64,000 nucleotides of DNA from Halisarca cf. caerulea (lineage: Eukaryota; Porifera; Demospongiae; Chondrillida; Halisarcidae). The stretch is taken from positions 3,155,475 through 3,219,474 of the forward strand of contig CAUJGJ010000161.1 of NCBI GenBank assembly GCA_963170055.1, given 5' to 3'. Positions 1-64,000 of this stretch are shown here, in pieces. Both the position numbers and the translations under genes were made by a program. The stretch's first letter is position 1. Every line of letters starts with the position of its first letter. The notes beneath the pieces are model-generated. The model saw only the letters and a program-made list of their open reading frames with translations, had not been told where the DNA came from and did not search any database.

Positions 1-300
1 CTAACTACAACACAAGGTTGATAAAAACCTTCGAAGTTCATCTCTACAAACAATGTCAAATTGCAGATGGCTCCTATGATGATGATTCTTCTTCTTGCCA
101 TGTTTTTAAACTAAGTTACAGGTCTCTAGGGAGGGTCCAGCATAGATCTCACCTTATGCCAGTGAGCTCAAATTGTTGGCGTGAAATGCCCGGTACCAGC
201 CTACCGGCTATAATTTTGATGGGCAAATTGCATGTATTTGCTAGATCAGCCTTTGTTTGGATTACCACAGAGCTTACAGGAGAGTAGGCGTAACTACTAT

Positions 301-405
<105 letters not shown>

Positions 406-706
406 GACACACATTACTACACTTTGCAAACACTACATACTGTATGGACAGAAACTTTCATGGCGCTAAATTTTCGCGGTTATCGAGGATCAGTGGGCAT
501 CCATGAATAGTATAATCTGCAAAAAATTAGCATTGTCTTCTTTATCGTGGAGTCAAAGTGGCCAGCGGTACACAGATTGCACAATATCCTTCAGAGCACC
601 TTTGCTCCATGGACTTCTTCGTCCAGAACGCACAGCAACAGGATTCTAAGATTCATTTGTGTCGTTTTTGTCATTCCATACAATTTACGTTCGTTATACT
701 ACTGAT

Positions 707-952
707 ATGTCAACCCTAAACTACTTCAACAAGAAATCTACACGAGATTCGTCTGTGGATGGTCAGTCTTCCGGTTTCCCTTCCCTGCAGGACGTTTTAC
801 CTGGTTCTACCACACAGGCGGTGTGTGATGAAACCTCAAAAGACAGAAGCAATAAAGTAACAGTAGTTATGTTGCTAATGTTGGCGGATATAGCATTGAA
901 TTTACGAATTAATATTGTGTTGTTTTTGTATTTTTTGGATTGCTTTTATTGA
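707..952 (+). pseudogene. hAT-like transposase N-terminal open frame (copy 1)
   Basis: An ATG starts MSTLNYFNKKSTRDSSVDGQ, followed by PSLQDVLPGSTTQAVCDET and SKDRSNK; the rest is hydrophobic read-through to a stop near an AATAAA signal (952-957). The short acidic/serine start with an NYFNKK motif resembles N-terminal tails of hAT/ZMYM-type transposases, but no BED finger or catalytic domain follows. I read it as the first coding exon remnant of a non-autonomous element. Low confidence in the family. Confidence 0.3.
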
Positions 953-1208
953 ATAAATTATGCATAGGATGCATGAGGTGTTCACTAAAATTCCTCAAAA
1001 TTTCAACGACGAAAATCCTCAAAATTGTGTAACCCTGAAGTTTCATACCACAAACGCTTTGGTCCATATAGTACTCACATATGCACGCAAACATATGCAT
1101 GAATAGAATTTTGAATGTGTACTCGGTGCAAATTTTAAAGGCCTTCTGGAGGGTGACGCTAACAATACAAATTCATACATACACCCATCCACCATCCCAC
1201 TCATTAAT

Positions 1209-1246
<38 letters not shown>

Positions 1247-1629
1247 ACACACAGTACTGACTGACAAACATCCAGTGGGACAATAGCAGGGGATAAAACC
1301 TGCACACTCTGAATGCATGTGCACATACAGCGATATACTGCCATGTGGTAATTCACCCGCGGATAGAGTATTGGTTCTGGTGAGTACTAAAAGGTAGGAA
1401 AGTCCACAATGTTTTTGCCTCACACTGCCAAAGATGACCTTCATTTTAACGATACAATATGACAGACAAATTTGCTATGACAGCACTGTATTGATACACA
1501 TCCATGCAAAAGCATATAGTATGTACCTACACATATATTAAGTACATACAGTACATAACTAGTGATGTGTAAAAATCTGCACACACAAATCAAAACTACA
1601 AAAATCAAGAACATCAATCTTCAATATAC

Positions 1630-1818
1630 CTTTCAGTGCTTTAGCTTCTTCCATTGAAGGGTCATGCTTATCCAGGATGGATGCTACCTTCTTTATAACA
1701 TCACTTTCTTTCACTGCAGTTGTTTCCACCAGTCTTGTTTTCCACTGGTAGTAGTGTTCAAAAACTGAAGTACACTCTTCCACTGATAAACAGTCTGATC
1801 CTCTGAGGTCACTCATAA
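1630..1818 (-). CDS. Putative 189-nt phase-1 symmetric exon (array module, copy at 1.6 kb)
   Basis: On the minus strand a pyrimidine-rich acceptor (TTGTTTTCTAG) precedes the exon and a GTATATTGAAG donor follows it. Two bases complete a valine codon at the 5' edge and one base of a glycine codon remains at the 3' edge, so the exon is phase 1-1 and 189 nt long. The module reads VMSDLRGSDCLSVEEC, then EHYYQW, KESDVIKKVASILDKH and ends ALKG. It looks helical and soluble, with no signal peptide or membrane segment. It is almost identical to the copy at 4294-4482 and close to 14964-15152. The family is unknown to me. The intact frame amid transposon-rich introns favours a real exon, but transcription is unproven. 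Confidence 0.68.
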
Positions 1819-1997
1819 CTAGAAAACAAGACACACAGCAGGTGATGACATTACTGCGTTATCCACTTTTTACATTATGGGATACATCAAGTAACGGATT
1901 CACAAAATATACACACAACTGGCCACTTGAGAATGTATGCCCACATATAATTATGCTGACACAAATAGACCGACACAGGTGATTGTAAACATACGTA

Positions 1998-2456
1998 CAG
2001 TAGAAAAACCCCACAAATACGACCACCATTGGGAACGGTGCAAGTGGTTATATTTTGAGCAAGTCATATTTCTCAAATTACCGTTCAGAATAGCATGGCA
2101 CATCCGTACGTCGTTCCGTAGACACAGGATGCACATAAGGCAATAAAACTGTTGAAAAAAGTACCAACACACCTCTTTTTTGTTACTCCATTGGGATGAT
2201 AGAAATTTGACCATAAGATTACCATCTCTTTCTACTGATAGGGTCATTTCAGAACCTAATGTCCACAGAATACAGCAGTATCCATAAATGAGTGGTCTAC
2301 ATTGTGAAGATTTGACACCAAGAGGAAAAAAAAATGTGGTCTTTATTCTGAAACTAATTTACGTAAAAGTATAGGAGAAATAGTGGACTACAACAAAGTG
2401 GTCTTAATTTTGAAGTGGTCTTATTTCCGGGATGGTCTTCTTATGGGGTTCTACTG
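1998..2456. mobile_element. TIR (MITE-like) element, CAGTAGAA family, copy 1
   Basis: The ends are inverted: the left end CAGTAGAAAAACCCCA matches the reverse complement of the right end (CAGTAGAACCCCATAAG), flanked by TA on both sides as expected for Tc1/mariner/pogo-type insertion. The element is 459 bp with no transposase, so it is non-autonomous. Equivalent copies lie at 4670-5126 and 15336-15777, carried by the tandem duplication. Confidence 0.72.
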
Positions 2457-2993
2457 TATGTACATGCACATGCGCTGAGGAAAGTATGCTCATATGTTTC
2501 CCTCTCCTGCCCCTCCCGCTTGCACTCAAATGTGGGTCATAGGTGGCTGGACTTTGTAGTACTCCATATGTAGGATTGGCTACCAACAATATGGCTGCTA
2601 CAGATTTGGGTAAATTTACTTTTGCGTGATAATTAGCAGTACATGCAGTTCCATTAGAAGTATTTCCGAGCAAAAGTGGTACACTTTGATACACTAACTA
2701 CAACACAAGGTTGATAAAAACCTTCGAAGTTCATCTCTACAAACAATGTCAAATTGCAGATGGCTCCTATGATGATGATTCTTCTTCTTGTCATGTTTTC
2801 AAACTAAGTTACAGGTCTCTAGGGAGGGTCCAGCATAGATCTCACCTTATGCCAGTGAGCTCAAATTGTTGGCGTGAAATGCCTGGTACCAGCCTACTGG
2901 CTATAATTTTGATGGGCAAATTGCATGTATTTGCTAGATCAGCCTTTGTTTGGATTACCACAGAGCTTACAGGAGAGTAGGCGTAACTACTAT

Positions 2994-3057
<64 letters not shown>

Positions 3058-3065
3058 CACACACA
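2994..3065. repeat. (AC)n microsatellite
   Basis: AC tract with one missing base (AACAC) near its end, equivalent to 301-396 of unit 1. Confidence 0.97.
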
Positions 3066-3378
3066 AACACACACACAGACACACATTACTACACTTTGCA
3101 AACACTACATACTGTATGGACAGAAACTTTCATGGCGCTAAATTTTCGCGGTTATCGAGGATCAGTGGGCATCCATGAATAGTATAATCTGCAAAAAATT
3201 AGCATTGTCTTCTTTATCGTGGAGTCAAAGTGGCCAGCGGTACACAGATTGCACAATATCCTTCAGAGCACCTTTGCTCCATGGACTTCTTCGTCCAGAA
3301 CGCACAGCAACAGGATTCTAAGATTCATTTGTGTCGTTTTTGTCATTCCATACAATTTACGTTCGTTATACTACTGAT

Positions 3379-3624
3379 ATGTCAACCCTAAACTACTTCA
3401 ACAAGAAATCTACACGAGATTCGTCTGTGGATGGTCAGTCTTCCGGTTTCCCTTCCCTGCAGGACGTTTTACCTGGTTCTACCACACAGGCGGTGTGTGA
3501 TGAAACCTCAAAAGACAGAAGCAATAAAGTAACAGTAGTTATGTTGCTAATGTTGGCGGATATAGCATTGAATTTACGAATTAATATTGTGTTGTTTTTG
3601 TATTTTTTGGATTGCTTTTATTGA
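3379..3624 (+). pseudogene. hAT-like transposase N-terminal open frame (copy 2)
   Basis: This copy has the same protein as 707-952 because it lies in the second tandem unit. The AATAAA signal again overlaps the stop region (3624-3629). Confidence 0.3.
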
Positions 3625-4293
3625 ATAAATTATGCATAGGATGCATGAGGTGTTCACTAAAATTCCTCAAAATTTCAACGACGAAAATCCTCAAAATTGT
3701 GTAACCCTGAAGTTTCATACCACAAACGCTTTGGTCCATATAGTACTCACATATGCACGCGAACATATGCATGAATAGAATTTTGAATGTGTACTCGGTG
3801 CAAATTTTAAAGGCCTTCTGGAGGGTGACGCTAACAATACAAATTCATACATACACCCATCCACCATCCCACTCATTAATAAACACACACACACACACAC
3901 ACACATACACACACACAGTACTGACTGACAAACATCCAGTGGGACAATAGCAGGGGATAAAACCTGCACACTCTGAATGCATGTGCACATACAGCGATAT
4001 ACTGCCACGTGGTAATTCACCCACGGATAGAGTATTGGTTCTGGTGAGTACTAAAAGGTAGGAAAGTCCACAATGTTTTTGCCTCACACTGCCAAAGATG
4101 ACCTTCATTTTAACGATACAACATGACAGACAAATTTGCTATGACAGCACTGTATTGATACACATCCATGCAAAAGCATATAGTATGTACCTACACATAT
4201 ATTAAGTACATACAGTATATAACTAGTGATGTGTAAAAATCTGCACACACAAATCAAAACTACAAAAATCAAGAACATCAATCTTCAATATAC

Positions 4294-4482
4294 CTTTCAG
4301 TGCTTTAGCTTCTTCACTTGAAGAGTCATGCTTATCCAGGATGGATGCTACCTTCTTTATAACATCACTTTCTTTCACTGCAGTTGTTTCCACCAGTCTT
4401 GTTTTCCACTGGTAGTAGTGTTCAAAAACTGAAGTACACTCTTCCACTGATAAACAGTCTGATCCTCTGAGGTCACTCATAG
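4294..4482 (-). CDS. Putative 189-nt phase-1 symmetric exon (array module, copy at 4.3 kb)
   Basis: This is the second exon of the tandem 2.7-kb repeat. Acceptor and donor sequences match the 1.6-kb copy. The first residue is alanine (G|CT) instead of valine, and the linker before the last helix reads DSSSEEAKALKG instead of DPSMEEAKALKG; otherwise the 64 residues are the same. The frame is open for all 189 nt. The near identity shows a recent duplication, so intactness alone is weak evidence of selection for this copy. Confidence 0.65.
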
Positions 4483-4669
4483 CTAGAAAACAAGACACAC
4501 AGCAGGTGATGACATTACTACGTATGTGCGTTATCCACTTTTTACATTATGGGATACATCAAGTAATGGATTCACAAAATATACGCACAACTGGCCACTT
4601 GAGAATGTATGCCCACATATAATTATGCTGACACAAATAGACCGACACAGGTGATTGTAAACATACGTA

Positions 4670-5126
4670 CAGTAGAAGAACCTCACAAATACAACCACCA
4701 TTGGGAGCGGTGCAAGTGGTCATATTTTGAGCAAGTCATATTTCTCAAAGTACCGTTCAGAATAGCATGGCACATCCGTACGTCGTTCCGTAGACACAGG
4801 ATGCACATAAGGCAATAAAACTGTTGAAAAAAGTACCAACACACCTCTTTTTTATTTACTCCATTGGGATGATAGAAATTTGACCATAAGATTACCATCT
4901 CTTTCTACTGATAGGGTCATTTCAGAACCTAATGTCCACAGAATACAGCAGTATCCATAAATGAGTGTCTACATTGTGAAGATTTGACACCAAGAGGAAA
5001 AAAATGTGGTCTTCATTCTGAAACTAATTTACATAAAAGTATAGGAGAAATCGTGGACTACAACAAAGTGGTCTTAATTTTGAAGTGGTCTTATTTCTGG
5101 GATGGACTTCTTATGGGGTTCTACTG
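4670..5126. mobile_element. TIR (MITE-like) element, CAGTAGAA family, copy 2
   Basis: Same element as 1998-2456 in the second unit. Its right end is repeated at about 5294-5316 by the 190-bp tandem duplication. Confidence 0.7.
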
Positions 5127-5553
5127 TATGTACATGCACATGCGCTGATGAAAGTATGCTCATATGTTTCCCTCTTCTGCCCCTCCCGCTTGCACTCAAA
5201 TGTGGGTCATAGCTGGCTGGACTTTGTAGTACTCCATATGTAGGATTGGCTACCAAAAATATGGCTGCTACATATTTGGGTAAATTTACTTTTGGACTTC
5301 TTATGGGGTTCTACTGTATGTACATGCACATGCGCTGATGAAAGTATGCTCATATGTTTCCCTCTCCTGCCCCTCCCGCTTGTACTCAAATGTGGGTCAT
5401 AGGTGGCTGGACTTTGTAGTACTCCATATGTAGGATTGGCTACCAAACATACGGCTGCTACATATTTGGGTAAATTTACTTTTGCCTGATAACTAGCAGT
5501 ACATGCAGTTCCATTAGAAGTATTTCCAAGCAAAAGTGGTACACTTTGATACA

Positions 5554-5876
5554 CTAACTACAACACAAGGTTGATAAAAACCTTCGAAGTTCATCTCTAC
5601 AAACAATGTCAATTGAATTGCAGATGGCTCCTATGATGATGATTCTTCTTCTTCAGTTTTCAAACTAAGTTATAGGTCTCTAGGGAGGGTCCAGCATAGA
5701 TCTCATCTTATGCAAGTGAGCTCAAATTGTTGGCGTGAAACGCCTGGTACCAGCCTACTGGTTATAATTTTGATGGGAAAATTGCATGTATTTGCTAGAT
5801 CAGCCATTTTTGGATCACCACAGAGCTTACAGGAGGGTAGGCGTAACTACTATGCCAACACACACACACACACACA
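5554..5876. repeat. Truncated third copy of the 2.69-kb unit
   Basis: Only the first ~320 bp of the unit is present, up to the first (AC)n tract, which is short here. The sequence then switches within the AC tract to the longer duplicated segment starting at 5876, so the breakpoint lies in the dinucleotide repeat. Confidence 0.85.
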
Positions 5877-6196
5877 AGTTTCATCCCGCAAAACTTGGAC
5901 ATGTACGTACGGTACTGAAACAGTTTCCAGAAATTGTAAATACATGAACGAAGAAGATGCCATTTAAATATGACACACATGATGTAAAGACTGGCATTGA
6001 AGCCGTTGTAGTATTGGTTCTTAAAATATTGTCATTTTTTCTTAATTTTTCATAATTATATTTTTCAATTTGTATGCAATTTGCTTATATACATGTAGTG
6101 TATGCTTAATACTATCATTTTCGTTTCTTGCAAACTCTTCAAACTTGTATATATATCCTGCAATCCATTTTTTAACATGCACATGAGTACAACGTT

Positions 6197-6955
6197 CACA
6201 GGTATGTTATGGTAGAATTGAGGCTAGAAGGGGGCATTTTGTGGTTTGACAAGGTATGCGATTAGATTATTACACCTCAGACCGTTTATCACGGTCTGGT
6301 CATGTGACCGCAGCTTAAACACGACATTTATACGTCATCATAGGCTGAAACGCGCGAGTATTTGAAGAGTTTGCCTTTGTGGACATGTGATGTCATGTGA
6401 CAAAGGCCCAAAGAAGCACTCCAGTCCATAAGGATTTTATGGCAAAAAAGGCGCGGGTCTAGATCTCTACGTAGAGGCTTAAACTTTGTCAAATCATCGC
6501 TGAAGGACTGAACTTCAAATTCTGATTTGGGGAAGATTGTTGGTCCATCCCTTCAGTTTAGGCGCAGCCATTTGTTACTATAGCCGTTCTTTTCAATCAG
6601 AAATCCCTTGACATAACAGCCAAGGAATGGAGCAACGTTTTCCCCAAATCAGAAAAGTAAGATTTGAACATGTTCTGTCTTCTGAATTCACTGGTGTGTT
6701 TAAATTCAGATGTCTAGACCTGCGCCTTTTGCGTTTTTTGCTTTTTTTGGTATGGTCAAAAATCGACCATGTACAACACGTACCATTTGTTTTTGCCTTT
6801 TCAAATTACATATGCACAAACTAGGAATGTTTGAAATACTATCTAGATGCTTTCTTGAGTCTTTCCACCTTCAGGAAGAGAAAACAAGACATTTTTACAA
6901 GCCATTCGAAAATGGCAGTCATGTTTTTTTGGCGAAAAGTGTCATAACATACCTG
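6197..6955. mobile_element. 759-bp foldback-like element with CAGGTATGTTATG ends
   Basis: The left end CACAGGTATGTTATG and right end CATAACATACCTG are inverted. The flanks carry a 4-bp duplication CGTT (6193-6196 and 6956-6959), and the paralogue near 17405-17420 shows the unoccupied site with a single CGTT. Inner segments are also inverted (GATTTGGGGAAGATTGTT against TTTTCCCCAAATC; GGTCTAGA against TCTAGACC), so the element can fold back. Two short frames inside it are not recognised. Confidence 0.85.
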
Positions 6956-8161
6956 CGTTTCGAAATAGTTAAATATTATATATAATTTGTCTACATGTAG
7001 TCTAATAATTACATATACGTATGTTCCACAATGTTATTTCAATGTTCACTTCCAATATATTATTTCCAGTTTTCTATATACATTGGCTGTACGTTGTTTT
7101 GACATCGAGTCAATTTAATAATCTAGAAAAATATAATTGTTAAATTTGGCTACCCCTAGGGTAGTGTTCTCCAAAGGGGGGTATATCATCCTAGGATACT
7201 TTACTCTGGGGTGATAATTTATAAAACATCCTATCTTATTAAAGGGACACTGCCACATTTTTTTTCCTGTTAAACGTTAGTATACACGCTAAAAGTAACA
7301 TGCGCGGTGTTCATACTTTACAATTATGTGTGCAAATAGGAGTTAATTGTCGTTATCTTTTGACTAAATCTACCATTTTTCGATTAAATGTGTGGGTCAA
7401 CAAATTTCAGCTGAAAAGTGGAAGTGACGTCACAAGGGGAAGGGAAGCAAAAATCGTGTAAACAAATAATGGGAAATATGAGCGTTTCTTCTACCGATTT
7501 GTTTTATTTTACAAATGTTGTTGGTTTAGCTTAGTCGATTAAAGCATGGTAGAAAGCATTTATGAGGAACAAATAGGCACGGAGGATCAAACAAAGCCTC
7601 TACCGACACTGCAGCAGGCTTGGCAAACACTAGAGCACTGACAAAGACCGAAGAAGATTACCATCATGGCATCATGCGTTTATTTGGAAGCTTAAGAATG
7701 CTGTACGATAAACATTTTCTTCCAGAATTCGAATATAGTGTTATGTAGCTTTAGGGAAATCTTCGCCAGTAGTGTTCGCGTACATCACAGTTGCTATGCA
7801 TGCCCTCTGCTATAGGGAGGGTCTCTGATGTAAACAACAAGTTTCCGTAAAACAAAAAGTCTAAGAATTCAAAGCAGAGATGGATTTGATATTATCAATA
7901 ATGAGCCATGAAAGTACCAATCCGGTCTTTTTGGACACGTCCTAGGGTGTACATGCAGGAATAGAATCTGCATGATACCAATGCTTCTGCTCCTGAAGGT
8001 GGACTATCTCACAAGAGTGTACCTAAGACATAGCCTGCACATTGCATCTTCTTCATAAACAGCACTCAGTAGGATACAAAGTTTTTTTCCATCTCCAGTT
8101 CATTAAATGATGAGCTGTGGATTGGCCCAGTTTGTGTCCAGGGTTGCCGTAAACGTTAATA

Positions 8162-8757
8162 CCGTATATTCCCTAATTTTTCGTCAGAGCAAATTTTAGG
8201 AAATTTTGGTCATTTAGAGAGTTGTTGGTCACTGACCAACAACCTGACGAATAATTAGAGAATACCGACGAATAATTAGAGCACCTGACGAATATTTAGA
8301 GTTAGGGTAAAATGGCGGCATTCAGTCTGACGGTTGTGGCGCCTGTGCGAGGTTATCACGTATTTATAGAGCGATGGGAGGCAGCTATTGGCGACTGCCT
8401 AACCTTCAAACAGCAATTTGGTAAGTGAACGATATCGACTAGTTTACTATTGTCTTCCGCATGTTCAGTGACTTTGATATCGCGAAAACCATGAAGGGCT
8501 GTCAGGGAGACGAGGCGAGTGCAAATGATCTTTATCCATCGATAAATCCGGGGGTCCGAGGTACGGTACTAACAAAACAAGACTCTTTCGAACACGTGTC
8601 AGTCTCTATTGTGTCGTCACTATTGTGCTGACGAAACAATAGAGTCAAAGACGAATAATTAGGGAACGTCACATTTCGTCATGAATTAGGGAGCAATAAG
8701 GTCCAATTTGGGGACTTGACGAAAAATTAGGGTGACGAAAAATTAGGGAATATACGG
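8162..8757. mobile_element. 596-bp TIR element, CCGTATATTCCCTAA family
   Basis: Inverted ends CCGTATATTCCCTAATTTTT and its complement AAAAATTAGGGAATATACGG are flanked by TA. The paralogous position at 19194 has an empty site with a single TA. Inside, many short repeats of the type GACGAATAATTAG extend the termini inward. No transposase is present. Confidence 0.88.
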
Positions 8758-9674
8758 TATTTCATCAGTAAACAGCTATATCTTTGATAACAGTAACAAG
8801 TATCGTGAACAGGGGATGGGCCCTGCTATTGGAGTTCTCATGTTTTGTGTAGCTATCATGTCCCTGTAAAGCTGTAACTAAACTATTTGCAGTGAAATAT
8901 GCCCAGGGTTCACCTGTGACATTGCAAATGGTTCAGGGTCACTACATATTGTACAGCAGTAGAACTGTATATCTACTTATATACAAGGCCCACTTAGACA
9001 GGTGGGCCAGGTGGGCCGTGGCCCACCCAACATTTTTGGAAGCCTTAAGAACAAAACTTACCTTCATCGAAATTTTAGCTATAGGCGAGGTTGTAATAAT
9101 CACACAAATGCATAGCAAACACCTAATAAGTTTGAGCAAACTAAGCTTAAAGTTGCTCCTGTATCCTTGAAATTACAGAATCCTAAGCAACTTTTACAGA
9201 CTACTCTCCAGCCATGAGTGCGATTGCCAAAATTCCGCCATTTCTAATAAGTATTGATTAATACATACTGTAAAGATGGCTGTGTAATCCATACCAGTAC
9301 CAATTTCAATGATCCACCTGTTTGTAACCCATACCAGTACCAATTTCAGTGATCTATTCAAATCCGAAGGACTTGATTATATTGAATCCATTACTAATGT
9401 ATTGTATATGGTATATACTAGTTAGTAATGGATGCACTATCCTTCAGATTTGCTTACTCATGCAAGGAATGAAACATTAAGTGGTACTGCTAGCTGGTAT
9501 GGACTACAAACAGGAACACCGTGGAACCTCCGATAGTGGACTCTCCCAAATAAGGACACAGTACAATAAACCTCTCTACAAAGGGCACAGCTTGAAGTCC
9601 CAAAATATATTCTCCCTATGGCTCTTATACATTTTGCTACTCCCAAAGAGGACACCCTCCTTGCAAAGAACAAA

Positions 9675-10554
9675 TGAGGGATTGCTCCTTCTGTTCTTCT
9701 TGGTCACATTGCTCACAGAAACATGTAGGACCCATTTTTGCAGTTTATACTATTCAGCAAAACCCTGTTCCCCAGATACACACTGCAAAGTGCGAGAAGA
9801 ACAGATGTTTTGTGTAACTTACTTTGTAGGACTATAGGATTAATCAATATCAGAGGCATTTCCTCAATGTGAGTATGGAATTGCATTTGCCATGTGAACA
9901 CTTGTATTAAAAGGACACCAATCATATTCAAATGAGAGTGCAAATTCGAATGATTTGCAGGAAAAACTTCATATGTGGCAAAAAATCCCCCAATAGCAAG
10001 GTGAAGTCTCTACATAGATTCCCTTCAGTAATTTGCAGCAGCTGACATTCACTTTCAGATGGCGGTTCGAAGATGAAGAAGGTTCAAACTGGCAATGCTA
10101 AATTCATTGGCCCGTTGTGGAACCTTTGTTCTACCGCTAGCCACAAAACTTGTAATTTCATCGATTTTACCATTGTGAAAAACAACAATGTCACCCAGCT
10201 AGTGACAAAAGATACTGACAGTGTACATTAAAATATGAATTTCATCACTTAGACTTTCACTAGCCATGAATAATAAGAGTGATAAACTTTTTTTTAGATA
10301 GAATATACTACCTTCTTGCCCTAGGTAAACATGAAGGGAAGTGGGGGGCAGATTTATTCAGGTGAGGTTATATCAGCAACTACATTAATTGGACCAAATC
10401 TTGGTCCAAGGTCGCAGATTAGTGAACAAAGGGTAAAATAATAATACATATCCAATAACTACACAATACGAGGACATTTAATAACAAATGTATAAACATG
10501 TGTACACAGTAAAAACTTACACAAGACAAGCACAAAAATGTACACTATACACAC
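9675..10554. other. No gene recognised
   Basis: After the end of duplication A the sequence is unique within the window. Short open frames (9481-9837, 9713-9943) have no recognisable motif. Confidence 0.5.
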
Positions 10555-10743
10555 CTTTCAGTGTTCTAGGTACTCCACTAGAAGGGAAATGCTTGTCCAC
10601 GATAAATGCTACCTTTTCTACAATATCCCTTTCTCTTACTGCAGCTGTTTCCACCAGTCTCCTTTCCCACAAATTGTAGTTTGCAAAAACTGAAGTACAT
10701 TCTTCCACTGATAAACAATCTGATCCTCTGAGGTCAGACATAA
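10555..10743 (-). CDS. Putative 189-nt phase-1 symmetric exon (divergent copy at 10.6 kb)
   Basis: The exon lies between a CTAG acceptor and a GGTGTGTATAG donor, again 189 nt and phase 1-1. The module keeps VMSDLRGSDCLSVEECTSVF and then diverges: ANYNLWERRLVETAAVRERD, IVEKVAFIVDKHFPSSG, ending TLKG. It differs from its neighbours at many positions yet has no stop or indel, which argues for purifying selection rather than a fresh copy. It sits only about 400 bp from the copy at 11151-11339, the closest pair in the array. Confidence 0.7.
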
Positions 10744-11150
10744 CTAGAAGACAAGACACACAGCAAGTGACGATATTCTCATGTGTATTATCCACTTATT
10801 ATCCACTTGTGTATAATATTATTATTATGCGATAATATATGGATTGTCAAGCTACTGTATAGTTGATGCATAGAATACACGAAAACTCTGAATGTATTAT
10901 ACACATGCATGGTGGGCTCAGGTGATAGCAAATGCATGCACATGCACATGACAATGTGTTCATGAAAATATGTTCATATGCAGACATGGACACACAAAAA
11001 CCAACCTGATAAGAATCCACTTGAAGATAATCTAATTTCTACAAAAAGATGGCAGGAAGGGCAACACAATTATATTATGTAGTTGGACAGGTGCATAGAG
11101 TTTGACATTCAATGCTTATATTAAGCATATCATATCCATCTAAACTGTAC

Positions 11151-11339
11151 CTTTCAGTACTCTAGTTTCATTATGAAAAGGGTAATGCTTGTCCATGATA
11201 GAGGCTATCTTCACTTGAATATGACTTTCTTTCATTACAGCTTTCCCCACCAGTCTACCTGCCCACTCATAGTAGTATTGGAAAACTGCAGCACATTCTT
11301 CATCCGACAAACATTCTGATCCCTTGAGGTCGGCCATAA
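11151..11339 (-). CDS. Putative 189-nt phase-1 symmetric exon (divergent copy at 11.2 kb)
   Basis: The acceptor is TTTTCTAG and the donor GTACAGTTTAG. The 189-nt phase 1-1 frame is intact. This is one of the most divergent array members: VMADLKGSECLSDEECAAVF, QYYYEWAGRLVGKAVMKESH, IQVKIASIMDKHYPFHNET, ending VLKG. The invariant positions (leucine and glycine before the CLS motif, EEC, VF, W, RL, KE, KIAS, DKH, LKG) are kept, which defines the module core. Function unknown. Confidence 0.7.
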
Positions 11340-11625
11340 CTAGAAAACAAGACATACAGCAGGTGACGGTATTCCCTTGTGTATTATCCACTTGTGTACA
11401 TTACATGATACGTCAAGTAACGGACTCACAAAATATACACACAACCCCATAAATGAATATCCAGATAATTATGCTGACACACATGCACAAACAGACACAG
11501 GTGACTGTGAAATCATGCACATGTACATACAATCATGAAAGTATACATATAATAATGGACCCACATATTCTTATATAATAGTATAATATTGTGTAGGAAG
11601 ATGCTTTAAGTTGGGGAGAGATATA

Positions 11626-12169
11626 CTGCATATTCTCTGAAAATCCGTCACACTTAGTTTCACAAAAATTTCATCTGAAGAGAGAAATTAGAGTTGTCTT
11701 CCCACCTATGAGAATGGCTGACGAAACTTTGGAGTTGAGCAATGAATACTTAGAGAGATGACGAAATAGTAGAGTTCGGCTATTATATGCTACTATAATG
11801 ATTTAAATATCCCTGAAAAGTAGCAAAAAGAACGCTAAAGTGCTTTTCTTAGCACTTTGGTGCACGGTTTGTAATTCGGAGGGGATAGATAGGTGCGTAG
11901 CCGCCATTTCTTTCTGCTCGCACTCGATGGTAGACCTATAAAACTGTGAATACACCATCCAAAGCACAGGAAGAAGAACCATTGTTAGAATTAACAAAAC
12001 TTAAATTCATTTCAAAAGTTAATCTTAGGCTGAAAATTTGCATGACGAAATAATGGAGAACACACGGAAGTTTTAGAAAATGGCCATTTCGTCAAACTTT
12101 AGAGACATTTTCGACACAAAACTATGGGTGACAAAATTATGGAGTGCCAAATTTTTAGAGAATATACGG
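11626..12169. mobile_element. 544-bp TIR element, second CCGTATATT-type family member
   Basis: The right end TTTTTAGAGAATATACGG and the left end CTGCATATTCTCTGAAAATC are inverted, flanked by TA. Internal GACGAAATAGTAGAG and ACGAAATAATGGAG repeats mirror the architecture of the 8162-8757 element although the sequence is diverged. A short minus frame (11803-11997) is not recognised. Confidence 0.68.
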
Positions 12170-12439
12170 TATATGATAGATCTATAGGAACATACATGTA
12201 GTTCATCATTGATTTCAATGTACTATACATGCATTAAACACAACACTGTGACAGTGTCACTAATATATTACCATGCATGCGTGCCAAAGATTCTATCATA
12301 CTATATGAAGTACAGATGCTGTGTAAGACACAAAAAGAAACAACTTAACTATTTGCAAATAAAGTTAAAACACATATACGCAAGTTAAGATTCTCTTCAG
12401 CAGAAGCTGCTAAATGATCCTTGCTTGTGTGAATTGGCC

Positions 12440-13350
12440 GCAAATCTACTATTGTTCCATTACTTTACGAGTTCCTTTAGGTAATTGCCCTCTCACTGGA
12501 AAAGAGTACCGGTATCGTGTAGAATAAACTTCGTGGCGTTGCAGATGTGAGGAAGTCGTGAAGGAGTCGAGATGAGATGAAGATAAGCTGAGTGAAGCAA
12601 GCTGTGACAAAGTAAGGGGACTGAGGCGAGCTGTGCTGACATGAAACGACTGAGGCTGGGCCAAAGATGAGCCATGAACTGGAAGATGAGCTGCCGGTTA
12701 CGACGGAGAGGAGGTACTGGCCATGCAGTGATAATCTGGAAGGTACAAGAGGTGGACACCTGTAGGTGGTCATAATGTCGGAAGTGCCAGCGTCAGTGCG
12801 TGTCTCGGGGTGTGGCATGGCAAGGTGGGCAGTAAACTTTAGATGAGTGCATGTGTACGACTGAGGGTGGGAGCCTACGACGATAGCCTTGCCGCTGGGG
12901 ACAGGAACCATATGCATGTCCTGTGTAGGGAACCTTCATGGCAATCCCGGCAAAAGCGAGCCGTTATGGAGTCGAGGTGAGGTGAACCGAGGCTAGGCTG
13001 GGCCAAGGTGAGGTGAAGAGGCTGGGGTGAAGTGAACCAAAGTGAGGTGAGCTGTGGCGTGGTGAGCCGAGGCGAGCTTGCACCAAGTTGAGGTGAAGAG
13101 GCTGGGCTGAACATATAAGCCAATGTGAGGAGCGGCCGCTTGTCGATGATGAGCCAAACTGGTGCGAAGCTCAGCTGATGATAAGCCAAACCGGGGCGTA
13201 GATGGGCCGTGGATAAGGACGAGCCGAAGGTTTCTGAGGGGGTACCGATAGGCGAACTACCCCGAAGGTACTGTTGGAGGTAAAGGAGGAGAATGTCCAG
13301 AAGTTGTGGGGCGCATAGTGAGGTGTCGATCTGTTGCCAGGGTTGCTCAA
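12440..13350. repeat. GA/GGTGA-rich degenerate minisatellite region
   Basis: Words such as GAGGTGAAGAGGCTGGG, GTGAACC and GAGCCGAGG recur irregularly, most densely at 12960-13110. The repeat bias creates long minus-strand frames (12477-12917, 12875-13357) rich in Ser, Pro, Leu and His that I do not regard as genes. Part of the region (12690-12880) is duplicated at 23690-23905. Confidence 0.7.
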
Positions 13351-14022
13351 AATGCATGGCTGACGTTACATGGTAGGGGCGGATTTAGGGGTGTTTCTAT
13401 GGTTTCCAGTCCTGACCAGTCAAGCTACTCTAATTTAGCCTTGGTATTCTTCACTGAGAGCTGTTAGAGCAATATTCAATTCCCATGAAATCAGCTATGT
13501 AGATGTAAAAAGTTACCATTTATTGCTTTATTGTCAGCCCTAGAACTCTTTAGCAAAGCTATGTGGAGAATATATTCTCAAAAAAGCTCTGACAACCTCT
13601 ATTCAAGGAAATTGCTTGAACATTGCCATCTTTTAGTACATCATCTGACATTTACAAGTGACATCAGAATAATTAGTAATGGTAAAGCAGCTTATTTATT
13701 CATGAACTGTACCCAAGAGTAATGATTATAAGTTAGGTATATTCTCACTGCATAAATGTGGCAAAGAGCTGGAATCACACAATCAGAATCCAACCTTGTG
13801 AGTGGCAGTCATTTTAACCATTAGTTGCATTTTACTACAATTTGGGATTTTATAATTTAAAGGAAACTAGTCACACTATTTTCTGCATCCGCCCGTGCAC
13901 AGATTGTGCTATATCCTTCAGAGCACTTTTGCTCCTTATACTATTTCATACTATCTTCTCCGTTTAGATTCATTTGTGTCGTTTTTGCCATTCCAGACAA
14001 TTTCCATTCATTTTACACTGAT

Positions 14023-14262
14023 ATGTCAACCCTAGACTATTTCAATAAGAAATCTACACGAGATTCATCTGTGGACAGTCAGTGTTCCGATTTCCCTTTC
14101 CTGCAGGGCGTTTTACCTGGTTCTACCACACAGGCGGTGTGCGATGAAACCTCAAAAGACAGAAGCATTAACAGTAGTTATGTTGCTAATGTTAGCAGAT
14201 TTTGTATTGCATTTATTAATTTTGCATTGTTTTTTGTATTTTCTTTAGATTGCTTGTATTGA
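14023..14262 (+). pseudogene. hAT-like transposase N-terminal open frame (copy 3, diverged)
   Basis: This diverged copy still starts with ATG and reads MSTLDYFNKKSTRDSSVDSQ, then FLQGVLPGSTTQAVCDET and SKDRSIN. The start and frame are kept despite several substitutions and a small deletion before the hydrophobic tail. Same caveats as the other copies. Confidence 0.3.
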
Positions 14263-14532
14263 ATAAATTATACACAGTATGCATGAGCTGTTCACGAAAC
14301 TTCCTCAAAATTGGCACATCGACAGTTTCCACCACAAAATCCTCAAACTTATGCAACTCCGGAAGTTTAGTACCACGAAAGTTTTGGCCCATACAGTACA
14401 CACATATGCGTGCGAACATATGCATGAATAGAATTTTTTATGTGTACTCAGTGCAAATTTTGAATGCCTTCTTGAGGGGACGCTAACAATACATATTCAC
14501 ACATCTACACATCCACCATCCCACTCATTTAT

Positions 14533-14534
<2 letters not shown>

Positions 14535-14611
<77 letters not shown>
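14535..14611. repeat. (AC)n microsatellite
   Basis: An AC tract of about 77 bp, much longer than the equivalent tracts at 1210-1252 and 3883-3916 in the other unit copies. Confidence 0.97.
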
Positions 14612-14612
<1 letters not shown>

Positions 14613-14963
14613 GCACTGTACTGACAAACATCCAGCAGGGGATAAAACCTGCACACTCTAAATGTGTGTACATACAGTGAGACACTGCCATGTGGTATTT
14701 CGCCCGCGGATAGAGTATTGGTTCTGGTGAGTACTAAAAGGTAGGAAAGTCCACAATGTTTTTGCCTCACACTGCCAAAGATGACCTTCATTTCAACGAT
14801 ACAATACGACAGACAAAATTGCTGTGACAGCACTGTGTTAATACACATCCATACAAAAACATATAATATGTACCTACACATATATTAAGTACATAGTGAT
14901 GTGTAAAAATCTGCAAACACAAATCAAAACTACAAAAATCAAGAACATCAATCTTCAATATAC

Positions 14964-15152
14964 CTTTCAGTGCTTTAGCTTCTTCCCTTGAAGGGTCATG
15001 CTTATCCATGATGGATGCTACCTTCTTTATAACATCACTTTCTTTCACTGCAGTTGTTTCCACCAGTCTCCTTTCCCACTGGTAGTCGCTTTTAAAAACT
15101 GAAGTACATTCTTCCACTGATAAACAGTCTGATCCTCTGAGGTCAGCCATAA
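14964..15152 (-). CDS. Putative 189-nt phase-1 symmetric exon (copy at 15 kb)
   Basis: This exon belongs to the third full copy of the 2.7-kb repeat unit (13894-16014). Splice borders are conserved. The module reads VMADLRGSDCLSVEECTSVF, KSDYQWERRLVETTAVKESD, VIKKVASIMDKHDPSREEA, ending ALKG. It differs from the 1.6- and 4.3-kb copies mostly in the short KSDYQ segment, where the others have EHYYQ. The frame is intact. Confidence 0.68.
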
Positions 15153-15335
15153 CTAGAAAACAAGACACACAGCAGGTGATGATACTACTATGTGCGTTAT
15201 CCACTTTTTACATTATGGGATACATCAAGTAATGGATTCACAAAATATACACACAACTGGCCACTTGAGAATGTATGGCCACTTATAATTATGCTGACAC
15301 AAATAGACCGACACAGGTGATTGTAAACATATGTA

Positions 15336-15777
15336 CAGTTGAAGAACCTCACAAATACGACCACCATTGGGAGCGGTGCAAGTGGTCATATTTTGAGCGA
15401 GTCATATTTCTCAAAGTCCCGTTCAGAATAGCATGGCACATCCGTAAGTCGTTCCGTAGACACAGGATGCACATAAGGCAATAAAACTGTAGAAAAAAGC
15501 ACCACCACACCTCATTTATTGTTACTCCATTGGGATGATAGAAATTTGACCATAAGTTTACCATCTCTTTCTACTGATAGGGTCATTTCAGAACCTAATG
15601 TCCACAGAATACAGCAGTATCCATAAATATGTGGTCTACATTGTGAAGATTTGACACCAAGAGGAAAAAAAATGTGGTCTTCATTCTGAAACTAATTTAC
15701 GTAAAAGCATAGGAGAAATAGTGGACTACAACAAAGTGGTCTTATTTCTGGGATGGTCTTCTTATGGGGTTCTAATG
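15336..15777. mobile_element. TIR (MITE-like) element, CAGTAGAA family, copy 3
   Basis: Diverged copy. The right end reads CTAATGTA where others read CTACTGTA, so the terminal repeat is damaged. Confidence 0.62.
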
Positions 15778-16014
15778 TATGTACATGCACATGCGCCGAT
15801 GAAAGTATGCTCATATGTTTCCCTCTCCTGCCCCTCCCGCTTGCACTCAAATTTGGGTCATAGCTGGCTGGACTTTGTAGTACTCCATGTGTAGGATTGG
15901 CTACCAAAAATATGGCTGCTACATATTTAGGTAAATTTACTTTTGCCTGATAACTAGCTGTACATGCAGTTCCATTAGAAGTATTTCCAAGCAAAAGTGG
16001 TACACTTTGATACA

Positions 16015-16600
16015 CTAACTACAACACAAGGTTGATAAAAACCTTCGAGGTTCATCTCTACAAACAATGTCAAATTGCAGATGGCTCCTATGATGATGAT
16101 TCTTCTTCTTGTCATGTTTTCAAACTAAGTTACAGGTCTCTAGGGAGGGTCCAGCATAGGTCTCATCTTATGTCAGTGAGCTCAAATTGTTGGCGTGAAA
16201 TGCCTGGTACCAGCCCTACTGGCTATAATTTTGATGGGCAAATTACATGTATTTGCTAGATCAGCCATTTATGGATCACCACAGAGCTTACAGGAGAGTA
16301 GGCGTAACTACTATGCACACACACACACACATTACTATACTTTGCAAACACTACATACTGTATAGACAGAAACTTTTCATGGCGCTAAATTTTCGCGGTT
16401 ATCGAGGATTAGTGGGCATCCACGAAAAGTATAATCTGCAAAAATTCCATTGTCTTCTTTATCGTGGAGTCAAAGTGGCCAGCGGTACACAGATTGCACA
16501 ATATCCTTCAGAGCACCTTTGCTCTGTGGACTTTTTTCTTCGTTGTGAACGCACAGCAGCAAACCTCAAAAGACAGAAGTCACAAACCCTAAATCGTTTA
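16015..16600. repeat. 5' part of another 2.69-kb unit copy
   Basis: The segment starts with CTAACTACAACACAAGG like copies 1-3 and runs past a short (AC)n tract to the segment equivalent to 610 of copy 1. It then joins unrelated sequence (16601-17090) containing no recognised gene. Confidence 0.88.
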
Positions 16601-17090
16601 CCACTTTAATAAGATGCCTAAACATTGATATCTCATGTGATTCATGCAATTCACACCAATATTATACTTCTTACATTTTGCTTGTGGAAATTGGCATGAC
16701 GCTGTTTTGGCAGGGTTGTGACTTCTTCGTTTGGGGGCTGCAAATAGGTCAGCCATCTGTGGAAACATGCTCTGCCACGTGACAGTCATGTGTATGTGAC
16801 ATTTTTGTACTTTGTCTATAGTATTTCAAAGTTAGCCATTGCAAGGGACATTAACCATTCTTAGAATACTAGATAACCATGATTTGAAGTTTGCAAAGAT
16901 TGAAGAATTTTCCTGCTGCTGAGTCATCTGCATATCATATCAGCATGCATGGCAATGTTGTGAAGCTGTTGTAGTAGTGGATGTGCTCTAATGACATATA
17001 ACCATCAATTAAACATTAAAAGAAGGCAGGATTAAAGGGGGATCTATGAAAATAAAAACCCTAAAAATTGTGAAAATCAGTCATCCACCA

Positions 17091-20059
17091 AAGTTTCATC
17101 CCGCGAAGCTTGTACATGTACGTACGGTACTGAAACAGTTTCCAGAAATTGTAAACACACGAGCAAAGAAGATGCCATTTAAATATGATACACATGATGT
17201 AAAGACTGGCATTGAAGCCGTTGTAGTATAGGTTCTTAAAATATTGCCATTTTTTTCTTAATTTTTCATAATTATATTTTTCAATTTGTATGCAATTTGC
17301 CTACATACATGTAGTGTATGCGTAATACTATCATTTTCGTTTCTTGCAAACTCTTCAAACTTGTATATATATCCTGCAATCCATTTTTTAACATGCACAT
17401 GAGTACAACGTTTCGGAATAGTTAAATATTATATATAATTTGTCTACATGTAGTAAAATAATTACATATACTGTACGTATGTTCCACAATGTTATTTCAA
17501 TGTTCACTTCCAATATATTATTTCCAGTTTTCTATATACATTGGCTGTACGTTGTTTTGACATCGAGTCAATTTAATTATCTAGAAATATATCATGGTTA
17601 AATTTGGCTGCCCCTAGGGTAGTGTTCTCCAAAGGGGGGTATATTATCCTAGGATACCTTACTCTGGGATAATAATTTATAAAACATCGTATCTTATTAA
17701 AGGGACAATGTCACAATTTTTTTCTCTTAAACGTTAGTATACATGCTAAAAGTAACATGCGCGGTGTTCGTACTTTACAATTATGTGTGCAAATAAGAGT
17801 TAATTGTCGTTATCCTTTGACTAAATCTACCATTTTTCGATCAAATGTGTGGGTTAACAAATTTCCAGCAGAAAAGTGGAAGTGATGTCACAAGGGGAAG
17901 GGAAGCAAAAATCGTGTAAACAAATAATGGGAAATATGAGCGTTTCTTCTATCGATTTGTCTTATTTTACAAACATTGTTGGTTTAGCTTAGTCGATTAA
18001 AGCATTAATTCGTGACGTGACTAAGATGTCTACCACCACGTGGCCTGTGAGGAAGAGGTATCTTTAAAAGAAGGGAATGCTGGCCACCATTACAGAGGAG
18101 GATGAGTAAGAAATGAGTTTAAGTTTGGATGACATTGTGGAGCGAAAAGCCGCGATGGAAGATATGGTGGCAGCGACCAGGTAACCCCTACACAAATTTG
18201 CACTAGCCGTCCACTAGCTGAAGTAAATCAGTCTGACCTACGAGGATGTCGTCCTTCTTAACCTTTGCAACTTTCCAGAAGAACCATTGGATGATCACCA
18301 GCTAATTTTTGAGGAGATTGAATTTTCTTATTTGTAGACGGGAATGGACTACTACTGATTGAAGTAGCCTAAGAGCTATAGTACCTTGCCAGGTCATTGT
18401 GTTGTATCAATGTCTATCAGCGATCACTCTGATTACATTGTATAATGCATCTCAATGAACAACCCTGAGTCCTAGGTAATTTCTTTTATACACATCAAAT
18501 CATTTGCCATCTTATAATTATCTGCATGATTACCATGCAGGGTTATTGTAAGTTTGAATAATGAATGATGTCTTTCCCCCTAGTAGAAAGCATTTATGAG
18601 GAACAAAAAGGTACGGAGGACCAAACAAAGCCTCTACCGACCCCGCATCAGGCTTGGCAAACACTACAGCGCTGACAAAGACCGAAGAAGATTACCATCA
18701 TGGCATCATGCGCTTATTTGGAAGTTTAAGAATACTGTACGATAAACATTTTCTTCTAGAATTCGAATATAGTGTTATGTAGCTTTAGGGAAATCTTCGT
18801 CAGTAGTGTTCGCGTACATCACAGTTGCTATGCATGCCCTCTGCTATAGGGAGGGTCTCTGATGTAAACAACAAGTTTCCATAAAACAAAAAGTCTAAAA
18901 TTCAAAGCAGAGATGGATTTGATATTATCAATAATGAGCCATGAAGGTACCAATCCGGTCTTTTTGGACAAGTCCAAGGGTGTACATGCAGGAATAGAAT
19001 CTGCATGATACCAATGTTTATGCTCCCGAAGTCGAACTATCCCACAAGAGTGTGCCCAAGACATAGCCTGCACATTGCATCTTCTTCATAAGCAGCACTC
19101 AGTTGGATACAAAGTTTTTTTCCATCTCCAGTTCATTAAATGATGAGCTGGGGATTGTCCCAGTTTGTGTCCAGGGTTGCCGTAAACGTTAATATTTCAT
19201 CGTGTGAACAGCTATATCTTTGATAACAGCAACAAGTATCGTGAACTGGGGATGGGCCCTGCTATTGGAGTTCTCATGTTTTGTGTAGCTGCATGTCCCT
19301 GTAAAGCTGTAACCAAACTATTTGCAGTGCCATATGCCCAGGGTTCACCTGTGACATTGCAAATGGTTCAGGGTCACTACATACTGTGCAGCAGTAGAAC
19401 TGTATATCTATTTATATACAAGGCCCACTTAGACAGGTGGGCCAGGTGGGCCATGGCACACCAAACATTTTTGGAAGCCTTAAGAACAAAACTTACCTTT
19501 ATAGAAATTTTAGCTATACGTAGACTAGTTTGTAATAATCACACAAATGCATAGCAAACACCTAATAAGTTTGAGCAAAGTAAGCTTTGCTCCTGTATCC
19601 TTGAAATTACAGAATCCTAAGCAATTTCAACAAACTATTATCCAGCCACGAGTCCGATTGCCGAATTTCTGCCATTTTAATTGATTAATACATACTTTGA
19701 AGATGGCTGTGTAATCCATACCAGTACCAATTTCAATGATCTATTCAAATCCGAAGGACTTGATTATATTGAATCCATTACTAATCTATTGTATATGGTA
19801 TATACTAGTTAGTAATGGATGCACTATCCTTCAGATTTGCTTACTCAAGGAATAAAACATTAAGTAGTACTGCTAGCTGGTATGGGCTACAAACAGGAAC
19901 AAGGTGAAATCCTCCGATAGTGGACTCTCCCAAATAAGGACACAGTACAATAAACCTCTCTACAAAGGACACAGCTTGAAGTCTCAAAATACATCCTCCC
20001 TATGGCTCTTATACATTTTGCTACTCCCAAAGAGGACACCCTCCTTGCAAAAAACAAAT
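17091..20059. repeat. Segmental duplication A, right copy
   Basis: Right copy of the duplication at 5876-9674. It retains the empty sites for two transposons of the left copy (near 17409 and 19194) and alone carries an insertion of about 578 bp at 18006-18583. Together with the 2.69-kb unit in front of it, the offset between copies is about 10.46 kb (5554 against 16015). Confidence 0.9.
18006..18583. mobile_element. Insertion of about 578 bp present only in the right duplication copy
   Basis: The left copy reads GATTAAAGCATGGTAGAAAGC (near 7536-7560) where the right copy has this extra block between AGCAT and TAGAAAGC. It contains CTACCACCACGTGGC, also found at 39580-39594 inside the long-TIR element 38996-40238, followed by weaker similarity. 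I could not define terminal repeats; it may be a fragment of that family or sequence lost from the left copy. Confidence 0.55.
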
Positions 20060-20921
20060 AGAGCTGTCCCAAAGTGCCCCTTAATCAAAGGTTCCACTGT
20101 ATCACCTTTTGTGAGATGCTGCACATGCATGTGTGTATGCACATGAGCAAAGGATAATTTATTACAAAGATGAAAATTAATGTTTTGCTTATGCAGTACA
20201 GCATATCATGTAAGCAAAATATATATTGGCTCACTTAAAGCAAGTGCCACTGTGCCGGCCCTGATGGTATGTGGTGTTACTCATAGGTTGTTGATTTTCT
20301 AATGACATTGACAGAACTTGTCTAGAAATGCACCAATAATTCTTCAATGCTCTGAAATCCTCGGATAGCAAGCATAATTGGGTCGTAGAAGTACTCCTTT
20401 ATATGCAGGTAACCTTAATTTGAGTGCTCAGTGTACTAATTCTTGCACAACAAACATGAGTGCAAAGCTGGCTCTGCTAATTTCTAATCGAATTCGCTTG
20501 CTACTATTTCGGAAAATTGCTATCTATTACCATACACGTGAGTATCAACTATTCCTCTAGTGACTTAATTGTACATTGTAGGGTAGGATGACTGTCGATT
20601 GGAAAAGAATGACCAGAAGTCATAAATTTGAAGCGTTTATATGTATGTGCGAAGGATATAAAAGTCACCACTGTTATTTTCTACCGAATTATAATCCATT
20701 AAGTGAATATTTTTGCGGTCAGTGGCCCTTTAAAGTATATTAGGGGGGTTAAAATTCCCCATGACACCAGCCATTTTGCAAGTACTATGCTCTGCATACA
20801 TCTAGGATGTACCTATACATATATTAAGTACATACGTACAGTACATATGCAACTATCAATGAGTGAAAATCTGCACACACAAAACAAACTATAAAAATTA
20901 ATAACATAAATCTTCAATGTA

Positions 20922-20945
20922 CCTTATAGTGCTCCAGTTCACTCC
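20922..20945 (-). pseudogene. Truncated remnant of the array exon (3' edge only)
   Basis: The sequence around 20900-20945 repeats the intronic segment that normally follows the exon donor (the segment reading catcaatcttcaat on the plus strand), then about 20 nt resembling the exon 3' edge. It then jumps directly to the intronic repeat (CCAG..CACAAATTTC) that normally lies about 700 bp away in the 0.99-kb units. This is a deletion junction that removed most of one exon copy. Confidence 0.5.
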
Positions 20946-21153
20946 AGCACAAATTTCATGGGCATTTGGGTAAAAACATTCAACTTTAAGAGTATATGCA
21001 TGAAATTTTGTTCATTTGAAGGTGAATTTAAAGATGGTTGTAGCAGCACATAGTATTCTACAAATATCTGTGGGGCAATTAACCTGGACCAATTTTGGCT
21101 GACAGGTTCCAGATCTATAAACAAATAGGGCCTACTTTGGGGGGGGGGGGGGG

Positions 21154-21389
21154 TGTAGTGTTCATTAATATGTGTAGTATTCAGTAATGCATGCTTAAGT
21201 AATGCATGTTAACATTAGTAGTTATGTGTCATTTAAGTAAGGTGTTAGTATCATTGTGTGCATGTGTTTGCATTATGATTTGTGACATCATTGTAGTAGT
21301 TAGCCACGTGTTGGAGTGCATGAGTTTGGTTTGGATTGTACTGGATTGTCATTAATGATTTGAATCATCTTTGACCGGTGTCGATATCA
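21154..21389 (+). repeat. 5' LTR of a deleted LTR retroelement
   Basis: A 236-bp sequence beginning TGTAGTG and ending TATCA is repeated in direct orientation at 21774-22009 with few differences. It is followed by TGGCGACGAGG (21394 on), the usual place and form of a tRNA primer-binding site. Confidence 0.88.
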
Positions 21390-21415
21390 TAACTGGCGAC
21401 GAGGAAATCGGAGAA

Positions 21416-21773
21416 TGGTGTGTTTACAAGTTTCGAAGGCACACAAGGTCAACGTTGCACAACTCCCACCGCTTGATCCTGCGTCAGATCCCAGTTCTCT
21501 TCACCAACGTTGGAAGACGTGGAAACGTCGTTTCGAAACCTTTTTAGTGGCAGTAAATGTCACGGATGACAAGCAAAAGTGAGCCTTGTTACTTTATCAA
21601 GTCGGCCAGGACACGCAAGAGTTATTCGACACGTTAACGGGCACAGGAGAAGATTACGCCATGGCCATCGAAAAACTCGATGCCTACTTCGTTCCAAAGA
21701 AGAATGTGGACTTCGAGATGTTCCAATTTCGTAAAGCTGCGCAACAAGATGGCGAAACAGTCGATCAGTTTGT
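21416..21773 (+). pseudogene. Truncated Gypsy-type gag fragment
   Basis: Starting from the ATG at 21416 the frame reads VSKAHKVNVAQLPP, RWKTWKRRFETFL and VNVTDDKQK, then an in-frame TGA (21581-21583), then ALLLYQVGQDTQELFDTL, KLDAYFVPKKNVDFE and FQFRKAAQQDGETVDQF, before running straight into the 3' LTR at 21774. These motifs are typical of the gag N-terminal region of invertebrate Gypsy-like elements. All of protease, RT and integrase are missing, so the element is dead. Confidence 0.85.
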
Positions 21774-22009
21774 TGCAGTGTTCATTAATATGAGTAGTGT
21801 TCAGTAATGCATGCTTAAGTAATGCATGTTAACATTAGTAGTTATGTGTCATTTAAGTAAGGTGTTAGTATCATTGTGTGCATGTGTTTGCATTATGATT
21901 TGTGACGTCATTGTAGTAGTTACCCACGTGTTGGAGTGCATGAGTTTGGTTTGGATTGTACTGGATTGTCATTAATGATTTGAATCATCTTTGATCAGTG
22001 TTGATATCA
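21774..22009 (+). repeat. 3' LTR of the deleted LTR retroelement
   Basis: Direct repeat of 21154-21389, also 236 bp, differing at a handful of sites (for example GACGTCATTG for GACATCATTG). The insertion interrupts the poly-G tract of an exon-array intron unit, whose uninterrupted form is seen at 29095-29130. Confidence 0.88.
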
Positions 22010-22672
22010 TAGGGGGGGACTGGGTATGATAGCACAGTGATGATACCCTTCCATGCAAAAGTATGTACAGTAATTACAGTGGTGAAAATTAACACTCTCC
22101 CACCAACACGAGGTGAGTAAATTCTACCAGAGGTGAGCAAACTTATAAAGATGGGTGCCCGAGTGGACACTAAGAAAACCCTTCCAACATGGTTGATCAA
22201 AGTTATTGAGACATAGCTTTGAAGTGAACAATAGTACAGGACCTGGTACTTAAGTTGCAACGAAGGAAGCATAGGGTTAGTATCTTTCAAAAGTAAGCCT
22301 GTAATCAATTTCATCAATTCAGCTTTAGAATGCGTCCTGATAAATTTTATTTTTGCATAAGAGATTTTTGGTGACAAATTAATGGCTGAGGCTCACAGGG
22401 CAACATTCAATCTCATGGTTACTTTTAGAAAGAAGACAACTGTTGCTTCTATTAGGAGGGGTATAAAGAGGGTATCCCCCTCCCCTACTAACCCAGTTGC
22501 CCATCTACCCCCCTCACTTGAATTCCTGCAATACACATGCATAGTTGCAGCAGACTGACTAAGTATGTACTGTATTCAGAAACTACATGAGTGGCACAAG
22601 GAGCCTCAGATACGATCTTGCAAGGTCCAAAAACTAAAACAATTCCCAGACTCCTATCGTATAGGCGCCTAT

Positions 22673-22852
22673 GATTCCACATCCACTCCACCCTCTGATT
22701 CCACATCTGCCCCACCCTATGATTCCACATCTGCCCCACCCTCTGATTCCACATCTGCCCCACCCTCTGATTCCACATCTGCCCCACCCTCTGATTCCAC
22801 ATCTAGCTCACCCTCTGATTCCACATCGACCCACTCTCTAATTCCACATCTA
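22673..22852. repeat. 24-bp minisatellite, locus 1
   Basis: About seven units of GATTCCACATCTGCCCCA plus CCCTCT (24 bp). In one plus frame it encodes DSTSAPPS repeats and on the minus strand MWNQRVGQ repeats; because the unit is a multiple of three these frames are open by construction. Confidence 0.93.
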
Positions 22853-23342
22853 CCCCATCATTTACATCACTATGCCTTGTTATTGCCCATTCTTGATAAA
22901 TGTCTTCAACTAGATCCTAACAGCTAGAGTTGATAAGAATAAATTAAAAATTATATTTACAACATTGATTTGTAGGCAAACCACAAAAATCAAAGTACAA
23001 TAAGGGAAGGGGAGGTAAAATATATACGTACAGTGAGTGTTTTGTGAGTATCATGGTAATATGATATTAATTTTTTAAAGACATAAAGAAACATGGCCTA
23101 GGCAAATATTCCATGCAAATGAGCCTGAGATTGAAATCTAGACTGGATATTACTGAAATCTTGTATTTTTCTGAATTAAACCTGAATAGTGATGGTTATC
23201 TTATATCTCCTTTGCAGACATTCCCATATACATAAATACCTAGGCATTCGTACATTAAATACATACAGTATATACACAAGTAGTGATGTATAAAAATCTG
23301 CGTACACAATGTAAAATACATCAATCTTCAATAACATTGTAC

Positions 23343-23531
23343 CTTTCAGTTTTCTAGCTTCTTCACTTGAAGGGACATACTTGCCTATGACAGATGCTAT
23401 CTTCTCTACAATACAACTTTCTTTCGTGGCAGCATTCTCCACCAGTCTCCTTTCCCATCCAGGGTAGTCTTGGAAAACCGCAGCATATTCTTCCACTGAT
23501 AAACATTCTGATCCTTTGAGGTCAGACATAA
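23343..23531 (-). CDS. Putative 189-nt phase-1 symmetric exon (copy at 23.4 kb)
   Basis: The acceptor is TTTTCTAG and the donor GTACAATGTTATTG. The intact phase 1-1 module reads VMSDLKGSECLSVEEYAAVF, QDYPGWERRLVENAATKESC, IVEKIASVIGKYVPSSEEA, ending KLKG. The cysteine of the usual EEC motif is tyrosine, and DKH has become GKY. An ORF continues into the intron past the donor, but the conserved donor position is preferred because it matches nine other copies. Confidence 0.68.
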
Positions 23532-23689
23532 CTAGAAAACAAGACACACAGCAGGTGGTGATACTCCATGTGTATTATCCACTTGGGCAATATGTATTAG
23601 TTAAACCATGGCTTCCTGTGGTGCCCGTCATTTATCACACAAGTGAACACAACACCACAAAGTGCCATGGTTGAGGGAAGTTCACGCAG

Positions 23690-23905
23690 AAGATGAGCCG
23701 AAGGTTATGACAGGGAGGAAGTACTGGCCATGCAGTGATAATCCGGAAGGTATCACTCAAGGTGCAAAAAGAGGACACCTGTAGGTGGTTATAATGTTGG
23801 AAGTGCCAGCGTCAGTGCCTGTCTCGAGGTGTGGCATAGCAAGGCGGGCAGTAAACTTTAGATGAGTGCACGTGTATGACTGAGGGTGGGAGCCTACGAC
23901 ATAGC
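23690..23905. repeat. Dispersed copy of the 12.7-kb segment
   Basis: The stretch from GAAGTACTGGCCATGCAG through GACACCTGTAGGTGGT, AAGTGCCAGCGTCAGTGC and GACTGAGGGTGGGAGCC parallels 12690-12880 in the same orientation. It abuts the second 24-bp minisatellite. Confidence 0.8.
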
Positions 23906-23907
23906 AT

Positions 23908-24030
23908 ATGATTCCACATCTACCCCACCCTCTGATTCCACATCTACCCCACCCTCTGATTCCACATCTACCCCACCCTCTGATTCCACATCTACCCCAC
24001 CCTCTAATTCTACATCTACCCCATCCTTTA
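23908..24030. repeat. 24-bp minisatellite, locus 2
   Basis: About five units, GATTCCACATCTACCCCA plus CCCTCT, differing from locus 1 mainly by ACCC for GCCC. The unit variant is homogenised within each locus. Confidence 0.93.
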
Positions 24031-24807
24031 CATCACTATGCCTTGTTATTGCCCATCTTGATAAATATCTTCAAATAGATTCTAAAAAACTGAGTTCATA
24101 AGAATAAATTATAAATAATATTTAAAACATGGATTTGTAGGCAAAGCACAAAAATCAAAGTACAATGAGGGAAGGGGAGGTAAAATGTATGTAGAGTGGG
24201 TTTTATGTGAGTATCATGGTAATATGATAGTAAGTTTTAAAGACATAAAGAAACATGGCCTATGCAAACATTCCATGCAAATGAGCCTGAGATTGAAATC
24301 TAGACTGGCTATTACTGAAATCTTATATTTTTCTGAAATTAACCTGAATATAGTGATGGTTATCTTAGATCTCATTTGCAGATACTCACATCTACATAAA
24401 TACCTACACAAACGTATACAGTGGTCCCCACTTAATCGCATAACAGATAAAGGAATGTTCTGGTTAATGGAATGTAATCTCCAAGTACAGAATCATTTGT
24501 TACTAAGTTTCTACCACTTCGTTTTTGCATTTTAATACTCTTATATGGTCAGAAAAAAATCGTGATATGAAGTTTTGTAGCCCTCCACAGCAATCTAAAA
24601 GACTTAGATACAAAGTAGATATGCTTTAGAAATAATAGAAAGTATTTTCTGAGCATCACAATCTGTGCACTTGCCAAACAGACTGATTAATTTCACTACT
24701 TTGATAACGGCTGCCATTTTTGTTTATGTCAAAAATCGGACATAACATACCTGTGCACAATGCAAAAATACACATTGTCAAGTTGAGCACATCAATCTTC
24801 AATATAC

Positions 24808-24996
24808 CTTTCAGTTTTTTAGTTTCTTCACTTGAAGGGACATGCTTGTCCATGACAGAGGCTATTTTATATACAATATAACTTTCTTTCATTGCAGCCT
24901 TTCTCACCAACCTCTGTTCCCATCCATCGTAGTATAGGAAAACTGCAGCACATTCTTCCACAGACAAACAGTCTGACCCTCTGAGGTCAGCTATAA
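24808..24996 (-). CDS. Putative 189-nt phase-1 symmetric exon (copy at 24.9 kb)
   Basis: The exon has the CTAG acceptor and GTATATTGAAG donor. The module reads VIADLRGSDCLSVEECAAVF, LYYDGWEQRLVRKAAMKESY, IVYKIASVMDKHVPSSEET, ending KLKG. The second residue is isoleucine (ATA) where the other copies have methionine, so the in-module ATG is not an essential start codon, supporting its reading as an internal exon. It is very close to the three copies at 28-30 kb. Confidence 0.7.
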
Positions 24997-24999
24997 CTA

Positions 25000-26030
25000 G
25001 AAAGCAAGACACACAGCAGGTGACGATACTCCCATGTGTGTTATCCACTTGTGCAATATGTATTAGTTAAACTATGGCTCTCTGCATGCGGTGTCCGTCA
25101 TTTATCACACAAGTAAACACAACACCACAGAGTACCATAGTTTAACTGACTAAGTTAATGTATTCCAGCAGATTAGCACTTGATGTGCATATACCATTAA
25201 CCAGTTGGTAAATTCAGATCTTAGAGATGGACTTAGCTACAGTAGATAGAGCTTTTTACAGAGAAACCAGGAAACTCATGATTGTACGTGTTGTCCCTAG
25301 GCCTGGGCCATTTATGGAAAATCCAGAGGCATCCTTTGAGACCAGGTCCACTGTGACTTCTTTCCTAAAGAAACAATCGACATGGAGTTGGGAAAGGAAA
25401 AGTTTGGAAAAATAAAGTTTGGTTAAAAAGATGCAGCAACAAAATAATAGAAAGATCAATGAATGAAATCAATTCAAACAGTTTTTGGGGGCTCAGGGCT
25501 TCATTTACGGGGGAGTCACCTTTTGGTAAAATCCTGCCTCCTTGGAATTGATGTAGTTATTGTATTGAACAAGTAATTCGAGCTAAAAACTCACATGCTT
25601 GAAACTCTTGCAAAGCATTGAAGTGGAACTGCACAGCTATACATTCATTGAACATAATGTTTATCCGACTATACACCATATTTACTATGTCACGTGAACG
25701 CCTCATGGCGGAATTTGCATTCATTAAAACAGGTGTAGAAAGCCTCCCCACATGTGAAGGAAGCGAGGAAGTTTAAAAGAAAGCAAGAATAAAGGCAGAA
25801 AGCTCGAAATACATGACGATAGTGTCCTCTCCAGCAAAGCAGTGGCATGCACAATAAAGCAGCTATAACTAAGCAACTGAAATATAACTAAGCAACTGAA
25901 GCTAAAAGAATGTTTAGTGTGAGTGCCAAAATAGCTTCAAAGATCTCAGTATTTTTCCGTCCATTCTTGTCCTTTGTGCAATTGTCGCATATCATTTAGT
26001 AAAGCGTCGTTCAGGCTATGTTCAATGTAA
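25000..26030. other. Array intron sequence with diverged 0.99-kb unit homology
   Basis: 25030-25440 parallels the intronic part of the 0.99-kb units (for example GAGATGGACTTAGCTACAGT matches 30680-30700) but is diverged. 25500-26030 shows nothing recognisable. Confidence 0.6.
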
Positions 26031-26069
26031 GTTAGGTTAGGTTAGGTTAGGTTAGGTTAGGTTAGGTTA
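26031..26069 (-). repeat. (GGTTA)n tail of a LINE
   Basis: Eight tandem pentamers sit just where the minus-strand LINE ends, so they form its 3' tail rather than a telomere. Confidence 0.85.
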
Positions 26070-27425
26070 ACTTATTTTACCTAGGAAGGCCTTTAGCCAA
26101 AGGCTACCATCCTAGGCACCGAGTAGGAGAGTACAGAAACGAAGATAAAAGTAAAAAATATGATAACGAAATCAGTAAGACATGCAATAAAAGAGTCAAG
26201 AGTTCAATTGAAAATGTTACTTTAACATGAGGTAGCATACCGTCATGCAGGAAAATTCACAGAATATTGAAAATTATTAAGGGATAGTAATGGAAATGAA
26301 ATAATTTAACAACAGATCTTGCATGGTCGTTTGAATAGATGTGCATCATTTTCTTGAAGGCAGGCAGGGAACTCGCTGCATGTGCGTAAATATACGGTGG
26401 TGGAAGAGATCTCCAAAGTGAGGTGCTGGCAAAAGTGAAGGCTCGCTGTACAAGGGCAGTCTTCATTGGAGGAAGGTTGGGAAGATGGCTAGTAAGGGTA
26501 GAGTAGAAATGGATGGGAAGCTTAAAGAGAGAGGATAGATAAGATGGTACAAGAGAATTGAAGCATCTAGTGTAAGACAGAAAGGCAAGATGGAGGTTTC
26601 TAAGAGCAGCTAGTGAAGTCAGACCAAGATCATTCCACAATATGGAGGCTGAGAACCGATGAGGTTTGTGAAGAGCTAGTTTACAAGCATAGTTGAAGAT
26701 AGTTTGAAGCTTTGCTGAGTCACCCTAACTACAGCTAATCCACACAACATCACAATAATCAAGTAAGGACAGGATGTAGGACTTGAGGGAAAGAAGAAGA
26801 GATGGTCAATGTGATTTAAAGTGTCATTTATATAGACCCCAAGGAATTTAAAAGTGCTGACCTGTTCAATGGTGACTTCGTCAAGATGGATGAATAAAGG
26901 AGGAGGGGTAGCTTTGGCTCTTGAGGATTGAATTAACATACATTTTGTCTTACTAGCATTGAGTTTCAGGCCATTTGACATCATCCAAGAGTTTGCTTGA
27001 TCCAGAGAAGTTTGGAGAGAGTCAGTTAAAAGTTGCAGGTCTTTGCCAGAGACTAAGACCTAGGCTTAACTCTAACTCTAACCTATAGTATCGTCAGCAA
27101 ATAGGACAGTAGAGCCAGGAGGAAGATGATTAGGAAGATCATGCACTAATGAAGGCAGAGAAGAGAGTGGGATCAAGTATAGAGCTTTGGGGAACCCTGG
27201 AAGTAGGAAAACCAAGATGGGAAAGTTTGGAGAGAAGAAGGGAAAGATTGACAGTGTCATAAGCCTTAGAAACGTCAAGAAATAGTACAGCAACATATTC
27301 TTTAATGCCCAAAGCTCTGTGCCACTTGTCAGTACAAGAGAGGAGAAGGGATTGCGAGGAGTGACCAGAGCGGAAGCCACATTGGTGATAGTGGAGAAGA
27401 GAGTATTTTGCACATGGGTCCCACA
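26070..27425 (-). pseudogene. LINE reverse transcriptase, 3' part, decayed
   Basis: Minus-strand fragments occur in the expected order across frames: HQCGFRSGHSSQSLLLSCTD and AVLFLDVSKAYDTVN (RT fingers/palm), STVLFADDT (the FADD catalytic motif), NGLKLNASKTKCM and FKFLGVYINDTLNH (palm/thumb), then LPPMKTALVQRAFTFAS near the C terminus. Frame changes and stops break it (frames at 27139-27426, 27078-27413, 26676-26984, 26257-26640). The style is jockey/CR1-like non-LTR. It ends in the pentamer tail at 26031 and starts abruptly at 27425 next to array-intron sequence. Confidence 0.88.
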
Positions 27426-27558
27426 TCTGTAAACAAATAGGGTCTACTTAGTGTAAGGGGGGGGGGTAGGGGAATTTGGTTTGACAGCACTGTGTTGATA
27501 CACATTTATGCAAAAATATATAATACATACCTACACATAGTATATTAAGTACATACAG

Positions 27559-28191
27559 CAGGGGCGTAGGCAGAAATGTTCAAAGGGATTTTCCAATCAA
27601 AATAACACAACACCATATGATGATAGTATGCAATATTGTGCATGTGTCATTGCAAGTACCCCATGCATGCTCCAAATGTCAGGGGAGGGGGGGGGGGGGG
27701 GGTGGGGGGTGGAGAGGGACAATAGCAAACGGAATGGAAGGGACAGATATGTAGGCACATGGAACCCTAGATGTATATAAAACACATTCAGTGCAGTGAT
27801 GTATTCAGTATCATAGGAGGTTATAGCTAGGGGGATCTGAGGGGTTGCTCCCCCAGGGGTAATTGGAATTTTTTGGTCATATGAGGTGGTAATTCAGGCC
27901 ATTTTAGATCATTAGTCAAGGCCCAACAGTTGCAAGTAGGGGCTTCTCTACAGAAATTTACAATACCGCTGGAAATCTTTGGGATGGAAGCTGGAGAGTT
28001 TAATTTGGGGTGGAAGCTGGAGAGTTTAATTTGGGGTGGAAGTTTCCTCTCCCTCACTGGATAGATCGAACTGTGGAACTATAATATCCAACCAGGCCAG
28101 TAGTTGTAGTAGTAGTAGTAGTAGTGTAGGGTAGTTTTCTTCAAGGGGGTTTTCCTGAAAACAGTGGAAAAACTCACTCCCTACGCCCCTG
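27559..28191. mobile_element. 633-bp TIR element, CAGGGGCG family, with 5-bp TSD
   Basis: The left end CAGGGGCGTAGG and right end CCTACGCCCCTG are inverted. Both flanks carry TACAG (27554-27558 and 28192-28196). A poly-G run (27684-27710) and a (GTA)n run lie inside. It inserted into the intron of the first 0.99-kb unit. Confidence 0.85.
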
Positions 28192-28295
28192 TACAGAACA
28201 CAATTAAAGATGGATAAAAGTCTGTGCACATACGTACAATGCAAAAATACACATTGTCAAGATATTATAAGCACATGCACTAATCTTCCCTATAC

Positions 28296-28484
28296 CTTTC
28301 AGTTTTTTAGTTTCTTCACTTGAAGGGACATGCTTGTTCATGACAGAGGCTATCTTCTCTACAATATAACTTTCTTTCATTGCGGCCTTTCTCGCCAATC
28401 TCTGTTCCCATCCATCGTAGTATAGGAAAACTTGGGTATATTCTTCCACTGATAAACAGTCTGATCCTCTGAGGTCAGCCATAA
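28296..28484 (-). CDS. Putative 189-nt phase-1 symmetric exon (first of the 0.99-kb tandem units)
   Basis: The frame and splice borders are intact. Compared with the two following units it has EEYTQVF instead of EECAAVF and MNKH instead of MDKH. Its downstream intron is disrupted by the transposon at 27559-28191. It is the oldest-looking of the three tandem 0.99-kb units. Confidence 0.68.
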
Positions 28485-29277
28485 CTAGAAAACAAGACAC
28501 ACAGCAGGCGATGATAGCCCCATGTGTATTATCCACTTGTGCAATATGTATTAGTTAAACCATGGTTCTCCCGTCAATTAGTACACATGTGAATACAACA
28601 CCACAACGTGCCATGTTTTAACTGACCAAGCTAATGTATTATGGCAGATTAGCACTTGATGTGTGCATACCAAATAACCAGTTGGCAAATTCAGATCCTA
28701 GAGATGGACAAACATAGTTTTCTACAGAGAATTCAACCAGGAAACTATGTACTGATCATACACATCGTCCCTAGGCCTGGTTGCACCATTTACAGACATT
28801 GTATAGGCATCCTCCGAGACCAGAGTGACTTCTTGCCTGAAAAAACGATACAAAAGAAGTTGGGAAAGGTGAGACATCAAAGCCAAAAGAAGAGGGGACG
28901 TTTCGTGATCACTCAATTTCTCTACGTTGTACCAAGCATTGCTCCAGTGCACAAATTTCTTGAGCATTTGGGTAACGTTAACCTGTATATGCAAGAAACT
29001 TTGCACATTTGAAGGTGAGAGATGGTTGTAGTCAGCACATTTTTGGAGCGATTGAGCTGGACCAGTTTTGGCATACGGGACTGTCAAAAAATAGGGTCTA
29101 CTTCGGGGGGTGGGGGGTATGACAGCACAGTGTAGCTACACATCCATGCAAATTATATAATACATACCTACACATATATATTAAGTACATACAGTACACA
29201 ACTACAGATGGATAAAATGTACACACTTATGGCAAAAATACACATTATCAAGTTGAGCACATCAATCTTCAATATAC

Positions 29278-29466
29278 CTTTCAGTTTTTTAGTTTCTTCA
29301 CTTGAAGGGACATGCTTGTCCATGACAGAGGCTATCTTCTCTACAATATAACTTTCTTTCATTGCGGCCTTTCTCGCCAATCTCTGTTCCCATCCATCGT
29401 AGTATAGGAAAACTGCAGCACATTCTTTCACAGACAAACAGTCTGACCCTCTGAGGTCAGCCATAA
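29278..29466 (-). CDS. Putative 189-nt phase-1 symmetric exon (second 0.99-kb unit)
   Basis: This copy is nearly identical to 30267-30455: the only residue change is SVKEC for SVEEC (one charge reversal). The unit spans 29121-30109 with a period of 989 bp. Borders are CTAG acceptor and GTATATTGAAG donor. Confidence 0.68.
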
Positions 29467-30266
29467 CTAGAAAGCAAGACACACAGCAGGTGACGATACT
29501 CCCATGTGTGTTATCCACTTGTGCAATACGTATTGGTTAAACCATGGCTCTCTGCATGTGGTGTCATTTATCACACAAGTGAACACAACACCACAAAGTA
29601 TCATGGTTTAACTGACTAAGCTAATGTATTCCAGCAGATTAGCACTTGATGTGTGCATACCAAATAACCAGTTGGCAAATTCAGATCCTAGAGATGGACA
29701 AACATAGTTTTCTACAGAGAATTCAACCAGGAAACTATGTACTGATCATACACATCGTCCCTAGGCCTGGTTGCACCATTTACAGACATTGTATAGGCAT
29801 CCTCCGAGACCAGAGTGACTTCTTGCCTGAAAAAACGATACAAAAGAAGTTGGGAAAGGTGAGACATCAAAGCCAAAAGAAGAGGGGACGTTTCGTGATC
29901 ACTCAATTTCTCTACGTTGTACCAAGCATTGCTCCAGTGCACAAATTTCTTGAGCATTTGGGCAACGTTAAACTGTATATGCAAGAAACTTTGCACATTT
30001 GAAGGTGAGAGATGGTTGTAGTCAGCACATTTTTGGAGCGATTGAGCAGGACCAGTTTTGGCATACAGGACTGTCAAAAAATAGGGTCTACTTCAGGGGG
30101 TGGGGGTATGACAGCACAGTGTAGCTACACATCCATGCAAATTATATAATACATACCTACACATATATATTAAGTACATACAGTACACAACTACAGATGG
30201 ATAAAATGTACACACTTATGGCAAAAATACACATTGTCAAGTTTAGCACATCAATCTTCAATATAC

Positions 30267-30455
30267 CTTTCAGTTTTTTAGTTTCTTCACTTGAAGGGAC
30301 ATGCTTGTCCATGACAGAGGCTATCTTCTCTACAATATAACTTTCTTTCATTGCGGCCTTTCTCGCCAATCTCTGTTCCCATCCATCGTAGTATAGGAAA
30401 ACTGCAGCACATTCTTCCACAGACAAACAGTCTGACCCTCTGAGGTCAGCCATAA
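30267..30455 (-). CDS. Putative 189-nt phase-1 symmetric exon (third 0.99-kb unit)
   Basis: This is a good reference copy of the module: VMADLRGSDCLSVEECAAVF, LYYDGWEQRLARKAAMKESY, IVEKIASVMDKHVPSSEET, ending KLKG. The last helix is rich in lysine and glutamate. The unit is cut at 30803, where LINE sequence begins. A phase 1-1 exon of 63 codons can be duplicated, skipped or swapped without shifting the frame. Confidence 0.7.
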
Positions 30456-30811
30456 CTAGAAAACAAGACACACAGCAGGTGACGATACTCCCATGTGTGT
30501 TATCCACTTGTGCAATACGTATTGGTTAAACCATGGCTCTCTGCATGTGGTGTCATTTATCACACAAGTGAACACAACACCACAAAGTATCATGGTTTAA
30601 CTGACTAAGCTAATGTATTCCAGCAGATTAGCACTTGATGTGTGCATACCAAATAACCAGTTGGCAAATTCAGATCCTAGAGATGGACTTAGCTACAGTA
30701 GATAGAGCTTTTTACAGAGAATTCAACCAGGAAACTTATGATTGTACGTGTTGTCCCTAGGCCTGGGAGCACCATTTATGGAAACTCCAGAGGCAACCTT
30801 TGAGAGTACTT

Positions 30812-31660
30812 ATAAAGACAATCTGCAATGACAGGCAAGCCAGAGCCTAGGGAATTCCAAGAGTCAGAAGGGGCAGTAAGAGAATGAACACTTCTAAGAG
30901 TCTTTCAGAGGGTAGCTGATGAAACATCCTTTTCAATGAGCTTCCGAAAATAATCTATTTTGAGCTGAGATACAACCAGATTTCTTTGCTTCTTGTATTC
31001 ATTCCAGGCTGATGGAGTACATGAGGCAAGAAAGGCTTTCTGGAGTTTGTTCCTCCTATCCATTTCAGTCCGAATGGATCTGGAGATCCACGGAGCACAG
31101 TTCTTCTTAACTCTCACTGTCTTGTTTGATTGGGGCATGGTGGTCAAAAACATCAGAGAAGAGGGAGCTGAAAATAGATACTTTGTCGTCAACAGAATCA
31201 AAGAGATCCAAAAGGGACCACGGAACAGAGATTAAGTAATTTTTAAAGGATTCAGGTGAGAAACTTTTGAAGGAATGTTTTGTTACAGTTTTGTAAGGAG
31301 ATATAGGGGAAGACCAGTCAACAGAGAGGACAATGGGTAGGTGGTCAGAGATGGAAGTGGATATGACACCAGAATTGGAAATGGGAATGTCAGATGAGAC
31401 TAAAAAATGGTCAATAACAGAAAAGCTGGAATGAGATATGCGAGTCGAATTAGAGATGGGACAAGAGAGAGAGAGTGGACGTGTTAACGTTTTTAAGAGA
31501 TCTAGCAAGAGGATTATTACCATCGGAAGTGTCTATATTCAAGTCATCACAAGCAATAACATGTTTGTGGGAGACCAGCATAGATTCAATGTTAGTGCAG
31601 AGGTTTTGCTTTAATACATAAAACCACAACCGTTTCAAGAATACAGTCTGCTATTATAAC
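30812..31660 (-). pseudogene. LINE apurinic-type endonuclease and linker, 5' part, decayed
   Basis: On the minus strand: VIACDDLNIDTSDGN (endonuclease DxN-type motif), VIDHFLVSSDIPI, ISTSISDHLPIVLSVDW (SDH motif), then the linker APWISRSIRTEMDRRNKLQK and NEYKKQRNLVVSQLK. Several frames are needed. The 3' end of this fragment is cut at about 30812 and joined to array-intron sequence. Its style fits the RT fragment at 26-27.4 kb, so both may derive from one element. Confidence 0.8.
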
Positions 31661-31959
31661 TAATACACAGTATAGCTAGAGAGAAATATATGTCTTACAT
31701 ATGCAAACTTTGTTGGAATAGCTTTCTCCGTGCTACCTTACAGCATGTGCACAGAGTGCACCATGCAAACACTGTAAGCTAGCTCCATGCATCGCCTGGC
31801 AATGGCACACTGCTGGTCATAAACCTGTTTGCTATCATTAGGTTTTGTATCATACATGCATTCACTACTAATATGCTTGCTGACTATTTCACACTTAATG
31901 TCACTTGCTGACATGGATGAAAACTATAACACATATAATCGTGTATGCATATATACATG

Positions 31960-32107
<148 letters not shown>

Positions 32108-32924
32108 ATGCATAGATACTCCAATAACGGGATTGGAATTTTCAGTGAGCTCAATAAATCAATGCATTTTGTGGGTATGAAGATTTGTGAAGTCATCGCC
32201 CAATACATGGGATCGGCCGAATACCTAAAAATGGCCAATCCGTGCTTTATGGGTCAAATTCTTGGATTGAAAGATCGACAGGTGCTAATACAAGGCCCAC
32301 TCAATCTGCTTATTAATGAAATACGAATACTATTTTGTCAATAAACATAAGTTATGTGATGCAGATTACGGACAAATAAGTGTATGGAAAATGTGTGGCC
32401 GGAAGGTGTTTAGGAGGTGTGTATGGTATATTCGCTTGCAAAAGATATTTATTTCATTCATGTTGTATTCTTTCGATAAAATACAATTTCACCGCTACCA
32501 AAGCATCCGAACTGGTAAATAAGTGTGAAAAACAGCTGTAATTATATTTTCATGATTTCATTGTATACATGATGGCATGGTGACTATTTAAGCAGTATCA
32601 TTCCTTGTAGAAGGTACTTAACTTAATACCACCACTACAGACAAAGACTCTGTGGCAATGAACTGAAGTAAAACAATACTTTGTCAACCCATGCATTTTG
32701 CAACATGCATGGATCACAACACTTATACAAGCCTAGTATATATTAGTAGCAATGAGTAATGAATCTGCATAAAATAAACAGTTTCCAATCCTGTTGTTGG
32801 AGTATCTATGATGCAAGTGTGTGTAACAATTGAGTGTGAACACAGTTACAGTACATGAACACATATATGCATATAATGTGTGTATACCTATTTACTATGC
32901 AGTTGTAACTAACACTTAGTCTAC

Positions 32925-33140
32925 CTGTTAGGTCTCTTGCCATGGATTCAAGTTTGTGACTCTCGAGCACTCCAACAGCTGTTTTGACAGCATCAGGAGA
33001 TTTACTTGCTATAACCAGAGGTAATTTAAGATACCATTCGTGATCATGCACATAGCCAATCTGGCCATGGTACCTCCCTCCAAGCTGGTTGCACTCTGCA
33101 GTACTAATGATATCCTCCTTGAGGTGCAGTTCACGCAATG
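32925..33140 (-). CDS. Putative 216-nt phase-1 symmetric exon, divergent relative of the array module
   Basis: The acceptor (TATATATACAG) and donor (ACAG|GTAGAC) bound a 216-nt open segment, phase 1-1. It starts ALRELHLKEDIISTAECNQL, continues through HDHEWYLKLPLVIAS and AVKTAVGVLESHKLE, and ends ARDLTG. It shares with the array module the hydrophobic start, a tryptophan near the middle followed by L, the small-residue/K segment, a VL.SH motif where the others have VMDKH, and the terminal L.G. No repeat copy of it exists in the window, so its intactness is meaningful. It is probably the conserved upstream neighbour of the amplified exon. Confidence 0.65.
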
Positions 33141-33204
33141 CTGTATATATAAAGAATTTAAAGCTAATTAACCAAAGTACAGATTATATTATTATGTGCA
33201 TGGC

Positions 33205-33661
33205 AGGGGCGGATCTAGGAAAGCTCTACAAGGAAAAAATGGATCCAGAGTTGCCTTGTTAACATTTGGTTGGATTCATTATTTTTGCCATATTCCATTG
33301 CCACCTGTCATTGACTATCATTTATAGTGGCCATTGATATCAATTTACTCTTTGCTAGTTACAATTGCACACATTAGCAGTTGTTCTATTTTAGTAACAA
33401 CATAAAAAATTGTCACCCATCGCGATCGAGCTAGCGGATTGAATTAAAATGCGTTTCTCTTGGCAAGAGGACCAGTATGGACTGGCAAAGGCTCAATTTG
33501 TCACCTAAAAGAATTAACTTTATAATGTTACCTTTGTATTATCAATATGCCTTTGCAGTTGTGATTCATATGAATGTTTATAGCCTTACTCTCTAAATCT
33601 TGAAGGTTCAACTCAAGGGGGGAGGGGCTGTGCCCCCCACCCCCTGCCCCCCGGATCCGCC
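33205..33661. mobile_element. TIR element with GGGGCGGATC ends
   Basis: The left end AGGGGCGGATCTAGG and right end CCCCCGGATCCGCC are inverted; the same terminal word occurs at 38414-38984 and as a single end at 54245. The extreme right terminus seems shortened. Confidence 0.68.
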
Positions 33662-35447
33662 ACATATAAGATGTTTTATTAATGTCAATACTGTACAACT
33701 CTACTACAAAAACAAAAACAAGAATTACATTACAATAATAATATTATTTTATAGTCCAAGAAACAATTATAATAGCAACACAGATATGATCAGCATCAGT
33801 CTAAAAATGTAGAACAACTGATGATGGAACAGTGGGCACTTGAAGCTTGTATACATAGCCGAGGCTGAACATCTGAATAATTTCAGTAAACTGTTACATG
33901 CTTTACAGCAACAAACAACTGAGGGACTACCACTGCACTTGCTTTAGCGTAAGCAGTGGGAAGGATGGCATTGGAATAGTGCAAAAAGTGTGAGGTAAAC
34001 AGGATCCACCACTATAATAGTACCATAGTCTCATAGTATATTCTTGACTACACACCTTCTCATATATATTGAATCAAATAATATATACATTTATATCCCT
34101 GTAGCTCAAAATGATTGCATTAAACTTAGTCCAATGTTAGAAATAATGGTCAGCATTCATGCAGACATTTTCTGACCATTTTGGCATTTTGTCCAACTCG
34201 AAAAGGTTCGGGTGAGACATTCGGCTGAGCACTACAGTAACTGACATGCTCATTTCATACACATACAATGATATAGCTAAGCCATTTGTACTGAGAATAT
34301 CTACTTATACTTTCATTATTTGTTGATGCATGTCTACTGTGGTACACAATATATGTAATTCTCCCAAAAATATGTCCGAAGAAAGCTGAATTTATCTGAC
34401 TCAAAATGATGCTTAGCCTAGGACATTAATCCATCCACCATTTGCTCGATTAAGTTATTTCTAACATTGTTCCACTAGGCAGCTATTAAGGTTTCGGACA
34501 AGGTTAAGCCAGCTTACTACAATAGGGATAACCTTTAGCTAAAGGCCATTCCCATAGGTACCTAAGGCTTGTAAATTAATTGTGAAGCATGCATACGGTA
34601 CAAGAAATAATAAAGTTGAGACGTAAAACAAGCGTAACATGCTTCTACGGTTGTCCTTTTTACGGACTGTTTTACGCGCCTGAATTTTTTTCTCATGGGA
34701 GATTTACGGGCAAATAAATGGGTACGTGCACGTGAGTAGAAATCTACAGGAACAAAATCGACATGAAGTGCAATTCCTTTTGAAATTTAAGCATTCAAAT
34801 CAAGGTATCATTTTCTAAAAGAATGGATGTCTCCCCAAATGTTTATCGTAAACTCATGCATAGGCAAGTGCGTTCGAGACTCACGGCGAGTGCGAGACAG
34901 CCATGAGAATGCCACTCTGGCCTTAAGTCAGCATTTTCGTAACTTTTTAAGATGTTCGAAGGAAATCGAACCGAAGAATTCCACTACATTCTTCTGCGAA
35001 AACGCTTACAGCTACTTAGCGAGGATGTTCGTGCGCGTCCACCATTTTTATGATGTGTCAAATAATATTGTACAACTGTAATTTTGTTGAATTCTTACGA
35101 AGTGTGCTATGGACGTAATTTTCAGCAACAATGGACATTTTACGCCTGAAATTACAGGCGTAATTCGGCAGTCAAACGTCAACTTTATTATTTCTTGTAC
35201 TGTACATGGTGCTCAGAGATACAATTTTAGTGACATAAAACTACGAGTGCATAAAGGTCGCAACCCTAAAAGGTACAATACTGTGAATTCAGTATAATAC
35301 AAAATTCAACCATCATAGATAACTGTCACAGTGGTCAAAATCAACAAATGTGGTTGAGAATTATTAGGGGCAATAATTATGTGTACAATTAGAGATTATG
35401 ATAAGAGAAACTTGATTCTGATTATGACACGGAATCATCATCATTAT
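33662..35447. other. No gene recognised; one SINE/LINE tail fragment
   Basis: 34525-34585 (GATAACCTTTAGCTAAAGGCC, then CCTAAGGC) resembles the LINE/SINE 3' stem. The rest is AT-rich without splice-bounded open segments that I can support. Confidence 0.45.
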
Positions 35448-35729
35448 CATAATAATAATAATAATAATAATAATGTCTTGTGTTAAATGGGTAGGCCATT
35501 AGCCTGAGGCTACTCCTAAGGCCCCCAGTATCCCACACATTCACCCACACACACAATCAAATTAAATTAAACTCAAGTTATAGATTGGTGGCTGCAGTAA
35601 GTCATCCTCTCAGGTTGGTGGCAGGGGGGGTACGGGGAAAAAACTCCAAATGGCACATAGGTGGAGTGGTGCCCTCTGCTCTCTGCTTAACTTCCAGTGC
35701 ACTAACCAACTGAGCTACCAGCACCCCCC
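35448..35729 (-). mobile_element. tRNA-derived SINE with (ATT)n tail
   Basis: On the minus strand the head reads GCTGGTAGCTCAGTTGGTTAG, which contains a pol III A-box as in tRNA genes, but no tRNA fold follows (no anticodon arm or GGTTCGA loop). The 3' part contains GTAGCCTCAGGCTAATGGCC and a TTTAACACAAGAC segment before an ATT repeat. A second SINE with the same plan is at 53752-54100. Confidence 0.7.
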
Positions 35730-36183
35730 GATCATATACAAGGAATCATATGTAACTAAAATGCAGCAATGTTATAAGTATACATGCTATTATTATTACG
35801 AATAATTTTTATTTTTCTTATTTTGGCCTTTCCTTCGATCGAGCACTACCACTTGTCTAATGACTCACAAATATCTTCAATTTTCACCCTATTTAGTCTT
35901 GTATTCTCTTCTATTCCTACAACATATCTTCTCAAAAGCCTGCACTTACTCACATGCATGCCTCATTTGCAGCTACGCTAAATATATGTATAGAATATAT
36001 ATGGTATATCTAATACAGTGGAACTCGATTAGTACGTACCTGAGACTCATGCTTAAACCGTACTATTTTCTAATAACGACCCGAAGTTCCTATTCTGGTA
36101 TACACTTCAAATAATGTTTAGTACGTACCAGGATATGATATACTTCCAGTTATGACATACGAATTTTTATTGCCCTAACACAT

Positions 36184-37370
36184 TACGCATGTGGGACATG
36201 TCTATTTACATTTCAATGGCTTCCCAAAGTCGACGAAATACTGTTTGCAAATCCCTTCATTTCTTCACAAAATATTGTAGAATGACCAAGAAATGGTTAT
36301 GAGGCAGTACAAACATATCTAAGGTACACATGTAGCTACTTCTCTTCCACATTTCCTTTCTGATTGTTCTGTATTCGGCAATTTACCAGGTAGGTAAGTT
36401 AAGCAGTTTTTGGACGCGAGTAAATCAGAAAGTAGGCCTACAGACACAGGACAACGACTGAATGCTTCCTAATAAAAATATCTAACTTTCTACCAATGGG
36501 GGTTTTGGTTATTAAAATAGTTTTCGAGATATTGAGCAAATATTCTCGGGATGATAAAGGATTTGTCAATAACTTCTCTAAAAACAAGTACATTTAAACC
36601 CCCATTGGTGAATAGTTGAAGCTTTCAATGCTGATCACAATAAAACACTCGGAAGGTTCTTATGTTGCCCCGCTGATTTACTCTGCGACATGGCATCATG
36701 TAAGAAAGATCTCTTTCGCAAGGGGATTGTTTTCACATGATAGTCATATGTGATATGTGATGTGTCATCATCAAACTCTTCATACCATTGGAAAGTGACG
36801 ACCACTTCGAAGTTTGGATAGCATGGCAAGGATTAATACGTCGCAAGTGAGAACTATTGAGCAAAGGCAGGCCATTATCCAAACTTAAAGAATTTGAAGG
36901 CAGTTTACCAAAGAAAGTCGGCGATTGAGGAAATTTAAAGTGAATGAGTCATTTAGCGCTGATCACCGATATCCAAAAACAAGGTCTGTAATCATCATTA
37001 AGAACCTTACATCTGCATGCAAAGGCTATTTTACTAGCCTAAATACCTTAGAGTGTAATGAATCAACTTTGTGCAGCCTTTCAAATGCCTTGAACATACC
37101 ATTGGTTGTATCCGATAATCGATCGAAGTTTGAAAGTACTGCAGTCCCCGATTGTGTCTAACAAGCTTATAGGCAGTACTAATCCTCGGATAAAGGCTTA
37201 CAAAGCACCAAACGTACAATGAATGGCCACGCAGCACAAATGACTTGGCTTGCTCCTAAGCAAAAACGTCACGGAATGTCACGCGAATGTTACATGATTC
37301 AAAGCCATCAAAGTCAAAAATACCAGCCAATTAGTACGCAGTGAGATGTTGGACATGTCCCACATGCGTA
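36184..37370. mobile_element. About 1.19-kb TIR element, TACGCATGTGGGACATGT family
   Basis: The left end TACGCATGTGGGACATGTC and right end GGACATGTCCCACATGCGTA are inverted, with TA at the outer edges. An inner inverted pair ACCAATGGGGG / CCCCCATTGG lies at 36490-36610. Short open frames inside (36635-36829, 36925-37161) are not recognised. A shorter family member is at 59544-60275. Confidence 0.75.
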
Positions 37371-38413
37371 CCTTCATTTAGTAGGTACTACAAGAAAATG
37401 GCGTGTAAGAAATAACCTATTTTGATCGAAGAGAAGCTCAGAATAATCGCCAATATTCATTAGGGCAATTAAAACGAAATTAAGACTATATCTTAAGATA
37501 TATTCTTTCGTGATCAGTGCTTGAGACTAAAATAGTCAACAATCAGCATGACATGAAAGAATAAGGAGACTTTGGGACACTTATCGAATCATCCTCGCTG
37601 ATTGCATGGTATATACTGTTACAGTTAGCAGACTAAGTTTAATAGTTGCATCAACCAAGCTGAAGGCCAATTGCCTTGTATTAATTATATACAGTGTAAT
37701 CCTTCGGTTTAAGGCAAAACTCAAAGGGACCACCCTTAATTAAATGTTCCAGCATCTCAATTGAATTGATACAGAATAATTACCCTAATCCTAACCCTTA
37801 CTACCTTTGGACCTATAGTAAAGCATAGAATATTATATAGATTAATTTGTTAGTACTGTGTCTTGAAAGAAATTTCATAATAAAGAGGAACTGAACCCCA
37901 AAAAATTAATACCTGTTTTATGTCAAAAATAGATAATAGACGCTTAAAAATGGTATCAAGGATAATCATTCAAGTTGTACAGTGACCACAAAGTCACGCC
38001 TCCCTAGTACCATGTTTTTTTGGCGATCATGACGTGAAAAAACGTAGTTGGTAGGATTTTGCTGGTCGTTTGTATGGCGTATGTGCTGCTGTACCAGTTC
38101 GAACGAATTTTCAACAATGGAGAATTGCACGAAAGAGGCGCTTCAGCATTCAATTGTGAATCTAGCCATATCAAATTTGATGGCCTACTACAAAAAACAC
38201 CCGAGAATAACCGATTACGTTGGGAAACAAGTAATTCGGGGTAAAAAACGTGGGGCTGCCACCCCCTCGTCCCGAATTCAGTACTTGTGAATATAACAGT
38301 TCATCTCTGCAACAATGGTATCAGGTTTACGAAGAAGTTTTATCCTTCAGCTTTGTATTTTTCACCTTTGTTGCAATTTTGAAGAAAATTCGGTACATTT
38401 TGGCGAAGTTCCA

Positions 38414-38984
38414 CAGGGGCGGATCCAGGGGGGGGGGGGGGGGGGGGGGGCAGGGGGGCCAGTGCCCCCCCCCTTCACCCAAACCTCAGATATTTTTTTG
38501 GTTTGGCCTACATCAATGTTAAAGTGCCATGCAATCACAAGGGTAGTATATATAAGTTTAAGCATATCATATTATGATGAATATGACTATAGTATTAATG
38601 ATTAACTTAAAACAGTCTCTTTGTAAGCTTCAAAAACCTTTTAACTACGTGCTAGCGCTGAACGCAACAGTCTCCAGCTTGACGCCATTTTAATAGCATA
38701 ATAATGCGTAGTAAGCACGTACAGGTATATAGATTATGAAGTCTATCAGACCAGGCTACAAGGTAGCGATCGCGATCGAACGAAACTAGGTAGTAACCGT
38801 CGGACCGGGATGATTTGATAAAATAAGAAAACGAGGATTAGAATACTTCAATAGTATTATACACAGCACCTTTGTGACTATATGATTGTGGCCTGCGGTA
38901 CATTTCTAGACCTGGTAGGCCACCTATGGCAGCCAAATTTTTTTGCTATGTGCCCCCCCTTCCAAAATCCTGGATCCGCCCCTG
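38414..38984. mobile_element. 571-bp TIR element, CAGGGGCGGATCC family, with 5-bp TSD
   Basis: The ends CAGGGGCGGATCCAGG and CCTGGATCCGCCCCTG form a near-perfect inverted repeat, flanked by TTCCA (38409-38413 and 38985-38989). A poly-G tract of about 20 bp follows the left end. Terminal sequence and 5-bp TSD match the element at 27559-28191, so I group them in one superfamily. Confidence 0.88.
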
Positions 38985-38995
38985 TTCCATACATA

Positions 38996-40238
38996 GAGTA
39001 AAGCAACATAATTCGGTCACATCAGAATTCGGGCGCCCATTTCTCAACACCCGCTAGGCACAAGTCAATGAATCTGGTACCAGAAGATTCCTCTTCATAA
39101 ACTATATTTACTGACTAGACAAGACTTGCACGCGTACTGTCACTTGCCTAAAATTAGTCTATGCAGTGAATGTTAGGCAAGTGGCAGTGAACATGTATAA
39201 TCATCGAAGCATAACTCAGACAAGGAATAACCATTTCCCTCCAAAGTGCAGTATGTTTTGCCTTAAGGATGTACAAATGGTTATCCAATATTTCACGGCT
39301 GCTACAGCACTCTGTGCAGAGTTAGAGCGGTTTTTCCCAATTCTAATGTCTTCGTGCGTGACCGAATTTTGGTGTTGTTTAGGAGGATGGAAACACCCGC
39401 TGTGTTCTCAGCGGAAGAAGAGCGCTTTTGCTCAAAACTTGAGTATGCTAAGACCTAAATATGTACCTAACACCTGCACGTTTTCTAGCTGGTTTCTTTG
39501 CCGAAGAAAAGAATTGCGAGCTAGTGTCTCAATTAGATTGAAAATGACCGAATAGTGATCCATCACGTGAACAAAATGGCTACCACCACGTGGCGAATGA
39601 GTGAAATGAACAAGAAATAGGATGACGAAGATAGCCACGATCAATGAAGATTAAGATAAGAACGGTGACTAGGAGCTGAGGCAACATTTTTTTCCAATTA
39701 GAAACGCGGAGGATGATGGCAGCGATTTGGAAACCCCAACGCGAATTTAGCACTGCTGCCACCATATTGATTCAATGGTCTGTTGCCGAGATGTTGCTTC
39801 TTTGAGCTCCGGCCTTGCCTGGGAAGAACCCAGCGTCCTAGACCAACAGTCACATAACCCGCTATCAGCCTTGCCAGGGCCTGGAACACCCCAGTACAGC
39901 CCCAGAGCTGCCAGAGGGCCTATTACCCCTGAGTCCAAGGCTTCATCCAGCTAAGAGAAACTTAAGTAGTGTAGTTGTAGGTCATAAGTAGATACTCTTA
40001 GCAGGATTTTTGTATCTTATTGTTACTTTGATTAGTAATAATGAGTGTCTCCCCTTCGGTCACTGTCTAAAATGGACGAGATCCCTGCCGTACTTCGACG
40101 CGTTAAAGTCTTGTCTCGTCAGTAAATATAGTTTATGAAGAGGAATCTTCTGGTACCAGATTCATTGACTTGCGTCTAACGGTTGTTGAGAAATGGGCGC
40201 CTGAATTCTGATGTGACCGAATTATGTTGCATTACTCT
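38996..40238. mobile_element. 1.24-kb DNA element with about 115-bp terminal inverted repeats
   Basis: The left terminus (AGAGTAAAGCAACATAATTC onward, about 38996-39112) recurs inverted at 40125-40238; shared words include TCTGGTACCAGA, CCTCTTCATAAACTATA and GGGCGCC. Long terminal repeats of this kind suit Mutator-like or other non-autonomous DNA transposons. A 129-codon plus frame (39166-39555) lies inside but shows no transposase motif I recognise. It starts 11 bp after the previous element ends. Confidence 0.85.
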
Positions 40239-40732
40239 ACTAACGACATCTTGTCTGAAATCCAAAAATCCTATCTGAGATCTGGAAATCTTAGGCGAAA
40301 TCTTGAAATCTTGAAATCTCGTTAGGCAAAATATTGTAAAACCTTATTCCAAAATCTTTCATATCTTTAAAATCTTGTGAAATCTCTTAGGAGTTCGAAA
40401 TCTCGTACGTCATATGGGGGGGGAACACTCATTATTACTTCCAACTGGGTAATAATGGATACAAAAATGATCAAAAGAAAGAGATCAAGCCTCGGACACA
40501 GGGGTACAGGTGACAAGTAAAAGTATTCTAGTCATAGGAAAACCTGACAAGGCATGTACAGAAAGAAAAGGAAAAAAAAACAACACATTGACAAGGAGCA
40601 CAAGACATACAAATACAAATAATATGGTTATATAAGACATACATATACGTACAAATAACATACGAGACTGAGTATACACATATAAATAATAACAATCAGT
40701 TCGGAGACATACACTGTACATATTATACCATA

Positions 40733-40797
<65 letters not shown>
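40733..40797. repeat. (AC)n microsatellite
   Basis: Uninterrupted AC tract of about 65 bp. Confidence 0.97.
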
Positions 40798-40800
<3 letters not shown>

Positions 40801-40835
40801 TTGTCATACATACATACAGAAAGCATATACAATGA

Positions 40836-41277
40836 TTAGCAGTTCCAAATGGGGTTCTTGTGGGCTGCAAAGATCGTATGCGATGAAGAGATGACTGATT
40901 TAGATAGTTTGTCCCTTAGCGACACCCTTTCGGCCTTGATGCTAGATGGAGCTGCATCTTTCAAGGATTGGAAGAAATGTGGCAGATGGTGGCCCAAGCA
41001 ACCAATTTCAATGGTGATGAGACTGGCCTTCAAACCAAGGCTAGCGAGGTTAGATAGAACAAGTTGATAGACTAAGTTTTTCACTCTTCCTCCGTTTGGC
41101 TTGAGCCAGGTTGTCCTCACTGTTCCATGGAACAGTGAGTTCAACAAGGGTTGTACTGTCCGACGATATGATGGTGATATCAGGACGAGCGGAGGTGGAC
41201 AGGATTTCTCCCTGTTCCCCGGCCTGTTGCGGACTTCGGATATCGACTATAACATGTTTTAGCATCATATCAGACAT
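40836..41277 (-). pseudogene. C-terminal fragment of a retroelement protein, frame-broken
   Basis: The minus-strand frame at 41050-41277 reads SARPDITIISSDSTTLVELT, VPWNSEDNLAQAKRRKSEK; the overlapping frame 40836-41147 continues LVYQLVLSNLASLGLKASL, ITIEIGCLGHHLPHF. The RPD...VELTVPW...A..RK..KY layout with a later EIGCLG is a recurring C-terminal domain of non-LTR-type retroelements in aquatic animals and resembles a PD-(D/E)XK nuclease signature. The two parts are in different frames, so a frameshift near 41088 has broken it. No RT is seen next to it. Confidence 0.62.
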
Positions 41278-41568
41278 TCTATACCACGTAACTCAGTATA
41301 GAGTTTCTATGGTTATATGGAATTGCCCAAAAGTGATCACACATGTATTCCGGTATTATAATAGCATAAGTTGCGGGGAAGTGCTGAAAAGTAGACCAGG
41401 GTTAATGTTATAAGCCCAAGAGTGATCGTACTTTTACAGTGACACACACACAGCAGCGCACGAGCACTTATGATCGAGTTTTAAGTCAAACTATACCTTG
41501 ATGAGCTTGAAGAGCAATGCCGCGTTCCCAAATGTCCCTTTGGCAAAAACAATGATCAGCCATTTTAC

Positions 41569-41731
41569 TAGCTCGTCAACAGACCCTGTTTCGCCTCGTA
41601 TTATGATCCGCCATGGCGGATCACAATAAACGAGGCGAAACAGGGTCTGGTAGACGAGACTAGCCGAGCCTGCAGTAAAAATGGCGGATCACAACAAACG
41701 AGGCGAAACAGGGTCTGGTTGACGAGACTAC
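41569..41731. repeat. Large inverted repeat around CCATGG plus an extra direct copy
   Basis: Arms of about 45 bp (AGACCCTGTTTCGCCTCG ... GATCCGCC and the inverse) meet at 41613/41614. A third copy of the right arm follows in direct orientation at 41680-41731. The hairpin is imperfect: one arm has TATTATG where the other has ATAAACG-type spacing. Confidence 0.9.
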
Positions 41732-41734
41732 CAT

Positions 41735-42700
41735 GTTACTTATAATGGTCGTTTTCAGGTTTCTTGTCCGGTGTCACGGAACATTTCATCCCCCCGAATT
41801 TTTATCAACCCGGATAGGATAATTATGCTAACCGGGCGGATAATTAGTCCTAGTATAGATTAGAGTAATGTGGGGAGTTATGGGACACCTAAGGGTCTTT
41901 CATTGTAGAGAAGCAACAGATGAAGTTGAAGAATAATTTACTAGCATTCCAGTTAGGGCCACATATTATCTATAATTGAACATAGAATCCAATGACTCAC
42001 ATGCATATAAGCGAAGATACAAAGAGTTCTTCAGGGACACTTGGGTAGGCCATTATTGGTCGCGTAGCCTAATAATGGCCGCTCTTCACACACAGGGCTC
42101 TGTCTCATGTCATCAATAAATTTCATTTATTTTTTTTTCCTAGCATGGAAAACAGCATGTTTTTAGCTTTTTGATGATGTATTTTTTATTTATGTTCTTT
42201 GTTATATTTTGGGCTATCATCACTACTTTGAAACTGAGCACTGATTTCTTAGCTTCTTCAAGACATTTTTAAGGTAGGAATACAGTAGTTGGTAACTTGT
42301 GTGCATTTACACTGTCACAGCCACCGAGTTGATTGCAATTAGATGGTGTGATCAACAGATGGAAAACGAACCTGCACAGCAATTTTGGAATTTTGCGCGC
42401 ACTTCCTGATGCCACTGTTCAAGTTATTACGTAATGGCTAGAAATAGCCTCCGTCCCGTGATACCCTACCCTACTCTATCCCCTGCCGGAATATTTTATC
42501 CTCGAGCCCCACGTGTAAAGTCCTTCTTCTCTGTTATGCCTATTTGTTCTTTTGGTGTATCCTCGGGTGTATCTACCATACGCAAGGACTTGATACACTC
42601 CAAATTACTCCAATTGGATCGCCACAATTCTATGTCTTGAACCTGAAGCGGAAGAGGTAATTTAAAAACGGCAGTCCAGCAGATAGAATAAGGGTTTCCA
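41735..42700. other. No gene recognised
   Basis: A 68-codon frame at 42434-42640 and other short frames show no motif. The segment separates the 41.6-kb inverted repeat from the first compound TG block. Confidence 0.4.
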
Positions 42701-42701
42701 C

Positions 42702-43163
<462 letters not shown>

Positions 43164-43706
43164 ATCAGTGTTGTGGCCATTACAGAGGTATCATAATCAA
43201 CTACCATTGCAATTATCTCGGTATCAAAGCATTACAATTACCATTACCACTACGGATCTCCACTAAAGTAATCAATTACCATTGCAACTACATTTCTACA
43301 ATTGCAATTACAATTACTAATTACAGATTTATTCTTGGATGCTTGCCAAGGTTATTACACCTTACCGAGATGTCATATATGTGGTAATCTAATTAAATCG
43401 TGTGATTGATGTTATTTTCCCGCTTCCACCAGCCACCTGGTTAACTGTAGCACAGAAAATAGCCCCAAACTAGCAAAAATCTACCTTCTTAGAGGGCAAA
43501 ATATATCCACAGATATACACAATATCCATCACAGTAGTTGCATGGTAATTGTGTAATTTGATGCAAATAGCAAAAGAATACCAACTACCATTACAACTAC
43601 TCTGAGACCGAAACAGCTCCATTACAATTATATTACCATTACAGGCAAATGTATACCTAATTACAATTGATTACAATTACTAATTACCAATACCACAACA
43701 CTGGTG

Positions 43707-44825
<1,119 letters not shown>

Positions 44826-45217
44826 ATAAGGATATAGGGATGTGTTATTTGGTAAGTACACTGCACTGATGATGGCCCAATAAGCTCATAACAGCTAGTG
44901 TAAACATATCCATGACTGTGTGCTTCTTGTCCATCCATGGCTATATATATATCTCATGTGCCATGAACCCTTATGCACACTTGTACACCCTCACAGACAA
45001 AGCTTTCATGTACTTGGTGTGAGGATCATTTCTAATGCAAAATGACACTATACTGTTGTGATAAATCAATATAAGGAAGTATATAATAATTATGCATATG
45101 TATTATACCAATCATTATGGTACACTTTGTAAAATGGAGTATTCTTAAACTATAGTGCCTACATCTACAGTTATACACTAGATATGGCAAAGATACAAAT
45201 GTACGTAACAAGCACAT

Positions 45218-46153
45218 CTAGCAGTCTCTACATAGCCACTGTGTGCTCTTATTATCAATTGATTTCTTGCTCGGCTGTACACGTCATATGTGGTACCATT
45301 CTCTGCAGTTTGAGCACTGAATCATGTGTCTAGAGTCAAGCATTCTGCAACTGCAGTAGATTTTGATAATGTCAGTGGATTTGACTCGAGCTAGACCAGT
45401 GCACCTTTGAATCTTCAGAATTGGAAAAGGGATAAGATTACCCTCCTTCAAACACCTCCATAGGTGACACCGCATCTCAGCTTGGTTGTAAAGCTGACTA
45501 CCTGGAGACAAGCCATATACCAGTGCAGTGGCATTGGCTATGGCTAATAGGCCGCAATCAGAACCACCAGATTGTAAATGTATGTCCATCATTTGAATCT
45601 TAATGTGTGATTGGTTTGTATGAAGCAGAGCTGCCACTTGACGCTTAGTGCAACTGCCAACTGATCGATGCATGCTGTCATACACCATCACCTGCTGTAC
45701 GCAAGAGCCCCCCACATTACTGAACATGAGTCAGTGATTTATGCCATCATGAATGATCTGCACAAACTCACCCCTCTCTACAGCAAATTGCAGAGTTGAA
45801 CCCAAGAGGGTGTTCTGGAACCCACTGTAGTGTGACAGCTGTTTCAGCAGCACTTGTGCAGCATTGACTGTATTGTCATTGAGCCATTCAGTGGGGCTCA
45901 ATATGATAGCTTCATCTTCCTGGGTAAGAGTGTAGAATTTGTTCTTGACCCAACACTTGGGTACAGGGTGTTGCTCTTTGAAAACATATGTATCCAAATC
46001 TATAATTTGGGCGGAAGGTAGTGAGGAGGCTTGGATTGAGGGGTCAGCTGGAGGAGAGCTAGTATCTGGGATAGGAGAGTTGGGTTGAGAACTGGTATCT
46101 GGAGCAGAGGTATCCAATCTTTTGAGAAAGAATCCACTAACCTGCTCTATGAT
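45218..46153 (-). pseudogene. Ulp1-like cysteine protease plus PHD-finger exon of a Ginger/KRBA2-like gene, broken
   Basis: The exon begins after TTTTGCAG at 46153 with a Ser/Pro/Thr-rich linker, then FYTLTQEDEAIILSPTEWLN (substrate-side start of Ulp1-like domains). The catalytic order is visible: H in DGINH (just before 45734), D in VYDSMHRS, and C in GGSDCGLLAIANA. The C-terminal PHD-like finger has YCSCRMLDSRHMIQCSNCRE, WYH, and WLCRDC before the stop at 45218. Two breaks are seen: a TGA at 45731-45733 directly after the catalytic His, and a TGA at 45284-45286 followed by CGT where a PHD zinc-ligand cysteine is expected. The protein would act as a transposase accessory or SUMO/ubiquitin-type peptidase in the family; this copy cannot. 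Confidence 0.78.
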
Positions 46154-46222
46154 CTGCAAAATCACAAATTATCGTTGAGAGAATATATAACAGCATCAAA
46201 TCACTGCAATTATATAAGATAA

Positions 46223-47024
46223 CCTTTTAACGTTTGCGTTTGCGCGATTTTTTTGTCCCCAAACGTTTTTAGGGCCATAAAGTGGCTCTTGAAGGCAGAA
46301 CAGATTAAACGCATTTCGAAGTATGACACCTATTGGAAAGCTTCGAAAAGTCCTTCAAATGCGTGGAAAGACATATCAGAAGACTTTGGGATCAAAAAGA
46401 TGACAAGATTCGCTATTTTATAGACTCCAAAAGACTTTTATAGACTTCAAAATATCCGTAAAAGTAATAGAGCAAATATCGATAAAATACTTTCAGCATG
46501 GGGGCTAGTGCACTTTATGTTCCATTACTGACTGAAATAAGAACAAAGAGTTGCATTCTAAGGCTTATGGTACAGTTCTGATTAACAAAGACGATTATCG
46601 TTCGGTAAAACTTTTTTAAGTACCAAAGTTTGCGACGAAACTGAATTAAATCTCACGTTTGACATTTGTAACACCATCAAAAGCTGTTGTAGGATTCTTT
46701 CCTGCTTCACTTTCTGTAATTTTGTCCAGAAGACTTGTCTACGTTGATTTTCGTGCATTAAATTGCACAAGAAGTTGACGAGACCGGCCATTTTTGTTGA
46801 GCTAACACCGTATATGTGTTGTATATCTCAGTAATTTCCAGTAAAACTAATATTTTATAAGGCTGTATCTTAGAAAGTACAGAACATATGATGTTCAAAC
46901 TTCATAAAAGAACTCTATTGAGTAGTATCTTGCTATAGTTAGCATATTAGTATAAATTCGATATCGCGTCAAAATGCAAACCATACCACAAAAGCCACTT
47001 TATGGCCTAAAAAACGTTAAAGGG
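46223..47024. mobile_element. 802-bp TIR element nested in the integrase locus
   Basis: The left end CCTTTTAACGTTT with CCATAAAGTGGCT further in, and the right end AGCCACTTTATGG..AACGTTAAAGGG, are inverted. ATAA flanks both sides (46219-46222 and 47025-47028). A minus frame of 69 codons (46582-46791) starts with MAGLVNFLCNLMHENQRRQV but is not recognised. Confidence 0.8.
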
Positions 47025-47043
47025 ATAATTATATGTATTGTAC

Positions 47044-47203
47044 CTTATTCCCATCAACCTGTTTCAAACGAAACAGTCCTTTTTCTAATGAGGCAATTAC
47101 CTCAAATGGACCTAGCCACTGAAAATCCAGACCACTGCCTTTTTGTCTTTTTCTTATGTAATCCATTTTTAGGACCTTTGTTCCAATTGGAAAGTGCCAA
47201 TGG
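47044..47203 (-). pseudogene. Second GPY/F-type module exon
   Basis: Between TTGCAG and AAG|GTACAA the minus strand reads HWHFPIGTKVLKMDYIRKRQ, then GSGLDFQWLGPFEVIASLE and KGLFRLKQVDGNK. WLGPFEV...LEKGLFRL is the GPY/F signature found after the integrase core. It is 160 nt, phase 2 in and phase 0 out, which does not fit directly behind the other GPY/F exon. It may come from a second integrase copy or be an alternative exon. Confidence 0.6.
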
Positions 47204-47301
47204 CTGCAATTTAGTGGTACAGAGGGCAAGCAGCTGGGGCTGTGATGTAGTGGCACAGAGGGTGAGTGGCTGGGGCTGTGATGTTGTGGTAAAGGTGTAT
47301 A

Positions 47302-47474
47302 CAGTCAAATCTCTTACAAAGTCACTGGATACAACATCACTCTCTCTACAACAACACATATGTTGGGAACTGTTTAACTGGTCTCTGTACAAAATGTACT
47401 GGTTACAACAACAATCTGGTTATGGCAGCACAAAACAGTGGAACCAATGGTGTCGTTGTAAACAGTTTTGACTG
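47302..47474. mobile_element. Small TIR (MITE-like) element
   Basis: Ends CAGTCAAATCTCTTAC and GTAAACAGTTTTGACTG are inverted and about 173 bp apart; TA precedes the left end. A similar internal word (TTACAAAGTCACT) occurs near 55086-55102. Confidence 0.6.
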
Positions 47475-47810
47475 TTATGTACATATACATGTTGGGTCAT
47501 GGTTGTGTGGAAATCATCATGCAGGTGATTTCCATACTTTCTGTGGCATTTTGTCCACCCTCATGCTTTCAAGAACCTTGACAGCTGAACCTGATAATAT
47601 TATAAAAGTATACTTATGATAAATAAACATTAATTAAATTATACATCACAATATATTTATATATTTTACATACACAGTAGAACCTGAGTATACAGTGAGT
47701 AATACCTACATGTGGTTAGGGACTACAAGGATAATATGATACCCCAGCTTATAACTACTATAATATATACTTATAATCTAATATAGTTGAGCATATATTA
47801 TAGTACTTAC

Positions 47811-47936
47811 CATAACTGATATCCAATGATTCATTGGGGCTACATATAGTCTAAGCCGCATGGCTAACAGGTAATACAGATGGTATGGTTGAACTTGGAG
47901 GTGAGCATGGAGAATGTAAGGTTTGCTGAAGTGAGG
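47811..47936 (-). pseudogene. Possible linker exon of the integrase gene
   Basis: The sequence lies between ATCCAG and ATG|GTAAGT. Continuing the phase of the GPY/F exon it reads ASLQQTLHSPCSPPSSTIPS, VLPVSHAA and then an in-frame TAG, then TICSPNESLDISYG. The Ser/Pro-rich character suits the spacer between integrase and Ulp1 domains, but phase at the downstream border does not match the next exon, so the model is tentative. Confidence 0.35.
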
Positions 47937-47988
47937 CTGGATAATATATATACAATAATCAAAAATATACATGATTTTCAATTTATTA

Positions 47989-48127
47989 CAGTAGAACCTT
48001 GTTAGTAAGAACACTGTTAATGAATAATACCTTCATGGTTAGGACCCATGGTTAGCAAGTACTACTGATGGTGAGTAGCTAGCAATATGGAGGGTCCCCA
48101 CATGTACTCACTAACGAGGGTCGATTG
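47989..48127. mobile_element. 139-bp MITE
   Basis: Ends CAGTAGAACCTTGTTAGTAA and its imperfect inverse (ACTAACGAGGGTCGATTG), flanked by TA on both sides. Tc1/mariner-pogo style. Confidence 0.72.
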
Positions 48128-48155
48128 TACATTAAAAATTTGCTTATACTTGTAC

Positions 48156-48381
48156 CTTCTTCTAGTGGAAGACATTTTCCTGGCTCATAATACTCCTTAA
48201 GTACATTGCTGCTATACAACTTCTTAAGATGCTTATCAGCTGCAGACTTTAAACAGTAACGACCTTTGCTAAGCTTCTCCACCACTGTGTAAAGACCAAG
48301 CCACTTTGGATCCATTTTTCCACCCATTCTGTGAGAGTTCTTCATATTCTTTAGAAGAACTTTGGACCCAACTGCAAAATC
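48156..48381 (-). pseudogene. GPY/F-module exon of the integrase gene
   Basis: The acceptor TTTTTCCCAG leads into DFAVGSKVLLKNMKNSHRMG, then GKMDPKWLGLYTVVEKLS, KGRYCLKSAADKHLKKLY and NVLKEYYEPGKCLPLEE before GTACAAG. WLGLYTVVEKLSKGRYCL is the GPY/F motif that follows integrase cores in chromoviruses, Ginger transposons and KRBA2-like proteins, and is thought to aid DNA or chromatin binding. This exon itself is unbroken (phase 0 in, phase 1 out, 226 nt). Confidence 0.78.
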
Positions 48382-48487
48382 CTGGGAAAAAGTCGATCAA
48401 AAGTAAATGTGCATGGTAGTAATGCAGATCATCTAGTAAGTATAAAGGTGAAGTAAGTGAGGAGAATAAAAATTCTGTTAGTACGTA

Positions 48488-48823
48488 CAGTAGAACCTCG
48501 CATATCCGGCCCCCGTAGTTACGGGCACCTCACTCAACCGGGCAGTGTTTCATGCAGGTACTTCTATTATCAGTGCTAATGTGGACTACATTATGGGTCT
48601 ATAGCTGTACTATGTGGTGTGTGTGCATGTTTAGTATCAGGTAACATGACTGGTAGAAAGCATCCACTTGTCACTGCTTAAAGGAAAATAAAGAAAAAAG
48701 AATATTTAAAGTGTGAAATGTCTCAACGTATACACAGGTAGTAGAGGATTCATACTTACGGGCACTTTCACAATTACGGGCCCCCCTTGGTCCCAAACTG
48801 CCCGGATATGAGAGGTTGCACTG
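48488..48823. mobile_element. 336-bp MITE with CAGTAGAACCTCGCATATCC ends
   Basis: The left end CAGTAGAACCTCGCATATCC and right end GGATATGAGAGGTTGCACTG are inverted, with TA duplications at 48486-48487 and 48824-48825. Subterminal TTACGGGC blocks are also inverted. This is a classic pogo/Tigger-type non-autonomous element in an intron of the integrase gene. Confidence 0.88.
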
Positions 48824-48869
48824 TATATAATACTAATACATGCCAAGGAAATATGCTGAAGAAACTTAC

Positions 48870-49308
48870 ATGGTTGCTGTCATGTTTGGCATCATAGTAT
48901 GTCTTTTGTTGTTCCTGGGCAGCTTCTATGTTGCGATGAGCTTTCTTGTGATACTCTTATCTCATTTGAAGGACTTTGCTGATGGTTTCCTGAGTGGTTA
49001 ATGCTGCGTTGGAAATCAACGCAGGGTTTTCGGCTGATCCATCAGCTGTTGCTAGCTCATAATCAATTGCCTTCCGAGGGTGGCAGTTGTACATCAAAAA
49101 GAATGGGCTGAATTTAGATGAGTCCTGCACACTAATCCTGTAGGCATACAATGCTGCATCTATGCAGTCATCCCACTCTTTGGTCTCCGTCATCATCTTC
49201 CTCAGTGTGTGGGTAAGCGTTTGGTTGGTTCGTTCATCCAGATCATTGGTCTGGGGATGGTACGCACTGCTTATCCGATGCTCCACTTGTGTACGTTCAT
49301 AGAGAGAC
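48870..49308 (-). pseudogene. Integrase core, C-terminal half, with an in-frame stop
   Basis: The acceptor TTTTATAG is followed by SLYERTQVEHRISSAYHPQT, NDLDERTNQTLTHTLRKM, then ECDD-like WDDCIDAALYAYRIS, FSPFFLMYNCHPRKAIDYEL and TISKVLQMR. The glutamate of the DDE triad is in LDERTNQ. A TAA at 48957-48959 interrupts the frame, after which EYHKKAHRNIEAAQEQQKTY and YDAKHDSNH continue to the GTAAGT donor at 48870. The domain would cut and join transposon ends; this copy is inactivated. Confidence 0.85.
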
Positions 49309-49406
49309 CTATAAAATTTAATAATACTGCACATTCAATTTATTCCTTGGTATACATTAATATCATCTATATTATACTGTTTAAATTCATTTATTCAGCA
49401 AAATAC

Positions 49407-49612
49407 CTGGAAACAGCATTCACAAATTCTCGCCCCTCATCTGAGATTATAATCTCTGGCCAACCATGTCGGGAGAAAAAAGAGAAAAGAAAATCATGCA
49501 GCTACACCAATTGCAGTTTTGTCGGGCAAGGCTCCAGCTTCAGGCCACTTAGAAAAATAATCTGTTATGGTAATGATGTACTTGTTGCCTCTTCTTGTTT
49601 CTGGAAAGGGAC
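49407..49612 (-). pseudogene. Integrase core, N-terminal half, with a frameshift
   Basis: After the acceptor CTCAAAG the exon reads GPFPETRRGNKYIITITDYF, SKWPEAGALPDKTAIGVAA; the first catalytic Asp is in ITDYFSK. The frame then shifts by one base near 49500 and continues FLFSFFSRHGWPEIIISDEG, REFVNAVS; the second Asp is in SDEG. The donor is CCAG|GTATTT. Domain order and spacing match the core integrase fold. Confidence 0.84.
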
Positions 49613-49696
49613 CTTTGAGTTAATAAAGAAACAAATTTAATGTTTTCTTAGTATATTGGTAGTTTCAAACAAGCAACATACTACAGAACTACTTAC

Positions 49697-49865
49697 CAAT
49701 GAGATCAATGCCAATCTGCTTCCAAACATCACCTGCCACAGGAATTGGGTGGAGTTCTGCCTTGGTTTTGCCCAGCTGATTGTTCACATGTTGGCAGACA
49801 TCACAAGTTTTGCAGTACTGTGCAACATCTCCTGCCATGCCTTTCCACCAGTAAGATATAGACAG
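49697..49865 (-). pseudogene. H2C2 zinc-binding exon (cysteine half) of the integrase gene
   Basis: The exon reads LSISYWWKGMAGDVAQYCKT, CDVCQHVNNQLGKTKAELHP, IPVAGDVWKQIGIDLIG. The two cysteines of the H2C2 zinc site are in YCKTCDVC. The WKQIGIDLIG segment leads into the core integrase domain in the next exon. Splice borders are TTATTATAG and CATTG|GTAAGT. Confidence 0.82.
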
Positions 49866-49969
49866 CTATTATAATAATTGTTACAATGTTACAGTATATT
49901 TAACATTATAAGAGGCCAGTATTGAAAAATAATACTTGTAGAATCATAGAATCGATTCTGCTTACAAAC

Positions 49970-50265
49970 CTTGCCAAGTGTTTTGTCTCTTCCTAAGTGG
50001 CCACCATCCACGCCATCATGGCAAGCTCTGATCAGTCGTTCTTGCTAGCCTGACCGACCACCACCCGGCGCAGTTGCGCACTGCTGCTATCGCTTTGGGA
50101 GCGATAGTAGAGGATTCCGCCTTTCTCTTCGAAGGAGGCCGCCTGCTGTCTCAACCCTCTCTTTTCATTCACAGTGAATCCTGACGGGTATGAAGCCTCG
50201 CCACGCCTGATACTTCGCAGGTACTCTACGAGTTGCCGGTAGCGCTCCTCGTTCAGCTTACTCAT
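49970..50265 (-). pseudogene. N-terminal exon of the Ginger/KRBA2-like integrase gene, frame-broken
   Basis: The ATG at 50265 starts MSKLNEERYRQLVEYLRSIR, then GEASYPSGFTVNEKRGLRQQ, ASFEEKGGILYYRSQ, RRVVVGQ, and stops at 50032. In another frame the histidine half of the zinc site continues, LIRACHDGVDGGHLGRDKT, to the donor GCAAG|GTTTGT at 49970. The frame change near 50035 breaks the gene. The short helical start before the H2C2 domain fits the start of Ginger1/KRBA2-type proteins. No promoter elements were recognised. Confidence 0.75.
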
Positions 50266-50408
50266 GGCTATTTCACTCGCCTTTTTTTAGTTGCACGTGG
50301 ATAATATATCCTGACACCGGATACTCCATCCCTAGTACATTTCCGCCCCTGGATAGAATATTCTATCCCTGGGATAAAATATGCAGGGGATAGAATATCC
50401 TGTGACAC

Positions 50409-50648
50409 CGGATAACAATCGGCTTTTATAGCATAGCATACACTAGTCCAGCCAGCTGTGACCCACGTACGTACAAGCGCCGGGGGCGGAAGGGAAGAAA
50501 CGTTTCTTCCCTTCCGCCCCCGGCGCTTGTACGTACGTGGGTCACAGCTGGCTGGACTAAGCATACACGTGACGTTTATACAGCACACACGTGATGTTTA
50601 TACATACAAAACATCACGTGTATACTAAAAGCTGATTGTTATCCGGGT
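50409..50648. repeat. Foldback region centred on a perfect 116-bp palindrome
   Basis: 50444-50559 is a perfect inverted repeat with 58-bp arms and no loop (centre GAAAC|GTTTC at 50501/50502). Outside it, CCGGATAACAATCGGCTTTT (50409) pairs imperfectly with AAAAGCTGATTGTTATCCGG (50628), so the whole block is a larger foldback. The arm resembles the segment at 5355-5415 (CCCTCCCGCTTGTACTCAAA, then GTGGGTCATAGGTGGCTGGA). Confidence 0.93.
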
Positions 50649-51379
50649 AAGAAACCCGAAAACGTCTGTATAGACAACACCCATGCAGTAAGACAAAACA
50701 GGGCCGACATTAGCATCACGTGCTTATATCTATGAATAAAGTACCTATATTTAGCTATAATTAGTGTCTTCCTCGAGCATGGACCATCTTTATAAATGAA
50801 CTGATGTGGTATATCATATTGTATGTTGTTATAAGGCTGGCAAAATCACCTGTATTCAGTGACATATTATATAGGAAGAGTGTGACTGTAGATATGCATG
50901 GTGAAGGAACGGATTACTGAAAAGTTTGAGGATGTTGAGAAGGTGAAAGTGAACAGAGTGTACAAAAAGGACTCAACTGGAAGAACTAGATGGTGATTTT
51001 GGTTAAAGGGTGATGAGAATGTCCTATCTCAGTTGGATTATGTAGTATTGGATGAGTATTGGCAGCTGCAAAAGCAATCCCTTTTTTCGGTGTGGCATCA
51101 GTGAGGGTCTTGAGTTGATGAGCTAGGGGTGTCTACTCCAAGGGGGAGGGAGGGGGTAGGTGATCATGGCTTAGGTAATGACAATATTGATCTTGCACTG
51201 ACGTGATGGTAATGGGCCTGGTGATTCTGGTGATTCTCTGAAATTTGCTTTTTGGAATGTGGTTGGTTAGTCCAGAAGTGATGGCTACGTATATAGCAGA
51301 AATTTAAAGAGAGGGAGATGGAGGAGAATGATGTGAGTCATAGATCTAGAGCGCTGTCTTATTTCAAACCGCATGTTGG

Positions 51380-53450
51380 AGGTCTTACTGAGACTTGGTT
51401 GAAAAGTGGCATATATAGTTGTCCAGTATGATGGCTACAAGTGGCTTCGTCTGGCACAGACGTAAAATAAGTGGTAGAGCTAGCAGAGGCTTTGGTGGAG
51501 TGGGGGTTTAATCAGGACTGGTATATTGGCTGATTAGTCTGTATTATTAAGTTGGCCAATAATGATGCTGAAGATATTATGTGGATTGGAGGGAGTGCCA
51601 GAGCGCAGTGGAGCAGTCACTGTGGTGTGTCTCACAGTTTGCATTCCTTTTACATCCTCAAGCCTGGGAGTGGATATGCTGGACAGACTTTTGTCTCTTT
51701 AATTTTAGAACAAGCTGAAAAGTTTGCTACAATGGGGACAGTGGTGATAAGTGGATACTTTAATACCTGATGTGGGATGTTGTGTGACCAATCTGGGAGA
51801 ATATTCCTAGACAATTGGTTGATGAAGTGAAGAATGAGTATGGGGAGATGTTGATCCAGTTCATGAGGATCTTGGCCTGTGTTTTGTGAATGGTCGAAGA
51901 TGTGCAGATGCTTTTATCTGTGTATCTAGTAGAGGTGCCTCAGTGGTAGATTCTGTCTCGTTTTCTGTGAGGACCTGTGTCGAGTATCTAACTTCATGGT
52001 TACATCAATGTCGTCTTGTCAAGAAGAAGCATGTGGAAGGTGTAAAGCCTTATGAACTCCTGATCATTCACTTCTCGTGTACATGTGGGAATGGAATGCA
52101 CGGTATCGAGTACCCTTGTTATTTCCAGGTGTGCTGGTGATATGGAAGATTGTGGTTGTGGTATGTGGTGTGATTGCATGTGGAGGACGTCTGATTGTAT
52201 AAACCAGGTTATCCATACTCAAAGGTTGGCAAAGTGAACTTGACAATGTCTAGGATTATATTGATGGGGTTCTTCGTTACAGTTCATCTTAGATGCAGAA
52301 GAGGCCAAAGGTGGTTCATAAAGGACTTATCTGAGATGCAAAAGGATCTTCGGAAAACCGAATCCAGTGGTTGTGTGCACCAAGAGAATCAATCAAGTGG
52401 CCATGGCTTGCAATTGTCAAGAGTAATACTATAGTCTAAGAACTAGAATAAACCTTATAAGGAAGTCATATAGATGAGGATGATGGTACGTGTGTCCACA
52501 TGCTGGGTTAGATGCAGTATAGGAGTGTGGAGGAATCGCTTTGAGTCCCCTTTAAAATTAATGGTCACAGCTCTGTGGTATCACTGTCACAACTCTCTGA
52601 AACTACCGACTAACTAAAGATCGACTTCACTCAATGACATGCACTAGTACTATTATTAACAACTTGCCCAAACACTAACTGGGCTAAACTATACATATAC
52701 ATGCACATAAGTAAAATGCTGTGATAGGAATACAACAATATTAATCGTCATGTTCCAGACAGTAGTCAAGCACAATCACTTATTAATAATAATATAGACA
52801 CAGACCATACACAGTGAAGATGAATATACCGATACTACTTATAGGTTACTACAGGCTCCCAGATAGGTGACTATCTAAGTCCGGTGTCTCAGTGTAGGCT
52901 GAGACTCTAGTACAGACTCCTGATTTTTCTGTTGAGCTAAATGGCCTCATTTTACAGGATGAAGTAGATTGCGCTTTGAGTAAGATTAAAAAGGAAGCTG
53001 CTCCTGGGGCAGATGGAATTTCAGCTCAAATGATGTTTGCTGAGGCTTTGAAAGATGTATGGTTAGTCCTTTTCAATGTTTGTTGGACTAGTGGGATAGT
53101 CCTGAACCTTTGGAGGAAAGCACTCATTGTTCCAGGACCGGTACTAAAAACTCAGCGGAAGGGCATTTGCGGGCCTGATTAGTTCCGGATGATATCATCT
53201 CTTTAACCTCTGTGGTCTGTAATTCTTCTGTCGTATTCTTAAGAACGGCTGAGCAAAATGGGTTGTTATAGCTGACAAGCAGGGTGAATTCTGTAAGGGA
53301 CAAAGCTGCTCAGGACATATACTGCCTTAGTTTTTTTGGCCAGAACCCAGATGGCGCACAAAGATCTGAAGGCATGATGGCAGCCGTAAAGTTTGTTGAA
53401 TTTGTAAACAAACTTGTTATGATGGTAGTTTGAGCTGACTTTATAGGATA
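51380..53450 (+). pseudogene. Decayed plus-strand LINE
   Basis: Pieces of a non-LTR ORF2 are visible in shifting frames. LTETWLKSG (near 51380) and TVVISGYFNT (51735-51770) belong to the endonuclease. SKIKKEAAPGADGISAQMM and VLNLWRKALIVP (52976-53130) and KTQRKGICGPD are the start of the reverse transcriptase. Later parts near 53290-53400 still show LVR-like motifs. Many stops and indels; the RT catalytic FxDD was not found. 50650-51380 upstream shows no clear feature. Confidence 0.75.
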
Positions 53451-53751
53451 CCTGCAGAATATGAACTCAGAATGGCCTAAGGCTGCGTTTACATGTACTA
53501 GACAATTTCACTCAAAAACATTTTTGCAATTCCCTTCATTGTGCGGAGTTTAAATTGCTCACGTTCCCAACGTTTTCACCTGTTCACACGGAAACGATCG
53601 ATTTTCGTAGATTTGAAGATGGCCACTGGATGCGGCGCAAATTCACTGGGTAAAGAGAAAACTTCGGAAAATGGAGTCACCCTGCTATAACTTTTAGCTT
53701 AAATTAGAACATTCCTTAAGCTCCTTGCAATTTTGTTGTGCATGGTGCTTC

Positions 53752-54100
53752 AAGGTGGGGGGTGCTGGTGGCTTAGTGGGCTGCTGCTGCCACTCCAAGA
53801 GCTGAGTTATGGGATGGACTAAGGTCCATTCCCAGTGATGGTGTTTCTTTGGCATTTTTCTCTGCACCCCCCTGCCACCACCAAGAGAAGAAGAGAGAGG
53901 AAGGCCCACAACAGCCACCAAACAAGATTAACATTGCATGATTTAACATTTGACAGTAACAATATATAACAATTATGTATATAGTATATATGTTAGTTTG
54001 TTTGTTTATAACCAATTACTGGGCCCCCTGAAAAGTAGCCATTGGGCTAAGTGGGTGTCCCAGTTTAAATAAGACCAATCAAATCAAATCAAATCAAAGA
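53752..54100 (+). mobile_element. tRNA-derived SINE with (AATCA)n tail
   Basis: The head GGGTGCTGGTGGCTTAGTGG carries an A-box-like segment. The 3' region GAAAAGTAGCCATTGGGCTA then GTTTAAATAAGACC is followed by AATCAAATCAAATCAAATC. The TTTAAAxAAGAC end matches the SINE at 35448-35729 and the stem AGCC..TGGGCT recalls the LINE tail at 26.07 kb. Confidence 0.72.
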
Positions 54101-54799
54101 GGGATAAATGAGGTATGACACTGCATGTGTATATATCGATCCTAAACAATTCTCATGCATGCATTCTCTATTATGAAAAAAGCAGTCATAGGCATGACAT
54201 TGTGGACTTCTGAGTGAATTCCCCTATAAATCAGAAGCAGGCCGGGGCGGATCCAGAAAAAAAATTAGGGGGAGCTCGAGAACCATTAAACTGATATAAA
54301 TGTTGGTACTATAGATTGTTCAATATGCTAGCTGATATGAAAATTCAAAATTCATCCTATGTAGTCTAGCAGGGTCTGCCATGCGACCCACAACCCCCCG
54401 GATATTGTTGCAAATGTAAAGGAGTAACTCAATATATAATTTATACTAAACAATGTTATTAATATTATATATTGAACCATGCAGATTATTGGCAGCTGTA
54501 CACTATAGTCTACTATTGGTGTGTGGTTCATGCGATACTTTCAGAGTGGGAACAATAATTATTGATAGTACCAGTTGCAGATAAATTGTACCAAGCACAC
54601 CATATGCAATCGTGCAGCATCACAAACAAGTTATGATTATCAGTACTACAAAACAGTATGAATCATTTCAATCACTAGTTACCATACAGCATGTACTTAC
54701 TTTAGATCGAGTTTTGAGTGGAATTAGGCAATGAGTACTCAAACAGTTGCCATTATATTCAAAGACCAATATGAAAAACATATAATAACATGCTAGATT

Positions 54800-54996
54800 T
54801 TATGTAATACATTTTTTCTTTAACAGTACTTGTGCATGGTGCCCATCATAGTATCCAGATATCAATCTCTGCATGACTTGCTTCACTTCAGGTGACTTTA
54901 TCAAAGTCTGCAAGTAATACTTCCAGTTTGGATCTTCTGCAGCGCGTTTACATTCTTTTTCAGAAAGCATTTCGTCCCAATAACACAGAACTAACA
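54800..54996 (-). CDS. Putative exon of the same pattern, possibly 3'-terminal
   Basis: The acceptor TTATGTAG leads into VLVLCYWDEMLSEKECKRAA, then NWKYYLQTLIKSPEVKQVMQ and HHAQVLLKKKCIT followed by TAA. The LSEKEC segment parallels CLSVEEC of the array module, and a W is followed by YYLQTLIKSPEV much like WYLKLPLVIAS at 33 kb. At the place where a phase-1 donor is expected (after VLLK) there is AAAAAA instead of GT, so this is either a terminal exon with a stop or an exon that lost its donor. The 5' phase is 1, as in the other exons. Confidence 0.5.
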
Positions 54997-54999
54997 CTA

Positions 55000-57199
55000 C
55001 ATAACAGAGATGTTACAGGTACTAAAGTGTACTTGAATTCGTGTCAAAGGAACATAATGCACACATGCAATGCACAATCTTATCTCTTTACAAAGTCACT
55101 AAAGCAATACACATGCGGGGATTTTTTCAACTGATATTTGTAATTTTAGTAATATTGGTTCAACAACAACATAGTTATAGCAGCACAAACATGTAATCCC
55201 AGTCGAAACTTGTGGGGGCTGCCATCTCTCATGCTTAAATCACTTGCAAAGAGTAATTGCTGCAGCTGAACATTCATTGAACATCATGTTTTGTGTACTT
55301 CAGACAATTTGAAAACAATTACCAACACTTTCCTGCATAAATTCATGCTTCTTGTTACCATAAGACTTTCCCTCACATATGTACTCATTATGGAATATGG
55401 TAGTATCAAATATGCAGTAGTGACATGGAAAAACATGGCCGTCATACATTTGTAAAAATTAATTTTCGCCAAAAAACTAGTGGTATAGAGTGTATAATGC
55501 TTTGAAATGGACTTCTGGTGTATTTTGACAAACCAGCTACAAGACAATGCAGTTTAGAAGCTTTGTAAGCCCACCTCTTTAAAGAAGTTCATTTTTCGTC
55601 AGTGAGCTCTGATTATTTGCACGCAGTGCCTTTTGGAGGCTTTGAAGCAATACCTACATTTCTAAATTAAGATGCCATATATATATGCCCTTAGTTTTCA
55701 GCAAAACAAATTTCAGGTCAAGGTCGGCAGATAGAATGGTTAAAACCAAAAGCATGACAAAAATAAGGAAATATGACGAAAAATTACGATGGCAATGCAG
55801 CCAAAATTGATGCTTTACACTTCTGAAAACACAAATTTGGACTAGAAGGTATGTGCACCTATATTTGTTCTGTTGTTTTGCCGATTTTTGAGCAAGGAAC
55901 TTGAATGCTTAAATGATAGACACTGCCCTGTGCCAGATATAGATAACAAACGAGCAAAGAGTGAGGTAAACAGGTCCATAAGGTAGAAAATATGTTAAAA
56001 CTTTGCAGCTGATAAAAATAGATTCAAAGAATAAAATTGAAGAATGCTACTTTTTGGCAAGAATTCAAGTACAACCTGACCCTGTTTGGTCCAGCGCTGA
56101 ATCATAAGGGTGCCAAAAATTTGGGAATTTACGTTTACTTAGTTAAAAATAAAGAAATGTCATATATTATCTGAATCAGCCATTTTAGGATGAGAGAAAT
56201 GGCTATGCAAGACCAGGTGTAGTAGTATGTGGACAAGGTCAAGTGTTCGATGATTGTCTACTTTAGTGCTCTTTTGTTCAACCTTCGCTTCTAGCTATAG
56301 GTGGGTACATTTATGTTAGCTGAGTAGCTGCATAGTATAGTTTCTTTATCATTCTCAACTACAGTGAAAACCATTATTTTAACAGTCTCTTTCTGAAGAA
56401 CTTCATTTTAAAGGAGAAACCACACAAATAAGGGTGTATAAAATCATTTAAATTATAAAAGGGATGTACAAATTGACACAAGATGGTGCAAAATGGTTTT
56501 ATCAAAAAGCATCCTCCAAAATCACTTAGAACAAGGGAAAGTTTAGAAAACAGGGCTAGGTGGCAAAGGGCAATAAGACAGGCATAGGGCTAGACGAGCA
56601 TAGGGCTATACATACATGAGGCTATAGGTGAGCATAGGGCTATATACATAAATGAGGCTAGACAGGTGTTCGGCTAGACAGAGTTTAGTTGGATTGAGTG
56701 CACACTGAGCAAATTCCAACATCCTGCTGCGCAGAGATTGGGTGGTGGTTTGAGGATTGGCTCCCATGGATGCACCTGAGAGAGGATCTGATAGATGCGA
56801 AGGATAGCTGACATCTCAGCCATCCAAATACTGTAGAGTATGGTTAATGCCTCTTTTGAGTTCAAATATCAGCCAGGGGCTTGTAGAAGGTTATTGCTTC
56901 CCTTCCCATGCTGGTTGAGAATTGCTTTACAGTTGTTGAGTAGTCTAGCGAGCTAGCCTGTCTCCACAAGCACCTGCGGAGATGGGCTGGCTTGTTAGAC
57001 TAGGTGTTGAGAAGAGGAGAGGAGCAAAAATGTAATGCATGTTCCACCTCTCTGATACTCTGTCCATACTGGCATTTAAGTCTTGTCTTGCTTGTGCTTT
57101 AGTATATAGACTGCAAAGCTAGATCCTTTGTGCTATAGCAAGGTGCTTTGGGGTAAAAAAAACCTTATGTCGAAAAAAACATCCTGCCTTGCATTCCAG
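55000..57199. other. No gene recognised; part of a dispersed repeat at 56.55-56.72 kb
   Basis: 56550-56720 (GGGCTAGACGAGCATAGGGC, then CTAGACAGAGTTTAGTTGGA) resembles 60530-60640 and has a weaker relative near 63080, suggesting an uncharacterised dispersed repeat. Nothing else is supported. Confidence 0.45.
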
Positions 57200-59090
57200 A
57201 AATCTTTCGTACAAATGTCTTATACACGAGCTCCATCATCAGTGTTGATTGGCACGCTGCCATATACTTACCCCACTTAGTGGTTAGAGTGATCATCGAT
57301 GGTTTGTTGGCAACATTGTTGCCATGAGGAGGGAGGTTGTCATATCTTGAATCTTGTTGTGTTAAATAGTTTAGAAGCCTCCCTTATGGCACACTGATGG
57401 TCAATTGTGAGTTAGACCCACAGCTGCAAGAATATGGGAAGTTGTTTGGTGTCCAGCCATAACATATGACCAGGGCATCTTTAAATTCTCCCTTGTGCAG
57501 GAAGAAACCATGCTACTCCAGGGAGAAGACAGAGAGCTACAAGGAGGAGCCTTTCTCCTTTGCAAGATCCACACATTGCTTTAATTCTAGCTTAAGATGG
57601 ACATACGCATTTTGGGATATCTCCTCTTAAAATTGGCAGTTTCTGTTATTAATTTCTTTCTCAGTTTTCGTAATGACATCAAGGTCAACTGTACTGTCCT
57701 TCTCCTGGGAAACAATATGTACTGCAAGTGAAGTGGTGATACATACTGATGGTTAATAGTGTTCGGAGGATAGGGGTGATGGGTTGTTAAGGCCTAAGCC
57801 TCCAAAGCAAACTGGGAGGGCAGGAAGATCTCTCTCAATGTAGCCTCCGAGAAGCATGCTGAGAAACGAGCGAGCTAATGCAGGAAAAAGATGCCGATGT
57901 GATGTATTGCATCTTCTAATGGCTGTAGCAAGTCATTGATGTCTGGGATGGTTCTCAGCAGAAATAACAAATAGTTGGAAAGCCCATGAACATATGCAAC
58001 ATATGCTGCAGGGGGTTGGGTTGAAACAATTTTTGGTAGATTTTTGATGTCATCTGTCCATTACTGTACCTTTTCTGTTACATATTCCTCAGTGAAGGGT
58101 TTGAATCAAAGAGTGGCACCTAGATGTCTTTTGCCCTAGGTGATTATGTATACTTTTGTGCCTGCAAAAGTTCTTTTTGAAGATTCTTCATATTCCTGCT
58201 TGACCACTAGGTACGTTTTAGATGCATTGTGATGATAACCAAATGATGGTCCATATTTGGTTATTTTTTCCACCACTGTTCGAATCCAGTAAACGTTGAT
58301 GCTCCAGTTGAATTGTGGGCAAACTACACCTTTAGTATGTCTGGGCAGCTCTCTCGTAGTAGGTCAATGAGTGGAGTTATGGCAACAGAATACATTGTCA
58401 TTGCCAACGGGTCTCCTTGTTTGGTTCCTTCCGTTGAAGTAATTTCACCGCCACCTGCAACAAGTAATCTGACTGGATATCCATACAAGATGGTTAGAAT
58501 TTGAGCAAGTGATGGGCAAATGATGCCGATGCCATTGTAAGACAGCTCTGTGGTTGTCAATGAGTGAATTGAATGCATTACTAGCGTCAACCAGGAGTAC
58601 AGCTTCATTCTTGGGTGTGTGAAGAATGTTTCGCATGGCATGAATAGCAGCCTCGTGACCACTATCTTGCCTTACACATAGCTGGAGTGAACCAACAGTT
58701 TCTTCAACATGCCTTCCCAGGATCTTCAGAATGGCTATGGCAATAATTCAATGTGGAACTTCCCTGATCCCAATAGGTCTCATACCAGGTCATTTATTGA
58801 GGGGAATTAAGCGACTAGCAATGAAAGCTGATAGTCCATCAGGATGGACACTGGTATAGTGGCAATGTGCCCACCCACTCCTGCAAGTGCAGTGCATAGG
58901 CTGTTGAAAGCAGATTGGAAAGAGGAGCAGAGAATTCTCTATAGGCATGTGCATCAAGGTCATGCTGAGGGTCCAGCAGCACCATTTGTATTAAGGGTTG
59001 CATTTCAAATGGTATTCCAGTCAGGATTTTATCCGTACTACAAATATGGCGGCTTGTAGGCTCATACAGGCCATTTTCCAATTTTACCAT
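57200..59090 (-). pseudogene. Decayed reverse-transcriptase gene of a non-LTR-like retroelement
   Basis: On the minus strand, order runs down the coordinates. First comes EFSAPLSNLLSTAYALHLQE, then ASRLIPLNK (58800s) and RPIGIREVPH, FFTHPRMKLYSWL with the alternate frame NEAVLLVDASNAFNSL, then STEGTKQGDPLAMTMYSVAI and PLIDLL. At 57400-57530 FFLHKGEFKDALVICYGW and CSCGSNSQLTI mark the C-terminal cysteine region. QGDPLAM...ITPLI and the later YGW..CxCG are typical of an RT family common in aquatic invertebrates. Stops and shifts throughout. Confidence 0.75.
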
Positions 59091-59543
59091 TTCGCAAGTA
59101 CAAGTGAAAAGAACTGATTAAGGCCTGCACAGTTGACATGTCCTGCATCACAAAGGAAAGGCACCTTTCAGAGGTCCTTAAGGGTGGTTTATTAATAAAG
59201 GTACTTTAATGTGGTAAAAATGATTGACACAATGAAAGTTAGGGGAATCATGCAGTTACTTGTGTAAACAGAAACACGATAACACACAAAAGGAGGATCA
59301 ACAGACAGCAAGCACTCTACAGCTTCAGGTCATCAGTACAACACACACAGAGTCATGAGGTAGAGCAATAGTAAGCCAGATTGTCAGTGCCTTTTGAAGG
59401 CTTTTAAACAACACATTTATTTCCAAGTGAGAAAAATGGGCAAATCTCATACATTCGCCAAATCTACTATTTCTGGATCAGTGTAGTGACTATGCATATG
59501 TGGGACTATATGTGTATGCTATGTGCACAGGTGGTACACATGA

Positions 59544-60275
59544 TACGCATGTGGTACATGTCCACACTAATTCGGAGGTGTGAAAATTTTGGTCTTTTTT
59601 AGAACTTCGGTTCTCATCTTGTATAATCTTCAGAGCATCAAACGAGGGATTAACGAGTAGGCAGACCCATAAATGTTTCGATAATTTCCCTTTCGAGAGG
59701 CCTGTTGTTATCGCAAAGAAGCTAGCGAGGTTTTTCTAAGCCCTACTAAAAAGCGAAAAGCTTTGGGTGCTACATGGAGGAACACTTCTAAGACTATTTT
59801 TTCACATAAATAGCTATAGCAACACATTTACTAACTTTTCCATGTGGGGGTATTGACAATTCCTTTCAAAGCCGAGATCTGCTAAATTGGCCCTCAAAAC
59901 ACAAAATTCAAGCTCCGATAACTTCGGGCAGGAACAAAAGTTCTCTTGCCCCACATGGAAAAGTTGTATTCTATAAATAGGTCGACGTTGGCACCAAGAA
60001 ACTGTGTCCAGCTTGTTCCCTCGCATAGCACCCAGCCGAAAACTAAAGTTCTGAAGAACATCCAGTTTGGTCACGAGGCAACATGTGACAGAACAACTGT
60101 GACGACAGAAAACGTCACTAAACACGGATTCGACATTCGTATACGCCCCAATAACAGCTCGAATCACGGGATAAATGCGTGACTAATAACTTGTAGACAC
60201 TGAAAAACCACATTTTATCACTACGCAAGCTGAGGGGCGCTATCATAACAAATCTGGACATGTCTCACATGCGTA
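59544..60275. mobile_element. 732-bp TIR element, TACGCATGTGG family
   Basis: The left end TACGCATGTGGTACATGTCC and right end GGACATGTCTCACATGCGTA are inverted, with TA at the edges. Shorter relative of 36184-37370. Inside, GTTCCTGCCCGAAG-type and TGGGGCAAGAGAAC segments form further inverted pairs. Two short overlapping frames (59814-60167 minus, 59946-60182 plus) lie on opposite strands and are not recognised. Confidence 0.75.
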
Positions 60276-61019
60276 ATGATTAACGACTTGAGCATTCTTA
60301 AATTTGTGTCTTTGGTGTATGTGGGAACACTGATTATAGCCAAGAACTATATACATGGATTTAGTTTCTTTATTTTACAAGAGTTATTTGTGTTCGTTCT
60401 TAAACTGCAGTAGACATACTTACTTACTTGAATTGACTTAAATTTATATGGTAAACTGCATATGCAAACAGGGGTGCATTAATCATTGAAAAGGGTAACT
60501 GGAAAGGAATAAGTTGTACATGGATACAGGGCCAGAAGTGTAAAGGGCAAGACAGACATAGGACAGGCTATACATACATGAAACAAGCTAGACGGGCCGG
60601 TATATAGGGGTAGACAGAGTTAATTAGACTGAGTTCACTGTGCAAATTCTTACATCCACAGCACTGTATGCACTAGATGTGTGTGATACAAGCAGTCCTA
60701 AGGGGGTTCAATATAGAGAGGTTTGACTGTACCTGAACAGTGCGTTCAGTCCAACTGAACCCTATCCAGCCCAAATAAACTCTTCATGCTTCTCTATACC
60801 CATCAACCCTCATGTATGCATATTCCTATGCTTTTTTGCCACGCATATGCCTGCCTTTACCCATGTAGCCCTGCACTCATCCACAGTTTTAGTCAGTCCT
60901 GGTTCTGCATGTTTTGAGGATACTTTTTGAGTAAGCCTTTCTGGCAAGCATGGTTTAGTGACAATCTCACATCCCGTTTACTATTTTTCAATGCATGCCT
61001 TATACACCCTTTATATTAT

Positions 61020-61210
61020 GGTCCATTACAACACAAGGTACAACACAGCACTTTAGTACACCCAGTCCACAACAAGACACAGCACAACACCTGTGGCACC
61101 TCAGCAAAACTGGTTAATTACAAGACACAACACAACACAACAATCTCAGCACACCAAGTCCATTACAACTAACACACATCACTACATGCACAGTTATTCA
61201 GTACACCAGG
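61020..61210. repeat. Degenerate ACAAC/ACACA-rich tandem repeat
   Basis: Words such as CATTACAACACAAGG, CACAACAAGACACAGC, TTACAAGACACAACAC and CAAGTCCATTACAAC recur about every 55-60 bp. It lies in the intron between the exons at 61241 and 54996. Confidence 0.6.
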
Positions 61211-61240
61211 TCGTAGGGTTCTAGTGAACACAGTACAAAC

Positions 61241-61420
61241 CTGTCAATTTGGGTATTAGTATACAATCTTTTATGTCACATTCCCTCAGTACATCATGGA
61301 TGGAGCGGCCCACATGCCGCAAATTCACAGTATATGTATCTTTTAGTGAAGAGAGGTGAGGTCTCATACGATGCAGTGAGGGAGCATCCCTGAGCACCTT
61401 GGCAATGATAGTAGTGACCA
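61241..61420 (-). CDS. Putative 180-nt phase-1 symmetric exon
   Basis: The acceptor ATTTTTACACAG and donor ACAG|GTTTGT bound an open 180-nt segment, phase 1-1. It reads VVTTIIAKVLRDAPSLHRMR, HLSSLKDTYTVNLRHVGRS, IHDVLRECDIKDCILIPKLTG. It ends L.G like the array module. It lies between the exons at 61492-61599 (upstream) and 54800-54996 (downstream) and is single copy. Family unknown; an all-helical fold is likely from the residue pattern, by inference only. Confidence 0.62.
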
Positions 61421-61491
61421 CTGTGTAAAAATAAAGAAAAGAAGTACACAACATGATAAGACATGAGGGGAAGTAAACACACAATCATTAC

Positions 61492-61599
61492 CTTGCAGCT
61501 TTCTCACTACAGCATCATTGTTCAAGGTGTACCTTTTACCAAACCACCTAGCTATTGACTCCTCATAGTGTAGCATTGTCCAATACAAAGCAAGAACAG
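61492..61599 (-). CDS. Putative 108-nt phase-1 symmetric exon
   Basis: The acceptor ACTGTTAATGTAG and donor GCAAG|GTAATG flank a 108-nt open segment reading AVLALYWTMLHYEESIARWF, then GKRYTLNNDAVVRKLQG. Phase is 1-1. The intron to the next exon at 61420 is only 71 bp, which is typical of compact invertebrate introns and supports a real gene here. The acceptor polypyrimidine tract is weak. Confidence 0.58.
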
Positions 61600-61674
61600 C
61601 TACATTAACAGTATCATACAGAACGTAACACAAGGGTAGGGAATATCGTCAAATTCTGATTATTCAAGACTCAC

Positions 61675-61740
61675 TTATCATCAATCCATCATTTTCCTGA
61701 AGCTGCAATTTCTCAAGCAGTTTGTAGGCCTTTGAGCTTA
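61675..61740 (-). CDS. Putative 66-nt phase-1 symmetric exon
   Basis: The segment between CCCAACAG and GTGAGTC reads VSSKAYKLLEKLQLQENDGL, then MI. It is 66 nt, phase 1-1, and lies 75 bp upstream (in transcription order) of the 108-nt exon. KLLEKLQLQEND looks helical. It is short, so the call rests on the good splice borders and the matching phase. Further upstream exons were not identified in the window. Confidence 0.48.
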
Positions 61741-61929
61741 CTGTTGGGCAGAAAGGTCAGAATGTAAAAATGCTAATGCCAGCATGATATTGTTAATACA
61801 GATATATACACAATCAACTACTTTGATGAAGTGAGACAGATAAATCCTACAGCTATTCAATTACAAAGTATAGTAGCAGGTAGATACAGGTAGGTAGGTA
61901 GATATGTATGCATATGTGGTTTCTATATG

Positions 61930-62479
61930 CAGGTATGTTATGTCTGAATCCAGCAATAAATGTAACGTTATACGACTTCACGCAAGCAGTAACCACAATG
62001 GTTTGTCACGCGCACATAACTTGATTTTGGTGATGACGTCATGTTCAAACTGAACATATACGGGAGTATACAGTAAAAATGTTTAGACACTTTTGTAGAA
62101 CATGTGATAGCATGTGATAACAGTCTCAAGAAGAGTTGAGTTCGAGCAGAAAATTTCTTTGAAAAGGCGGTGGTAAATATCTCAAATTGGAGGATCATGA
62201 GTTGGTCCATCGTGTTCCCAATACTCAAAACTGCTGTGAAAGATTCCTGGAGCTCTGTACCTTCTATCATTCATGTTATTCCCCGTGTTTTGTGGCTGGA
62301 GACCTTGGAAAACGAAGTAAATCCCTGGACATAACAGCCGTGCTTTGAGCTACAAGGCTCCAGGAATCTTTCAGGTAGTTATTGAACCTAAGGAGCGGGT
62401 TGAATGTACTGGTGTGCTCAGAATCTGAGATTTTACCACTGCCTGCCTCTTCATCATTTTCTTGATTTGACAGTACCTG
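61930..62479. mobile_element. Related 550-bp element with CAGGTATGTTATG end
   Basis: The left end CAGGTATGTTATGTC matches the 6.2-kb element, and the right end reads ACAGTACCTG. Internally AAATCCCTGGACATAACAGCC parallels a segment at 6601-6622. Flanking duplication is not clear. A short minus frame (61968-62270) is not recognised. Confidence 0.55.
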
Positions 62480-63359
62480 AAAGAAATGCTGGTAGCGAGA
62501 TCAAGTAGATAGGCATAGGAACCGGAGGGGATACAGGGGGCATGTGCCACCCCCTCCCCTAAAATAATATCAATGAAAGTGTCCCTCCTTAAGTTACGAA
62601 GACATTGTATCTGCTAGAATGAGAATACATAACTAGTTTATTCCTTTGTCTGTAACATTTAACCTAACATTTTACCTGTAGACCTGAGGAAAATAATTTC
62701 TTTATTTATAAAACATTCACCAGCCTCAGGCAGCACTAAATCCATCATATTATATTATGCTTATGAAATCACAATGAAATCATTCATAGCATGGAAAATG
62801 GCTACATAAATTAAATGTTCATTATTGGATTACTGACTTCGATTGCCAGCATGCTGCAGTTCCCAAAAGAAAGATATTCTGAGTCATTGTTAGTAAAAAG
62901 GATCTTTTTTAACAAAGTTTTAATAAAGCATGTATAAATGCATGACTGTACATAATGTAATTGCCACAAGGCATGCCAGCAAACATGAGCTTTACAACAC
63001 AAATCATTGCCTTCAATGTAAGTCCATCCTTCTCTTCCTGAATTACGTGTCTACAACCATGGGTTAGAAAGGTGTAGAGGGTTGTACAGGGCATTGGGGT
63101 AGACAGACATAGGCTGGGGATGCAGTCATGGGAAGAAAGAGTTCAGGTGGCCCAGGGTTGTGTATGGTGTGTAATTTCCCACATTCTGTAGGTTATAAAA
63201 CAAAGGTTGCAATGCAGTTTTCTAAAAATTGTAGATTTTTTAAAATTAACTTGTTAATGCAAGTTTGAATAGCAAACTTCCAAGTAAATATATTTTTAGA
63301 GTATGATAAAATTCCCAGTTATTATTGTCTTGTCTCGAAACATTAATTTTGTTCTTTAG
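62480..63359. other. No gene recognised
   Basis: This stretch holds a short GGGGGCATGTGCCACCCCC hairpin near 62540 and two overlapping minus frames (62811-63002, 62909-63094) without motifs. Confidence 0.4.
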
Positions 63360-63561
63360 AATCTGCTCTTGTCCATCTCATACACCATGCATGGCACATA
63401 CTAATAATTGTTTACCAAAGTGTACAGGTGCATTGGTTGACAACAATAAATCAAATAGGCCTTCTGGCATACCGTATCGTGGTTATTATACGTTTTGTGG
63501 GGCAAACTTTATAAACATGATAGCCTCAATTGGACTGAAAAACATAACTGCAACTTCCTGG
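63360..63561 (+). CDS. Possible orphan cysteine-rich exon on the plus strand
   Basis: A TTGTTCTTTAG acceptor and a TGG|GTATGT donor bound a 202-nt open segment (phase 2 in, phase 0 out). It starts ICSCPSHTPCMAHTNNCLPK and continues CTGALVDNN, GYYTFCGANF, KNITATSW. The spacing of the first five cysteines (C-x-C-x5-C-x6-C-x3-C) suggests a disulfide or zinc module, but I cannot name the family. No neighbouring exon was found. Unrelated to the minus-strand exons. Confidence 0.35.
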
Positions 63562-64000
63562 GTATGTAGTCATCCTTGCAGACAATCACGAAGAGCTCTA
63601 GTGTTTACCACAGAAGCGATTCCATAATAAGCACCCAGGGCATTCATAAAGCAGTTATGCATGCATGGTTTGCGAAAGTTTTATTCATAAAATTTGCGAA
63701 ATAGCACGATTTGTAAATGTTTTGCCCAGCTAAACATTCCTGCCATACAGTATGTTAGCAAACCTAAGTAGGATACAACTGATACGTCTTGTGGGAATTT
63801 GAGCATTAACAAAAAGTCATTTTGAAGTTGTACGTATATAGCTAAAATGATATACCAGTTCTCAGTATGTAAACTAGATTATGCTAGGTTAGGTCCGCTG
63901 TGGAGGATACAAGATTTTCTCTCCAGAATATATATACGCCTTGGCAAGGCTATCTTACCAGGATGCCCTGGGCTTGCACATTTCAATAACCATTGTGTCC

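Follow-up and report, generated by a model that had tools for sequence, protein, structure and literature searches.

A tandem array of symmetric 189-nt exons in the sponge Halisarca cf. caerulea probably encodes the helical repeat domain of a gene in a paralogous cluster

Ten homologous exons of 189 nt were found in a 64,000-nucleotide stretch of Halisarca cf. caerulea DNA (the window), and we put at roughly 0.7 the probability that they form the repeat-domain part of one gene, named gene B, which would be one of at least five paralogous genes standing in tandem on the minus strand of contig C150. A domain of tandem repeats is the most likely reading of the array, ahead of a cassette from which one exon is picked. 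The module exons occupy positions 1630 to 30455, all on the minus strand: from the array's first in transcription order, they lie at 30267..30455, 29278..29466, 28296..28484, 24808..24996, 23343..23531, 14964..15152, 11151..11339, 10555..10743, 4294..4482 and 1630..1818. Coordinates and splice sites bear out the original prediction of ten exons of equal length with shared borders: all are exactly 189 nt long, flanked by AG on the acceptor side and GT on the donor side, in phase 1-1 and free of stops. This includes the divergent copies at 10555, 11151 and 23343, which keep both length and frame as had been claimed. The last 15 residues of the 24808..24996 exon are the same as those of the exons at 29278 and 30267.

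When two modules were used as tblastn queries, the remaining window copies were recovered at E values of 2.9e-17 or lower and the next window matches at 1.3 or higher, a gap which indicates that the array is not a product of chance. The predicted number of ten holds for the window, but the family is larger: this array has an eleventh copy immediately beyond the window edge, at C150:3154405, and at least 74 rows were found in the genome. The DNA between the exons, previously described as transposon debris throughout, partly consists of intron copied along with the exons, in units of about 2.6, 2.5 and 1.6 kb with 89–97% identity. Four open reading frames of the window gave no match to Pfam, and scanning the window for tRNAs and Rfam families yielded nothing.

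Exon X3 (32925..33140, minus strand; 216 nt, phase 1-1) and the ten module exons form one open frame of 702 codons with no stop. X3 has relatives at three further places on C150, with modules downstream of each. At the other end of the gene, four minus-strand exons were delineated: N0 (61675..61740, 66 nt), near the 5′ end, X5 (61492..61599, 108 nt), X6 (61241..61420, 180 nt, phase 1-1) and X4 (54830..54996, 3′ end uncertain). The JGI protein P0060 crosses N0/X5, X5/X6 and X6/X4 exactly at the window splice sites, in agreement with both junctions of X5 and X6 and with the acceptor of X4, and is 97% identical to the window over X6 and 89% over X4. An exon for the nine P0060 residues that precede N0 was looked for and not located; for X4, the window sequence offers no clear donor, and P0060 stops at that point. 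A length-filtered search returned no protein in which X3 is linked to X4, to Death or to a module, and exons for fibronectin III, Death and X7 were not detected in the window's own gene, the X4–X3 interval included. Since the paralogues show an identical exon order, N0-X5-X6-X4 and X3 with its array may be parts of a single gene B transcript.

The 74 genome rows are distributed over three contigs, with 57 on C150 and 6 on C247; the other 11, on C3, are more distant. This count is a lower bound, as scoring was limited to the best candidates, and four of the rows contain a stop. In the DNA examined, 50 copies are unbroken and have lengths that are multiples of three: 45 were scored at 189 nt and others at 186, 192, 195 and 195 nt, while copy 3237314, beyond these 45, reaches 189 nt when read on past its trimmed end. 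Arrays A, B and C hold 15, 11 and 7 unbroken copies, respectively, and array D holds broken ones. Paralogues of the upstream exons are present on the minus strand of C150 at five places for X6 and at four for X3, and the exon order of the window gene is repeated in neighbouring paralogues. In two of them, Death and two fibronectin III exons stand between X7 and X3, ahead of the array.

The arrangement of modules in proteins was deduced from JGI records. Our own reading of the alignments gave 21 exact module–module joins in 14 of 18 module-bearing JGI proteins, these 18 being all that the searches returned. The modules follow one another directly, with no intron where the junction is predicted, which argues for a tandem repeat domain and not for a Dscam-like cassette; together with the unequal sizes of arrays A to C, these joins support the prediction of a large gene whose repeat domain varies in copy number. 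P0048 (295 residues) comprises two type-2 modules, one of them represented by its end only, and four type-1 modules, of which three are whole and the fourth is partial. The 15 N-terminal residues of P0053 are 100% identical to those shared by the three window exons (the best of the listed ties) and are followed by the next module. P0051 joins relatives of copies 3232309 (97%) and 3231302 (94%), which are genomic neighbours in that order. At about 1 kb, the JGI contigs are short, and their records name neither the molecule (RNA or DNA) nor the individual; the proteins presumably derive from spliced RNA, and no intronless module–module join was seen in the window's genome. At the end of both P0050 and P0057 stands a module-like exon; its best genome match (query from P0050) is only 41% identical, indicating that at least some records derive from a different individual, species or gene. 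Duplicated or shifted pieces resembling misassembly are present in P0001, P0016, P0046, P0052 and P0053. The source labels of some JGI proteins (cytochrome c551/c552, DUF1800 and others) are at odds with their sequences, and a 3483-residue open frame was discarded because a run of N had created it.

Under the best explanation, each module exon would encode one 63-residue helical repeat, splicing would link the modules head to tail, and all modules would be included in the transcript. With all exons symmetric (phase 1-1), unequal exchange could add or remove modules and leave the frame intact. The protein may act as a scaffold in signalling or recognition: fibronectin III and Death exons occur in matching order in two sister genes, and at a small number of positions residues change fast, with the frame retained.

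The foremost alternative, possible though unlikely, is that modules are strung together in a number or choice that varies by transcript or individual, thus forming a repertoire. Several joins repeat or defy genomic neighbours: P0051 contains one module type twice, and P0001 and P0043 have D-type joined to A-type modules, contrary to the order in the window's genome. In addition, P0050 has an 11-residue insert between modules, and array size varies among paralogues. Yet most JGI module stretches differ in sequence from the window's genome, and collapse of repeats in short contigs, or another individual or species, would account for the same facts. We regard as rather doubtful the wider proposal that this Death-linked clustered family, with its interchangeable fast-changing repeat exons, is a diversity system made of strings of recognition modules, based on a helical repeat not described before. 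Copy number and unequal exchange would give each individual a string of its own, and exon choice would perhaps do so for each transcript.

Selection was analysed on 45 copies picked as unbroken, with three array D copies, broken or split, excluded. The dN/dS ratio is 0.80 across the tree and takes the values 0.73, 0.78, 0.58 and 0.36 in classes of rising dS. In the 12 closest pairs, a rough count of 100 replacement versus 27 silent differences, compared with a neutral ratio of about 3 to 1, indicates nearly neutral change. A ratio near 1 among divergent copies had been proposed as evidence against a functional module, and the outcome is mixed: the closest pairs come near it, while the tree as a whole and above all the most distant class fall below it. 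The near-neutral pairs, the ratios of 0.73–0.78 in the closer classes and the broken copies of array D are what a decaying array would display, namely a former repeat domain, now largely unconstrained, amplified by unequal exchange. We nevertheless hold this to be improbable, as frame and splice sites are intact in every one of the ten window copies and seven positions (L5, C10, V19, F20, L30, L62 and K63) are identical in 45 of 45 copies. Moreover, about 18 stop-creating changes are expected under neutrality on the terminal branches and none is found, albeit in copies preselected as unbroken.

A Dscam-like cassette, in which the exons are alternatives used one per transcript, had been put forward by the original prediction and is now very unlikely. 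In Dscam1 of insects and crustaceans, tandem homologous exons share one phase; the array resembles it in its tandem symmetric exons of a single length and phase, and the intron sequence directly upstream of each exon is conserved. This conservation shows a sharp edge 58 nt upstream of the exons in an ungapped count, partly due to the omission of gaps: in gapped alignments the similarity extends further upstream in subsets of introns, so plain shared descent is possible. Unlike in Dscam1, modules stand in series in JGI proteins, within the limits of contigs of about 1 kb, and no docking-type element was recognised in the one intron tested, from X3 to the first module. There, the best complements of the conserved intron box paired at 17 of 27 bases (30 shuffles: mean 15.9, maximum 18) and at 17 of 31 (mean 16.6, maximum 19), within the range of the shuffles. 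An origin of the exons as a coding part of some transposable element is extremely improbable: the copies are many and transposon genes lie nearby (reverse transcriptase frames are present within the gene cluster, beyond the window), but the listed copies form ordered clusters on three contigs with 54 of the 57 C150 rows on one strand, the exons are co-linear with other conserved exons, and the module has no match among the transposon families searched, a match that had been named as telling against the prediction.

The module is a 63-residue repeat with a predicted helical fold. In line with the original prediction, it was assigned to no family in the libraries used: profile searches with the type-1 module gave no significant match among Pfam-A models or PDB sequences. 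The proposed structure prediction yielded a helical model, and fold searches returned low-score helical repeats alone. The type-2 module is probably kin of type 1, judging from sequence comparison (E 1.1e-4, probability 57%). X3 and X4 give a weak signal of kinship with the module; for X6 and X2, the comparisons gave no demonstration of it. Caspase-recruitment-type membership was considered through CARD (PF00619), likewise a short helical domain; the module is shorter and without a profile match to it. The type-2 module of P0048 matches CARD below threshold (E 0.02), and at rank 48 of the Foldseek search with the P0048 model stands 6jcc, named D_1CY5_M1 (prob 0.80), where 1CY5 is the Apaf-1 CARD. 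However, ten module members had no CARD match in the Pfam search, hhalign of the type-1 module against 14 CARDs of the window's genome gave a probability of 0.3%, and profile comparison does not support membership. Many weak Pfam matches of P0048 to P0052 fall in families unrelated to one another and resemble noise produced by the repeats; the U3_assoc_6 match of P0049 was also treated as noise, though above its cut-off (26 versus 24.7 bits). PF26359, a model absent from the Pfam library used, is listed by the source for P0048 and P0049.

Repeat-protein genes built from tandem symmetric exons are a known general class, and the present array shares its features: homologous exons with one repeat each, equal phase at both ends and frame kept, and duplication of exon plus intron. 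It differs in that its repeat has no family match and its arrays are spread among paralogues, some with Death and fibronectin III. Clustered genes in a Death/CARD-rich genome also recall sponge Death/CARD immune genes such as the Dysidea avara NLRs (PMC12909245); the architecture here is one of helical exons, fibronectin III, Death and a repeat array. Nothing in the literature searched was recognised as describing the module or the gene family. A repeat without a significant match in Pfam-A or PDB occupies about 70 places in this genome, its frame preserved and its residues changing, and two of its genes carry Death exons. If the family is a diversity system, it would offer exon arrays in clustered signalling genes that can be compared between individuals; if the module is a mere structural repeat, it would still represent an unannotated protein family growing by exon-plus-intron duplication.

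The ten 189-nt exons on the minus strand of the window (1630–30455), picked out in the original prediction, are real: each has AG before it and GT after it, with both ends in phase 1. Each exon encodes one 63-residue helical repeat module (type 1), and the upstream exon X3 (32925–33140), followed by the ten module exons in order, gives 702 codons without a stop. The protein of the first module shares 51–67% identity with the other nine, with 19 invariant columns. About 60 nt of intron before the acceptor are well conserved between module copies (e.g., window 30456–30515), and in a distant copy on contig C3 ~30 nt of this pre-acceptor sequence are recognizable, with several differences. Exon-plus-intron units are duplicated in the window (about 2.6, 2.5, and 1.6 kb, 89–97% identical); the unit duplications mapped to 1–5294 and 13895–16331, exon and introns included, cover ~2.1–2.6 kb and are 87–97% identical.

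When the module was searched against the whole genome (194 Mb, 454 contigs), at least 74 module rows were found, a lower bound as only the best candidates were scored: 57 on C150, the contig carrying the window, six on C247, and a more distant set of 11 on C3. Four of these 74 best-scored candidates contain a stop, and 54 of the 57 rows on C150 lie on the minus strand. In the fetched DNA, 50 copies are unbroken, all bordered by AG and GT: 45 of 189 nt, two of 195 nt, one of 192 nt, one of 186 nt, and copy 3237314, whose end was trimmed by the profile and which measures 189 nt and is counted here once read on. The copies on C150 form five arrays: A (3.040–3.062 Mb, 15 unbroken copies), B, belonging to the window's own gene (3.154–3.186 Mb, 11 unbroken copies, ten inside the window), C (3.225–3.237 Mb, seven unbroken copies), D (3.266–3.290 Mb, where three broken or split copies were excluded from later counts), and E (3.351–3.367 Mb, within the fetched part). 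Another exon type, X1, occurs three times beside the array A modules (C150:3056318–3066035); a Pfam search with one X1 copy gave no match.

Searching 5.8 billion proteins with a module profile gave 47 records, of which ten come from short JGI contigs; a query of four joined modules added eight JGI proteins (18 in total). In several of the first ten, one module runs directly into the next at the junction LK|V, as predicted by phase-1 splicing. Mapping to genomic exons, counted by reading, gave 21 exact module joins in 14 of the 18 proteins, on contigs of ~1 kb for which RNA or DNA is not stated and several of which look partly misassembled. P0048 (295 residues) contains one complete type-2 module and the end of another, along with three complete type-1 modules and a partial fourth; P0049 likewise joins type-2 to type-1 modules. 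The related type-2 module (VLSELYGSKLITKEEV...) has eight matches at G000:C150 764–832 kb, far from the window. The first residues of P0053 are the closing part of a window-type module, and P0050 carries an 11-residue insert between two modules (residues 34–44), such as a small additional exon or an alternative acceptor would produce. An intronless copy in this genome does not account for the joined records, since a junction query gave 95 matches and not one of them spans it end to end, the longest covering 50 of 57 residues and running into the intron.

Our main reading, with a probability of about 0.72, is that the ten exons are the repeat-domain part, spliced in series, of one gene in a paralogous cluster; our confidence is lowered slightly by the module-like exon at the end of P0050 and P0057, for which this genome offers no close match. 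In P0051, relatives of copies 3232309 and 3231302, neighbors in array C, are joined; some other JGI joins depart from the exon order of this genome, and a mixed system producing module strings of variable make-up is possible. The pick-one (Dscam-like) cassette also offered originally is disfavored, as the JGI proteins join modules in series.

Additional exons were sought by comparing 264 contiguous kb, together with two other pieces, against themselves. Around the arrays, recurring exon types are found on the C150 minus strand in the order N0, X5, X6, X4, X7, two fibronectin III, Death, X3, modules, and X2. In the paralogue at 3.24–3.26 Mb, both domains exceed their Pfam cut-offs, Death at 27.1 bits against 22.6 and fibronectin III at 40 bits against 25, and relatives of both exons are present in the paralogue at 3.07–3.14 Mb. 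By our own reading, X2, X3, X6, and the fibronectin III exons have borders consistent with phase 1, as does the Death exon at its acceptor. C150 carries five copies of X6 and four of X3, every one on the minus strand, indicating at least five tandem gene copies. Relatives of the Death exon, up to 70% identical, lie on many other contigs (C386, C402, C3, C129, and others), so that the Death gene family extends beyond the module family. The Death and CARD content of the genome points to an animal, perhaps a sponge. The array A gene has reverse transcriptase frames (Pfam RVT_1) interspersed with its exons: L012 (C150:3067381–3069993, plus strand) and L013 (3075706–3078840, minus strand).

In the window's own gene, N0 (61675–61740), X5 (61492–61599), X6 (61241–61420), X4 (54830–54996, 3′ end uncertain), X3, and the modules were identified; X7, fibronectin III, and Death exons were looked for there and not found. 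The JGI protein P0060 reads N0-X5-X6-X4, with its three junctions exactly at splice sites of the window; no exon was located for its first nine residues. The gene may have a short product ending in X4, given that P0060 stops within X4 and that the window X4 has no clear donor. That X4 is joined to X3 and the array is a prediction from exon order in the paralogues; no protein joining them was found. Window 43711–44824 is a 1.1-kb (TG)n tract.

Selection was analyzed on 45 unbroken 189-nt copies (42 distinct proteins), with three broken copies excluded. With pairs grouped into classes of rising dS, mean dN divided by mean dS comes to 0.73, 0.78, 0.58, and 0.36 (984 of 990 pairs, six with dS <0.001 falling outside the classes). 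Over the tree, 327 replacement and 137 silent changes give a dN/dS of 0.80; the ten high-entropy sites, picked afterwards, give 1.13 and the remaining sites 0.66. By a rough count, the 12 closest pairs differ by 100 replacement and 27 silent changes, which we read as not different from neutral (near 3 to 1). Neutral evolution would predict ~18 stop-creating changes on terminal branches; none is seen in the 45 copies, these being picked as unbroken. In our reading, the frame is kept, overall constraint is weak, and a few sites are fast, mainly positions 22, 24, 25, 28, 36, 60, and 61. The check proposed with the original prediction, in which a dN/dS near 1 among divergent copies would refute it, has a mixed outcome: 0.80 over the tree, and about neutral by the rough count over the 12 closest pairs.

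Tandem symmetric exons encoding a repeat domain are a generally known arrangement. The module repeat itself gave no significant match in the searched libraries (Pfam, PDB), and a literature search yielded nothing recognized as describing it or its gene family. In the proposed mechanism, exon-plus-intron units would duplicate and add modules, the symmetric exons would preserve the reading frame, and splicing would join the modules in series as a helical repeat region. The Death exon stands upstream of this region in two sister genes, from which the natural inference is that the repeat region would serve in cell-death or immune signaling as a scaffold or for recognition; the few fast-changing sites would be compatible with a partner-binding face.
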